The position numbers were made by a program, and so were the translations under genes. The notes beneath the pieces are model-generated. The model was not told where the DNA came from. It searched no databases and was given only the letters and a program-made list of their open reading frames with translations. From Liopterus haemorrhoidalis (Eukaryota > Arthropoda > Insecta > Coleoptera > Dytiscidae), in the NCBI GenBank assembly GCA_963971575.1, contig OZ020622.1, forward strand, positions 12,686,279 to 12,750,278: 64,000 bases of DNA, written 5' to 3'. Each line of letters begins with the position of its first letter. Within the stretch, counting starts at the first letter, position 1. Below, one piece after another: positions 1 to 64,000 of this stretch.

Positions 1-762
1 GACAAAAATGTTATTCCAGAATAAGCATTCGCCATATCTGAAAATGCAAAAGAGGTGGTTGAACCAATATCTTCCACTAGTACACCTGACGAACAACAAT
101 TTATAACAGACTCAAACTCTACTGCTCATGATACTTCTGCCGAAAATTCTGCAATTGCTCAAATTCAAAAAGTTACACCCACGACATCAGAGCTCGTCAA
201 TTTTATAAACATTAACCCAATTCCGACATTGGTTAAGCCAAAACTTGCCAGTAGAAAACAACATGCGCTAATTTGAACAAGTCAAGAAAACATTGAAACC
301 CTCAAAGTGATAAACAAAAAGAAGGAGACCCAAAGCCAGAAACAAATTACTGTAAAAAGAAAGGCACCAACTAAAAAAGGAAAACAATTAAAACCTCAAA
401 AAAAATCTCCGACAAAAAGAAGCTTTGTCGTGTATCATCCTCAGATTCTTCGTCAAATTTAGAAAATATTTAGAAGAAGAAGAAGAATTTTTAAGTTCTA
501 AACTCTCCAATTTAAACAGTGGCATATTAGACCACTTCTGATGGCATATTGCCCGCATGGTCGGGTAATACGCCATTTTGCAAGATATTGTTTATTAATT
601 TTTGTATCTAAAAGTACAAATGTTGCCAATTGTAACTAACCAAAGAATAAATGTTTACTAATTTCCTTATTAAATGCGTTTTTTTGTTTGCTATTTACAA
701 CAATATTTTCAGAGATATCGATTTTTAAAGTTAGCTGTGGCATATTCACCCGACTTACCCTA
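1..762 (+). mobile_element. pogo/Tigger-like DNA transposon, 3' remnant
   Basis: The reading frame at 55-276 is polar, Ser/Thr/Gln-rich and then Lys-rich, and continues past a stop to about 460. It resembles the low-complexity tail after the DDE domain in insect pogo-like transposases; I see no catalytic motif, so the family call rests on composition. The right end at 735-761, read on the minus strand, is TAGGGTAAGTCGGGTGAATA, a GGGTAA-type terminus, with extra GGCATATT motifs near 523-560 and 735. The 5' part lies outside the window. Stops and frame shifts show that it is dead. Confidence 0.4.
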
Positions 763-905
763 TAGGTAAAATAAATGCATTAATTTATGGGATGTTTCGC
801 ATTTATTTCAGTAAACGCATTTTCAACCTGTGATATGCAGTTATCATAGACGGTGTTATGGAAGGTCATGTATGTACCAATTCTTGGTAAATACGAGGTT
901 GTAGC
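763..905 (+). repeat. dispersed repeat R1, copy 1
   Basis: This stretch matches 42721-43035. Shared segments include GGGATGTTTCGCATTT (one mismatch), TATTTCAGTAAA, GCAGTTATCAT and CATGTATGTACCAAT, with the shared end AGTAAATACGAGGTT (one mismatch). This copy lacks the Harbinger MITE found in the other copy, so it serves as an empty site. It has no coding content and its family is unknown. Confidence 0.7.
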
Positions 906-909
906 GATC

Positions 910-952
910 ACCTAGGATACCATAGAGTAGTGATTATCATGGTATCCTAGGT
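910..952. repeat. perfect 14-bp hairpin
   Basis: ACCTAGGATACCAT at 910-923 is followed 15 bases later by its exact reverse complement at 939-952. It could be a tiny TIR relic or a cruciform; no function is inferred. Confidence 0.75.
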
Positions 953-1077
953 AATTTTAGTAGTTAAGGATTTAAAAAATGTAAGTTTGGTTTTTTAATA
1001 AATATTTTTGACATTCCATTAAATATAAGTCTAATTTATTTATAAATATTATAATTATAATCTGGAGGCTGAAATTT

Positions 1078-1420
1078 TTTAATTGATACAGGGGCAAATG
1101 TCTCTATTATACCATCGTCCTTATGTAAATCTAGATTGGGTGTTTCTTCACTCAAACTACAGAGTGATTATTTAATGGCGAGACGACGTCACTGGAAATT
1201 TTAATAATTTGCCGTTTCATACACATCGTAGCAGGCGATTATGCGCGCACGCGCATAATCTTTTTTTCTTCATAATCATAGTTATTATAGTCATAGTATT
1301 CACCAGTATTTCTGCTAGACAGCACGTAAAATTCGGTGACGTCGTCTCGCCATTAAATAATCACTCTGTATATGCAGCTAATAGCACACCAATCCACTTC
1401 AACTGCCGCTAGTATAGTAA
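1078..1420 (+). pseudogene. LTR-retrotransposon retropepsin fragment, split by a MITE
   Basis: At about 1081-1110 the plus strand encodes Leu-Ile-Asp-Thr-Gly-Ala-Asn followed by hydrophobic residues and a proline. This is the active-site signature of retroviral-type aspartic proteases (D-T/S-G) found in Gypsy-like pol genes. The frame runs to 1159, is interrupted by a 209-bp MITE, and resumes at 1371 in register when the MITE and one TA are removed. It stops soon after. No reverse transcriptase or LTR is seen next to it, so it is an isolated scrap. Confidence 0.6.
1160..1368. mobile_element. MITE, Tc1/mariner type (TA target site)
   Basis: The terminal inverted repeats begin CAGAGTGATTATTTAATGGC and are perfect for about 33 bp, then diverge. 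TA flanks both ends (1158-1159 and 1369-1370). The centre holds a GC-rich palindrome (GATTATGCGCGC and its complement, about 1238-1261). It has no coding capacity and sits inside the retropepsin fragment. Confidence 0.85.
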
Positions 1421-1499
1421 TAGGAAATTTTAAAAACTTGGACAACGCAATGGTTACAATACCTGTAAGAAAATAGAAACAGGGAGAAAAAGAAGGTGA

Positions 1500-1760
1500 T
1501 TCCACGCTTTAGGTGTGGTAACTTAGAGAGAGAAAATGCATTTTGGATAAAGGAAAAAAAAAATGTTAAGGATGCGTAGAAAACAAAGAGAGACAATTGA
1601 GCAAATGTTGGAGGAATGTGGAGAAATAAGAAATAAAGAAGGAACAAGAGAGGAGGTTCTGATCAAAAGTGGAGGCGGATATGCATGTATGAAGGATGTA
1701 ATAACAAGAAGGAAGGAGATTAAAGACATTAAAAACAAGGAAAGAAAAAGCTAGAATCAT
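1500..1760 (+). pseudogene. LINE ORF2 C-terminal zinc-knuckle-like fragment
   Basis: The frame from about 1507 gives Arg-Phe-Arg-Cys-Gly-Asn-x-Glu-Arg-Glu-Asn, then after a stop and frame shift a stretch with ETIEQMLEEC (about 1590-1620), and ends in a basic tail near 1754. This RFRCGN...ENxxW...E-T-I-E-x-M-x-x-x-C pattern matches, from memory, the C-terminus of non-LTR retrotransposon proteins common in insects. Reverse transcriptase is absent, so it is a short degraded piece. Confidence 0.5.
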
Positions 1761-1837
1761 CTATGGAATCAAAATCCCATAAACTGATAAACAGATTTCA
1801 AGCCAACAGTCAGAAATTAACTACCACGTCGATCAAT

Positions 1838-2298
1838 AAGTCTCCGGTCTAACAGAGAAAAACTTTTTTTTTTTGAAATTCGACATTATTAATCGACATA
1901 CTCTCCTTCAAGAGTGATACATTCATTCCAACGCTTTTAAATTAAAAAAAAATAAAATTAATTAATAAATTTAAATTCAGCATCAGTAATCTGTATATTT
2001 ATATAATCAGTAATAGTTGATTTGCTTGGTGCAGAGTCTCTATAACGCTTATCAAGCCACTGTTTGGCTTCAACAGTATTTTTTCCCATCAAAAAAACAA
2101 TGTTTAATCAACACGAAATTCTTATTTATCCATTCTTTTGAAAATTACAAAACTGAAGTCGCTAAAACCAATGTAACCTCTAAACTAATTGTCAGAATGT
2201 CATTAAATTTTCACACGTATCGTTTGAAGGTTGGTACTATCCAGAAATCATATGGGTCTGTCAACAGTGTTGCCATATATATGTCAGACCGGAGACTT
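1838..2298 (-). mobile_element. mariner, internally deleted (non-autonomous)
   Basis: The inverted repeats AAGTCTCCGGTCT occur at 1838-1850 and, inverted, at 2286-2298; the TA target is not clear at either end. The minus strand from about 2135 down to 2000 encodes a mariner N-terminus (Asn-Phe-Val-Leu-Ile-Lys-His and Asp-Lys-Arg-Tyr-Arg-Asp-Ser-Ala-Pro-Ser). The minus strand at 1945-1890 encodes the C-terminus KRWNECITLEGEYVD. Everything between, including the DDD catalytic residues, is missing, so this element could only move with transposase supplied in trans. Confidence 0.75.
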
Positions 2299-2396
2299 GT
2301 AAATGGGAAGAATAAATAAAATTATGCTTATTGTAAATTGTTTTTGTGTTTAATTATTAAATAACTAACACTTGATTACAAAATCTCCTACACTGG

Positions 2397-2446
2397 TGAT
2401 CAAGCAGAGAGAGAAATAGAGCGAGAGAGAGAGAGACAAGACAGAG
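2397..2446. repeat. GA-rich microsatellite
   Basis: A run of GAGAGA with a few interruptions. It has no other content. Confidence 0.8.
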
Positions 2447-3146
2447 ATTACCATGTTAGAATTTAAATTGTATTCCAAAATATTTTTTACCCAGGATAAA
2501 ATCATTTAAATTCTACAGGTCATATTAACAATCACGTTTTTTAATGAGAAAATTCAACAATATAAACAGATTATTTATAAAATTAGCGAGAGTGCTTGAT
2601 GTTTAACAGATCGTGTTTAAAATGAATTAGATGTTTATTTAATAATTTGATTTAGGCTGGATGAACGAACGACAGCTCGAGAGGAAAAAATAAAACAATA
2701 CGAGAAACGAATCTTAATGAGATGTGTTTAAAAACTCACCCCCGGGAAATGAAATGAACTCTGAACACATAAAAACTTTACTCAATGGAATTAGCTGTAA
2801 AATCTAAAGATATTTTCAAGAAAAACTGAAACAAAAATATTCAGATATATAAAATTTTCACATGGTTTTCAAGAACTGATATGCTGGATCGCTCGGTAAA
2901 CTACAGACCACAACACGAGTGTTCGGGAGTAAAATGAAGTTAGATTTACTTTTTATCTTTGCATCTGAGCTTAATAGTCATTTATCTATGCAATTTAAGT
3001 ACTTCCATCAAAGCTGCAACTATAAATTGTTAATCTGCAATGTGAGATGTTAAAAGCTAAATATGAAGAAGACATTCAACTTTTAATTGTATTTTATAAA
3101 TGTTTACCAAACGATAAATAGCAACAAGTAAAATGATATGCTAGTA
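2447..3146. other. unassigned AT-rich DNA
   Basis: I see no long frame, repeat partner or terminal repeat in this stretch. Confidence 0.5.
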
Positions 3147-3181
3147 CAGGGCTGTTCAACCTTTTTGTATTTGGGATCTAC

Positions 3182-3233
3182 TTTTTAGGGTTTTGTAGGT
3201 ATGACCAAAAAACCCTTATACCGTCATTTTGTC

Positions 3234-3307
<74 letters not shown>

Positions 3308-4164
3308 TCGGTAAAAATTGTAGCCAAACGGCTAAACCTAGAGAGTTGAAATTTGGCATGCTTATACAACTCTTTGACCCGCACATAGGAAAAATACTAA
3401 AACATCTAAAAAACATACCCCCCTAAAAATATAAACAAATATGTGCTCATCGAAAACAAAAATATTTTTTTTAAACTATGAGTAGGGTATCAAATGAAAG
3501 CCCTTAGTACGTGGATTAACGATCAAATTTTTATTTTTGAAACATAAATTATTTTGATGCGATTTTTGCCAAAATTGTGCAAAAAAATTTTTGTCCCACA
3601 CCCTGTAGCCCAGATGGTTTAAACTAAAAATCTAAAAAAATTCTAAGTAATGTATATTGGTGTGAACCGAAATAGTACAACATGAATTTTTGATCAGATT
3701 ATGTTTTCGGAAAATAACGCATTTTTTGAGGTTTTTGTTTCACAAAGTACAAAAGTTATACCAATGTAAGACACTCACATGCAAGGCGTACGATGGCGTT
3801 ATTGGTTAGAGCACTGGTGTCGTAAGCTAAAACTCGCTGGTAAACGAAGGGTTTCGAGTTCGAGTAACTGAGTGAATTTTATTTTTTCTATATTTTTTTC
3901 TTGCATTTTTATTATGTTGAAATTATTTTGTCAAAATTCTAGTTATATTTTGACAAATGTTGTATTTAATTTTTAAGAGCGTAAATTTAATAATTATCTT
4001 ATTATATGATTAACAGACGATAAATTATTTTAAAAATATCGTTCATTTTGCCGTGATTAATACAAAGTAAAATTTGTCCTACACACTCAGCGTACCGCCT
4101 TCACTTATTATATACCTGCGAAACCCTGAAATGTGTGAATATTCACACTTCACATCAATTTTTT
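3182..4164 (+). mobile_element. HINE family 1, copy a (Helentron-associated element)
   Basis: The 5' end is TTTTT then AGGGTTTTGTAGGTA (subterminal repeat). About 17 TGTC units follow at 3234-3307, then about 430 bp of conserved non-coding DNA. A tRNA-like cassette lies at 3787-3872. The inverted copy of the subterminal repeat (TACCTGCGAAACCCT, 4113-4127) comes next, then the palindrome GTGTGAATATTCACAC and a terminal AATTTTTT. Subterminal inverted repeats, an internal GTCY-type microsatellite, a 3' hairpin and T-rich ends are the hallmarks of HINE/DINE-1 elements. The region 3' of the cassette is shorter and more diverged than in the other copies. Confidence 0.75.
3787..3872 (+). other. tRNA-like cassette in HINE-1 copy a (Thr-like)
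   Basis: TGGCGTTATTGGTTAGAGCA resembles a D-arm/A-box. CTGGTGTCGTAAGC resembles the anticodon arm of tRNA-Thr with CGT in the anticodon position. GTTTCGAGTTCGAG resembles a T-arm/B-box, and a T-run follows (TTTTATTTTTT). An insertion between the anticodon and T arms and weak stems argue against a working tRNA. The other three copies carry unrelated tRNA-like sequences here. Confidence 0.55.
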
Positions 4165-4745
4165 ATTTATTTATGTATTTAATACATCTGTCCCAACAGC
4201 ATAGCCAAAATTCGATAGGAACATAATTAACAATATTAAGACTTAAAAATTAAAAACTATTAAACATAAGAAATTATAATACACAAAAATGAATAAATTT
4301 ATAGAACTTTATATGAAAATTATTATAACAGTTCAATTTTTGTATTCTGCTCATAATATGAACACATCCTGTTCAATGGGGATTTAAGGAATAGATTGGT
4401 ATGTGCCTGGGGAAGATAAAAAAGTGAGAATGCCTTGTACGGAAAGATGGGATGTGGAAATTTAATTGTTGAAAGGAAAGTGGATCGTCAATTAGATTTG
4501 ATGCTAATTTTTTAATAGTTTGTGGAGCTTAACTCACTACGCTCACTTAAAGATTTGGTGGAAATAATATTAAGAAGGGTACTATATGAGAGATCGAAAG
4601 GGGGGTAGGATCCCATAACTTTAAAGTAGATGAACTTTAAAAATTTATGTTGCACTTTTTCAATGGCATTCTTCTGAATCTCATAAATGGGATCCCATAC
4701 TATTGAACAATATTCAATTTTAGAGCGAATGAATGCATAATTAAT
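4165..4745 (-). pseudogene. non-LTR retrotransposon (Jockey/CR1-like) RT C-terminal fragment
   Basis: The minus strand from about 4740 encodes SKIEYCSIVWDP, then IQKNAIEKVQHKFLKF, the thumb-region pattern (x-x-E-Y-x-S-x-V-W-D-P ... L-E-x-V-Q-x-x-F-L) that follows the YxDD domain in Jockey/CR1-type LINEs. The frame decays by 4540. The 3' end is at 4165, with an AAATAAATAAAT-type tail abutting the HINE-1 terminus. The 5' truncation is normal for LINE insertions. Confidence 0.7.
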
Positions 4746-5379
4746 CTTTTTAATATATATATTGTTACCACGATCGACCAGAATGCGTAGCCGACCACAG
4801 GGAGGTATGAAGTGCCCTACCTGGTGAGAGGGTTCTCCTCAAGGAAGAAATTTTAAAAAAAGCATTACATATTGCAATTTTAAAGCTGTTTTTCATGTTG
4901 AAGTAACCTAATACGCAAAACGAAATTTAAAAAAATGTTAATGAAATTTCTTCATAAGCCTTCCAAGGCTGCACTTTTAGCCCGACGGTTAACACATTGA
5001 TCGCTAACGAATTTTATGCAAGATGATTAAAAATAGCTTTGTTTTTAAGTTTTGTTGGTTAGGATATGTTTTTTTTTTCAGTGTATTTTTATAAATTATT
5101 GGTTTTTTGATGTGCGGTCACCGGTATCCATTACGGAAATTTAGGAAAATTATATATTAGATTGCGCCATGCCATCATCTTGCCAGTCACTTATATCACT
5201 TTAACAAGTAAGTACATTAAAGTGAGAGAAAACTAAATATCTACCTAAAATCACGCCGCGATTGACCGATAGATCGCGATCGACTGGTTGGGCAGCCATG
5301 TGCTAGTAGATTTATATCAATTAGTATTTGTACAAAAATAAATTTTACATACATAAGTCTATAATTGCCTTTCAAGATT

Positions 5380-5561
5380 CAGATCCAGCACAACCTCTTG
5401 TACTAAAGATCTGGTTGCTACTCCACAATCTGAATTCTCAGAATGTGAGGGTAGAGCTGTTATGGATTCCGAGATATGTTGGTATTAAAGTCAATGACCA
5501 CAGATCTATGATTGATATGAGTTTCATATTTCCAGATGACGTAAAAAGTCATCTGAAACAT
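5380..5561 (+). pseudogene. LINE RNase H fragment
   Basis: The plus frame encodes KIWLLLHNLNSQN, then LLWIPRYVGIKVND. This corresponds to the last conserved block of LINE-type RNase H (W-I-P-S-H-V-G-I-x-G-N-x-x-A-D), with Ser-His replaced by Arg-Tyr and the Gly before Asn replaced by Val. The frame is cut at 5562 by a MITE. No RT is attached, so this is a dead scrap. Confidence 0.55.
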
Positions 5562-5732
5562 CTTCCAAACGTTTAGGCGGAACTAAATAGGAATTTCGTT
5601 CTTTTAGATTGTCACGAGAAGGGAGCTTGCTTGGGTTATTTCATTTTTCAGGTTGGTATGTGAAAAATTAAAATTCCAACAGTGAAACCATGGAAACGAA
5701 TGACATTCCGGCTAAACGTTTTGAATAGCCTA
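5562..5732. mobile_element. MITE family P, shortened copy
   Basis: It contains TCCAAACGTTTAGGCGGAAC at the left and CGGCTAAACGTTTTGAATAG at the right, plus the interior GACCTTGCTTGGGTTATTTC-like segment (one mismatch) shared with the full copies at 50032 and 51034. About 230 bp of the family's interior is missing, as are the outermost left bases. Confidence 0.7.
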
Positions 5733-5811
5733 TACCTAGAATTGCCTAAAAAAATTATAAAAAATAGAACTTGTTCTATTTTCAAAATAGATTGATCAAT
5801 TTTTCATAAAC

Positions 5812-5905
5812 TGTTCAATTTATTGATGAAATTTGAACACTTTATACACATCAATAAATTGAAAGTAAAGTTTTTCAATTTATTGATCAATAAATTGAAC
5901 CGTGT
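5812..5905. repeat. iterated CAATTTATTGAT motifs
   Basis: Four direct or inverted occurrences of CAATTTATTGAT(C/G) lie within 95 bp, with a further related one near 5957. Their function is unknown. Confidence 0.55.
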
Positions 5906-6045
5906 AAAACCCACTCTAGTTCTAATTTTCCTTTAATAAGATCTATTAAACAGTTCAATTTATACTATTCAACATTATCCATTTGTTTTTTTTTTTAAAT
6001 CTAAAATCTATTTAATCGAATTTTTGTTTTTATTTTTGTGTTACC

Positions 6046-6121
6046 TTATTTTCCGCCATTGGGTCGCGCATGAACATAGTTCCTTAATTTGGGTCACGGC
6101 TCAAAAATGTTAAGAACCCCT
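6046..6121 (-). mobile_element. hAT terminal fragment
   Basis: Read on the minus strand, TAGGGGTTCTTAACATTTTT is followed by GAGCCGTGACCC, a hAT-type terminus. No matching opposite end was found. Confidence 0.4.
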
Positions 6122-6846
6122 ACTCTACTCTATAAATTTGCTTGTAGTTAATTGTCAATAGTTATAAGTATTTGAGCCTCTTTTGTGGTATTTCTATCGA
6201 TGGCGTCCGATTGGAAAATGAGCTTGTCAAGTAAACATATCTTATATTTTATATTATAAAATAATTTTTGTTTACAATTTCCGTATTCGCGCAGTAAAAC
6301 AAGCTGAAAACCACAACATTATAGTAGAAGAAGATATCGATTATATGTATATGTTTATATATATTTTGTAATGGGGATGGATATCTCCACTATTTTTATT
6401 TGTTGAAAACAAATGAAATATACATCAGTTTATTGAAATTAGAAATTAAAATTCGTTTTAAAATTATCTGAACCGTAAAACGTTGTATTTGATGTTTAAT
6501 TTTTTTTTATTAAATTCAAACATTTTTGGTTCTAAATAGAGTATAATATATTCATAAATTTATTAACCGTCAAATTTTGTTATAGAAAATAAAAATAAAT
6601 TAAATCAAATTTACATTTATATAAATTTTAATGAAATAATTATGAATATATATACCCAGTTTTAAAATATGAAATATAATTCTAATAAATTTGTGTTAAA
6701 ATAATATACTTTACGAGGACTGCAAAGATAGCGAAAAATAACAGTGCATAAATATGGAATAAAGAAGACATCGAAGGTTTACGAAATATTCTATTATCTA
6801 TAACGACTTGAAAGTAAACTTATTTTTTGATTGCTATAGTCTAAAG

Positions 6847-7825
6847 CAAGGGTGTCAAACTGGCGGCCCGCGGGCCGCATGCGGCCCAATACTTGCATTT
6901 TAGCGGCCCGTAACGACTTCTTATACTATAATAATTTTTATACTATATATAGTATAAACATTTATTTGAACGAAAATACCTCGTGACACAAGCTGTCCGG
7001 GCTGCGGCGTCAAGACTTCGGCAAGGGCGGAAAACCAATAGTCAGGCAATAACTGTTGCAGTTAGCCGTGCGATAGTCGATAGATCAGTGATTCCCGATG
7101 ATTCCAAATAATACTCTCGTAAGCAGAGCTTTCAAATAGCACTTTTCTATAGGTGCAACTGCTGTGTACAGTACCACTACGCTGATTTCGACGTTTTTGT
7201 TTTGTTGTTCGATAAAGAAAATATTTTGGCAAAATTTAATTGTTATTATTTAAATGTTATTTCCTTACTTCCTTCAAATAGATATTCAGAAAAATGGAGG
7301 AAAATAAAAAACAGAATAAGTAACAATATAAATATAGGTTATTCCAAACGTTGATATGGAACTAGATTTTGAAATCTAGTTATTTTTATCTATTAATTTG
7401 GACTTTTGGTCATTTTGTTTAAGCTTTGTAAATCATACTCACATTGCAAATTCTAGATTAAATTGATTGTTATTATAAAATGTCCGTTTCATTTAATTTT
7501 AATTTTTTGTCATTCTTAATAAAAATTTCCCATTTATTATTATTTTTTTTTTCTGTCTTCAAAATATGTGAAAATGTATTCAAATTTTTAATAAATGTCA
7601 TCGTCTCTATGGTTTCACTGTTAATTTTTAATTTTCACGTACCAACGTTAAACTTGAAATTATCCAAGCAAGGTTCCTTCTCGTGACAACCTTAAAGAAC
7701 GAAATTCCCATTTAGTTCCGCCTAATCGTTTGGTTGTATAGACTAGCCTGTACATAACGTGCGGCCCGCGTAAATTTTACTTGTTAGAAAAATGGCCCGA
7801 GGCTGAAATGAGTTTGACACCCTTA
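6847..7825. mobile_element. non-autonomous hAT element
   Basis: The termini are CAAGGGTGTCAAACT (6847) and AGTTTGACACCCTTA (ending 7825), flanked by the 8-bp TSD GTCTAAAG at 6839-6846 and 7826-7833. GC-rich GGCCCG motifs lie just inside both ends. No transposase is present. A MITE of family P sits inside at 7335-7750. Confidence 0.85.
7335..7750 (-). mobile_element. MITE family P, nested in a hAT
   Basis: In reverse orientation it matches the family at 50032 and 51034, for example GGAACTAAATGGGAATTTCG and CAAGGTTCCTTCTCGTGACA. The left end is TAGGTTATTCCAAACG after TA. The right end has CGTTTGG and then CTAGCCTG before TA, with about 8 extra bases. Confidence 0.7.
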
Positions 7826-8074
7826 GTCTAAAGGTTTCGTATTCTTTTTCATATTTCTGTTTAGATTTAAGTGGTAACAAACTTTCTGTTGCTGTTTGTA
7901 CATTTCTCTCGATATATTCGGATATTTCTTGCATATTCATTGTTATTGTAAAATTAATTCTGGCAATTAAATGATTAAACAAAATCATTTGTTTTTTCTC
8001 TATAAAACTATAAGAGAGAAAAGGAAAAACTAAAAATAATTTAAAAATTTACTGTAAATATTATAACTCTGCTA

Positions 8075-8471
8075 TACTCTATCTCCGAAAGACTGATAGT
8101 AATATAATTTATTATTAGTAAAAAGTTATTGTATTATCACACAGAAGCGGTAAAACAAAAGCGACAAAATATGAATAGTTCGAAACGAAATATTGTTAAA
8201 AACAACCGAGTGTGCCGCACATATTATATGGGAATACGAACTAGGGTTAAACACGATAGGCCATAAAAATTTGACCATAAAATTTTGAGGAAAAATATGG
8301 TCACAGGGGTGTGTTTAATGATATGATAAATATGGTCACAGGCGTGCGTTTAAAATATAAATAGTAATATAGAAAGACACAAAACCAATTTAAACGTGTT
8401 TAAAATGTGCACGCCACTGGTAACTGCCTGAAAAAATGATTTATTACTATCAGGCTTTCAGAGATAGAGTA
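8075..8471. mobile_element. MITE with 27-bp TIRs, TA target
   Basis: The TIR TACTCTATCTCCGAAAGACT at the left and its near-perfect complement at 8445-8471 differ at about two positions. TA flanks both ends (8073-8074, 8472-8473). The non-coding interior holds two copies of AAATATGGTCACAGG (8305-8350). It directly abuts the Tc1 remnant to its right and may derive from that family. Confidence 0.75.
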
Positions 8472-9067
8472 TACCTAATAATTGGTCCAATCTCCATTAT
8501 TATCAATTATTATTGCTTGGCATCTTTTGGGTACACTTTCTACCAGCTTTTCGGCATACTTTGGCAGTGATCTTCATATCTGCCGTATTTGACGAGTTAG
8601 CTGATCCAAATTTTGAACGTTTATTGTTCGAAGCTTATATTTCATGTAAAAACTAGATTCATCAGAGAAAACCACATCACTCCAATCGTGGTCTAAATTT
8701 TTCTTGGCCCAAGCGAGTCGTTTTTCGACAAGTTTCACCGATAACAATGGTTTTGTTTGGTGCTCCTAAATTTAATGCCATTTTCAATTAAACGACTTCT
8801 CAGGGTCATCAGACTTAACTTAATGTTTTTTTTTAACAAAATTGCCTGATATCTGCGTAAAAATAACATAGGATTATTTTTGAAAATTTTAAAAATCACT
8901 TTATCTTGTTTTTTAGTAGTCATTTTTTTAAATCCACGATTAGGTAAATCGTCAATATTTTTATTAATTTTATAACGTTTTACCCAATATTTCACAAAGT
9001 TACTGACTTGTGTATATATTTTACTGCACTTGAAAAGGACATTTTTGGCCCTTTTGGGTGGGTACAT
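8472..9067 (-). pseudogene. Tc1-like transposase, internally deleted
   Basis: The minus strand from 9067 encodes a helix-turn-helix region (SNFVKYWVKRYK ... MTTKKQDKVI ... SLMTLRSRLIENGIKFRS) typical of the Tc1/Tc3 DNA-binding domain. It continues, with a frame break near 8735, through KNLDHDWSDVVFSDESSF (about 8700-8650), which holds the first catalytic Asp. The frame then jumps to a C-terminal piece containing LVESVPKRCQAII (about 8560-8510). The region with the second and third catalytic residues is missing. Confidence 0.75.
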
Positions 9068-9279
9068 AAAAATACCGCTTCAAAATGTTTTGCATAAATA
9101 GCACTCATTATTACATAACCGCACTACTGAAAGACAAAACACTAACTAAACGATTTTTATTATCGGGCGTATTAGGTCTTGATGTACTTATCGTGTTTGA
9201 ATATGTTTATTATTTGTGCACATGCCTGATCCTGAGTTATAAGCAAGTATGTCTTATTATACAGACTGTATATAAAAAA

Positions 9280-10326
9280 AAAAATTTATGTGAAGTGTGA
9301 ATTTTAACACATTTCAGGGTTTCGCAGGTATTTAGTAACTGAATAATGATTATTTGGGATACCAAAACAAATTTTATGTTAAAATATTTTTTTATTAATT
9401 TTAATTCGAATGCCTAATACCATTATTTGGGTTTCTAAATATTTGCAGTATTTTTTTTTATATAGCAAGGTTCATTAACATTTTGAAAATGGCGCCTACG
9501 GCTTCAATTGGTTGTTTAAGTCATAAACTCCGCCCCTCTGATTTCGTATACATTCAAACATAGAATTAAATTATAATTTCAACACTTCCCACTGGTTATT
9601 AAATTTATGCTTTTAAAAATTAAATGCAACATTTGCCAAAATATAACTAGAATTTTACAAAATAATTTAAACAAAATAAAAATGCAAAAAAAAAACAGAA
9701 AAAATAAAAATTGACGGGAATCGAACTGCAGTTTGCAACTTACGAAGCGAGAACGTTACCACTGGACTACGGACATTCACTCGTTTACTGTGTTAAATAG
9801 CGGATTAAATATTTTACACATTTTAGTTAAAAAAACAAAAAATGCGTTATTTTCCGAAAACATAATCTGATCAAAAATTCCTGTTGAAATATTCCGGTTC
9901 ACACCAATGTACATTACTTAGATTTTTTTCAGATTTTTAGTTTAAACCATCTGGGCTACAGGTGTGGAACAAAAAATTTTTGCACAATTTTGGTAAAAAT
10001 TGCGTCAAAATAATTTATTTTGCAAAAATAAAAATTTGATCGTTAATCCACGTACCAAGGGCTTTCATTTGATACCCTACTCAGAATTATAAAAAAATAT
10101 ATTTTTTTCTTTCGATGAGCACATATTTGTTTATATTTTTAGGGGGATATGTTTTTTAGATGGTTTAGTATTTTTTCTATGTGCGGGTCAAAGAGCTGTA
10201 TAAGCATGCCAAATTTCAACTCTCTAGGTTTAGCCGTTTGGCTACAATTTTTTCCGAACAGACAGACAGACAGACGACAAAATCACGGTATAAGGTTTTT
10301 TGGTCATACCTACAAAACCCTAAAAA
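9280..10326 (-). mobile_element. HINE family 1, copy b
   Basis: This is a reverse-orientation copy. Its 5' end at 10326 reads TTTTTAGGGTTTTGTAGGTA, followed by only about four TGTC units. Then come the conserved body, a tRNA-like cassette (9711-9776), a roughly 340-bp 3' arm shared with copies c and d, AGGGTTTCGCAGGTA (inverted) near 9315-9330, the hairpin GTGTTAAAATTCACAC and a T-run. No protein is encoded. Confidence 0.75.
9711..9776 (-). other. tRNA-like cassette in HINE-1 copy b
   Basis: On the minus strand, GTAGTCCAGTGGTAACG (A-box-like) is followed after about 30 nt by GCAGTTCGATTCCCGTC (B-box-like) and then TTTTTATTTTTT. The anticodon region CTTCGTA would place TCG in the anticodon position. 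The T-stem is mostly unpaired, so this is tRNA-derived rather than a functional tRNA. Confidence 0.5.
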
Positions 10327-10339
10327 AGAAGAATCTTGA

Positions 10340-10450
10340 TAATTTGTACCGGCTTTTCCCATTTATCGACGCTTCTGTTGTCACCAGGAGTTGAACCTGG
10401 TATCTTATACACAGTTAGCCAAACACTAACCAACTGCAAAAATAATTAGA
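10340..10450 (-). repeat. tRNA-like sequence, probable SINE head
   Basis: The minus strand reads GCAGTTGGTTAGTGTTTGG (A-box-like), then CCAGGTTCAACTCCTGG, a perfect 5-bp T-stem with a 7-nt loop containing the B-box GGTTCAACTCC. The rest of the cloverleaf is unclear. It lies just outside the 5' end of HINE-1 copy b. Confidence 0.5.
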
Positions 10451-11157
10451 GTCAACAGAGATTGAATTTAAGTCCTTATATTTTGTAGACAACCGTTGTT
10501 TCCAAAGAAAAACTGAAGCTCATTTATAATTACCTTGTTTTAAAAAGTTATAATTTCTAATTAGCAACTCCTTAATAAATAAAACAATAAACATTAAACG
10601 TTGATTAAATTATTCTCTTTTAACTCTCCACATTTCGTGTCTTCTCCAGTGAACAAGACCTCCCTATCTTACTCCTGTACTTAGACTTACGAAAGTAATT
10701 GCATTCCGTGTGGGAAGGAAAAGAAAGAAGAACAATATATTATTAAATTTTCTAGAAAGAACTTCCGAGCCGGCAAAGAGATAATAACAAAAGACAGTGG
10801 AATTCTCGCCAAGGTACATGCCGGATATTTTGATGATTCGTCAAAATAAGAATTTACAAGGGGATATAAAATAATTCTACTGCAAAAGTAAAATATACAA
10901 GACAGATATTTACGTTGATATATTTTGATGGTTATGTTAAAGAATGTTTTTTGTTTCCTGCACATAAATTGGGTCATACTTTTATTATTTTGTCGATAAG
11001 GGTTTATACAGAGAACCCTCAGCGAAATATAAATGCAAATATTTTGAAACAATCATATGAACAGTAATTTAAACATTTACGTAAAATCAAAACAAAAATA
11101 TAATTCATTTACTATTACCCAATTCTTAGTTTCATGTGGAATTAGATAGTTATTTAT
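10451..11157. other. unassigned AT-rich DNA
   Basis: A minus-strand frame at 10687-11052 has no recognisable family motif and I do not call it a gene. No terminal repeats were seen. Confidence 0.5.
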
Positions 11158-11816
11158 TTTTTACCGACCGCTAACATATATAAGGGAGGTATTGTGATCA
11201 TACCAATTTTGACGTTTCGATACTTCGATGGATCTCCACGAATTGAGGTCCCTACATAACGTTTTGACTATTTTTAGCATGATGTCTGTCGGTCTGTCTG
11301 TCCGTCCGTCTGTCTGTCTGTCCGTCCGTCTGTCTGTCTGTCCGTCCGTCTGTCTGTCTGTCCGTCTGTCCGTCTGTCTGTGTACACGTGCAGAGCAAAT
11401 TCGGCTGAAAGGATTTTTACGAAACTTTATATTTAAGCTTCTGCCATCAATGGAACGAATTGATCAACTTGGTAATAATCGGTTGACTAAAAATGGGAGT
11501 TTACTCGTGTCGATTTTAAGATTTTTACGAATATTTCACAGCAGAAAAATATCTCGAAAAAATGTATTAAACAAAAGTTGCTATAAAAGCAATAACTAAT
11601 AACTTTTATTTGAAACGATTTTTGATAAAACGAAAAATTTCGAATAATTTCTGTAAAATTTTTTCATATTTATATGTAACGTTTCCATGGTCATGATAAA
11701 CAATATCTCTGTTAGAAAATATTAGGTCAAGTTATTTTTACTCTGCTGCTAGAATGTAATTTATATAAGTACTTTATGATGGCGGTCGGTCCTGTGGTGG
11801 CCACAGCTGATTTTTT
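11158..11816 (+). mobile_element. HINE family 2, copy A
   Basis: It starts with a T-run, then ACCGACCGCTAACATATATA. A microsatellite of TGTC/CGTC units lies at 11284-11380, and a conserved body follows (GTACACGTGCAGAGCAAATT). The inverted subterminal repeat TGATGGCGGTCGGT (11777-11790), the hairpin CTGTGG-TGG-CCACAG and CTGATTTTTT close it. The order of parts is the same as in HINE-1, but I see no clear sequence similarity and no tRNA-like cassette. No protein is encoded. Confidence 0.75.
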
Positions 11817-11843
11817 AATGTTACATGCCTGCATCTCAATTAA

Positions 11844-14340
11844 CGCTACGTACAACCCCCAGAGATTATTAGTTTCTTATACAAAACTAAAAGTCTGAAA
11901 TAAAATTACTGACAATCTATGCATCAAATTTTGCACAGAATTTTTATCTATCTAATAGGATATTTTTTATTGTAGAAAAAATTACTGTAAAAATGTTATT
12001 ACTCAATAACTTAATAATAGGTATCACACAACAATGTGCTATAATTTTTTAAATATATTTGAGGGTTTTTTCATTTTTTTTTTTTCCTATTTTAGCCAAA
12101 ATATAATTTTAAGCTAATTTTAGGGTGAGGATTATGAAAAAAATATTTAAAAAATTCATGCTTTCCTAGTTTTTAGAGCCAATTTGGGTTAGTTTTTTTG
12201 CTTATAATTCTGAAACTTTTGCCCAATATTCAAAATGGACCAAATTTTCTTGATCTATGATCAAAAATACATATTTATACCAATTTTAAATAAAATCGGA
12301 GACAAAAATTTTTTGCTTAGAAATCACGTTTTTTTTCCATTTTTAAGGGTTTTGGATTACTGCCCATACAAAACTAAATAATGTAGGAGAATTTTAAAAA
12401 TTCAAACCGCAGATTTCTATCTATTAGTTAGTGTTTACCAAAATTTAAAAAAAAAATAAATAAAAATTTTTTTCTTTCAAAATACGGCTATAAGTTAATT
12501 TGTGCTTCTAGATTTCAAAAATTGCAGTTGCAGGTCGTTTTCGCATTTCGATTTTGAGATACGTCCATGCGAAGATGAAAATTTCTATAAATCACTCCAT
12601 ATTAAAATTTGTCATAATTTTATGTATATGCAAAATGAATAAGGCCCCAATTTTTTTTTCAAACTAAATAAACTACGAGGTATCCAAAAATTGTAACCGC
12701 AGGGCGCTATCTCTAACCACTTTTGAGTTGTGTTTTTTTTAATTCACAATTTTCACAAGTAATGTAAATTATGACATTAAGGCCCGGTTTTTCCACATTC
12801 AGATAAAGTTCCAGGTAACTATCTGACAGATAAGGTTATTTGTAACTTCATCTGCTGAGTAAATGTCATCCCTTCTTTCTATACAAATGTATCTATCGGA
12901 TAGTTATCTAACGGATAATGAGACTGACGTATTGGATTCACTGACTGGTATTGACATTTCTTCAGCAGATGAAGTTACAAATAACCTTATCTGTCAGATA
13001 GTTATCTGGAACTTTATCTGAAGGTGGAAAGACCGGGCCTAAAAAAAATGTATTAATCTCAAAACGCGTTAAACGATTAAATCCCCAAATTTTTTCTAGA
13101 CTAAATGAACTACAGAGAATTCAAAAATTCTAAACGCAGGTCATTTTCTCTAACCGTTTTTGAGTTGTGATTTTTTTTAATTTATAATTTTGACAATGTA
13201 AATTATAACATTCAAGTAAGCCCTATCTTCAATAATAAAAAAATTGTGCATGGGGAAATATAACTTCACCTGTATGCTATTGATTTCATAGCTAAATATT
13301 TTAAACAATTCTGTTCCTTATCTATTAATTTTTAATGACTATATTCCTTAATGAGCTTTATCAGAGTTAGCCATCTTGATTAGTAGTGACGCGAGATTTT
13401 TACGTTTAAGTTGCGTTTGCATTTTGTCTGTCATTTTTACTTATTTTTAAGTGATAAAAGGGCAGAGTGAACTTTAAAAAATGTGTTATATTATGAACTT
13501 AAGTGTTTTTACTCCATGGAGACAAAAATTGGAGCGATTGAAAAGGTATTTGTAGAAATTTTTGCTTATTTTATAATGCAAGTCATTGTTATGTAAAATG
13601 TGATTCTATGTACAATATGGAAGCATATAAATAATACGTGTCTTGGGCTATCTAAATAATCAGTTTTTTGCATATCATACCAAAAGTTTTGCCCAAACTT
13701 CATAATGGACCAAATTTTCTTGATCTATGAGCAAAAATACATGTTTATACAAATTTTCAATAAAATCGGAGAAATTTTTTGATTAAAAATCATGATTTTT
13801 TCGATTTTTAGCCATTTTCAAAGGTTTTGGATTACTGTCCATACAAAACTTCATAATTGGTTTATTAAAGCCCAAATTTTTTTGTAGACTAAACAATGTA
13901 GGAGAATTTTAAAAATTTAAACTGCAGATTTCTATCCCAAACCGTTTTTTTTTAGGATTTATCAAATTTTCAAAAAATAAAAAAAAGTGAAATATTTTCA
14001 AAAAAATGTTTGTTTAAATAGTTGGTTGCAAGTTAATTAGGACCTACAGATTTAAAAAAATTCAATCGCAGATCTTTATTGTATTTCGTTTTTGAGATAC
14101 ATCCATGCGAAGATGAAAATTTCTATAAATCACCCCATGTTAAAATTTGTCATAATTTTAAAATACGCAAAACGAATAAGGCCTCAAATTTTTCTAGACT
14201 AAATAAGCTACGAGGAATCCAAAAATATTAACCTGAAGTCGTTTTCTATAACCGTTTAAGAGTTGTGATTTTTTAAATCCTCAATTTTCACAAATACTGT
14301 ATATTATGCCATTAAAAATTAGTATATATAAATAAAAAAA
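11844..14340. repeat. duplicated non-coding repeat block with a TTAA-type left end
   Basis: The left end, TTAA then CGCTACGTACAACC and TTAGTTTCTTATACAAAACT, matches the ends of the TTAA element at 22492-23245. Inside, a block of about 570-630 bp occurs twice (12215-12780 and 13690-14317), sharing ATGGACCAAATTTTCTTGAT, CCATGCGAAGATGAAAATTT and TGAGTTGTG. A third partial unit lies at 13074-13214. Degenerate motifs with AACCGCAG or AAACGCAG followed by TTTTTGAG recur. No long frame exists, and the right end of the TTAA element was not found. Confidence 0.6.
12781..13039. mobile_element. PIF/Harbinger MITE (palindromic)
   Basis: The termini GGCCCGGTTTTTCCAC and GGTGGAAAGACCGGGCC are flanked by TAA on both sides (12778-12780, 13040-13042). 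The arms are inverted repeats of about 80 bp (CTATCTGACAGATAAGGTTA), so the element is nearly a fold-back. It lies exactly at the end of the first duplicated block. A second copy is split at 53923-55266. Confidence 0.85.
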
Positions 14341-14424
14341 AAAAAAAAAAAAATGGCAATGGAGTTAACTTTATTACACAGCTCTTACTTTAAGCGATGC
14401 GTTGTTGGCCTTGAAGGTTCACGT

Positions 14425-14859
14425 AAAAAAAACAGCTGTAGCCACCACAGGACCTACCGCCATCACAAAGTACTTGTTAAATTTATGCTGCTTTATCAAA
14501 AAATGTCACAAATAAGAGTTGTTACTTATTGCTTTTATGGCAACTTTTGTTAAATAAATAAATATTCGCAAAAATCTTAAAACCGACATGAGTAAACTCA
14601 CATTTCTAATGAACCGATTTTTACCAAAAGTTGACCAACTGGTGCCATTGATGTCAAAAGCTTAAATATGATCATAAAATCCTTTCAGCCGAATTTGCTC
14701 TGCACGTGTACACCTACCGACAGATACACGGACATCATGCTAAGAATAGTCAAAACGTTATGTAGGGACCTCAATTCGTGGAGATCCATCGAAATCTCGA
14801 AATGACAAAATCGGTATGAGCACAATACCTCCCTTATATATGTTGGCGGTCGGTAAAAA
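14425..14859 (-). mobile_element. HINE family 2, copy B (shorter)
   Basis: In reverse orientation relative to copy A, it starts at 14859 with T-run plus ACCGACCGCCAACATATATA. The body is shared with copy A, with only a trace of the GTCY microsatellite. It ends with TGATGGCGGTAGGTCC and the hairpin CTGTGG-TGG-CTACAG near 14432-14450. At 435 bp it is a deletion form of the 659-bp copy A. Both copies have their 3' ends pointing inward at the duplicated block. Confidence 0.75.
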
Positions 14860-14945
14860 GGAACAATGCATTTGTTGCTAAAGGAATCAATATGTGTTAG
14901 TTTGGTGTTTAACGATATAAATTTTAAACATTAAACAGAACAGAA

Positions 14946-15528
14946 CAGTGGTTCTTAAACTTATGTAATCCGCGGACCCCCACTTGAACAAAATTTTTTT
15001 TTGCGGACCCCATCCCAACCCTAGGCATTTTACTTCGTTCTTGTGACTTAATTTCTGGCTCAATAATCTCATAGGCACTACTTTGTAATATATACTGGTA
15101 AAAATGTATCGCTGGTTATTTTAATAAATGTTTTTGTGCATTTATAGAGGAACATTTTTATTAGCATATAGAATAAAAAACATAAAATTAATAAAAATAG
15201 TAGTAAAAAGAATAAAAAAGTTACAAATTATAATACGTTAAACTCATACAAACATTTCTTGGTCAAATACTGGTAAAAATAGATCTTATTATAATATGGT
15301 TTCTGTAAATAATTTGCAGTTGAATAAAAATAATTAAATTTTTACCAATTATTGTTTAGTTATGTCAATAACTAGTAGATAATAACAAATACAAAAAGTT
15401 TTGACCATGTAGGATTTTTATTAAATGAGTTATTTGAATAAAAGTGAAAAGTTGGGGGATGTAAAGTTAATCTCCAAATTGTTTCGCGGACTCCTAGGGG
15501 TCCACGGACCACAGTTTAAGAAACGCTG
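14946..15528. mobile_element. non-autonomous hAT element
   Basis: The termini CAGTGGTTCTTAAACTTATG and AGTTTAAGAAACGCTG are flanked by the 8-bp TSD GAACAGAA / GAATAGAA, one mismatch (14938-14945, 15529-15536). GCGGACCCC-type motifs lie just inside both ends. There is no frame. Confidence 0.8.
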
Positions 15529-15588
15529 GAATAGAATATAATATCTAAAAATTAAAATTAATGAAAACCCAATTTTCTTCAACTCTGA

Positions 15589-15723
15589 GGGCTGATTTCT
15601 GAAAGTTTAGTTAACTAGAACCAAGTAATTAGAAAATGATTGCTATGGTTATTATGGGATTGTTATATTGTAACCGAGTTTAACCAAAAGATTAAACTCG
15701 ACTAAGCTTTCAGAAACCAGCCC
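15589..15723. mobile_element. short MITE, probably Harbinger type
   Basis: GGGCTGATTTCTGAAAGTTT at the left and the complement of GGGCTGGTTTCTGAAAGCTT at the right. The flanks TGA and TTA fit a degraded 3-bp target duplication. It is 135 bp with no coding content. Confidence 0.6.
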
Positions 15724-16372
15724 TTAGTTCTATTGAATTTACGGGAGTTTTCATCTCGAAAAATTTAAAATTAAAGTAAACAACGTTTGTTTTTTGTATA
15801 ATCAAAACTCGCCTACTGGGACCTTGAAAACAATGATGACGATGTTGATATAATTTTAAAATATCAAAAGTAAATACTTCGTGCACTTTATAATTCTATT
15901 TTTGTAATATTGCATGTTATATTTTATTTGTAAATCGGACCTTGGCCTTATAAATCAGAATATACACGCAATACGCATAATTTAGGTTTTTATGCAAAAT
16001 ATTACGATAGTACTGTACAGTGTTTTAAATTACTTTTATATCTTTTACCAAAAAAAAAAAAAGTAATATTCACATATTCCACGAAAATATATAAACTTTA
16101 CCTGGTTATTATATTATAAAAAAGGAAATGGTTTAATGAATACAACCACGAACTTTAAATTTCGTTGCCGTAGTTGATAATGAGAGTTATTAAAATAAAG
16201 GTATTTAATGGAGAACTAGGCCACATTTATGGATGTTTTTTATAACCATAAAATGAATATGTAGTTGGAAATTTACAGTTTCAACTTTCATTAACATTGA
16301 AACAAGATGTATGGACTAGAAGATAAAATATAACAAGAAACTATAACACGAATATGTACTCTATAAGCAAGA
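15724..16372. other. unassigned AT-rich DNA
   Basis: No frame, repeat partner or terminal repeat was recognised. Confidence 0.5.
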
Positions 16373-16380
16373 CGTTAAAA

Positions 16381-17468
16381 CAGTGGTCCCCAACCAGTGT
16401 TCCGCGGAACACTGGTGTTCCGCGGAACACTGGTGTTCCGCAAGCATTTCAAAAGTGTTCCTCGATAATTATGTACTACTGAAGTTGGCGTTCCCCGGAA
16501 AGTGTTTAGCAATGGGAGCAAAATATGAAGGCTTACTTTATAATAAGGTGGCTTTCTCGAGGATAGGTGTTTTCTCGTATACTACAACTAAAAAAGATTG
16601 CTTGTGTTCTGCGAATAGGAAAATATGTACTTCGCGCAAGACCTTAAGAATGATATGTGGTGCGCTAAATTGGGCTATTTAACAGATATTTTAATTATTT
16701 GAACACTGTCAATACGAGTATGCAGGGTGCAAATTAACATCAACAGAAAAACTATCAGCTTTCTACAAGAAGATCATTCTTTGGAAAACAAGAGTAGAAG
16801 AAAATAATCTTAGTATGTGTGTCCAGCAATATCAGCGATTCTGTTTCCTTGATATCACAACATTTATCAATACTGGACAGCAACATACGAAAATATTTTC
16901 CTTCTCTGGACGCCTCCTTTTTCAAAAGAATTACCTAATAATTTTGAATTTAATGTGTCAGAGGGAGAAGAGCATATATCCTTGTCATGTGACCGCACTT
17001 TGAAAATTAAACATGCTGAAACGAGTCTTGACGAATTCTGAATATCTGTCCAACAAGAATACCCACAAATATCAAAAAAATCCATAAAAATTTTACTGTG
17101 TTTTTCAACTTCATATTTATATGAAGTAGGGTTTTTCACATTAACCAACATAAAAACTAAAAAAAGAGAAAATTAACAAATTTGGGGGAAGAAATGAGGG
17201 TGGCATTCTCTCGATTATGTCGCAACATACAAGAAATATGTAAAAAACACCAATCACAAGTTCTACATTATATGTTTTTTAATTATATGAATAGATTTTT
17301 TTAAATAAATATTAAGGTATAATTATAAATATTTGTTTGAAATTGTAATTTTACAATTTTATAAAAACACAGCTTACAAACATTTCATTTTAATTTAAGG
17401 TAAGTGTTCCGTCAAAAAAAAATTCTTGCGTAAGTATTCCGTACCTTAGATAAGGTTGGGAACCACTG
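16381..17468 (+). mobile_element. hAT element with deleted ZBED-type transposase
   Basis: The termini CAGTGGTCCCCAACC and GGTTGGGAACCACTG are flanked by the 8-bp TSD CGTTAAAA (16373-16380, 17469-17476). Near the left end GGTGTTCCGCGGAACACT is tandemly repeated. The plus strand at about 16740-17130 encodes KLSAFYKKIILWKTRVEENN, then SLSCDRTLKIKHAETSLDEF, EYPQISKKSIKILLCFSTSY and a terminal T-N-I-K-T-K-K-R. This matches the hAT dimerisation region of SCAND3/ZBED-like transposases. An in-frame stop, a frame shift and loss of the upstream RNase-H-fold core make it inactive. Confidence 0.8.
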
Positions 17469-17605
17469 CGTTAAAATCGTAACGTCAAAAACTGAATATT
17501 TTTAAACATTATTTCAAAATTGAGTTATTGGTAAAAGTGTCTTTTGGCCATCATTTTTAGGGTTTTGTAGGTATGACCAAAAAACCCTTATATCGTCATT
17601 TTGTC

Positions 17606-17643
<38 letters not shown>

Positions 17644-18122
17644 TCGGTAAAAATTGTAGCCAAACGGCTAAAGCTAGAGAGTTGAAATTTGGCATGCTTA
17701 TACAACTCTTTGACACGCACATAGGAAAAATACTAAAACATCTAAAAAACATATCCCCCTAAAAATATAAACAAATATGTGCTCATCGAAAAAAAAAATA
17801 TTTTTTTATAATTCTGAGTAGGGTTTCAAATGAAAGCCCTTGGTACGTGGATTAACGATCAAAATTTTATTTTTGCAAAATAAATTATTTTGAAGCGATT
17901 TTTGCCAAAATTTTGCAAAAAATTTTTTGTCCCACACCCTGTAGCCCAGATGGTTTAAACTAAAAATCTGAAAAAATTCTAAGTAATGTACATTGGTGTG
18001 AACCGGAATAGTTCAACAGGAATTTTTGATCAGATTAGGTTTTTGGAAAAAAACGCATTTTTTGTGATTTTTGGCTAATAATGTACACAAGTTATAGCTT
18101 TGTAACAAGCAACACTAACGTG

Positions 18123-18196
18123 TGTGCTGGTCTAGTGGTATTTGACGCTGACTTTTCACCCATGTAACCCGATCCGATAGGGATCGAACCCTGGAG
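18123..18196 (+). other. tRNA-like cassette in HINE-1 copy c (Glu-like)
   Basis: GCTGGTCTAGTGGTATTTGA matches the A-box/D-arm of insect tRNA-Glu. CTGACTTTTCACCCA matches its anticodon arm (TTC anticodon) with one extra T. GGGATCGAACCCTGG takes the place of the T-arm/B-box. It is the most recognisable of the four cassettes. The stem mismatches mean I do not call a functional tRNA. Confidence 0.6.

Positions 18197-18205
<9 letters not shown>

Positions 18206-18231
<26 letters not shown>
18206..18231. repeat. AT microsatellite
   Basis: About 13 uninterrupted AT units sit directly after the Glu-like cassette, inside HINE-1 copy c. Confidence 0.9.
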
Positions 18232-18238
<7 letters not shown>

Positions 18239-18653
18239 CTATATTGTTTAAATTATTATTTCAAAATTCTAATTATATTTTGGCAAATGTTGCATTTAAT
18301 TTTTAAAAGCGTAAATTTAATAGCCAGTGGAAATAGTTTAAATTATAATTTAATTCTGTTTCAATGTACACGAAATCAGAGGGGCGGAACTTATAACAAC
18401 CAATGGAAGCCATAGGCGCAATTTTGAAATTCTTAATGAACCATGCTATATAAAAAAAAAAAATACTGCACATATTTAGAAACCATTATTTAGGTTTCTA
18501 AATATGTTTCGTTTAGGCGTTCGAATTAAAATGAACAAAAAAAATATTTTAATATAAAATTTGTTTTCTCATCCAAAATAATCATCATTCACTTACTAAA
18601 TACCTGCAAAACCCTGAAATGTGTGAAAATTCACACTTCACATCAATTTTTTT

Positions 18654-19381
18654 GTACGTTTGTCATTGCTGTTAGTACTAGGCTAGAATAGTACAATAAT
18701 GAGTATTCCCAGCAAACATTTTTATACGGGCCAGTACTGTTAAAGCACATACTCCTCGGCATTGAAAGTAATGGGCTAGTACCCCGGTGTCCCCGAGGCC
18801 GTTAGCTGGCCCATTGATGTATCAATTGCCGGCCCAGCAGAGGTAAAGTGCAAAATAATCGCATTAGTTGCAAGATTTATTTCTGACGGACCAGTGCTTA
18901 TTTTATACCCACTCTCCAGTATTTCAAATGTAACATACGTATATTTACCTTATACTTACCCAGTATTAAAATAAATTAATGGTTAGGTGCAAAATACATA
19001 CTCATTTGGCCATTTCACCATCGTTCAATACATTTATTTAACAAATAATGTTGACAATATCGCATCGGTTTTAAACTATTAATGAAGAAATTAACGTTGC
19101 TGTCAATAGAATGATGCGATATTTTCAACTTTATTTGTTGAATAAATTTATTCAACCATGGTGAAAGAAAGGTAAATGTAACATATTAACAAAAATAAGG
19201 AGTGCTCATAAAATGCTGGTAAAGTACTTCGTATAGGAGGAGTGCGAAATACAAATGTGAAGTATATTATTAATACTGGCGTTGTACAAACTTTTAGTGC
19301 CAGCAATTTACAAACAGAAAAAGCAGTTTGCCAGCATTCGTCCGATGGTTGAATGTTTGCTGCATTAGTATCAAAAAGATA
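18654..19381. repeat. palindromic repeat region
   Basis: The arms at 19016-19066 and 19113-19163 are inverted repeats of about 51 bp (CACCATCGTTCAATACATTT against its complement, with several mismatches). Farther out, CAGCAAACATT near 18709 and AATGTTTGCTG near 19356 are inverted, so the whole 650 bp may be one MITE. The target duplication is not resolved. Confidence 0.5.
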
Positions 19382-20214
19382 TCAGGTCGTCAAGGATGAA
19401 ATTTGTAGTTAATAATATTGCCAACTTTAACAGCTTATTATTTGACATTGGCTTAATATTTTAGCGTTGTTTTTTTTTTTGGAAAGTTACACATCTCGGC
19501 TGTTTAAAGAAATCATTGTATGTTCTAAAAAATATCACAAACTTTTATTTAAATTAATTTTATTGAAAATGGAACGGTCGGAAATTCGCACTATTATGAA
19601 GTACGAGTTCTTACGTGGAACTACGGCATCACAGACCGCGCGAAACATTAATAGTGTATTTGGCTCTAGTGTTACTACCAGCAGACAATATCAAATTGGT
19701 TCGCCAATTTCGTACAGGTAACGTAAAAACAAAAACAAAAAAAAAATGGCTCATCGATCGCAGCCGAAATATACTGCAACCAACTGGACGAAATGATGCA
19801 AAAACTTGAAGAAAAATAGTTTAGATTGGTCAACAGATCGACTCCTATCTTATTGCATCAAAACGCTAGACCACACACTGCACAAATGACTGTGGCAATA
19901 CTACAGGAATTGGAGTTACTTCTTCATCATCCTCCATATTCACCAGACCAAGCCCTCACTGACTACCACTTCTTCCGCAATTAGGACAATTTTTTAATAG
20001 GAAAACAGTTTAATTCCGACAATACTGTAAAACTGGCCTTCCAGGAATTCATTGACTCTTGTCCGCCAGGGTTTTATACCACCAGCCCAAACCACCTGCC
20101 GCTTAAATGGCAAAAGTGTATAAACAATATGGGTGCATACTTTGATGAATAAAATAATTCCTTATATCAACTAACTTTACCTTTTTTCTACAAATTTCAA
20201 CCTTAACGACCTGA
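19382..20214 (+). mobile_element. mariner, internally deleted
   Basis: The TIRs TCAGGTCGTCAAGGATGAAA and TTTCAACCTTAACGACCTGA are flanked by TA (19380-19381, 20215-20216). The ATG at 19569 starts MERSEIRTIMKYEFLRG, a mariner-type N-terminus. The frame shifts near NWFANF and then jumps to the C-terminal third with HQNARPHTA, PPYSPDQALTDYHFF and the end INNMGAYFDE. The first catalytic block is deleted, and the second catalytic Asp (HDN in the sister copy at 53463) is Gln here. Confidence 0.8.
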
Positions 20215-20216
20215 TA

Positions 20217-20985
20217 ATATATCAAGAAGGTTATTCTGCTAAATCCTTGTTGATAACATATTTGGATGCACTTGAAACAAACAGGTTGTAACTAGAAATA
20301 AATTAAAATATTTAAAATGTCAGCATATTCTTTAATATATTTGAAGAGGAATTAATTCACTGCAATGATTTCATTAATTGCTGTATTGTTTAAAGTAATG
20401 TATGTGCTTCATAAGATTTAGGTACAAGATTGATGTTTGAACACGATTTTCTCAAAATAGTAAAATTGTGAGATAGAACCCTTTTATTATAAAGTCACGA
20501 TGTATAAAAAAAAATCATAAAATTAATCGATAACTGGTAGCATTTCATAGTTTTCTGTATTATTCTTGTACAAATTAAATTAAAAACTGACACTAAAGTA
20601 TGTAAATGTAAAGTTAAAGTGACGAAACGTCTGGTTACCACAACAATTTGCCATAAATATTTATGATATTTTACAAAACAAGCAGACGTAGATTTACTAA
20701 CATGTCAGTAGAGTATGCAAGCGTGTTAGAATTTATGTAAATTTAGAATAGTTCACGTAATTTATAGGATTATGGATCAGTTTATATAACTTTTAAAGAT
20801 TTTTGCACTAAAAAAATATGGAATGTAATTTTAAATATTTAAAAGTATTTTTTTTTTAAATACCTCGAAAAGTATGAAGAGGGCAGCTAACAGAAGGCAA
20901 GAAATACAGGCAAACAAGAGCATTCTATAAGTAAAAGTTCAGCGAAACAGTGATTTTTAAAGAACGCTGTCATCAGTGACACTGT
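20217..20985. other. unassigned AT-rich DNA
   Basis: I see no frame, terminal repeat or repeat partner. Confidence 0.5.
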
Positions 20986-22238
20986 GTGAAGTCCTTTTAA
21001 GTTTTTACAAAAACTAACAAAGATTTTTTTTTTTTAACACACTGTTTTATGGCTTCTCAAAATATTCGCCTTTAAGATTTATATATTTCTGCATGCGTTC
21101 AAACCAATTCTCGAAACATTTTTCCACTCTGAAGTTGGTATCTCAAAAACATGGTTTTCGAAGGCTTCAACAGTTCTTGAGATAAGAATCGCTGCCCACG
21201 CATTTTTTGTTTGACATTGGGGAACAAAAAAGGTCGTTATGTGACAAATCAGGTAAATACGGACAATGATACATTATTGCATGTTTTTCTCCTTCAAATA
21301 ATCAATTGTTTACGTGCTGTGTGGGAGCTTGTATTGTCATGATGAAGAATGAAGCGACGTTTTTGGTTGTTTTTTCTGATTTTGTCGATGACTTCTGGCA
21401 AACAAATTTTTGTATACCATTCAGCATTAACCGTTCTCAGATCCTCTAAAGGAATGGTTGCGACATGTCCAGTACAACCGAATAAACAACCCATCATTTT
21501 ATTGGAAGTGCTTCGTGAACGAATAAATTTTGTGGGTTTTGGTTCATCTTGGAAGACCCAAACAGTGGATTGTTGCTTAGTTTCCGGTTCATATGAATAA
21601 ATCCAATTTTCGTCACCTGTAACGATGTTGTATACGGATTTTGCAATGCCTAGGTTGAATTTCTTAGCATTCCCTTATAGCAAAAAACACTAGCGTTTTT
21701 TGAACTTCGGCCAAATTATGCGAAATCGGGAACACATCTTTTTCACAGCTCAAAGTCGAATGTATTGCAGTCTGCGATACGCCAAAGGATGCCTCTATCT
21801 CACGGTAAGTCACATGCCAATCTTTTTCAATCATTTTGCGCACAGCATCGATGTTTTTTTGAATCACAACCGATTTTGGTCGACCTTCACGAGATTCATC
21901 ACTGACGGACGCACGACCACGACGAAACTCTGCAAACCTACAGTCTTTTCTGATGATGCTTCATTAAAAATTGCACGAAGCGAATCTATGCATTGTTGTT
22001 GAGTTAGGCCTTTACTAAAATCGTAAAAAATCATCCGACGAAAACCTTCACGAGTAATATCCATTTTTTCACAAACATGTTTTTTTTGTAAACACTCACT
22101 GTCAACAAACTATTCGATCAATTTATAAGCTGCCACTGATTTCAAAATAACAAATATCAAATTTAACAAATATAGTAATGATATATTTCAATATTGCCAT
22201 CTAGTGGTCGTTTGTAAAAACATAAAAGGTAACCCTCG
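20986..22238 (-). mobile_element. mariner, near full length but frameshifted
   Basis: The right end reads CGAGGGTTACCTTTTATG on the minus strand next to TA (22239-22240). The left end is degraded (TCCTTTTAAGTTTTTAC). The minus strand encodes MDITREGFRRMIFYDFSKG (start 22064) and a second HTH block (VTYREIEASFGVSQTAIHS). The triad follows: Asp in TGDENWIYSY (about 21600), HHDN (about 21330) and PDLSHNDLF (about 21240), ending in NLKGEYFEKP. All three catalytic Asp can be found, but in different frames, so the gene is dead. The length of about 1.25 kb is normal for mariner. Confidence 0.85.
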
Positions 22239-22297
22239 TAAACGAAAAAAACCTTAATATTTAGTGGGGGCTCGCGAGCTTGAGTAGTAGTCTATAT

Positions 22298-23365
22298 CAG
22301 CGTTTTTCAACCTATTTTCATGACGGACCAGCAAGGGACCTAAAAAAAATTCGCGGACCGACAAGTTTAGAAAGTAATGTGTATCGCAAACATTTTATAT
22401 TTTATATTTTTTATTGCATTGATTACATTGAAAAAAAAACAAATAAAAATCACATATAATTAATGAAAAAAAGAAACAAATTATTACTTAAGGTGGCGCA
22501 CAACCCTATAGTCCTCAATAGTTTCTTATACAAAACTAATAATCGGAAATAAAATTAATAACAATCTATATATCAAAATTTGCAGCGAATTTTTATCTAT
22601 CTAATAGTATATTTTTAATTGTAGAAAAAACTGTTAGGTAGTTGTAAATAAGAAAATTGCATTATAGATGCCATCTTGTAAACCAATCGACGCATATTTG
22701 CGTACGATGCGGCAAATTGTAACTAAAGCTTCATTCTACAAATATGATTGTAGCTATTTTGTTGTATTGTGAAAATTACTTATAGTTATTGTACTTGGTA
22801 ATCTATTTTTGACGGTCTCTTGAATCTGCCGCGGTTTTTAAAATTGGTGTTACGGGTAAAAATGATTTATTTTTCGTGAAGAATACGTATACCACGTGGC
22901 ATTCTATTTTCTTTAAGTATAATATTTTTCGACGAAGGCTCTAAACTATAAGTAATCAAGTCGAAAAAATATTGACGTATTATTTGAACATTTCTACACA
23001 AAACTATATAAAAATAAAAGTTATTCGAAACCCACAAATAGATTTAAAAAATTACAGAACAATATCGCTGATATCTATTTTTAAGTTATTGAGCGATAAT
23101 ATTTTTACAATAAATGTTTCTGCAATTAAAACTATCATATTAGATAGATTTGGTGCAAAATTTGATGTATAGGTTGATACTAATTTTATTTCAGATTGTT
23201 AGTTTTGTATAAGAAACTTGTAACCTCCGGAGGTTATACATAGCCTTAAGCAATTAACAGATTAAGGACCGAGATTTTCATCTCAAAATTAAGTGGGCTA
23301 TAATTTACTAGGCGAACAGTTTCATAGTTTAAAAAATTTCTCGAACCGGCGGTTGGGAAATACTA
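22298..23365. mobile_element. non-autonomous hAT with nested TTAA element
   Basis: The termini CAGCGTTTTTCAACC and GGTTGGGAAATACTA are flanked by the 8-bp TSD GTCTATAT (22290-22297, 23366-23373). GCGGACCG and CGAACCGGCGG lie just inside the ends. Only about 310 bp belong to the hAT itself; the rest is the element at 22492-23245. Confidence 0.75.
22492..23245. mobile_element. TTAA-target element with long inverted repeats
   Basis: TTAA occurs at 22488-22491 and 23246-23249. The termini GGTGGCGCACAACC and GGTTATACATAGCC are inverted, and the match strengthens inward (AGTTTCTTATACAAAACTAA on both arms, extending for more than 100 bp). The TTAA target suggests a piggyBac-like MITE, but the terminal bases are not typical of that superfamily. 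It has no transposase. The left half is also found at 11844. Confidence 0.65.
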
Positions 23366-23373
23366 GTCTATAT

Positions 23374-24116
23374 TTTCCTCTCTGTCCGCAGTCTATGAAA
23401 ATTTACTATCAGACCCTTCACAAATAATACTGGCGACTGACTACCATGACTTAACACGACAGTAATAAAAGAAGGACTTCTTTATTTTCATCATTCCTAT
23501 GATACTACCTAATAATAATCCTTTGAACTATTTTGTTATTATTCCAATATAAAATGAATTCAAATATGTTTTGCAGCTATATTTAATCAAGTTGTTTTGT
23601 AATATTTCTTGTGCCATCTATTTATCCTTCTAAAAACTATTTCGTACAAAGCGCACCAGGTTCATTTCTTCCGACGACAATATTAAACGAACACAAGTTA
23701 TTTTTTGTCCTATGCTATGTCGTGTTATTTAATTAAATTAGTAAAGAAGGCTGCCATCTACGTATATTAAATATTTCTTCGGAATATTGTTGTTATATAC
23801 AAATATTTATGGAGACTTTTTAATTTCAATAAATATCATGCATAAAATTGAAGATGAATTATAAAGGTATGGGTTTATTAAATTTTTCTTCTTGGCAGTA
23901 TTTTCTTTTCATTTTTGAAATGAAATTATTATTTTAAAATTTCATTTATTATTTCTATCTCCTGGCTTTAAGAATATTTTAAATGCTTAACCTGAAAAAT
24001 CACACAACAATGCAATAATAAATAAATAAATAATTGATAATTAATAAAAACAAAAGTATCAAACGTGTCGTATCGAAAGGGTTAACTAAGCAATGACACA
24101 AATATGTTATCTAAAT
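23374..24116. other. unassigned AT-rich DNA
   Basis: Nothing recognisable beyond short A/T runs. Confidence 0.5.
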
Positions 24117-24118
24117 TA

Positions 24119-25512
24119 GGGGAGATGTGGGGACGGTGGCACACATTTTGGTTTTCTGTACATAACATCTTCAATTTTGAATTTTCTAAATAAATCTTTT
24201 CGCCACTTAATACTTATAATGTCGTTGTTTAAATAACCTGTTAAAAATTAATGTCCTTATCACGTGCTATTTATAATTAATATATTTGTTGACTTCTGCA
24301 ATTGTGCCACTGTACCTATACGTGAGGGTACAGTGAAACAGCATTAGGGATACAGTGGAACAGTAAATATAATAGGTATCTAAAGAATCTGTATATGTAT
24401 TAATAATTTTTACTGAAACTTCAATTCAATGTCTTTAAAAATAAATCATCTGAAAGGTACTGAAAAATTTATAATATTGAAAAAAAAACAAATTTTTTGG
24501 AACAAACTACTAAGTAATTAAATAATGTATATAAATATATAAATATAAATTTATTATTAACATAAAAAAATAAAGTTTGGTAAGTTCCTTGGAAGCAGTA
24601 AGTTTTGATAGTTTTTATTTTAATGTTAATTATATTTCATTAAATTTACTGTAAAAATCAGAACGTCTAAACGGTGTTTTGTGCTACCAGACGAAGCAGG
24701 TGATGGTAAAACTTTTATCAGCTCTGCTTTTTTAAATGTGTAATTATAATTTGTTTTAATAAATTTAAAGAGTAGAGTCAGCCGTCGGAGATATGTTACA
24801 ACAATATCGTCAGTCGTTATTTCTATGATTTCCCCTATAGAGTGGCTCTTCATTTTATTCTTTCCGTATCCTTCAAATGTTAAGGCATATTGCCTTACTT
24901 TAATATCCTTGTTTACGTGTCGAATCTGTATCACATTCAGAGTCAACATTATCATCTGAGTTTGAATTCTCATCAATATTGACATCAGTATCAGATGTGT
25001 CTGCACTTAGAAGAATATCTTTTAATTTTCTGATTTTTTTTATTTTGAGCAGCTTGGAATTATTCTTCTAACTCGTACCCACGTACGTGGGTACAGTGGC
25101 TCACTGTACCACTGTATCCACATAACACGTGTGCCACTGTTAACCTAACCGTATTTTCACGAACATTTTATCAAATATAATAAATGATATAGTTGAGAAC
25201 ATTAGTAATTGCTTTACACTGTAGACAAATGACCAATTTACAACATGTAATACAAAATTTCTTACTAATTTAGTTGTGTCTCGTTCTAATAAAAAATTTC
25301 TCGTTACGAAAAACTTTAGTTTGCCTACCTCAAATCAACATTTTCATCATAGATGGCGGGACTTAAATTTATAGACTCAAAATGTGGATAGTATAATTTC
25401 TTAGTATCAGAGGGGCCTATATATACCCAAACAGACATGCAAATATTCTATATTTCAAAGATGTTTTAAATGTTCCACTGTACCAATTGTGCCACCGTCC
25501 CCACATCTCCCC
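24119..25512 (-). mobile_element. pogo-like TIR element (TA target), deleted
   Basis: The TIR GGGGAGATGTGGGGACGGTG (continuing GCACA) is at both ends, flanked by TA (24117-24118, 25513-25514). Near each end many short motifs of the type GTACAGTGG / CCACTGTACC occur (24300-24370 and 25080-25140), which could be transposase-binding sites. The minus strand carries a C-terminal protein fragment (24626-25060). No DDE core remains. Confidence 0.75.
24626..25060 (-). pseudogene. C-terminal fragment of DDE-transposon protein
   Basis: The minus strand first gives an Asp/Ser-rich acidic stretch (about 25020-24920), then after a frame shift the block IGEIIEITTDDIVVTYLRR (about 24845-24790), then FKKAELIKVLPSPASSGSTK and a final NLMKYN before the stop at 24626. 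This layout (acidic linker, a small beta-rich domain, V-L-P-x-P) resembles C-terminal tails of insect pogo/Tigger-like transposases, from memory of the family. The catalytic part is absent. Confidence 0.45.
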
Positions 25513-25966
25513 TACTAAATTTTAATATCTAAATTAGATTTTTGGAGTTTTCATTGTAATTTGTATGCAATTCGAGTTGTTTTATCATTTTTTTACTTAA
25601 CTATTGTGATTTGATTGAAGTCATTTGTTAATTTAAAAATATATCGGATAAATTTTTACACGCGAATTTTCAATCAAGGATTTTACAATAAAAGGAAGAA
25701 TTTATCAAAACGAAAGAATAAAGGGAGAAAATTTGAACGGAAATGATATTTCTTTATATTAAATTAGGAAAAAGTAGGCAAATTTCAAGTTCAGTCAATT
25801 TTATTGTCCTTTTCTATTCTCAGTACGTGTTCTGTCCATTGTAAGCACTTCTCATTTAATGTGTGAAGAAAAGAATGATCGCAATAAGGTGCCGGGTTGC
25901 TATGGGGCTCCACAAGAACCCTCCAAATCGGTTTTCGAATTTATACATATAAATTAAAGTTCAATG

Positions 25967-26905
25967 AAGTGGCGGAACTACAATTTTTGCCCGCCCCACA
26001 CAAAAAAAAAAATAGATCGGCCCCACAACCTTATGTGATTTATTTCTTTTCGTTTCTAGTGTCCCATAATTTTGAAGAAATTTAACCTTGTATTCTTTTT
26101 ACGCACAGAATCATTTTACTTACTTATGAATATAAAAGAAAAACAATAATATTAAACAAATAAAACATAGACAAAACAAAACAAAACTAGATATAAATAA
26201 ATAAATCCATTTAAAATGTTAAATCTATCTTTCTGGATTTTAAATTAGCAAAATCTCTAATTAAGTCTTTTATGCCCATTTCTTGAGCAATTTCGGCCTC
26301 AATGCTCAACAACGATAAATTATGTAAGCGTTCTAGATAGTTTATTAATTTACCAAAACATGAAGACAATATCAACGTTATTAATGCATTTTTTTTTTTT
26401 GCACAAACTATTGTTAACATGCTAGAAGCTTTTGGAGAAAGATTTAAAGAGTTTAGAAAATATAAAGCTACACTAGCTTTTTTGACAAAACCAATTGAAG
26501 CAGATATGCAGCAATTACATTTATCACCATTCCCATTGATTAATCAGGATTTGAACTTCAATTATTGTATTTGAAATTTATGGAATAATATATTCTTAAA
26601 ACTTAATTCTGAACTGGAAAGTTTAGAAAGAAAAAAGTGCATTTTAACTTCCCAGCATAAGTGGACCGAAATTCACAATCTTCAAAATATAGATAAAGTT
26701 TTCGAAGATTGGAACAGTCTTCCAGAATCGTTCAATCATTTAAAAAATTATGTTTTGGACTACTGACAACTTTCTGATCCACATATTACTGTGAGCAAGT
26801 CTTTTCACATATGAAATTAATAAAGATTCAGTTAAGAAGTAATCTTACTGACCTGAAACTTGAGTGCTGCCTTAAGTTAAAGATTAGTGAATATTTATTG
26901 TGAAA
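25967..26905 (+). pseudogene. hAT transposase C-terminal remnant
   Basis: A hAT-like left end (AGTGGCGGAACTAC) is at 25968. From about 26430 the plus strand encodes FGERFKEFRKYKATLAFLTK, typical of GTF2I/ZBED-like hAT transposases. Shifted, it then gives CEQVFSHMKLIKIQLRSNLT and KLKISEYLL before a stop at 26900, the hAT dimerisation motif (C-E-Q-x-F-S-x-M-K-x-x-K). Stops and frame shifts are present. No right terminus was found; an ATT microsatellite follows. Confidence 0.65.
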
Positions 26906-26912
26906 TAAAACC

Positions 26913-26936
26913 AATTATTATTATTATTATTATTAT
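26913..26936. repeat. ATT microsatellite
   Basis: Eight TTA units directly downstream of the hAT remnant. Confidence 0.9.
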
Positions 26937-27370
26937 TCACCAAATATTGAAGTCTTATCGAACACTATGCAGTAGCAATAGGTATCACAAACTAAATGTA
27001 TAAGTAAATATTAATTTACTGTAATACTCGATTATTTTAAAACAATTTTACGTTTTTTTCTTAAATATAGCATATATTTTTAGCGGCTCTTCCATGTTAT
27101 TGTTTTTTTTTTTGTCATATAGATTTGGCTCTCCGTCACCGAAACACCGCTAACAAAAATAGAATGTACGCCTATGTGTACATGTCCTTGGAAATTAGTT
27201 TGGTAATTGAATGTTTCTGTCAAGTAATGTATAACGTTCAAGAAATAATGATCGCACTGTAGTTAACAAACACCAAGAAATAAAAATAATCTTAAAATTT
27301 ATAATGACATAAAATTCATGCTTATCGCCTGCTTGGTTTTTAAATTTTAATATACGATTTTAATATCTGA
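26937..27370. other. unassigned AT-rich DNA
   Basis: No feature was recognised apart from T-runs. Confidence 0.5.
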
Positions 27371-27422
27371 TTTTTAGGGTTTTGTAGGTATGACCAAAAA
27401 ACCCTTATACCGTCATTTTGTC

Positions 27423-27456
<34 letters not shown>

Positions 27457-28440
27457 TCGGTAAAAATTGTAGCCAAATGGCTAAACCTAGAGAGTTGAAA
27501 TTTGGCACGCTTATACAACTCTTTGACCCGCACATAGGAAAAATACTAAAACATCTAAAAAACATATCCCCCTAAAAATATAAACAAATATGTGCTCATC
27601 GAAAAAAAAAATATTTTTAAAAAATTCTGAGTAGGGTATCAAATGAAAGCCCTTGGTACGTGGATTAACGATCAAATTTTAATTTTTGCAAAATAAATTA
27701 TTTTGAAGCGATTTTTGCCAAAATTGTGCAAAAAAAATTTTGTCCCACACCCTGTAGCCCAGATGGTTTAAACTAAAAATCTGAAAAAATTCTAAGTAAT
27801 GTACATTGGTGTGAACCGGAATAGTACAACAGGAATTTTTGATCAGATTATGTTTTTGGAACAAAAAGCATTTTTTGTGTTTTTTTGCTAATAATGTTAT
27901 AGTTATATAGTTATATAGACGCTAAACAGTAACGTGTTTCTTGGTGCAGTGGCTAAGATACTTGCATTCTGCCCGAGAAATTGAGTTCGAATCCTACGAG
28001 AGGAGACAATATTATTTTTTATTTATTTTTTTTGCATTTATATATTGTTTAAATTATTTTTTCAAAATTCTAGTTATATTTTGGCAATTGTTGCATTTAA
28101 TTTTTAAAAGCGTAAATTTAATAACCAGTGGGAAGTGTTGAAATTATAATTTAATTCTATGTTTGAATGCATACGAAATCAGAGGGGCGGAGTTTATGAC
28201 TTAAACAACCAATGGAAGCCGTAGGCGCAATTTTCAAAATCTTAATGAACCTTGATATATAAAAAAAATACTGCACATCTTTAGAAACTTAAATAATGGT
28301 AATAGGCATTCGAATTAAAATTCATAAAAAAATATTTTGACATAAAATTTGTTTTGGCATCCCAAATAATCATCATTCACTTACTAAATACCTGCAAAAC
28401 CCTGAAATGTGTGAAAATTCACACTTCACATCAATTTTTT
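27371..28440 (+). mobile_element. HINE family 1, copy d
   Basis: TTTTTAGGGTTTTGTAGGTA starts it, with about eight TGTC units. The body matches copy c closely (for example CGCACATAGGAAAAATACTA). A tRNA-like cassette lies at 27936-28006. The 3' arm contains CAGAGGGGCGGAGTTTATGA and then TACCTGCAAAACCCT, followed by GTGTGAAAATTCACAC and TCAATTTTTT. A minus-strand frame at 27679-27864 is a chance frame in the conserved body. Confidence 0.78.
27936..28006 (+). other. tRNA-like cassette in HINE-1 copy d
   Basis: TTGGTGCAGTGGCTAAGATA is A-box-like. The anticodon arm CTTGC-ATTCTGC-CCGAG pairs at four of five positions and would place TCT as the anticodon. GAGTTCGAATCC is a strong B-box. A T-rich stretch follows (TATTATTTTTTATTT). 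The acceptor stem does not form. It differs from the cassettes in copies a, b and c. Confidence 0.55.
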
Positions 28441-29175
28441 AGCTCCGTTTTTCCTAAACTTGTTCCTAGTTGCACCCATTTCAAATTACATGTTCATACT
28501 GTTCAGTCTCACATTCAGTTCGTCGAAATCTATTTAAATTGTAATCCAAAATTACCCTCCAGATTCAAAAACGTTGATCCCCTTAATAGGATTTAAGATA
28601 TGAGATTATTGTTTGATATCGGGTTTAACAAACAGTATTCCCAACCACTTAATAGCTTTTAAACACCATTTTCACTCCGTTTAAGATGTTGCCTTCAGAG
28701 ATCCAATTTGCTTATAGATCGTGGCGACACCATGTACCCTCTACCGATAAAGACCTGAACGTTCTGATGTCATCAATTTGTGTCTTGTGCAATGTCGAGT
28801 GTCATCATGATAACGTCACTGTACCCTGAAACCTGTATCAATCAATGACATGCTGTAACAGTAACCCAGATGTGGTTTAAACGAAGAAATCATTGGAGAT
28901 TGTTGTGAGAATTTATTTGGGTGATTGTGGCCGGTTTGAATGTGTGGATTTGGCATCATGGGATTCATGGGGCCAATGTGAACTTCCGTTACGTAGGATT
29001 ATACGTATATGTCTTCTCGAAGGCTCGGGGATTACTTAAATACACCTGAATTACTACAAGGCCTAGTCTGACATTGCTTTTACTGGAACATAACAGATGC
29101 ACGGACTGTAGCGAAGGTCTACATGATTGTTATAATATCGAGCGAGATGTACGGCAAGGAGACCCTACCTCCTAA
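28441..29175. other. unassigned DNA
   Basis: Somewhat more GC-rich than its surroundings near 28700-29160. No long frame, splice-bounded exon or repeat partner was recognised. Confidence 0.45.
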
Positions 29176-29440
29176 ACCAGTGGTCGCCAAACTATGACCC
29201 ACGGGACAAATCCAGCCCGCAAGAAGATATAATCCGGCCCGTGGACATTTTCTAAAAACTTGCATAAAAACACCAATTTAAAATAAACAGAAAATTGCAA
29301 AATAAGACTATAGCTAAATAATATCTGATTCATAAAATTATTATTTTTATTAATAAAGACACCATTATTATTAAGCTTATTTTTAACATCAAGCACTAAG
29401 AAACCAGCTGAATTCAATGCTGATAATAATTTTCTATTAA
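29176..29440 (+). mobile_element. hAT left-terminal fragment
   Basis: CAGTGGTCGCCAAACTATGA followed by GGGACAAATCCAGCCCGC and CCGGCCCGTGG is a classic hAT terminus (compare 6847). I found no matching right end, so it is truncated or interrupted. Confidence 0.5.
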
Positions 29441-29639
29441 TAATATTCTGATAATAATAATTTTTGCTGACGTTTCGTGGATATACCGTGGGCGCGCCCG
29501 AGGTGCGTCACTTCGATAACCACGTGACAGGCAAAAAACAAGTCGCGAAGCGACGAGTTTTATAATCGACAAGTGTGGCAAAATGCCTTATTATATTAAA
29601 ACGAGGCGACGAGTTTTGTCAACGTAGGCCCCTAGTATA

Positions 29640-29757
29640 GTACCTATGTTATTTTATAGGTTTTGCCATTTTATGTATCATGTAACAATCTGACTGACTA
29701 AAAGCTGTATAATGTACAAGTTTACTTGGTCAATAAAGAATTATTATTATTATTCGA
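29640..29757 (+). repeat. retroposon 3' tail with ATT repeats
   Basis: The stretch ends GTCAATAAAGAATTATTATT, an AATAAA signal followed by a short ATT tail, as in 3' ends of LINEs or SINEs. The body is too short to classify. Confidence 0.4.
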
Positions 29758-31167
29758 TTAGCGAATTTTCAATTATTCACTTTAATCATCAAGTAAACAG
29801 GTTCGCGCTTTTTCTCAACTGTTACGTGCGCTAAAAGCGCCCATTGATACAGAACACCCAAACCACACTTTTGCCAACATAAATTTTTAATTACTGACGT
29901 CCGAAGAGAAATAGACCAAATGTTGTAAGAATCATACAATGAAGCAGAGGAGATAAAACTCCAAATCAATATTAAGACAAAAGCAATGACAAAATTAATA
30001 GTATGTTTGAAATTATTTTGCAATGGTCTGGTAATAGTGCAGACACAATTTATTATGTGAAGTTTTTCCATGGCCTGATAAATATACAGTTATATCCCTT
30101 TGTTACTACCTACACTATTGTTTTGTAATAGTCTTATCATTGGATAGAATGAATTTAATTTTGTTTTCTAGGAATTATATCAAACAATTTTCCGTTGCAA
30201 TGTCTGATATTTTGCAGTTGACTTTATGAAATATTCAATGTCACTACCACAAATTTAATAAGGAGACATATGTTTCATACATTTTGATTTTAATACATTT
30301 TCTTGAATTTCATTTTACTCTGATTATTTTCCTTCACTTTAGTTTTATTGTGAGGTTAACATAATACAAACCAACATCTGCATCAAATTGCATAACAAAA
30401 TAAAACAAAACTTACGTCAAATGCACACAATATTCTTACAGAGCGTAGTACCAATTGCGTTAAAAATATTGTCAAGGAGAAATTACAGAAACGTATCAAC
30501 TGAATAGTTGTCAATAGTCATCATCAACATTAGTTAGCCATAGGTGTTTCACCACTTTTCTCTATCCTGTACCTCTTGCAACGAATTTCCGACCACTATT
30601 TTACTATCGGATGACCATCGGATGACCAGTCGACTACAGTGGTAACTGTTTTGTGGCTGTCAAGCGATCATAGCCACTTAGAGTCATCATCATTTCAACT
30701 ATGTTAATCATCATCGGATTTAAGTTTCCAAGCCTTTCATTCTCCTCTATAAGTGATTTTTATCATCCAGATATGTTGCATGGTTTATGTCATCCGTCAT
30801 TTTTAGTTAATTAGCTAAATTTTCGCCGCAAGCAACGATGGCTGTCGTTCGTCATTCTTGTTTCAGCGCTTAAGTGATCGTAGTCCCTAAGAATTTTCGA
30901 GACCATTGGCTGAAGCCAATTGTCCAACACCATCTAAGTTGACAAATCCTTCTCACAAAATCTATGATTTTGATGTGCTGCGTAGTCTGGGTATTCTCTC
31001 TCGTTGGGGAACACCTATACGTTTCAAAATTGCTCTTTGCTTGATCTATCATTTTATCATATCATTGCGAAAAAGTTTTCACTTGACCACGTGATAGAAC
31101 TCTAGAATATGATGGAGGATTAATTTGATTAAGACCAGTTAGTAATACGGACTAATAATTTTAATCA
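29758..31167. other. unassigned DNA
   Basis: No family motif was found. ATCGGATGACC occurs twice in tandem near 30605-30625. Frames at 30870-31094 on both strands are shadows without motifs. Confidence 0.45.
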
Positions 31168-31169
31168 TA

Positions 31170-31697
31170 TAGTCGGATTGCTGATAAGTTACTGTTCGTT
31201 GCTACAATTATCGATATTCAATACCATATGCTTTCTCTGTCTATATCATTTTATTTGCATACCCATAGTAACGTATAGTGACGCAAGTTGACAACTAACC
31301 TTCCAAATTATTTGAATAAAAAACAAAATATTAGAAAGAAATGGCAAGATTCGTAGATATCTTTACTAATTAGAGCGCGAAAATAAATTTACAGCAGTAC
31401 TCAAACAAACAAAATTATTAATTTTAAGGTTATAATTATAAATAAGGAAAAATGTATAATCATACGTAAATTTTGGATTATAATTTGTTGTTTATTCCAG
31501 CAGATTTAAAATTAAAGTTTGTGAATTTAATAATTGGCCGCAAGCCGTATTTTAATTAATATTTATTACCAGACACTGACAGTTAACACAAATAACAAAA
31601 AACATTTTTAAAATCGCTGAAAAATGGTAACTAGATTATTATATGAATGCACTACTTGATTCATACATGTTACAGTCACCTATCAGCAATCCGACTA
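31170..31697. mobile_element. MITE family X, complete copy
   Basis: The inverted termini TAGTCGGATTGCTGATAAGT and CCTATCAGCAATCCGACTA share about 25 bp with mismatches, with TA outside (31168-31169, 31698-31699). The right half (from 31495, GCAGATTTAAAATT...) also occurs at 42428-42628. The interior is non-coding. Confidence 0.7.
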
Positions 31698-31699
31698 TA

Positions 31700-32374
31700 C
31701 GAGGGTTGCCTCTTATATTTCGGGATTGCGCTAAACAATCGTAAGTTGGACATTTTTGACGGTATACGTACTCAGAAAGTTTTGACGTACGAACGCTATT
31801 TGTGTTGTTTACAGTAACTAAAAATTCATCTCGGCTAAAAATGGAATTAAATCATGAACATTTTCGAGCGATTATTTTTTTCAACTTTCAACGTGGAGTA
31901 AACCAAGAACAGTGCATCGATGAACTTAATTCGACTTTTGGCAATGAAGCACCATCAAGGAATACTGTTTATCGATGGTTTGCCGACTTCAATCGTGGCT
32001 GTAGTTCGCTTAAGGACAAAGTCTGTGAAGGTCGTCCAAAATCGGTTGTTGTTCCGGAAATCATTGATGCTGTGCGTGAACTGATACTACAAGATCGTCA
32101 TGTGACTTATCGTGAGATTGAGGTATCCTTGGGCATTAGTGGGACCAGAATACATTCACTATTGCATGAACATTCTGCCGCCGAAAAGATTGGTTCGCGT
32201 TGGAACCCATATAATTTGACAATCGGAGTGGAAAAAGTGCTTCGAAAATTGGTACAAACGCATGCAAAAGTGTATTGATCTTCATGGAAAATATTTCGAA
32301 AAACAATAAAGCCACTTTTGTTGATAAATAATTGTTTTTTATCCCAAATCCCGAAATATAAAAGACAACCCTCG
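31700..32374 (+). mobile_element. mariner, internally deleted
   Basis: The TIR CGAGGGTTGCCTCTTATATT (31700) and its complement end at 32374. TA precedes it; the right target base pair is CA (decayed). The ATG at 31841 starts MELNHEHFRAIIFFNFQRGV. Both HTH blocks are intact (CIDELNSTFGNEAPS ... VTYREIEVSLGISGTRIHS) up to about 32220. The frame then shifts directly into the C-terminus (CFENWYKRMQKCIDLHGKYF, stop near 32308). The whole DDD domain is missing. A product of about 145 aa could bind TIRs but not cut. Confidence 0.85.
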
Positions 32375-33222
32375 CATCACTAGTAAACCATTAGAAAAAA
32401 TTGTAGTACCACAGATGGTGATAACATTTTTATTACGCTTACAACAAATATTGTCGTATTGTTTTAAATTTTACCATAATTTAAAACTTTTTCACCCCAT
32501 TTTCTACTTTTTTTTTCATAGCCATCCACAAAAATCCATCAAATATCCCATTACGGTAAAACTCCTTGAAAATTCTTTTTAGAAAAATTATTTCAACGGT
32601 AACTACCTTACATATTACAGAATTTCCACGACGGTGTAATATAGTAGACGATCATTTCTTGGGCATTCTTCTCTTATGTCATAGCACGCACCTGTGTTCA
32701 CTACATTTACTCTAGTTAATATAGTGAAACTACGTGTTCATACTATTGAACATTTGCTGTAATGAATCACCCAGTTTTATCAAAGTAAAGGATCTTCATG
32801 TTTATCTAATCGTACAACTAAATATATTGTATGCAATAAATAAAAATAACTTAATATATATTGCTTGGATTGTTGGAGTGCTTTTATCATCATCTGTGAA
32901 ACTATAGACTTTGGTAAGCCAACTTCAGTTTTAATTCGTTATTAATTTTTCAATAGCTGGTTGCTTAAGAACGTCTTACCGTCCATAAGTCATCGAAAAA
33001 AAATTTTCGCCTCCTGATTACGTGTGTTGTAGTTGTAAACGTCTTCATAAGAGACAAAAGAATTTAGATTTTGATAGGCATATACTAAACAATGATAGAT
33101 AAAAAGTGATGGTAGTGTCATGATTCTAAATTCTTTAAAGAGTAACCAACAATCGGCGATGTATAAGATGTATAAGATGTACTCCCCATCACTCTTATTG
33201 CACAATTCTGTAGTCTAAAAAC
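32375..33222. other. unassigned AT-rich DNA
   Basis: No recognisable coding or repeat feature. Confidence 0.5.
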
Positions 33223-33960
33223 TCATTCAGTGGAAGCAGAGTATCCCCATGCTAAAAGAGCGTATGCTATGTGCGACTGAAATAACGCAAAATACGTAGG
33301 TTTCTTAGAAGATAGATAGTTTTGCACAATTTTCCACATATGGGCAACGTGATGGTCCCATATCAAATGAGGATCAATATGGACTCCTAAAAATTTAATG
33401 CAATCCGGATTATTATAGTTATGATGTTTTGTTAAATTTTGCGTTGTCTCCTCATTTAATAATAATATATTTGAGAGAAACCAGTCTTTTGCTTTAGATA
33501 AATTATCATTATAAACATGTTTTATGTGTTCCAGGGACAATGTTATTGTTATCATCGGCATATAAAATAGATTACGTTTTAATAACAGAAGAGGATTAAT
33601 TAAAATAAATCAAAAATAATAGCGGACCTAAAATTGAACCCTGCGGTACTCGATACAATATAGATAATATTGAGCGAATCTGACTTGGAATTATTTATAC
33701 ATGCAAACAGTTTGTTAGATACGATTCTATAAGTGAAAAGCTACTGTGATTGAAACCGTACATAGCGAGTTTAGCAAGTAATATATCATGCGATACACAG
33801 TCAAAAACCTTGCTTGAATCCTAAAAAGTAGATAAGCAAAACTCTTTAGCTTCAAAACATCTGGATATTTCGAGAATAAATTCAAAAATAGTTTGTGTGG
33901 TAGATCTATTTTTCCTAAAACCAAACTGTGACTCACTAAAGATATTATTGGATTCGAAAT
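33223..33960 (-). pseudogene. non-LTR retrotransposon reverse transcriptase, degraded
   Basis: Read on the minus strand from 33940, the RT blocks follow in order: SQFGFRKNRSTTQTIFEFI, then DSSKVFDCVSHDILL, then RVPQGSILGPLLFLIYFN (about 33650-33600), then LFYADD (about 33550, catalytic Y-x-D-D). The thumb piece is CIKFLGVHIDPHLIWDHH ... YFALFQSHIAYALLAWG (about 33410-33240). At least two frame shifts and one stop separate the blocks. Only the RT centre is present, with no endonuclease or 3' tail. The pattern fits Jockey/R1-type LINEs. Confidence 0.8.
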
Positions 33961-34839
33961 AAGAACTTAAGAAAAGGTAGTCATTGATAGACGAAGACGA
34001 TTATTCTATTTTTATTATATTATTCTGCTTCGTACTGTTACTTTATTCTTTGTGGAAAACAGTTTTTTTGTGAAAAATTGTAATAGGAGTTTTAAAAATT
34101 GCTTGGTATTATTTTCGTATTTTCCTTATCGTAATATCATCAGATGTGATTACAGCTGTTCGTGACATAATAAATAGTTAGAAAATTTTCAATTGATTAA
34201 GTATTTCCATTAACCAGCTCTATTATACTACATGTCTGTTCAACACTGTTCTTAATGATTTCCATCAGAACTTTTCAAATTTGTTGAAAACTTGTCTTAG
34301 GCAATATTGAACACATCACGTTTGGATTACTCAACGTCTTACATTGCTTCTTTTTTAATTACCTTCTTGTTTTTTGTTACTTCCTAATATTTCTTTAACC
34401 TTCTTTCAAAATGAACATTGGACGAACTTGGAAAACAATTTATTATGTGAACGCAGGCGTACGACAGGGTAGACGTTATCATTTCTTATTCAATTTAATA
34501 TAAGACTTGATAACATCAAGAGTTGTGCAAGGAAAACAAAGTATTAAGATGAAGATTTCATGATAGGCTAGAACAGAACTTCTAAAACTCTAGGTCGGCT
34601 CCTCTTAGAGATCAGGAAATCTTGTAAGGGGAACCATGAAACTGTAGTCTCAAAAAATAGTATCCACTAATGAAAACTTTTTTCGTTGAGGGGTCACGTG
34701 TTTTTCCCATGGGTACCTTACCATTAACAATTTGGAGAAGCACTGGACTGACAAACCAACACTATGGGGATGTTTTTTTTTTTTTTTCTAATAGCCTACT
34801 CGTTCAATAATATGTAGGCATAATTAACTAAATTATGCA
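33961..34839. other. unassigned AT-rich DNA
   Basis: Contains a T-run of about 20 at 34769-34788. No gene or element boundary was recognised. Confidence 0.5.
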
Positions 34840-35422
34840 AAACTTATGCAAAATTTCAGCAGGCCTACGAAGACAGGGTTTTGTCAAAGACCCAGGTTTT
34901 TTGCTGGTTTAAGGCATTTTCAGAAGAAGAAGAGTTGATTGAAGATGAATCATGCACCGGATGGCCTTAATCTTCAAGAAACGATGAAAATGTCGACAGA
35001 ATCCGGGATCTTGTGCGTTCAGATCGTCGGTTAACAGTTAGAATGATCGGGGAAGAGTTTAATTTGACTCACACTATCGTTCATCAAATTTTGATCAACG
35101 AATTGAGGATGAGAAAAATCTATAAACGAGTTTTTGGTCAGTATAAACATTCCTATGACTCTTTAGCCCCTTTATTCGCCTGACTTGAGTCCTTGTGACT
35201 TTTTCTTCTTCCCGAGGTTGAAAAATCACCTCCAGGGACGTCATTTTGGGACAGCTGAAAGTTATTCCAGTATCCGAGTTCCAGCACTGTTATGAGGATT
35301 GAAAGCCGTCTCCAGTGCTTTGTGACTTCCCAGGGAAGTTGAGGGAGACAATATTGAATTGTAATTCTATTCGAATAAACGATAAAAAAAAATCAGTCCG
35401 GTTACTTAATTTACACACCTCT
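34840..35422 (+). mobile_element. mariner remnant, 5' truncated and internally deleted
   Basis: The plus strand encodes FQQAYEDRVLSKTQVF, then DENVDRIRDLVRSDRR, then MIGEEFNLTHTIVHQI. It jumps to SPLFA*LESL-type remains of the PDL...PCDFFF block (about 35190) and the C-terminus near 35330. The right end GTCCGGTTACTTAATTTACA-CACCTC is next to TA (35423-35424). It belongs to the same family as 54044-55154. It lacks the left TIR and carries several stops. Confidence 0.75.
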
Positions 35423-35424
35423 TA

Positions 35425-35997
35425 ATATTGTGGCTACCTTGGCGTCAATAACTGCCTGTAAGCGCTGAGGCATACGTTTTTTTGGAAATATTTTGATTCA
35501 ACAGTATTTATTATTTTTAGTTGCTGCTTATAAATGAATTTGAACCATAATTTTTCTACGGTTTGGTTAAACATACAGAAACCAGGATCAATAAGCCAAC
35601 CCCTTTATTTATATTCATATCCTTCCATACTATTAGCATTCTAGTTCTTCGTACTTTGAATTCTATTTTCCATATCAACGCATTTTCTCAATAAATTTTC
35701 TTTTAACACGATAAAAATTTTCCGGCACATTCAATCTAGTTAAATGCGTTTTTTCCATAAGTTTGTATTAAAATATTCTGAAAAGTTTCCCCCATTTGTT
35801 TATGAAGTGTTTTCATCCAAACATTTACTTTATCTACGATTTTTTTCCTTTCAATTTTGTGAGAATCATTTTGTTAAATATTGACCGAAGATTTTATGTC
35901 ACTTTATTGTATAAACAATAATTTTTATTGAAGAAGGTGTGGCTCTAAGAAAATAATATTGGTCTTAATAAAACACGTTGGGAAACTTAAAAAGGGT
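35425..35997. other. unassigned AT-rich DNA
   Basis: No feature was recognised. Confidence 0.5.
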
Positions 35998-36315
35998 TAT
36001 TTATATATTTATTTATCCTGAGTTGAAAAAGGGACATGCCCAACACAACAACTACATTAAAAAAACAATATACAAAATTTAAACAAGTGTTAAACAAAGT
36101 ATAAGTAAAACAAGAAAATAAAACTGATTGACTAACAATTAATAAAATTAAAAATTACAAAAAAAAGAAAATAAATAAAAATAGTTAAAAAATGTTTTAC
36201 AATGTGACAAATTAAGATTAAAATTAAAATTAATATTAGTTAAAATTAAATGCTTTAAATGAAAAATTAAGATAAACTAGGGACACAATTATGTAGGTAG
36301 TAGTAGACTATATAA

Positions 36316-37272
36316 TGCCGGGTTTACATTGGTAGAGTAAAAGAGCTAGTAACTAGCGCAAGTACTACGCGCTTTACTCTACTATCTTATTTTCAGGATA
36401 GTAGGTGTTCATACGCAATTGACATACATATCTTATTTTCTGGACAGTAAGTGTCAAAACACATTTGACATCTTCACTGTGATTTTGTAGTGAAATTATC
36501 TTTTTGCAAAAAATAGTTTATGAATGTGGATATACATCGTCGCCGGCGTTATGCCATTAAAAAAATGGTATTTTGAATTACATCATTTCTTGTGGAGGAA
36601 ATAATTGATTGTTTTATTGAAGTAATCGGTACAGAATATAAGCCAAAACGAAAATGGGTTAAAAAAAGGATTGATAGAAGAACTACCCATGGCGCATCAG
36701 TTCTTCTATTTCGTGAATTAGCCGTGGAAGATCAAAAAGAGTACAGACTGTGTTTAAGAATGACACCAGATGATTTTAATAGGCTATTAAATTTAGTTAG
36801 TCCATTAATACAACGAACTGATACACTAATAAGGGATGCGATTCCATCAAAAATAAAATTGGAATTAACGCTTTATTTCCTAGCCACAGGAAATAGTTAT
36901 TGTAGTCTACAACATCTTTTTCGTGTATCAAAGGCAGTTATTTCACAGATGATTTCAAAAATCATCAATTAATAAATCAATGTTACGCAATTTATGTAAA
37001 TAAATTGTAACTTACCTGATATGTTTTTTTTTTTTCTATTTGTTACGACAGGTTACCGCTTGCCGCCAATTTGAAATTAATCAATTTTGCGTAGTGGGGG
37101 AAAAGACAGTAGCTAGTAAATACGTCAACGAACTAGCTGCTATCCTAGCCCAATTACTAGAAGCTAGTATTCTACTAGTCACATTGTCAACTGTTTACAC
37201 AGGGATAGTAACTAGTTTCTAGTTACTTGCGCTAGTTACTAGCTCTTTTACTCTACCAATGTAAACCCGGCA
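36316..37272 (+). mobile_element. PIF/Harbinger element, internally deleted
   Basis: The termini TGCCGGGTTTACATTGGTAG and the exact complement are flanked by TAA (36313-36315, 37273-37275). The TIR homology runs about 50 bp into runs of CTAGTAACTAG-like motifs. It encodes the N-terminal part of a HARBI1-like transposase (36592-36972). The remaining interior (37040-37220) is mostly subterminal ACTAGC motifs. At 957 bp it is far short of an autonomous Harbinger (usually above 3 kb with a second MYB-like gene). Confidence 0.9.
36592..36972 (+). pseudogene. HARBI1-like transposase, N-terminal part only
   Basis: An open frame runs from about 36577 to the stop at 36972. No in-frame ATG precedes the conserved region, and the first Met of the conserved block is in MTPDDFNRLLNLVSP. 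It contains EYRLCLRMTPDDFNRLL, IPSKIKLELTLYFLATGNSY and FRVSKAVISQMISKII. This matches the helix-turn-helix N-terminus of PIF/Harbinger nucleases (x-L-A-T-G-x-S-Y ... F-x-V-S-x-x-x-I-S-x-I-I). The DDE nuclease domain is deleted. It could only act as a DNA-binding peptide, if translated at all. Confidence 0.85.
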
Positions 37273-37835
37273 TAAATATCTGTTTATATAAATCACACGA
37301 AGGCGACGCTTTAATATTTTTAAATTTGTTGAAAAGTGTCTATTATCATCGGTGCATTATTTAAAGAGCTAGTAAGACAAAAAAGTGGTGATTTTGACCA
37401 TGGTTACTCCGAGCAAAAGATTGGTGAATTAAATATTTAATTCGCAGGGTAGGAATTGGCGCATTTAGACTGATTTTAGACAACAGCTCCATACAGTTAA
37501 TTTTATTGGCTAGTGTTTTTAAAATTAAGCAGATATCAGTGCTTACTCGTCTGTCATAGAGACTCATCATGTTGAAATTGGCACATTGCGTTAGATACAA
37601 TTTTCTGCAAATTGGGTGACGTCTTAGTAAATGCGAAATGAATTTGTTTTGTAATGACTCAAGCCTGTTAATGAATATGTGATATTGAGGATTCCATATC
37701 ACGCTACAATAATTTAGGTGACTAAGCACAAAGCCATTATATAATTTAATAGAAGTTAAAGAGTCTTTGAATTTACTGCAAGTTCTCAACACAAAGCCTA
37801 AATTTTTATATGATTTTTTAATTATATAATTTATA

Positions 37836-38713
37836 CGAGGTCTGTTCAAAAAGTATCGCGAATTTTGAATTTCCGCGGGATACGTATTTCGATTTTTTTG
37901 TGGCGTTATGTTGGTACTCATGTCTATCACGTATGCCGACAAGTTCGGCCATTTTGAATGTTCAGTTAATATTTGACAGTTGCTTTGCTTGCACGTGTTT
38001 TGACTCGTCTTCGATTTTTGCCTATACCATCAAATGGATCAAAGAATCTGTATCAAATTTTGTGTGAAAAACAAAATTAAGTGCGCGGACGCACTCCGAA
38101 TGTTGACTGTGGCATTGGTGAAGCTACCTTGAATCGAAGCAACGTTTATCGGTGGTACAAAATGTTCTCAGAGAGCCGAGAAGATGTGAAGACGAAGAGC
38201 ATGCCGGACGCCCGAGCACGTCAACAACAGACGAAAACATTGATGAAGTGAAGAAATAGTACTGGCCAATCATCGAATCACCGTTAAGTTTCTGAGGACC
38301 TAAACATATCGATTGGCTCGTACCATTCGATTTTTACCAATGATTTGGGTATGAGACTGCCCACACATCATTTCTTGTGCGCGAATTTTTTGCCAAAAAC
38401 AACACACTAATAATGCCGCAACCACCGTATTCCCCAGATCTGCCCCCCTGTGACTTTTTCTTGTTTCCGAAACTGACGATGAAAGGACGACGCTACGCTA
38501 CGAGTGAGGAGATAAAGACGGCATCGAAGGAGGAGCTGAACAAGATCACAAAAAATAATTTTTTCAAGTGCTTCGAAGATTGGAAAAAACGTTGGCACAA
38601 GTGTATAATATCTGGTGGGGATTACTTTGAAGGGGACAAAATAGATATTCATGAATAAATAAATAAATTTTGAAATAATACAAAAATTCGCGATACTTTT
38701 TAAACAGACCTCA
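37836..38713 (+). mobile_element. mariner family M1, copy 1, internally deleted
   Basis: CGAGGTCTGTTCAAAAAGTA at the left and its complement at the right (outermost G changed to A), flanked by TA (37834-37835, 38714-38715). The N-terminus MDQRICIKFCVKNKIK starts near 38034 but is frame-shifted and stopped. The C-terminal frame 38377-38658 is intact: PQPPYSPDLPPCDFFLFPKL (third catalytic Asp), then KEELNKITKNNFFKCFEDWK and the end GGDYFEGDKIDIHE. The deletion removes the first two catalytic Asp. It lies inside the LINE RT. Confidence 0.88.
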
Positions 38714-39085
38714 TATGTGTATTAAAAATTAACTTTTTGTCAAAATATACTCCCATATTTTTAAAAGTTGTTACAGTTTGGACATGGCTGGCATCTAATA
38801 CATAGTTATATTTATATATATTCCGATTTTGAGTGAATATTATTTGATAGCATTTGGAGTAATTTAATTCTAATTTATTTAATAGGCAGTAGTAGTGAAG
38901 TCTATCAAGATCTGATTGCATTAAAATTGAGTCCTGCAATGAAGTTATTTTTCTGAAAATTTTTAAATCGTCTGCATATAGCAGTATTTTAGAGTGAATG
39001 TTTAATATCATTTATAAAAAATAGAGTAAATAAAGGACCTAAATGGAAGCCTTGAGGCACACCAGAGTTAAATGTAAGACCTGTT

Positions 39086-39479
39086 CTTTGTTATTTGGTT
39101 CCAATAGAAGAAAAACGAATTGTCTCTTTAATTAAAGTTTGCTACTTCCCCCTGTTCTGTTTCTTACGAAGGACCGATTCTAGAGGCTCATTAAGTACGT
39201 TGTCTCTACGTCGAAGCCATCGTTGTGGTGGTTTTCTTCGCCTTCATTTGCTGTTTGGTTTACTTCGAATAATGGTTTTGTTGATATTGACTTACGTATG
39301 ATGTGACTAAAGAAAACATATGTAGACGCCTTCACATAGATAAATCTCAAGTTATAACTCATTTAAACAAATATTTTATAAAGGAATCTGGTGTTGCAAT
39401 TGTAGTTCATTGTACCTTTTCAGCTTATTTTAGCACATTCCTTAGTAACAAAGTGCACGATATTGCGACATTTCCTCAA
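39086..39479. other. unassigned DNA
   Basis: Possibly further 5' LINE sequence, but I find no motif in any minus-strand frame. Confidence 0.4.
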
Positions 39480-39481
39480 TA

Positions 39482-40401
39482 ATAGGGGATACGCATAAAA
39501 TTTGTATTTCCTTAAAACTACATTATTTTGATATGTTAATGTTAGTTATGTCACCTAACAAAACAAAAATCACATTTTAATTAACATTATAGCCAAATTT
39601 TTTAATTAAAATATTGTAAATTTGAAATATTCCGAGCACGGGGCGAAGGTTGCCGAGTAGAAACGACTGAGTATGACGTCAAACGATAGGGTTTTCACAT
39701 CACAGATACAGACAGCTACAACATAATCTTCACACGTGTGTGTATTGTATTGTTCGAGAGTTTTGTATTTGTTTTTAAACAATTTTTCACGTATTTACTA
39801 TTAAAATGGCAGATAAAGATTTTGTTAGGGCTCAGAGTGATAATTTACCCAACATTGATGCATTTATGCACACAACATAAAGTTTACTTTTTTCTGAAAT
39901 ATCGGTTTTATTTCGCCTCATAGTTTTCAGCCACAAATTTCGCCTTTTCTGTTGTTTTTTGTTGTATTTCTAGTTGAACTAATTGTGCACATCGGTACTG
40001 AACAATATTTTCGATAATGTTTCGAAGTACTGGGACCTGGATATTCCATATTTTAATATAAAATTTAATTCGGTAAACATGTATAAATTGTTTTTATAGA
40101 ATTAAACTTTATTTTAATTAAAATCACTCTCCTTTACATAACCTATAAAAGTTACACAAACAAATAATTCACAACAGACTATGTTCGCTGCATAAACAAC
40201 CGTTCGCTGGATTGGCTAGTAGTCTCATGCGTCAGTTAGAAAGGATTATGACGTCACACGTCGTTTTCGCGCGCTACATACATTTTTGATTTTTTAAAGC
40301 CTTCAAATTAAAAAAAAAAAAATTAAAAACTGTTTTTTATGTTTATATACAACAAGAGGAATATAATAAAAAAATAAAAAAAAATCATGCCTATCCCCTA
40401 T
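39482..40401. mobile_element. TIR element of unknown superfamily
   Basis: ATAGGGGATACGCATAAAAT at the left and the complement of ATAGGGGATAGGCATGATTT at the right (one mismatch in the first 15). The target duplication is unresolved. TGACGTCA-type motifs occur near both ends (39673, 40249). A short frame at 39806-39880 encodes MADKDFVRAQSDNLPNIDAF and a few more residues before a stop. This looks like the truncated start of a longer gene, so the element is probably a deletion derivative. Confidence 0.55.
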
Positions 40402-41383
40402 TGCAAACATTACACATTCTGTACTACCAATTACTAATAATGCAAATCGTACAATTGTAAATATGTATAAATATTGTAAAATATTAGAAATCAATCTTAG
40501 TAAAATATTAGTCTTAGTTGAATCTCGGTCTTCTCACTATCCTTCGGGATACAACACTAGATATAATATAATATTAAAATATCTATATACAATATATTTT
40601 TCTTTGTTTCTAGAGATAAAAAATGGTGGTAATCTCAACTGGAATAGACCCAATATTTCCAGTCACCGATATTTCCTTATTTGAAACAAAATAAAACCAA
40701 TATTTTCCATCTTACAAGTCACCTTCCAACCCCATCTCATTTTATACAAAAAACAATATTTTTCAATTTACCCAAAACCCTTTCAATCGCGAAACAAATG
40801 TTAAGCTTAAAAAAATAAGAAAACTCAGAGTTAAAACATAACCAAAATCTCGTGACTTGACAGTTGCTATTATTTCGTTTTATCAGGGGGTTTCTTCTTA
40901 AACGAGCCACTTAGTAAACTGAATCAATTGAAGATATTGTGAGAACGGGCCTAGGATATCAAGAGAGCTATTTATCATCGTTACCGGTGGACCAAATACC
41001 ACGCAAGCGTACTCTAATGCATAAAATACGAGTGGTAAACCTGTGACAAATAACTGATTGATATTGGCAACACTGTATCGATATCAGCTAGAAAGGATTG
41101 GGTTTACTTCAGCTAAAAGCTGATATATAACTGCATTATATTCAAATACAAATATAAAAGCAGGTTTTATATTTGTTTTGGACTAGAATAAAAATTTAGC
41201 TGAGAAATATGTTTATAATCTAATTGGTTTCCTCTTTGTACTTAATTAGTTCATAATTTCATAATTTTTATTTTCTGTCTTTATTCGTGGTGTTAATACT
41301 GTCGCCATCGAAGTTATTTAGCGATTTTTGTTTTAAATGTTCGCAAAACTTTGTCAGATTTATGTATTTTTATTGGTGGGAAC
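40402..41383. other. unassigned AT-rich DNA
   Basis: No element boundary or coding motif was seen. Confidence 0.45.
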
Positions 41384-41448
41384 AGTGGTGATTCGTCAGG
41401 GGAGGGGCAACAGAGGCTCTGCCGCCATTTTTTTTGATAATATATAGT
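41384..41448 (+). mobile_element. hAT terminal fragment
   Basis: CAGTGGTGATTCGTCAGGGG then GGGGCAACAGAGGC resembles hAT left ends. It is cut after 65 bp by the Tc1-like element. No partner end was found. Confidence 0.35.
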
Positions 41449-41450
41449 AT

Positions 41451-42427
41451 ACAGTGTGTTTGTTAGAAACGGGGCAACCCGAAAATCTCCTTTATTTGTA
41501 AAAATACAAAAAATCTTCAGAACAAAAGTTAAACTAGACAAAAAGGCCCATCTAAAGGTTACTATAAGAATTCTGAGGCACTTCCGGTTTCACCGGAAAT
41601 GATGTCAACTTTTGATCTAGCATAGGGAATCGATAATTTTATATTTTTCTCCTAAAAGTACATTAAATTAGCTTTACAATGATACCAAAAAATCATATTT
41701 TTATGTTAATCATTTCAAAATGGCTACCATTTATTTACAAAATAATAATCAACATAAGTTTTACAAAGTTGAACGTAGCAAGCTTTGAAAACAATAAAAA
41801 AAAAAACAAAATATCTCTAAAATAAACTATTTGACTACTTTACAAAATTTTGATCGAACATTTGTTTTTTTTTTTTGTAAAATAATTGTAAAAAGTAATA
41901 GTTTTTTTTTTTAAATACGTCGTCATCTGAACTATCGCTGTCATTTCTTGTATTTATTATTATTGGATTAATATCATCAACAATCCTTTCCCTTTCCCAC
42001 CATTCATTTATGAAATTTTCGATTTTTTTAACATATTTTGCCCAAGTTTCACAATTAATTTGATCACAGGCTACTTGCCCCTTTTTAAAAACTTCGTTAT
42101 CACTATATCCGTTTTGACCAATATGTCCATCAAAATAATTTTTCGTTATACCCCAAATTAGTTCAATGGGGTTAAACTGGCAGTGATAAGGAGGTAATCT
42201 TAGTACTTCATGACCATACGTTTGTGCCAATGTATCAATAAAATAAACTGGTTCAGATTTTAATTTCCTTCGTTTTCTCGTGATTTTGTTAGTGAGACGT
42301 TCAGATTTATTACATTTTATAATTCTACAAATTGTTGATTCAGAAATCTTTAAGGCAGCTGCTACTCTTTGACGGACACAAGATAGAGAAATAAGTAGCC
42401 CATTGTTCTCTTTTTCGGAACTAAAAT
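41451..42427 (-). mobile_element. Tc1/IS630-type element with deleted transposase
   Basis: The left terminus CAGTGTGTTTGTTAGAAAC follows TA (41449-41450). The minus strand from about 42425 encodes an HTH region (RVAAALKISESTICRIIK) and runs in frame to LAQTYGHEVLRLPPYHCQFN-PIELIWG (about 42225-42140), then an acidic C-terminus ending at 41835. P-P-Y-x-x-x-x-N-P-I-E-x-x-W holds the terminal Glu of a DDE triad. The first two catalytic Asp are absent because HTH and C-terminal parts are directly joined. The right TIR is lost where the MITE X copy begins. Confidence 0.7.
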
Positions 42428-42628
42428 ATTCCAGCAGATTTAAAATTTAAGTTTGTGAATTTAATAATTGGCCGCAAGTTCTATTAATTAATATTATTAA
42501 CAGACACTGACAGCTAATACAAATAACAAAAAACATTTTTAAAATCGCTGTAAAATGGTAACTAGATTATTATATGAATGCACTACTTGATACATACATG
42601 TAACAGTCACCTATCAGCAATCCGACTA
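42428..42628. mobile_element. MITE family X, right half
   Basis: It matches 31495-31697 almost base for base (for example ATGGTAACTAGATTATTATA) and ends CAGCAATCCGACTA before TA. The left half is missing at the junction with the Tc1-like element. Confidence 0.75.
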
Positions 42629-42720
42629 TAAGCAATATATTTTCTAATTTTTTAATATCCCTAGACTTTTCCGATCTGTGTATACTTATATGTGTGTGTG
42701 TTTTTGTTTCCATAGTCATA

Positions 42721-43035
42721 TTGGTGAAATAAAAAATTAATTCATGGGACGTTTCGCATTTTATTTTTATTTCAGTAAATGCTTCTTCAGCTAACTGCAT
42801 ATCACAGCAGTTATCATTAAAGCCTGGTTTACAATAAGCCCATAGCATAACTGCATATGCATTAAACAATAGATTTGACCCTTCAAAACATCTGTTTGTA
42901 ATAAACAGAACAAAGAGAGTAGTGTAATTTTTATGCTTATGTTCCATAACATATCTATTATAAACCAGGCTTAACAGTGAATAATGTTGTGGAAGGTAAT
43001 GTATGTACCAATCCTTAGTAAATACGAGGTTAGAA
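42721..43035 (+). repeat. dispersed repeat R1, copy 2, split by a MITE
   Basis: The same repeat as 763-905. A Harbinger MITE (42821-42971) interrupts it between GCAGTTATCAT and CAGTGAATAATGTTGTGGAA. Confidence 0.75.
42821..42971. mobile_element. PIF/Harbinger MITE, 151 bp
   Basis: AGCCTGGTTTACAATAAG and CTATTATAAACCAGGCT are terminal inverted repeats with TAA on both sides (42818-42820, 42972-42974). The terminus resembles the larger Harbinger at 36316 (GCCGGGTTTAC), so it may be mobilised by a related transposase. Minus-strand frame 42570-42947 crosses it by chance. Confidence 0.85.
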
Positions 43036-44260
43036 AGTTAAAAAACATGGAAAATTGTACATAAAAATATAAATTTTGGTAAGAATAGGTAAAATTGTTG
43101 TTACGGTATCAGTATTTGAAAGAAGTAATAATTTAGAACGATGGTAATCCCTCACTCAGGTTGAAGTCTGCCCTGCATTTAACTATCAAAGTAGTTATTA
43201 CACCTTATGTAATTCATTTCTTGGTCCTACGATTTTTAATTCAGTAGTTCAATACCTGAACTTTTTATGAAACATTTTTTTTTCAACTTTTACGATCTAT
43301 ATATTTTTTCATCTGAACAGGGAAAGTCTATCTTCCAGCGTGATAAATTGAATTTTTTTCAACGCTATGACTTCCGGTTTCACTACTTTTCCTTGATGTA
43401 TGTCAATTCCAAAAGTGAATTGATTGTATTTACTTTTTTCTACGTTAGATGTCACCAATCTATTACTTCATTACTCTTTGACAGGTAAATAATTATTTTT
43501 TTCACTTTTATCCTGGTGTTAGGTGGTTTACGAGAGAAAATTCTGCTTTTTTTTCTTGAAAGGTTGATTACGCGATAAAAGAAGGAATGAAAAATTGAGA
43601 TGAGAAATTGATGGTAGACATTCACATACACTTCGAAGAAAAATGTTTAAAAATTATGGTTTATTCTGGATCATTTTCTTTATTAAACTCAATAAAACAA
43701 AAGAACTGGAAGAACTAAAAATTTTATGTAGCATTTGATAGTATAATTTCAGTTCTCTGGGATATTTTATATAATATTTTCTCCACTATATTGTGTCCAA
43801 AGTTTTTCTTGTACAATTGTTTTCTCTATGAACCCATAGGTCAAAGAAAACGAGGAATACCAAAGCTATTTTAGAAGGAAAGATTGAAGAGTCAAATTAG
43901 AAAGACCAAGCCATCAGAGTCAAATGGTGGAAGAAACCGGAGAAGGTCAAATTCCACTTGAAACTGGGTCAGCATTCGGGATGATGACTTTTATGGATGA
44001 CTTAAATGAATAAAATTATATATCATGATTTTTTTTTATTTAAAAAGTTAGTTTTGTTGTATTGCCAACGAAAATATCAATATCTAATGAGATAAATACG
44101 TATAGTGGGATTACGATGAGTAGGATTCTATTCTATCATTACTAATAGTGTGATCCAGTTATTTTATTATAGCTGTTAAATGAGGAGCCGTGCAATTTTC
44201 CCAGATGGACACATTGACCAGGTTCTTGCTCTGCGGAGGACGATCGCAAGGCATGACTCA
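43036..44260. other. unassigned DNA
   Basis: Near 43840 a frame gives GQRKRGIPK, reminiscent of basic C-termini of some LINE proteins, but nothing around it supports a call. No other feature. Confidence 0.35.
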
Positions 44261-45564
44261 CGATCTAGATGTAAAACGTGAAATAAAGCGAATGGACTTT
44301 ATTGGGCGGAATCTCACGCGATTTTAGAATGCTGGAGATAGGACTGGATATATACAGGTTGATGGACTTACCTACTGGTTGAAACATCAGGTAAAAAAGG
44401 CCCTTTGAGATGCTATAGGCTTCGTAATACACCAGGCCTGGATTGGAGAGTTTGGACATACAGCCACGATCGATTTAACAACTCCACATCGTATATTCGC
44501 GAAGACACACGAATGGGAATGCATGCGTAAGATGCATTCACGACAACAACAAATTAACGAAATTAATAGAACAAGTCTAATTCTATCTCTGCTTAAAGAA
44601 GCACGATACTAAGCGCTTAGAAGATGCGGAGCCCGAAATGAACGACTAAAATACACTTAGACACGAGAGTAACGTATATGTAACATACATTCGTGAACAT
44701 AACCTGAGCGATAGGACGCGTACAGGCTAAACTGAGTATAAAAATACTAATACGACACAGTCTGTGGCGTTCGCTCCTAGCCTAAGTAAGGTGGGGTGGC
44801 CAAACAGTCACACAAAATGGTCTTTGCGGCGAAAACTACGAAGGACCACCAGCATAAGGCTGGAATATGGAATGATACAGTGATGTAACACGAAGATGCA
44901 CCGAGTTGAGCACCTGGGAAGCACCTTTTTAAATTTAAATTCAAATGTAAAAAATACACACGTGATTAGTAGACCAGCGTGTGCAAACCAAATTCTACAA
45001 GTTACGGTGCTGATACGATAACTTGCAGATAGAAAAATTAATAAAAATATTAAATTAACAATGAAATTGAGTAAATGTAAAATTGGAATGGACTTACAGT
45101 GTGATGGTTTCAGTCATAAATATGTAGAATATCATTCCCAACTTTACATTACCTGGTACTGGTGTCCCAAAAAACAGGTTCCTGGGTCCTCAAATGGGTT
45201 GGTCAACAGGCGTTGATGCACCGAAAATTAAATGATAACACCAAGTGCGTGAGAAATTACTTAACTCGCGGTAGACGTGTAATTTTAATTAGAAACTTTA
45301 AATAACAATTCGACAGGCGAAGTGCACTGATCACGTCAGTATAAGAGTGATTTGGGTGAAAATAATGTTGAGACCGGCACGTAGTGCTTGTCAACATTTT
45401 TTCTAAACACAAAAAGTTTTTGTGAAATAAATTAAATTAAATTAAATTATTAAAAATACGTGCCTTGCGGGCGCGACAGTCGGTACGAGAATTTAATTTT
45501 AACTGAACTAAAATTAATGTTGAACAGAGAACCCCCCAACCTAAACAATAATAATTCGCGCGAC
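44261..45564. other. unassigned DNA, less AT-rich
   Basis: This is one of the least AT-rich stretches of the window. It has an AAATT microsatellite at about 45431-45452 and GC-rich GGGCGCGACAGTCGG near 45470. It could include part of an LTR or host sequence, but I see no conserved frame, LTR pair or tRNA primer site I can defend. Confidence 0.35.
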
Positions 45565-45579
45565 TGGCGCGAACAATAA

Positions 45580-45997
45580 GTTAGTTAGTTAGTTAAAATA
45601 TTTGGCGCACAGCAACAAAGGCTATTTGCGCCTAACGCAGCCCATCTAAATGATTAGACTATATATTAAAAACAATAAATTGGACAATAAATAAATAAAT
45701 AAATTTATTAGAAAATACGCATACTCAATAAAAGAAATCTTGCACTGACAAACACAAATAAATAATATAAAAAGTCTGTTCGAAAAATTGAACAGACTCA
45801 GAGTGATGATAAGAGGCTCTAAAGGGGCCAATTACCATCGAATATCACAGTAAATAACTAGAAACACATTAAAATAAGGTGCAAGACTTCACACATAAAA
45901 CAGTAAGTTCGATTCTTTCAGGAAGAGTATCTGCCTGTCTATGAGTACTCTGTCGTAACCTCTCCCTGACATCCTCGAACTGTATACACTCAGTTAA
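45580..45997 (-). mobile_element. LINE 3' end, family L-AACT, copy 1
   Basis: A 15-bp TSD TGGCGCGAACAATAA lies at 45565-45579 and 45998-46012. On the minus strand the insert begins with a short coding end (ERLRQSTHRQADTLPERIEL, then LCVKSCTLF and stop). An AT-rich 3' UTR follows, ending GCGTTAGGCGCAAATAGCC and a tail of AACT repeats (TTAG on the plus strand, 45580-45596). A tandem-repeat tail instead of poly-A is known in some LINE clades. It is 5' truncated to 418 bp. Confidence 0.8.
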
Positions 45998-46012
45998 TGG
46001 CGCGAACAATAA

Positions 46013-46639
46013 TAATTCATGAATATTAACATGTATTATAATATTTGTCTAACCATGTGATAAAAAAATATTGAGAGGGTTGTGCAGTCGTAGTTCTGGG
46101 ACGGGATAATGGAATGTCGTGGTACAAAATGTGTTAAACAGTTCAGGAAAAATAAAGTAATTTCAAAAAGAAAAATATAGTCTTACTTTCATTATTAGGT
46201 CGCAGACTTCTAAAATTATCTTCGTATAGCATTGTTAAATACATACTATTATAAATTTGATTAATTGTTAACCATCTGTGAAGATTTTAATTGGAAAATC
46301 TTGTAAGATCTGGATCTGTTTAGTAGTTTCGCCACATTTCTTGTTCATTTTACTGAAACAGTAGAGGAAGAGCGGAGTTTATCAGTGGTAGAACTACTAA
46401 ACTATGTAAGTCAAGCACTGACATGCACTGCTCGCAGCTGTGATGAACTACATCGTATGTGATTTTATCTCTAGAGCAACGCCAACTGTTATCAACAACT
46501 GCATAAGAGCCATCACATCAGCTACATTTTCACATCAAATAAAATATGTGGAGTTTCTGCAGAAGAAATAAAAAATAGAATGACACTCGTAAATTCAAAA
46601 TCTTAATGTGTCAAGTTTAATACATACTTTTATTGCAAT
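46013..46639. other. unassigned DNA upstream of a mariner remnant
   Basis: May hold further degraded mariner sequence, but no motif is readable before 46649. Confidence 0.4.
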
Positions 46640-46705
46640 GACTAGTCTTAATGTTTGCTGGGACAAAATTTTATAATGATAACGCTGCTATAGATTGCTC
46701 TAGAG

Positions 46706-48140
46706 CAGTGTTTCTTAACCGTATTGAAAGAATCGCCCCCTTTACCACAGTAAAATTATCCAGCGCCCCCTCCCCCAACAAAAAACAAAATTTAAAATTT
46801 AAACTTTTCTCTATGTAGGTATGTATTTTATGCAATTAATTTCCTACTACAAATAAAAAATGATGAGAAATAGATATAAAACACGTTATTATTTTTATAA
46901 ACATTATGTATTTATTGCCTTTTATGTCATATACAATATCACTTACAACATTATAATAATATTTAAATAGAATAAGTAAATAATTCAATATAAAATTTTT
47001 ATTAAAAACATTTAAAAAAAAGTTAATGAGATCCTTGAGCCTCATGTGATTGCGCCAATTTCGTAATATTAGGTTCAAGTTTAGTCAAATACCTATATAA
47101 TCTCAAAACTCCTCTTTGGCTTATTTGTAATCGATTTCGGGATTTTTTCAATACATGCATTACTGCGCTAAAACCCCTTTTCTACTAAATAGGAAGATGG
47201 AAATGATATGATGGGTAATTTTACTTCTTTCCACAGAAGAGGGTATTGATGTCGAAAACGAATCCAAAAAGCATTATAATCACATTGATTGAATATCATT
47301 TTGGCTTCACAGTCATTTTGTAGCTGAATAAACTGCTCTTTTAAATTTTGACTGACACTTTCCACGTCTGATAAAAATGGATTAATTAACCAAGCTGGTA
47401 TCACAAGTTCCTGCAAGTCTTTGAATTGTATTATCATATCTTCGATAATGGCGTCAATGTGGCTACAGTATGTTTCCAAATCAGAATCCTTGAGCGTATC
47501 TTCTTTTAATTGTTGCAAAGAAGGAAACTGATGGTATTCTCGCCAACAAAGATTATTTTTATATAATTTGAGTTTATTGATAAAGCTCAATACTTTTCAC
47601 TCCTTTGGTTTTAATAATGCTGATACTCTTCCTGAGAGAATCGAAGTTATTGTTTTATGTGTGAAGTCTTGCAACTTATTTTAATGTGTTTCTAGTTATT
47701 GACTGTGATATTCGATGGTAATTGGACCCTTTACAGCCTCTTACCATCACCCTGAGTCTGTCAAATTTTCGAACAGACTTTTTATATTATTTATTTGTGT
47801 TTGTCAGTGCAAGATTTCTTTTATTGAGTATGCGTATTTTTAATTATTTTATTTATTTATTTATTGTCTAATATATTGTTTTTAATACATAGTCTAGTCA
47901 TTTAGATGGGCTGCGTTAGGCGCAAATAGCCTTTGTTGCTGTGCGCAAAATTTTTTAACTAACTAACTAACTAGCTTTAATAATGCAAAATGAGCAAATG
48001 AGCATACTTCATCTTCTATATTGACACAATGCCCACTCAAACTTCTGCAGCGCCCCCTAAATGCTAAAAATTTAAAAACGCCCCGTCAGACCTTCAAAAC
48101 GCCCACAAAGGGGCGCTGGCGCCCCGGTTAAGAATCACTG
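46706..48140 (-). mobile_element. hAT element A with degraded transposase
   Basis: The termini CAGTGTTTCTTAACCG and CGGTTAAGAATCACTG are flanked by the 8-bp TSD CTCTAGAG (46698-46705, 48141-48148). GCGCCCCC motifs repeat near both ends. The minus strand at 47590-47168 encodes LQQLKEDTLKDSDLE, ELVIPAWLINPF, LKEQFIQLQNDCEAKMIF, YPLLWKEVKLPII and FPSSYLVEKGF. Shifted by one base, it continues through VLKKSRNRLQISQRGVLRL to about 47030. This is the C-terminal half of a ZBED5/FAM200-like hAT transposase. The N-terminal half is missing, and a LINE tail is nested at 47621-47975. Confidence 0.85.
47621..47975 (+). mobile_element. LINE 3' end, family L-AACT, copy 2
   Basis: An 11-bp TSD TTTAATAATGC lies at 47610-47620 and 47976-47986. 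The insert shares the coding end (TLPERIEV), 3' UTR and AACT tail (47957-47974) with the copy at 45580-45997, in the opposite orientation. It is more severely 5' truncated. It is nested in hAT A. Confidence 0.8.
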
Positions 48141-48148
48141 CTCTAGAG

Positions 48149-49346
48149 CATGGATTCCCAACGGGGTCCGGGTGGACCCCTTGGGGGTCTATGAAAGTTT
48201 AAAAAGGGTCTATAGTATTCCAGGGGTCTATTATTAAACTATATGCATTAAGAGTTGGGCCAGAGCCAGCCACGATTCCTAAACCTAAAAACAAAAAAAT
48301 ATGCGAAAGTAATGATGAATTTTATAATAATTTACTTCTTCACACAGTTCGTTGGTTGTCGAAAGGCAATTGTTTGCACCGTTTCACTGAAATCTTTAAT
48401 TCTGTAATTGAGTTCCTTTTGGAAATTGATAAACCTACGGCAACAAAATTAATTGAATCAAAAAAGAATATATTTTATTTAGCAGACATACTTTCTTTAT
48501 TTAATAATATGCAAAATAAATTACAAGGAAACAACGTAAATCTCATTAAAACTCGAACAGTTATATTTGGGTTTCGCTCCAAAATTGATTTGTTTATTTC
48601 CACTTTAAATCAAAATGATTTTCGATACTTTGAACATTTGATGCAACTTTCTGTTGTTGAATAAGATATGATTAATGTTGATGACATTCAAATCTATACT
48701 GACCACTTGAAACAATTAAAAGAAGATATCAATGACCGTTATAGAGATTTGGAAAGTTTAGATATCCCGCCTTGGATTATAAATCCATTTGAAAGCGACA
48801 CAAGCAATATTGATTTTTCGCTACAAGAAGAATTGATTGAATTTGAAAGATAAAATCAATTTTTAAGCAAGTGGTTATGCCAAATTTTGGAATTGTAAAG
48901 ATATTCGCAAAAAATACGTCAAATTAATTCATATCACCGAACTATTATTTTTAGGTTTTCCTAGTTCTTACTTGGTTGAGGCAGGATTTAGTCACGTTAA
49001 CAATTTATTAAGAAAAACTAGAAATCGATTAAATATTACAGAACGCGGTGATTTACACCTAACATAAAAAGTATTATGAAAAAGCATCAACCACAGCCAT
49101 CGCATTAAATTTAAAAAATATACATATATTATAATTAGTTACATATTTCAGTAAAATTGAAAAATTGTTTAATGAAATATATATATTTATATTTGTTATG
49201 TTAGTTACTGGATTGTCCTTACAACTTCAACTTGATACATGGCGCTACATATTTATGCATTATAATAAAAAAAAATTTGGGGGTCTATTGAAAAAAAAAA
49301 GCTTGCTAAGGGGTCTAAGTAGAAAAAAATAGGTTGGAAATCCCTG
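48149..49346 (+). mobile_element. hAT element B with degraded transposase
   Basis: The termini CATGGATTCCCAAC and GGTTGGAAATCCCTG have CTCTAGAG on both sides (48141-48148, 49347-49354). The plus strand encodes TVRWLSKGNCLHRFTEIFNS (about 48345), a frame to the stop at 48664, then QIYTDHLKQLKEDI and LDIPPWIINPFESD. After stops, SSYLVEAGFSHVNNLLRKTR follows (about 48965-49020). This is the same broad ZBED5/FAM200-like hAT group as element A but with different termini (GGGGTC-rich). The N-terminal domain is missing. Confidence 0.85.
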
Positions 49347-49450
49347 CTCTAGAGGAATTCTTCTGTGATCAAGACTTCGAGCTTTTCAAAAGTCGTGTTG
49401 CTGTGCTTAAATATAGGTGGGAGAAGTGTCTTCAAGTTTAAGGAGATTAT

Positions 49451-50029
49451 ATTAGGGTTTAAAGTAATAAAGAAATGGGTGTTGAAGAAAACATAATCGA
49501 CACCATTGAAAATAATAGACTTTCCTGGTTTGGACATTTATAATGAATGCCTGATACGCGATGGCCCAAAATAATGTAGGACTCAATGCCAGAAGGCCAT
49601 AAAATACCAAGTAAACCTCTAAGATGGCAAGAGGTTTTGTTTGACGATTCGTAATAATTGTAAAAAATTTCATTAGTTAGAATTACCAAATTTTTATGGT
49701 AACAAAATAATATTTGTCTCACCTTTGTTGGGGTGACTAATGAAATAAGTTATAAGTATATTACTAATTTCATTTGGTATAATTTCAAATCAGAGATATT
49801 TTTATATTTGGTGATGAAACAAACTCTATTAGAAGTCACAAAATTGAACTGGAATTGTCAAATTTTCTATAATCGTTCATTATTTTTTAATTTTTGTAAA
49901 TTATTTTGCAATTATATTTTTTACGAACGTATATGGAAAAACCTAACATTGTTAGCCCAATTTTATGACTTCTAACAGTTTTTGTTTTCGCCAAGAAATT
50001 TTAAAACATTTCTACCTGTAATTTATACA
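49451..50029. other. unassigned AT-rich DNA
   Basis: Short frames on both strands lack any motif. Confidence 0.45.
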
Positions 50030-50031
50030 TA

Positions 50032-50438
50032 CAGTCTGTTCCAAACGGTTAAGCGGAACTAAATGGGAATTTAGTTCTTTTAGGTTGTCACGAGAAGGGA
50101 CCTTGCTTGGGTTATTTCATTTTTCATGTTGGGATGTCAAAATTTAAAATTCCAACAATAAAACCATGGAAACGAATGACATATGTCAAAATTTAATATT
50201 TTTTTTAGATATTTTAATGACAAAAAAATAAATAAATAAGAAATTTGTATTAAGAATGACACAAAAAATCAAAATATAATGAAAATGACATTTTAAAATG
50301 ATATTAACCTTAACCAAAAAATGTTTACTGTAAGTATGATTTACAAAGCTTAAACAAAACGGCCGAAAGGCACGATTTAAACGATGAAAGTAACTAGATT
50401 GCTAAATCTAGTTCCGCTTAACCGTTTGGAACAGACTG
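50032..50438. mobile_element. MITE family P, complete copy
   Basis: The TIRs CAGTCTGTTCCAAACGGTTA and complement are flanked by TA (50030-50031, 50439-50440), as for Tc1/mariner elements. Nothing coding inside. Related copies lie at 5562, 7335 and 51034, with outer TIR CAGGCTATTCC in the last. Confidence 0.85.
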
Positions 50439-50529
50439 TATATGTATTAAGAAAAATAAAACAAATTTTATAATTTATTATTAACAAAATTCACAGTTAT
50501 AAAATTTAATATGTAACAGGACATATAAC

Positions 50530-51611
50530 TAGGGATGGGAATTTATTTTTGAATATCGATATATGCGCGATTCGATACATCGTAAGTGTGATATCGATAT
50601 TCGATTTATATCGAAGTAAAAATATCGATATTTTCGGTATATCGAAATAACTAACACGTAACATGTAAGATATATAAATTACATATTTTTTGGTTGGCTT
50701 GGCGGCAAAAGAAGTCGCCAATTGACAGACAATCACTTACAGTTGGTACTCACCTAGATACCAACCAACTTTCTAATATTATCCTTGTTAACAGCTCTCT
50801 TAATTAAATATATATATGCTGTTCACTTTTGTAAGGACAAACCAGATCTTTTGGTTACTTTTATAGTGTATTACGGTCTTTAAATATCAATTAAAAATAT
50901 TCCTTACACTGTAAAACCGACTTTAGATTTATTGGTTATGATCATTATTAAGAAAGTAACATTTTTTATAATTTTTTAATACCAACATGTCAATTTCAAA
51001 GGTGCAAATTATTGAAATCAAAATTTCGTCTTACAGGCTATTCCAAACGATTAGGCGGAACTAAATGGAAATTTCGTTATTTTAGGCTGTCACGAAAAGG
51101 GACCTTGCTTGGGTTATTTCATGTTTCCGGTTTGGTATGTGAAAAATTAAAATTCCAACAGTGAAACCATGGAAACGAATGACATATGTCAAATATTTTA
51201 ATACATTTTTCCATATTTTGAAGACAAAAAAATTTATAAATGGGAAATTTCTATTAAGAATGACAAAAAACTAAAATGTAATGAAAAGGACATTTTATAA
51301 TGACCATCAATTTAATCTAGAATTTGCAATGTGAGCATGATTTTCAAAGCCTAAACAAAATAACCAAAATACTGAATTAATTGATAAAAATTACTAGATT
51401 TCAAAAATTAGTTCCGCCTAAACGTTTGGAATAGCCTATAGTTTGTTTCTACAAAAGTGAACAGCATATATTTAAATGTAAAAAATATACAAGAATACCG
51501 ATATTTTGTGCGAATATCGATATTTTGCGCGATATATCGCATTTCAAATATCGATATATTTTTCTAAAGTATCGATATTTTCGATATATCGATATATCGT
51601 TCCCATCCCTA
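50530..51611. mobile_element. non-autonomous hAT with TATCGATA-rich ends
   Basis: The termini TAGGGATGGGAA and TTCCCATCCCTA are flanked by the 8-bp TSD CATATAAC (50522-50529, 51612-51619). About 110 bp at each end are crowded with ATCGATAT/TATCGATA motifs, likely transposase sites. Farther in, a second inverted repeat (ATATGCTGTTCACTTTTGTA near 50815 and its complement near 51452) surrounds the centre. A MITE P copy is nested at 51034-51438. No transposase is present. Confidence 0.85.
51034..51438. mobile_element. MITE family P, nested in a hAT
   Basis: CAGGCTATTCCAAACGATTA at the left and its diverged complement at the right, TA on both sides (51032-51033, 51439-51440). It is similar throughout to 50032-50438 and 7335-7750. 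Confidence 0.8.
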
Positions 51612-51619
51612 CATATAAC

Positions 51620-52239
51620 TAATTTTAAGTTTTATTTTTAGTATGAACATAATATTCAAAATTATTACAAATATTCATTTCCAACTTATATATGCCAGGC
51701 AAAAATTCACTTCCATAAAGTTATACCCGATTTATACACTGCTTAGCTTAACGTAAATGGTCATAATAATAAATTTCATTTTTGCTTTACTTTTTATCTG
51801 TAAAACGATGAAAATTTTTTAAATGCAGTACTAAACCGGGTATACTTTTTAGTATATTTTATATGACAACAAAAATTCCACACCAAAGTATTAGCATTAA
51901 TACACTATTTGTATTATTAAAAACATTACATGTTTCATTTAATGGGCTAATTTGCTCTTTTATCGAGTAGCCCAACTTTTTTAAATTGTCTGCTTAAGTT
52001 GTAATACGTTGAAAATATTTGTGAAGACCCCAAGATACTAATGTTCCAATACACTGCATTATTGCAGTTATTTTATAAACACTTATTTGCTTATTAAACA
52101 AAGCGCAAAAAAAAATTTTGACTATCATAAAAATAAAACAACTTTTATTTGCAAATTTTTTTCGAATAAGGCACAAACAGACAAATTAAAATGACATTTA
52201 GAACTTAAAATGAGCCAAAAGATCAGTAAATTTTAAATA
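51620..52239. other. unassigned AT-rich DNA
   Basis: No feature was recognised. Confidence 0.5.
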
Positions 52240-52310
52240 ATACAAGGAGTAAGGAGGGACCCCTTAATCCCCGTGGCACACCGGTCCACAAAGGTCTTGC
52301 TACGCCACTG
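52240..52310 (-). mobile_element. hAT terminal fragment
   Basis: Read on the minus strand from 52310: CAGTGGCGTAGCAAGACCTT then GGACCGGTGTGCCACGGGG, a common hAT terminus. The other end was not found. Confidence 0.5.
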
Positions 52311-52654
52311 TACGTCACATACCTAGATGACTAACATAATTTGTTAGATGTACAAAATTATTCAGTATCATTATACATTTGTTTCACATGGACTAATACA
52401 TTTGTCATAGCAACAAATTTAATTTTTAAACTTAACAAATAGGTATGAAACTAATTTCCCTTTGTTAGAATGACTTTAAGGTCTGAGTAAAATCAACCAA
52501 CGTAATTGAAAAAATATTCTTAGGGACAATTTTTTTCTGTTACTCTAGCAAAAACTTGTCCTAGTAGAATATTTTATCTGTGTGGGAGTTGCTTCAAAAT
52601 GAGTCCTAAGGCCTTTTAGAACCTCAGGATTACAAAAATTTCAACCGCAGGTCT

Positions 52655-52746
52655 CCATAATATACCATACAGTCAGGCAAGCAGACAGACTCATAAATGA
52701 CATTATAAGTCTTTTTTGGTCATATCTACAAACCCTAAAAAGAGTT
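52655..52746 (-). mobile_element. degraded HINE-1-like 5' end
   Basis: On the minus strand, TTTTTAGGGTTTGTAGATAT then GACCAAAAAAGACTTATA and imperfect GTCT units match the first 80 bp of HINE-1. The sequence beyond does not, except for a CAACCGCAGGTC motif shared with the 11.8-14.3 kb repeat block. Confidence 0.55.
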
Positions 52747-53460
52747 CAAAAGGTTAATAATGACTAATTTTCTACCCTGTTTACCAGATTTTCAATTCCT
52801 TTCAACGATTTTTATATGAAAATAATACAAAATTATTAACAATCTTTTTTTAACGTTCTATACAGTAGCTGTAATAATCCGTGTAAAGTAGTTATTAGGT
52901 TATTACAACAAATTCAACAGTCATATTAGAAGATTAAATTCCCATCCAATTTCATCCTAATTAAAACTTATGAATCCTCCGAAAAGTCAGGATTACAAAC
53001 AATGCGTTAAAGCAGATTGTGGCTATTCAAAAGGTCAAAATTAAATACCACGACATATTTGTTCGCAAACAGATTTTTACATCAGCAAACAGACAGTTCG
53101 AAATTCCTTTGTCAAAGATTGTCATTGTGAATTTTATACAATAGATTTTTACTTTTAAATAATATTAATGGGATCTTATATTTAATTTTATTAAACTGCT
53201 TTATTGTTTGTTAAATTTTGTTTGATGACATTTATAAGAGATTAAAATTAGATGAAAATTTAACTTAAATATTTCAAATTAAAACGAATGTAATTAAATA
53301 AAAGGATAAAAAATGGGAAAATGTAAGGATTTAAATTTTAAAAACAGACCCTTTTTAGGATTTCTCAGGCAATCTTTAGACCATCTGTGTTGTCCGTCCT
53401 GAGTGTATGGTAGAAATTGTGGTAAAAAATATGGCTCTAGAGTGCAGAAATTTAGCAAAA
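52747..53460. other. unassigned AT-rich DNA
   Basis: No feature was recognised. Confidence 0.5.
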
Positions 53461-53462
53461 TA

Positions 53463-53920
53463 TTAGGTCGTCAAGAACGAAATTTGCAGAAAAAAAGGCA
53501 AAGTTGGTTGATAACTTACAAATATAAGGAATTATTTTATTCATCAAAGTATGCACCCATATTGTCTATACACTTTTGCCATTTAATCAGCAGGTTGTTC
53601 AGGCCGGTGGTATAAAACCCTGGTGGTGGAGATTCAGTGAATTTCTGGAAGGCCAGTTTTACAGTATTGTCGGAATTAAACTGTTTTCCTATTAAAAAGT
53701 TGTCCAAATTGCGGAAAAAATGTAGTTCGTGGGGGCTAGGTCTGGTGAGTATGGAGGATGATGAAGAAGTTTCAACTCCAATTCCTGTAGTTTTGCCACA
53801 GTCATTTGTGCAGTGTGTGGTCTAGCGTTATCATGCAATAAGATAGGAGTCGATCTGTTAACCAATCTAGGCAGTAAATTGTTTTTCTATAAGTTTTTGC
53901 ATTATTTCGTCCAGATCCAA
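53463..53920 (-). mobile_element. mariner C-terminal half (family of 19382)
   Basis: The left terminus TTAGGTCGTCAAGAACGAAA follows TA (53461-53462). The minus strand encodes NRSTPILLHDNARPHTAQ (second catalytic Asp intact), HHPPYSPDLAP with Asn for the third Asp, FRNLDNFLIGKQF and the end CIDNMGAYFDE. The element stops at about 53920 where the Harbinger MITE begins, so the 5' half and right TIR are missing. Confidence 0.75.
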
Positions 53921-54043
53921 CCTCTAGGTAACTATCTGACAGATAAGGTTATCTGAAACTTCATCTGCTGAATAAAAGTCAATACTAATCAGCGAATTCA
54001 ATACGTTAGTCTCATTATCCGTTAAATAACTATCCGATAGATA

Positions 54044-55154
54044 CGAGGTGTGTAAATTAAGTAACCGGACTAGCAACATAGCGTTTGATCTGGAGATTTG
54101 GGACGCGGAACTTGGAGGTGCGGCAGGTGAACTTGCTAGGGTAATTTTGTTGTTTGTAAGTTGTTTTTTCTAGTGCGTTTTAAAAATGAGTGACATTCAT
54201 TTCGAGGAACGGTGTGCTATCAGGTTTTGCTTCAGACTTGGGCACAGTGCAACGGAAACTTTTGCAAAACTTCAGCAGGCCTACGGAGACAGTGTTTTGT
54301 CAAGGACCCAGGTTTTTTGGTGGTTTAAGGTATTTTCAGAAGGAAAAGAATTGATTGAAGATGAATCAAGCAGCGGAAGGCCTTGATCTTTAAGAACTGA
54401 TGAAAATGTTGACAGAATCCGGGATCTTGTGCGTTCAGATCATCAGTTGATAGTCAGAATGATCGGGGAAGAGTTGAATTTGACTCACACTACCGTTCAT
54501 CAGATTTTGATGACCAATGGGGATGAGAAAAATTTGCGCAAAAATGGTTCCAAAAAACCTTTCACAGGACCAAAAGGACATCAGGAGGCAAAGGTGCCTT
54601 GAATTTTTTGAATCGATTTAAAATGATACCTTGTCCTTGTGACTTTTTCCTCGTCTCAAAATTGAAAAATCACCTCAAGCGACGTCATTTTGAGACACTT
54701 GAAAACATTTAAACGTCTGTAACCGACCAGCTGAAAGCTGTTCTAGTATCCGAGTTCCAGCACTGCTATGAGGATTGGAAGAACCGTCTCCAGCGCTGAA
54801 GCCCAAGGAAGTTATTTTGAGGGAGACAATATATATTTTTTTAATTTATTTATTTTACATGTCTCTATTTTTACAGCGAGGCTAATAACCGATGCCAGGG
54901 GGCGAGCTCCTACACCTGGATGAGGGGTGAATGATTGTGAAATGAGAGTAATGTAAACATATTATTCTCGCCCAAATAATATCACCAACGGAGAATCGAA
55001 ACACCAACCTTACAATCCAGACCGTTTTCACCAGTCCAAATTATACGATTTAATGCTTTCGGCCACTTCGTTGGCTAAGACAATATAGAATTGTAATTCT
55101 ATTTGAATAACAAAAAATTAAAAGTCAGTCCGGTTACTTAATTTACACACCTCG
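54044..55154 (+). mobile_element. mariner, internally deleted, carrying a SINE
   Basis: The TIRs CGAGGTGTGTAAATTAAGTA (continuing ACCGGAC) and complement are flanked by TA (54042-54043, 55155-55156). ATG at 54186 starts MSDIHFEERCAIRFCFRLGH, a frame to the stop at 54386. It reopens as DENVDRIRDLVRSDHQ and MIGEELNLTHTTVHQI, then loses the catalytic centre. Remnants of the C-terminus (YPCPCDFF-like near 54635, AVLVSEFQHC-like near 54740, SYFEGDN near 54820) follow. A 243-bp SINE sits at 54835-55077. Confidence 0.85.
54835..55077 (-). mobile_element. tRNA-derived SINE
   Basis: The 10-bp TSD AGACAATATA lies at 54825-54834 and 55078-55087 (to within a base). On the minus strand the head reads GAAGTGGCCGAAAGCATTAA (A-box-like, Ser/Leu type) and GGTGTTTCGATTCTCC (B-box-like). 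A non-tRNA body (GGAGCTCGCCCCCTGGCATC) and an A-rich tail AAAATAAATAAATTAAAAAA follow. The empty site is visible in the sister mariner at about 35345 (GAGACAATATTGAATTG). I see no second copy in this window. Confidence 0.75.
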
Positions 55155-55369
55155 TAAATTTTTATTGAAAGACGGGATGTCATTTATTCAGCACAGAAAG
55201 TGTCACATATCCTTATCTGTCAGATAGTTACCTAGAGGTTTACCTAAAGATGGAAAGACTCAGCCTGAATAGCATCCCAAAAGTTTTAAATGTCTGAAAA
55301 TGCATACCAACTCAATTTTGTTTTTTATTCGTGTTCAACTTTGAATATAAGGCTCTTTCCATCGCTCTA

Positions 55370-55790
55370 TTCAACCTTCCATCTCTATTAAACCCTGGTT
55401 TCATAATCTTCACCTTAATAAAAGAACTATCTCCACAATTTGCCGGATGCGTTTTAATCATTGCCTTTCCTTTGTACACCTCCACAGGATACATGTACTA
55501 GATACAGCTCTATGTGACTGCGAAGAACTTGGTACCGTAGACCATATGATTTTTAATTGCCCTATCCGCTATAACAAGTCTTCTTTACTTTACCTGCATT
55601 TATCAAAATTTCTTCCCACTCTTATTTCTATTAAAACTATCCTAATCAACCCCTCCCCAGCAGTTAGCAAGAAAATTATTGGTTTCCTCAATGAAAACAA
55701 TTTAAATTTATAAATAAATAAAAAGCTATGCACTGGCGAAATGGTCACCTCACCAAAGCCAATAAATCAGAAGAAGAAGAAGAACTATGA
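55370..55790 (+). pseudogene. LINE ORF2 C-terminus with 3' tail
   Basis: The plus frame gives KPWFHNLHLNKRTISTICRM, RIHVLDTALCDCEELGTVDH and MIFNCP (about 55385-55565), ending at the stop 55713. C-D-C-x-E-x-G-T-x-D-H-x-x-F-x-C-P is the zinc-knuckle-like C-terminal motif of Jockey/I-type LINEs. After the stop come AATAAATCAG and an AAG-repeat tail (about 55765-55785). The element is 5' truncated. Only this last section remains and it is largely open. Confidence 0.7.
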
Positions 55791-56648
55791 ATAAATTGCC
55801 GACTATGGTATTTCAAGTTTTATATGAGGGTTTGAAAAGTCACAGCTTTAATTCAGGATACAAGTGATCTGTCCCGTGTCCCCTATTCAGGTGAAGTGCT
55901 CATGTAACATACTGACACCTGTCACTGTAATGACAAGGTACATCCGGATGCATAATGCTCCCTTTGCTACCCAACATGTCATACGTTCTCACCCTATTTC
56001 ATTAGTACTATTGGTAAACTTTACTCACAACTGAATGTAGTGCATACTAATAGTTGTTCGATCGATTGTTTTTGTGCTGATTTCAAAGGTCAACTGATAC
56101 ATTTTCAATAAACAAAATTGATATGGATGCATGTATGTATGTATATTTAATAATATAATATAATACATTTAACATTTCTATAACTAAACATGATGGAAAA
56201 GTTAAATATAGTTCCAGAACAGGTATAGAGGTATCCTGTAGTTCAAATTGAAATGGGCTGTACATTATTAGGCATTTTTCTCCCAGGTATATTCTTTATG
56301 GAACAGCCATAAAACATTATGTTTGCCAGATTTTATATATTTGCATTTACTGGCCGATTTTTAGATAACAGCATAACAATTTTGAAGAGCATCTCTAGTC
56401 TTTTCCAACTAGCAAACAACTGTTCAACTGCAAACAACTGAACAAAGGTTCCTCACCTCTGGGTACTGGTCATTAACAACAACTTTTCTAACTCTTAAGT
56501 CACTAATCCGTTCACAAACTCCTCCTTATCAAATATAAATGTGACATAAAACCTTAAATCTGGTCATTCAGCCCGGAACAATGTACGTTTTTCAGTCCTA
56601 TGGTCTTAATCAACTGGCCAATGGTAACACACCCACCACGTCATCCCA
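55791..56648. other. unassigned DNA
   Basis: No feature was recognised apart from a short ATGT repeat near 56128. Confidence 0.5.
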
Positions 56649-57340
56649 TACGAGAGCTACCGTTTAAGTTTTTACAAAAACTAAGAAAGATTTTTTTTTA
56701 ACAAACTGATTCCTTTTTCATACAAACCCTTTTTTGGAACAAACTGGTTTCAATTCTTGAAACATTTTTTCCACTCTGAAGTTGGTATCTCAAAAATATG
56801 GTTATCGAAGGCTTCAACAGCTCCTTGAGGTGATGAAAATCACTCTCCATGCATTTTTTGTTTGACATTGGGGAACAAAAAAGTCGTAAGGGGATAAATC
56901 GGGTTAATACGGGCAATGTGACATTAATTCGATGTTTTTCTCCTTCAAATAATCAATTGTTTTACGTACTGGAAGCATGCATTGTCATGATGAAGAATGA
57001 TGCGACGTTCTTGGTTGTCATTCCTGATTTTGTCGATGACTTCTGGTAAACAAATTGTTGTATACCATTCACCATTAACTGTTCTCCGATCTTCTAAAGG
57101 AATGGTTGCGATAAGTCCAGTACAACCGAAGAAACAAGCAATCATTTTCTTGGAAGTGCTTCGTGAACAAACAACTTTTGTGGGTTCCGGTTCATCTTAG
57201 AAGATCCAAACAATGGATTTTTGCTTAGTTTCCGGCTCATTCGGATAAATCCAAGTTTCGTCACCTGTAACAATGTTGTATACGGATTTTGCAGTGCCTA
57301 GGTTGAATTTTTTTAACATTCCTTTACACCAATCAACATG

Positions 57341-57430
57341 TATTTTTGGATTGATTGTTTTATTTTTTATTTTATTTTTATTTTTTTGTAAATGTTAACA
57401 CCCTGAACGCCGCAAGGCCTAGGGAATAAA

Positions 57431-57463
<33 letters not shown>
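57341..57463 (+). mobile_element. short retroposon with AT-repeat tail
   Basis: A 16-bp TSD TACACCAATCAACATG lies at 57325-57340 and 57464-57479. The insert carries T-rich sequence, AACGCCGCAAGGCCTAGGGA, AATAAA and about 15 AT units. A perfect long TSD and a tail next to AATAAA suggest LINE-driven insertion of a SINE or a LINE end. Confidence 0.7.
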
Positions 57464-57468
<5 letters not shown>

Positions 57469-57734
57469 CAATCAACATGAGCCTTTTTTGAGCTTCGGTC
57501 AAATTATGAGGAATCCATCGGAAACAGATCTTTTCCACAGCTAAATGTTCATGCAACCTCGAATGTATTGCAGTCTGCGATATGTTAAAGGATGCGTCTA
57601 TCTCATGGTTAGTCACATGTCGATCTTCTTCGATCATTTTGCGCACATCATCGATGTTTTTTGCATCACAACCAATTTTGGTCGACCTTCACGAGATTCA
57701 TCACTGACGGACGCACGACCACGACGAAATTCTG

Positions 57735-58142
57735 TAAATTAATTGTAAACAGTCTTTTCTGATGGTGCTTTATTACCAAAAGGTGAACGAAGCGAATCTA
57801 TGCATTGTTGTTGAGTTACGCCTTTACTAAAATCGTAAAAAATCATCCATGCAAATTATACAATTATGCAAATTAATTGTAAACAGTCTTTTCTGATGGT
57901 GCTTTATTACCAAAAGGTGAACGAAGCGAATCTATGCATTGTTGTTGAGTTACGCCTTTACTAAAATCGTAAAAAATCATCCATGCAAATTATACAATTA
58001 TGCAAATTAATTGTAAACAGTCTTTTCTGATGGTGCTTTATTACCAAAAGGTGAACGAAGCGAATCTATGCATTGTTGTTGAGTTACGCCTTTACTAAAA
58101 TCGTAAAAAAACATCCAACGAAAACCTTCACAAGTAATATCC
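57735..58142. repeat. 134-bp tandem repeat, three units
   Basis: Units start near 57741, 57875 and 58009, each beginning AATTGTAAACAGTCTTTTCT and almost identical. They cover the mariner N-terminal HTH codons (CIDSLRSPFGNKAPSEKT on the minus strand). Being far less diverged than the rest of the element, this amplification is recent. Confidence 0.9.
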
Positions 58143-58190
58143 ATTTTTTCACAAACTTTTAGACGCTCTCTGTCAACGGTCAATTTATAA

Positions 58191-58360
58191 ACAACGACTA
58201 ACAACGTACTTAATTTCTTACAGGCAGCCAACATACATAACCTAATATAAGATTTATATACAAACCAAACAAAATGTAACAATAATGTAACCTTATTAGA
58301 CACTAATAGCCAAGTAGCTGATGTGTCTTTAAATAAATAAATTTAAAAAAAAAAAAATTA
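58191..58360 (+). mobile_element. LINE 3' fragment with poly-A, nested
   Basis: It interrupts the mariner between CAATTTATAA and GCTGCCACTGATTTC (compare 22113-22145). The insert ends AAATAAATAAATTTAAAAAA followed by ATTATAA, giving a short imperfect TSD (ATTTATAA / AATTATAA). The body is too short to classify. Confidence 0.6.
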
Positions 58361-58401
58361 TAAGCTGCCACTGATTTCACAATAACAAATGTCAAATATT
58401 A

Positions 58402-59115
58402 ATGATCATATGGAATCCTATGTATGATAAATACATTAATAAATTAGAAAAAGTACAAATTAAAGCCGTGAAATACATTCTATTTAAAGAAAAATCTCGC
58501 CTTACTGACTACAGTTCAGCTCTACTTGAACTAAATATGTTGTCACTAAGGAATCGTCGCACACTGTCGGATATGGTTACATTATATAAAATTTGCAATA
58601 GTATTATAGACTGCAATGATCTGTTAATGTTGTTCACTTTTTTAATTCCGTCTTATAATGTCCGCAACCAACATTCATTTTTCGTTTCCAAAACTAACAA
58701 TAATATATTTTCCAATTCACCCATTGAAAGACTATCTTCCACATACAACAATGTTTTTAATAATATTGATATTTCAAATTTGACATTAAATAAATTTAAA
58801 TCACATTGTAAAATTATATTACAACATTTGGATTCAAGCTCAGTCTAACTACAGTTGCTTCTGTTTAAATTGTTGTATTATGTAACTTGCTTATTGTAAT
58901 ACTCTTGTTCGTACATGACTGTCGCGATTTTTTCAATTCAATATATAATAGCTATAAATAAACGTTAAAATTTTTCAAATCAAAAATAAAAGCGTTGCAG
59001 TCTTGTACTATACTGTAATATGTAAATTTTACGCACGTAATTGTTAAAAATTCTTGAACACTGCTGTGGGTTCGTCCTGTTTGTGTTCTTAAAATGTAAA
59101 ATAAATAAATAAATT
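58402..59115 (+). mobile_element. LINE RT C-terminal fragment and 3' UTR, nested
   Basis: The frame 58402-58848 encodes IIWNPMYDKYINKLEKVQIK, LLELNMLSLRNRRTLSDMVT and a C-terminal part ending KSHCKIILQHLDSSSV. This is the thumb/C-terminal pattern (W-N-P-x-Y ... L-E-x-V-Q ... L-x-x-R-R-x-x-x-D) seen also at 37.4 kb and 4.6 kb, so a Jockey/CR1-like LINE. A 3' UTR follows and ends AAATAAATAAATAAATTACG near 59115. The coding part is open for 148 codons, so it is fairly young. Confidence 0.75.
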
Positions 59116-59190
59116 ACGAAAATAGTAATAACACATTTCAATATTTCCATTTAGTGGTCGTTTGTAAAAACATAAAAGGTAACCTTTGTA

Positions 59191-59735
59191 ATAGAGCAAT
59201 TTAATTTCTAGTAAGCGAAAATGAATATAAAGAATTCCTTGAAACACCATCATTCCTGCATTGTACTCATTATAGCAATTCTATCAAAGCATTCTAGGTA
59301 TTCTTGCTTTAATCTATAACCCATTCAGTAACCTCTAAATTAGATTTAAAATTGCAGCTATTCAAAAAGTGAAATGAGTTAACTTAGGAAAATACCTAGG
59401 GACTGCACTATCCTAACACCGTATAGTCACGTCAAATATATTTAACTTTAATTATAAATTTGACTTAATTAATCTCAAACATTCATTACTGAAATTAAAC
59501 CTCGTACTGTACCAGATTTAATTTTTAGTTACAAATAAATTTAATTGCAGACAGAATAACTAAATTCATACTGCAGGTTTCTGTTTTAAAATAAATTCTG
59601 TACGAATAGAATAATTAAATATGTAAAAATATTTTAATGATGCCCAGTTAGTGGTATTATAATTATTATTATTATTTTGGCTCATTATCTCCATAGAACA
59701 TTCGCCTCCAGAACAAAGGTTGTCCCTATCTATAC
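59191..59735. other. unassigned AT-rich DNA
   Basis: No feature was recognised. Confidence 0.5.
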
Positions 59736-59758
59736 TTTTGACCGACCGCCAACATATA

Positions 59759-60665
59759 CGAGGTCTGTTCGAAAAGTATCGCGAATTTTGTGTTTTTTCA
59801 AAAATTATTTATTTATTCATGAATATCTATTTTGTCCCCTTCAAAGTAATCCCCACCAGATATTATACACTTGTGCCAACGTTTTTTCCAATCCTCGAAG
59901 CACTTGAAAAAATCCTTTTTTGTGATCTTGTTCAGCTCCTCCTTCGATGCCGTCTTTATCTCCTCACTCGTAGCGTAGTGTCGTCCTTTCATGGGCCTCT
60001 TCAGTTTCGGGAACTAGAAAAAGTCACAGGGGGCTAGATCTGAGGAATACGGTGGCTGCGGCATTATTAGTGTGTTGTTTTTGGCCAAAAATTCGCGCAC
60101 AAGCAACGATGTGAATTTCGCGGCGACCCGTCTCATGCCCAAATCATTGGTAAAAATCGAATGGCACGAGCCAATCGTTATGTTTAGGTCCTCAGAAACT
60201 TCTCTAACGGTGATTCGACGATTGGCCAATACTATTTTCTTCACTTCATCAATGTTTTCGTCTGTTGTTGACGTGATCGGGCGTCCGGCACGCTCTTCGT
60301 CGTTCACATCTTCTCGGCCCTCTGAGAACATTTTGTACCACCGATAAACGTTGCTTCGGTCCAAGGTAGCTTCACCATATGCCACAATCAACATTCGGAA
60401 TGCGTCCGCGCACTTCATTTTGTTTTTCACACAAAATTTGATACAGATTCTTTGATCCATTTTTTGGTATAGGAAAAAATCGAAGACGAGCCAAAACACG
60501 TGCAAGCAAAGCAACTGTCAAAAATTAACTGAACATTCAAAATGGCCGAACTTGTCGGCATAAGTGAGAGACATGAGTACCAACATAACGCCACAAAAAA
60601 ATCGAAAATCGAATATACGTAACTCGCGGAAATTCAAAATTCGCGATATTTTGAGAGAGACCTAG
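59759..60665 (-). mobile_element. mariner family M1, copy 2, internally deleted
   Basis: CGAGGTCTGTTCGAAAAGTA at the left and a diverged complement at the right (CTAGGTCTCTCTCAAAATAT on the minus strand), flanked by TA (59757-59758, 60666-60667). The likely start is the ATG at 60460 (MDQRICIKFCVKNKMK). Both HTH blocks are intact through LNITIGSCHSIFTNDLGMRR. The frame then passes straight into LVREFLAKNNTLIMPQPPYS, whose DLAPCDFF ends at 60014, before a frame shift. The C-terminus continues to about 59815. About 150 residues with two catalytic Asp are gone. It is the most open deleted mariner here, with about 149 codons from that ATG. Confidence 0.88.
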
Positions 60666-61277
60666 TATAAGGGAGGTATTGTGATCATACCGATTTTGAC
60701 ATTTCCATGGATCTCCACGAATTGAGGTCCCTACCCAAATTTTGACTATTTTTAGCATGATGTCTGTCTGTCTGTCTGTCCGTCTGTCTGTCTGTCGGTC
60801 TATGTACACGTGCAGAGCAAATTCGCCTAATAGGATTTTTATGAAACAATGACGTCAAATTTTTGACGTCAATGGCACGAGTTGATCAACTTAAAAATCG
60901 GTTTACTAGAAATGGGAGTTTACTCGTGTCGGTTTTAACATTTTAGCGAATATTTCACAACAGAGAAATATTTCGAAAAAAATTATTTAACATAATAAAG
61001 AAGAGAAATAAAGGAAGACACTAAACCATGGGAAACAAAACAGAATAGAAGAGAACAAATTATTATAACCCGCTGCTTACACACCAACATCTATTCAACA
61101 ACTGCGAACCAAGCCAATGTGAACAGTGCAACACTACCCTCACAGTAATACACCTGATAATAGACTGCCCTAAATATAGTTATGAAAGACTCGTAAATAA
61201 CATACCCAACTCGATTGAAAAAGCCCTTAAAAATAACATCAGTGAAACAGATAAAGTGTTAAAATTTCTAACAGATA

Positions 61278-62202
61278 CAAGGTGTCTCAAAAGAAATTTT
61301 ATATTTAGTGGATCGATTAAAAAAAAAGTAAGCCGTATATAGAAAAAATGTTTATTAATTATTAAAATACACTTTTTGGGGATTTATTTCTTAAAAATAA
61401 TATCGTCTAAATGTAGACCCTCGCGTTCTCGGCACTCACTTAATCGAACAGTAAAATTACTTATGACGTCTCGGCAGGTGGACTCAGGGATGGCTACCAT
61501 TTCGTGACGGATATTTTCTTTCAAATGCGCCAGTGAAGTCGGTTTATTGGCGTAAACTTTAGATTTAAGATAACCCCATAGGAAAAAGTCCATAGGGGTT
61601 AAATCTGGACTGCGTGGAGGCCAATTTATGTCACCTCTCCGGGAGATCAATTTGCCTGAGAATTTACGAAATTAAGCCTCTGACTGGCACCTTGGGGCTT
61701 TAATTCTTGCACCAATTGAATTTTGTAGGGGTGCAGCTTTAGGTCTTTGTGCATAATGCGATGTAATGATGATCTATGCACATTTAAAGCACTTGCGCCC
61801 TTCCGAATTGAAAGGTTCGGATCGTCACGAACAGACTGATTAACATTCTCCACGTTTTCTACCGTTCTTGATGACCTAGGTCGCCCGGATTTTGATGTAT
61901 CCAGCGTTGTACCAGTCTCTTCAAACTTTTTAACCCAATTTCGAATGAGAGGAATGCTTGGCGCATCATTTAAGTGGCGAAAACCTCGAATACTGCAGAA
62001 TTTTCTACGCGCTACAGTCGCCGAATCACCGTTTTTGTAAAACTCTCGCACGCATAACGCGCGGTCTGCTCCCGAGAAACGCTCCATAGCGACTGAATTC
62101 CCAAGAGCCAGGCTACCGATTGACATAACCCCCGCGCCCCTCGGATACGTTGCGTTCAGGCAGTAAGCTAAATAAATATAAAATTTCTTTTGAGACACCT
62201 TG
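61278..62202 (-). mobile_element. mariner-like element (second lineage), internally deleted
   Basis: The TIRs CAAGGTGTCTCAAAAGAAAT and complement are flanked by TA (61276-61277, 62203-62204). The likely start is the ATG at 62087 (MERFSGADRALCVREFYKNG). The product runs through FCSIRGFRHLNDAP, IRNWVKKFEETGTTLDTSKS, RSSLHRIMHKDLKLHPYKIQ and LVQELKPQGASQRLNF. It then jumps to ISRRGDINWPPRSPDLTPMD-FFLWGYLK (61650 onward) and ends at 61384. The first two catalytic acidic residues are deleted; the last, in PDLTPMDFF, is kept. Confidence 0.88.
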
Positions 62203-62337
62203 TATAAACATGAAAGAACGAATATAGTTAAAATCTCCCTCATTTTGCATACATTATTGTATTATATTAATATCTTATTAAGCAATGTTATACCACCATA
62301 TATTATTGTATTTGTGTTATATTAACAGTGCTAGGTA

Positions 62338-62456
62338 CTAGCGTCGGCGAATCAGTGCAGTTACGTCACAATACGAAACAAACGAATGTATTGTTTGGAA
62401 CAATGCAATTGTTTGTTACGTCGTGTGATATAACTGCACTGAATCGCCGACGCTAG
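62338..62456. mobile_element. MITE, 119 bp, TA target
   Basis: CTAGCGTCGGCGAATCAGTG and the complement (CACTGAATCGCCGACGCTAG) are about 26-bp TIRs flanked by TA (62336-62337, 62457-62458). A second inner inverted repeat occurs around CAATTGTTTGTTACGTCGTG. It is nested in the LINE 3' UTR. Confidence 0.85.
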
Positions 62457-62620
62457 TATACTAATAACCTAGTTGTCGATGTACTTATAAATATTTAAAT
62501 TTAAAAAAAAAAAGCAATAACTAACAACTTTTACTTGACACATTTTTTAAATAAAGCAGCATAAATTAAACAAGTACTTGGTGATGGCGGTCGGTCCTGT
62601 GGCGGCCACAGCTTATTTTT

Positions 62621-63396
62621 GGTTTGGTTATAATATTGAGTTTCGAGATGTTGGTTAACCGACATTAATAAAGTTTATTATGAACAAATCCTATAAAACG
62701 TGAGTCCTTCAACGGATATAAAAAGATCGTCAACCGCTTTATACCATCGAGTGACCACATATGCCATATTATGATAGGACCTGCAACAACTTGTCGGAGA
62801 GGTAATTTAGATATTATTTCAGAAACAAAATTTCAAAAATATTTTTTTTATAGTTTTTGTTCACAATAATATCATTGTAACACTGAAAACAGTTTAACAA
62901 TATAATCTATTGTTAAACTGTTTTTGGTGACTTGCTATTTTGAGAGAATGGCAGTACTACTCGTCTACGGCGTGACATTGATAAACTCAAATATTTTAAA
63001 ATGTTTATTTAATACTTAATAATGTTCTAGGAAATTTATTTTTGTTTTCATTTGTAAAATACGGTTTGTTATTGCCGATTGGTTTAAAACTGGTTTAAAC
63101 TATATAATTTAGATTATAGAAAATAACGATATTCTTTAACACTCTCAATATCCATTCCTTCACATGTCCAGTTGTTTTCTTTCTACCTTTCTCCTCCTTT
63201 TTTACTTATCATAATCTTCGACTTAATTCATATAAGTCTCATATTACAAAAAAAAAAAAAAAACTACAAAACTAATGTTTAATTTTCAAAACAAAAATCA
63301 ATTGCTTTCCATAGATCGCTCGAATTAGTTTAAACTATTAATTTGGCAGTTTAAATAAAAATAAAAATAATGAAAATCCATAATGTTTTTCATGTA
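62621..63396. other. unassigned AT-rich DNA
   Basis: No coding or element boundary apart from the hairpin at 62886-62924 and a poly-A at 63249-63264. Confidence 0.5.
62886..62924. repeat. perfect 17-bp stem hairpin
   Basis: AAAACAGTTTAACAATA at 62886-62902 and its exact complement at 62908-62924 leave a 5-nt loop. Its origin is unknown; it could be the fused ends of a deleted TIR element. Confidence 0.8.
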
Positions 63397-63612
63397 GGGT
63401 AAAGGTGGGATAAATGCCCCAGTTATAGAAAAACAATCGTGTTGCATTAATCTTAATTATTAAACTTTATCTGTTACTTTGCTATAATTCTTAGATAATC
63501 TTACTACACAATAACATAAGATTAAAACACTTATAATTATTCTAAATATATAAAATTAATGATTTAAAATAGTACATTTTTGCCCCATATGGTGGTATTT
63601 ATGCCTCACTAA
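63397..63612. mobile_element. possible pogo-like terminal repeats
   Basis: TAGGGTAAAGGTGGGATAAA then TGCCCCAG at the left, and GCCCCATATGGTGGTATTTA then TGCCTCACT about 190 bp downstream. The GGGTAA start and repeated TGCCCC motif echo the ends at 735-762 and 24119. No clear TSD. Confidence 0.35.
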
Positions 63613-63694
63613 AATAATACATTTGATTTTGACCAACAATTTTAATATTTTTTTAAAATAACAATTAAAAATTACAATTTAATCAAAATTACAA

Positions 63695-64000
63695 TTTTTT
63701 TTACCGACTGCCAACATATATACGGAGTGGTCATACCGATTTTGACTATTTTTAGCATGATGTCTGTTGGTCTGTGTGTCTGTCGGTCCATGGAGATGTG
63801 TAGAGCAATTTTGGCCAAACGGATTTTATGAAACATCATATTTAAGTTTTTGACATCAATGGCACCAGTTGTTCAACTTTTGGTACAAATCGGTCAATTA
63901 TAAATGTAAGTTTACTCGTGTCGGTTTTAAGATTTTTGCGAATATTTCACAACAGAGAAAAATTTCTAAAACATCTATTCTACAAAAATTACTATACAAG
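63695..64000 (+). mobile_element. HINE family 2, copy D, cut by window end
   Basis: T-run plus ACCGACTGCCAACATATATA, then an interrupted GTCT microsatellite (63760-63790), TGACATCAATGGCACCAGTT and GTTTACTCGTGTCGGTTTTA as in copies A to C. The 3' end lies beyond the window. Confidence 0.75.

Follow-up and report, generated by a model that had tools for sequence, protein, structure and literature searches.

Non-autonomous elements of the HINE/DINE-1-like group are characterized by subterminal inverted repeats, a palindrome near the 3′ end, a microsatellite and T-rich borders, and they lack a long ORF (PMC4067079, which also refers to the (GTCY)n elements described by Coates et al. 2011). The family described here has the same ends, palindrome, microsatellite and T-rich borders and likewise no long ORF, but it carries a tRNA-like module, whereas the main text of PMC4067079 mentions no such module and does not contain the word tRNA. 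Judged by analogy, the nearest counterpart is Helenus/TRIMp3. As described in PMC10886601, these tRNA-bearing TRIMs are likewise non-autonomous and carry a tRNA-like Pol III promoter internally, and in TRIMp3 the boxes are conserved without a functional tRNA structure, as they are here. TRIMp3 elements, however, are LTR retrotransposons that need an RNA to move (PMC10886601), whereas our family is a rolling-circle-type DNA element by its sequence features; in our family, unlike in TRIMp3, the cores differ among near-identical bodies and the ends are subterminal inverted repeats. A tRNA sequence is likewise tied to Helitrons in Arabidopsis thaliana, where a tRNA-Cys cluster overlaps annotated Helitrons, but that cluster is a local tandem array of one tRNA, in contrast to the dispersed copies and many cassette types found here, and its Helitron status was not confirmed by the predictors of PMC10701932 itself (PMC10701932).

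In tRNA-derived SINEs the A and B boxes are internal as well, and the heads can differ among the SINEs of one genome. SINEs are retroposons with a 5′ tRNA head; in our family the boxes are instead enclosed by HINE ends and are followed by T-runs. The SINE order of a 5′ tRNA head followed by a body and tail is absent, since what follows the cassette is T-rich and leads to the shared arm. We found no report of a Pol III-type promoter cassette in a rolling-circle element in a literature search whose scope excluded most subscription papers.

The window, that is, the whole stretch of DNA analyzed, comprises 64,000 nt of Liopterus haemorrhoidalis (GCA_963971575.1, OZ020622.1, positions 12,686,279 to 12,750,278, forward strand). 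A sequence-only reading had placed four long copies of a repeat in it, and all four are present with the positions and strands it assigned (ends checked on the sequence; for copy d, arm comparison in addition):

3182 to 4164, + strand: element copy a
9280 to 10326, − strand: element copy b
17554 to 18653, + strand: element copy c
27371 to 28440, + strand: element copy d, with a b-like 3′ arm
27377 to 27391, + strand: 5′ subterminal inverted repeat of copy d, GGGTTTTGTAGGTAT, matching the 3′ repeat at 14/15 positions
28388 to 28402, + strand: 3′ subterminal inverted repeat of copy d, ATACCTGCAAAACCC, from the sequence
28409 to 28424, + strand: 3′ palindrome of copy d, GTGTGAAAATTCACAC, from the sequence

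All four copies start with TTTTTA directly followed by GGGTTTTGTAGGTAT (4/4), and they end with CATCAATTTTTT (a, c and d) or CATAAATTTTTT (b). Subterminal inverted repeats in the 12- to 15-bp range of HINEs are present in each, matching at 13/15 positions in a and b and 14/15 in c and d. In copy d, the palindrome GTGTGAAAATTCACAC is 16 nt away from the end, and variants of it occur in a and b; no 3′ palindrome was found in the main copies of three further loci, L044, L056 and L077. The microsatellite is (GTCT)n. Across 85 5′ ends and 79 3′ ends, collected by exact motif, the T-tract at the border was present at 96–100% and conservation dropped outside it, as for an insertion into T-rich sequence with defined ends. 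Copies c and d, the two checked, have no coding capacity; their longest overlapping ORFs (68 aa and 80 aa, respectively) both extend beyond the element. The inverted repeats, (GTCT)n, 3′ palindrome and T-tract borders thus agree with the HINE assignment made in the sequence-only reading, and the family is, as known here from sequence, HINE-like, of the non-autonomous Helentron and rolling-circle type. Two exact element patterns gave 0 matches to viral contigs. The 3′ arm of copy d is 94.5% identical to that of b, 90.1% to that of the d-type locus L037 and 92.9% to that of the d-like locus L087, in a comparison that left out window copy c; copy a has its own 3′ arm, differing from the other copies at about 3994 to 4099.

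Genome-wide searches returned between 977 and 5252 first-look candidates, depending on the query. One body query, taken from copy b, yielded 39 further copies at 94–96% identity, 38 of which were fetched and sorted by eye into 12 cassette types. Many different cassettes sit under near-identical bodies at one fixed position; cassettes b and d are separate types, as had been claimed, and every one of the 13 types has its cassette in sense orientation.

Between the body and the 3′ part, each window copy has a segment that cannot be aligned between copies and that contains an A box and a B box followed by T-runs. This much had been seen before, but the length then given, 65–90 bp, was too short: the variable block is ∼130 nt long and consists of a ∼45-nt leader and a tRNA-like part. 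Block edges are approximate and were set by eye, and the boxes come from a box scan with a shuffle test:

3738 to 3876, + strand: variable block a, leader plus cassette a (among the matches listed for set a)
3794 to 3805, + strand: A box of cassette a
3851 to 3861, + strand: B box of cassette a
9711 to 9828, − strand: variable block b
9759 to 9769, − strand: A box of cassette b
9717 to 9727, − strand: B box of cassette b
18073 to 18205, + strand: variable block c
18128 to 18138, + strand: A box of cassette c
18181 to 18191, + strand: B box of cassette c
27887 to 28009, + strand: variable block d (among the matches listed for set d)
27942 to 27952, + strand: A box of cassette d
27984 to 27994, + strand: B box of cassette d

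Cassette c is common to all of the loci L001 to L028 (28/28); in it, TA repeats precede a T-rich stretch in place of plain T-runs.

In a Pol III box scan, the A box and B box together scored 16–18 out of 19 in 13/13 type representatives, while shuffles of these representatives had mean scores of 12.2–12.8 and reached the observed score 0–1 times in 300. The start-to-start spacing from A box to B box is 42–62 across the 13 types, which gives, by sequence, the two boxes at tRNA-like spacing of a Pol III type 2 promoter. When both strands of the 64-kb window were scanned, seven places scored at least 16, namely, the four cassettes and three others, and the only three places scoring at least 17 were cassettes b, c and d; each of cassettes a to d beat 500/500 dinucleotide shuffles. 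Among the copies from the body query, 36/38 scored at least 16 and the remaining two, L109 (a broken c) and L101 (c2), scored 15, below the cut of 16; on the reverse strand of the same copies, 0/38 reached 16. The secondary copies L056+, L087+ and L003+ failed the box test (113, 221 and 57 of 500, respectively). Accidental box-like motifs in T-rich DNA could account for the three non-cassette places in the window that reach 16, but other stretches of the elements score only 10–15, and a chance origin of the cassette boxes is contradicted by the shuffle and sampling controls; we give it practically no credence.

Unsupervised alignment of the ∼130-nt block made the boxes and the T-rich tail stand out. 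Mean identity across leader groups was 0.90 at the body end, 0.38 in the leader, 0.59 in the A box, 0.23 in the core, 0.70 in the B box, 0.35 in the tail and 0.80 in the arm. The B box was the top window of 132, but the A box ranked only 7th, and windows of the T-rich tail were about as high. Between related cassettes, changes per site in the boxes (31/200) were about as frequent as in the leader (61/382) and less frequent than in the core (98/328); in the pair b–e2, the boxes changed more (4/22) than the core (3/31).

The leaders of types a, c, d, d2 and f are homologous (z 3.2–8.7, with a weak a–d pair at z 1.6), and z values of 3.0–3.8 also occur for some leader pairs from different groups. 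The cores of the same five types are unrelated (z −1.3 to 1.6), the exception being d–d2 (z 6.3). Types a, c, d and f combine bodies that are 94–98% identical and homologous leaders with unrelated cores, which fits replacement of the cores in a fixed frame better than simple mutation. The sequence-only reading had named one homologous cassette, merely mutated, as an outcome that would defeat its proposal; for a, c, d and f, this is not what the cores show. In L106, the core is inverted, as expected from template switching.

A single ancestral tRNA-derived module might nevertheless have drifted fast, e.g., by transcription-linked mutation, until its copies could no longer be aligned, with no swapping at all. 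Chains of related cassettes (b–e2–e, c–c2 and d–d2, and partly b–j and g–j) are what such drift would leave, and part of the cassette variety is indeed ordinary divergence with indels, as the first three chains show. The leaders, too, vary more than the body does, and set a shows higher divergence in its cassette than in most other parts (4.8–7.9%, versus 1.3–3.0% in the arm beyond position 750). The unrelated cores of a, c, d and f do not fit this account, nor do the other sets: in set c the cassette (0.3–0.6%) is not more diverged than the body windows (0.1–1.1%), and in set d it (3.6%) is not more diverged than the arm (2.4–12.9%). We therefore consider fast drift distinctly unlikely. We note that body divergence in sets a and d is biased low because both were chosen by body similarity. 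Hypermutation of the cassette after insertion, considered as a general cause, was contradicted by sets c and d, although set a does show an excess.

None of the cassettes is an intact tRNA. RF00005, the Rfam tRNA model, did not match a single cassette at E ≤ 10 across 40 loci, while finding tRNA genes and SINE heads in those loci, and it had no match in the window stretches of copies a, b and d. In the window, ARAGORN (bacterial code) found 0 genes, an Rfam scan at E ≤ 1 gave six weak matches, none to tRNA and none above the gathering score, and RNA folding of the four cassettes showed no clear cloverleaf by eye. Matches of PYLIS_5 to the d type (22.5–22.9 bits; gathering score, 60) and of mir-305 to the g type (19.6–21.3; gathering score, 66) were taken as chance. 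Beyond the boxes, clear tRNA likeness was confined to types a (Thr) and b (Ala), the b-type copy L124 resembling host tRNA-Ala (0/300). The Thr-like character ascribed to copy a was borne out in L067, which has no insertion (1/300), but not in the insertion-bearing L136 (47/200); for copy c, described as Glu-like, a likeness to tRNA-Glu found no support outside the boxes (116/300). Window copy a carries the insertion, like L136; the Thr test was run on L067 and L136.

With an incomplete donor set of 17 host tRNA genes and 13 further tRNAs, a 2.5% cut revealed no tRNA ancestry in 11/14 cassettes (10/13 types), all with box scores of 16–18; with the cut relaxed to 5%, types c2, d and d2 were also somewhat tRNA-like, so that 5/13 types would count as detected. 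When neutral decay of host tRNAs was simulated, boxes scoring at least 16 with ancestry undetected occurred in 3/480 trials; the donor was part of the simulated target set, whereas real donors may be missing, in which case detection would be weaker for the real cassettes. The boxes, rather than a tRNA, are what is kept. The earlier proposal of repeated tRNA-type capture or swapping thus stands as to a cassette that differs at one position and, for types a, c, d and f, as to core replacement in preference to point mutation, while capture of tRNA genes as such finds little or no support.

These data also bear on two other possible origins of the tRNA-like sequence. Host tRNA genes or SINE heads may have been captured neutrally and repeatedly at a T-rich place, the passengers then decaying with their boxes merely still recognizable. 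In favor of this are the resemblance of type a to tRNA-Thr and type b to tRNA-Ala, two different tRNAs, the lack of relationship between cores of different types and the abundance of tRNA-like sequence in the genome, where RF00005 has 86628 first-look candidates. It does not explain why so many cassettes without detectable ancestry retain their boxes when the simulation so rarely gave this outcome, and, allowing for the incomplete donor set, we regard neutral capture as unlikely though not far-fetched. Independent SINE insertions into one T-rich hotspot of the element are very improbable: the genome does hold SINE heads with good boxes, but the cassettes end in T-runs rather than in a SINE body and tail, share one orientation in all 13 types and have leaders common to several types.

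Taken together, these data lead us to favor, with a probability of roughly 0.55, a selected, putative Pol III/TFIIIC-type promoter in a HINE-like family, the remainder of the module turning over. The module lies in sense at a fixed place in the 3′ half and consists of the ∼45-nt leader, A box, core, B box and T-runs; its boxes are retained, and its cores are unrelated under near-identical bodies and homologous leaders. Constant boxes amid subfamily-specific sequence suggest that the transposon benefits from the promoter as such. The module may have a tRNA-type origin, from a Thr-like sequence at least once and from an Ala-like one at least once, and its core may turn over during replication, through template switching or recombination. 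Rolling-circle elements, being mobilized as DNA, have to our knowledge no evident need of an RNA. Selection would keep the boxes because an element bound by TFIIIC or Pol III would fare better. The benefit would most likely lie in DNA that stays open or is protected against silencing, and not in a specific RNA; if there is a transcript, it would be ∼100 nt long, stopping at the T-run, and would not cover the full element. More tentatively, and on balance short of what we would assert, the success of the family may depend on an interchangeable putative Pol III/TFIIIC cassette, whose boxes are selected and whose remainder is swapped by template switching at a fixed site, new subfamilies being founded with new cassettes.

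If selection does maintain the promoter, TFIIIC or Pol III binding would help a DNA-moving transposon, for instance, via open chromatin, and the family would be a DNA-moving counterpart of TRIMp3. Rolling-circle elements would also join the mobile DNA that spreads tRNA-like sequence, with a bearing on tRNA annotation, and, with hundreds of natural variants available, a promoter benefit could be tested. A proximity comparison of 159 element places with 61 listed tRNA genes, for which the length of contig C11 was assumed, was set aside as uninformative; its counts, each of 2000, were 82–306 at 5–100 kb, 27 at 150 kb and 22 at 300 kb.

The four long repeats of the window (copies a, c and d on the + strand, copy b on the − strand) lie where the sequence-only reading had placed them, and the window sequence bears out their coordinates. 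All four start with GGGTTTTGTAGGTAT directly after TTTTTA, contain a (GTCT)n tract, and share a body of ∼450 bp that is conserved; at the 3′ end, the 5′ repeat recurs in inverted form (13 to 14 of 15 positions), followed by a palindrome; the terminal sequence is CATCAATTTTTT in a, c, and d and CATAAATTTTTT in b. In 85 5′ ends and 79 3′ ends, located by exact motif within loci fetched from the source assembly (1.02 Gb, 91 contigs), the border T-tracts were 96 to 100% conserved and conservation dropped outside. Among ORFs of ≥60 aa in copies c and d, the longest overlapping ones measured 68 and 80 aa, respectively, both extending beyond the element. Terminal repeats, microsatellite, palindrome, T borders, and the lack of a long ORF are features listed for HINEs, non-autonomous Helentrons, in the excerpt of PMC4067079 consulted; copies a to d resemble HINEs in the first four, and c and d also in the last. 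At 52666-52741 (− strand), the window also holds a 5′ end of this element type that has diverged (80% over 77 nt) and lacks the body.

Between body and 3′ arm, each copy holds a variable block, made of a ∼45-nt leader and a cassette in which an A box and a B box enclose a core. Scoring against the general consensus boxes gave up to 9 points for the A box (TRGYNNAR..GG) and up to 10 for the B box (GGTTCGANTCC), with their starts 34 to 80 nt apart. On this scale, cassettes a, b, c, and d scored 16, 18, 17, and 18, against shuffle means of 12.4 to 12.8, and 0 of 500 shuffles matched each score. On both strands of the window, 7 places reached ≥16, of which four were cassettes, and three reached ≥17, all of them cassettes; other stretches of the four elements scored 10 to 15. 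Representatives of all 13 cassette types (a to j, c2, d2, and e2) scored 16 to 18; the respective score was attained by 0 of 300 shuffles in 12 types and by 1 of 300 in f. The cassettes were in sense orientation in 13/13 types, with T-rich sequence behind the boxes. The conserved body also holds TGTAGCCCAGATGG, a good A-box match (3606-3620 and the equivalent place in b, c, and d) without a matching B box, body windows scoring at most 14 to 15; it is perhaps an older fossil.

Cassettes track subfamilies in the one genome sampled, for which the best 40 matches to each of four element queries were scored and cassettes were typed by eye. With the whole of copy c as query, ∼40 places were returned, and cassette c was present in 28/28 loci read. 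Body-only queries with d and a gave mostly d and a cassettes among the matches listed, the exceptions being L054 (d2), L049 (rearranged), and, from the a list, L096 (g); secondary copies in the locus flanks, which the queries had not selected, carried e (L064), f (L058), and a decayed b (L046). No close sister of the copy b body was found among the best 40 of 3177 candidates, a genome-wide figure distinct from a count of confirmed copies; these 40 were the window copy, a c copy (L008), and 38 others, fetched as 291-nt pieces. By eye, the 38 carried c (6), c2 (7), g (7), e (5), e2 (2), b (3), h (3), and d, d2, f, i, and j (one each), that is, 12 types on bodies 94 to 96% identical to the query, or 13 types counting a. 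Box scores were ≥16 in 36 of these copies and 15 in 2, and 0/38 reached 16 on the reverse strand.

The 46-nt leaders fell into two groups, {a,c,d,d2,f} (z, 3.2 to 8.7; pair a-d just 1.6) and {b,e,g,h,j} (z, 6.1 to 11.4), and some pairs between groups gave z of 3.0 to 3.8. Within the first group the cores were unrelated (z, −1.3 to 1.6), except for d-d2 (6.3). In the second, pairs b-e (7.3), b-j (4.3), g-j (3.5), and b-g (2.9) are related or probably related, the rest giving 0.4 to 2.3. In seven copies, body identity was 93.9 to 98.5% versus 36 to 81% for the cassette (the 8 nt preceding the A box through the B-box end). When the 13 types were aligned with MAFFT without supervision, the boxes and the T-rich tail were the conserved columns within the block. 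Mean identity across leader groups was 0.90 at the body end, 0.38 in the leader, 0.59 in the A box, 0.23 in the core, 0.70 in the B box, 0.35 in the tail, and 0.80 in the arm; among 132 alignment windows the B box ranked 1st and the A box 7th, behind overlapping B-box windows and one T-rich tail window.

The sequence-only reading had described these cassettes as tRNA-like. The Rfam tRNA model, run on 40 loci (36 tests and 4 controls also containing an element), gave no cassette match at E ≤ 10, and none in the parts of the window holding a, b, or d. It did detect tRNA genes, two of them next to L060 (66.5 and 64.2 bits), and also picked up SINE heads in L055 (32.4 bits) and L040 (20.7 bits). 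In an ancestry test with boxes kept and the rest shuffled, run on a set of 17 tRNA genes from the host and 13 further tRNAs, counts out of 300 for 14 cassettes were 0 (b), 1 (a, from L067), 6 (d), 12 and 12 (d2), 14 (c2), 23 (e), 47 (h), 48 (j), 49 (e2), 82 (g), 86 (f), 86 (i), and 116 (c). Ancestry was undetected in 11/14 cassettes and 10/13 types at a 2.5% cut, and in 8/13 types at 5%. The top match of a was a Thr tRNA among the 13 further ones and its second a host tRNA read as Thr; that of b was a host tRNA read as Ala via its anticodon. With the comparison limited to host genes and SINE heads, counts out of 200 were 0 for b, 7 for e, and 31 to 156 for the rest, with 47 for a copy with an insertion (L136). 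When 16 distinct host tRNAs were mutated in silico, boxes of ≥16 with undetected ancestry arose in 3/480 trials at the 2.5% cut that left 11/14 cassettes undetected, a simulation that kept every donor in the target set and so overstates real power. The tRNA genes of L060 (− strand, 482-555 and 774-847; both read as Thr, 64 to 66 bits) are separated from an a-type copy by some hundred bases, and contig C6 at ∼54.3 to 54.4 Mb holds more such genes and a second a-type copy. Across 159 element places, tRNA-gene proximity was weak.

We favor, at a probability of roughly 0.55, a selected promoter module of Pol III/TFIIIC type with a variable core in a fixed slot. The slot, its retained Pol III type 2 boxes, and the varying cores are observed. 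Binding of TFIIIC or Pol III would benefit the element, because the boxes should not survive neutral decay. The main TFIIIC site is the B box, and binding by TFIIIC or Pol III maintains DNA in an open state and can serve as a barrier; a stronger B box is more in keeping with binding than with one specific RNA. Both edges of the block carry T-rich stretches, which could be places for template switching. Neutral repeated capture we consider unlikely. In nine related, non-independent pairs, changes affected 98/328 core sites (79 gap columns), 31/200 box sites (1 gap column), and 61/382 leader sites (2 gap columns). The boxes vary less than the core and at about the leader's rate; in b-e2 they vary more than the core.

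Drift of one module seems less probable still. On its side are the cores connected through ordinary change; against it, the core z values and the body-versus-cassette identities point to at least five cores that are mutually unrelated by the z test (the b/e/j/g chain, a, c, d, and f). Cassette divergence was not above that of the body in copy set c or that of the arm in set d; in set a, unlike these, the cassette was more diverged than most of the rest.

Several marks suit template switching. By eye, L106 (a 291-nt piece) has a b-type core in inverted form within its own core, an outcome expected of a snap-back template switch; e types have ∼12 extra nt, L087 has a longer d-type core, and the arm of window copy d is 94.5% identical to b, 90.1% to L037, and 92.9% to L087. 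Among 36 d-list loci, arm motifs were d-type only in 24, both in 2, b-type only in 1, and neither in 9.

No report of tRNA-like or Pol III modules in HINEs or Helentrons was found in the literature searched. TRIMp3 comprises LTR elements that bear tRNA or 5S sequence and have conserved promoter motifs (PMC10886601, in excerpt), and for the Arabidopsis thaliana tRNA-Cys cluster, which overlaps annotated Helitrons, the predictors used in PMC10701932 did not confirm the Helitron.

Other tRNA-like and repeated sequence was seen nearby. A tRNA-like stretch lies ∼70 bp upstream of copy b (10397-10441, − strand; box score, 16; GGTTCAACTCCTGG), just outside the copy, and is possibly a SINE head. SINE-like sequences in L040 (near 2713), L055 (near 3130), and L049 (− strand) have differing tRNA-like heads and a similar tail start, GGCATGG...TTT, so host SINEs may also vary in head. 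In L049 (∼1179-1481), the d-type block is present in a long inverted arrangement, which gives strong sub-threshold miRNA-precursor matches on both strands. Further direct and inverted repeats (∼65 to 160 nt, 78 to 93% alike) occupy 11158-14859, with a GTCT/GTCC array at ∼11283-11389. A sub-threshold Rfam match to MIR6140 at 19012-19167 (+ strand; 40.5 bits, gathering threshold 140) is probably a mere long hairpin.
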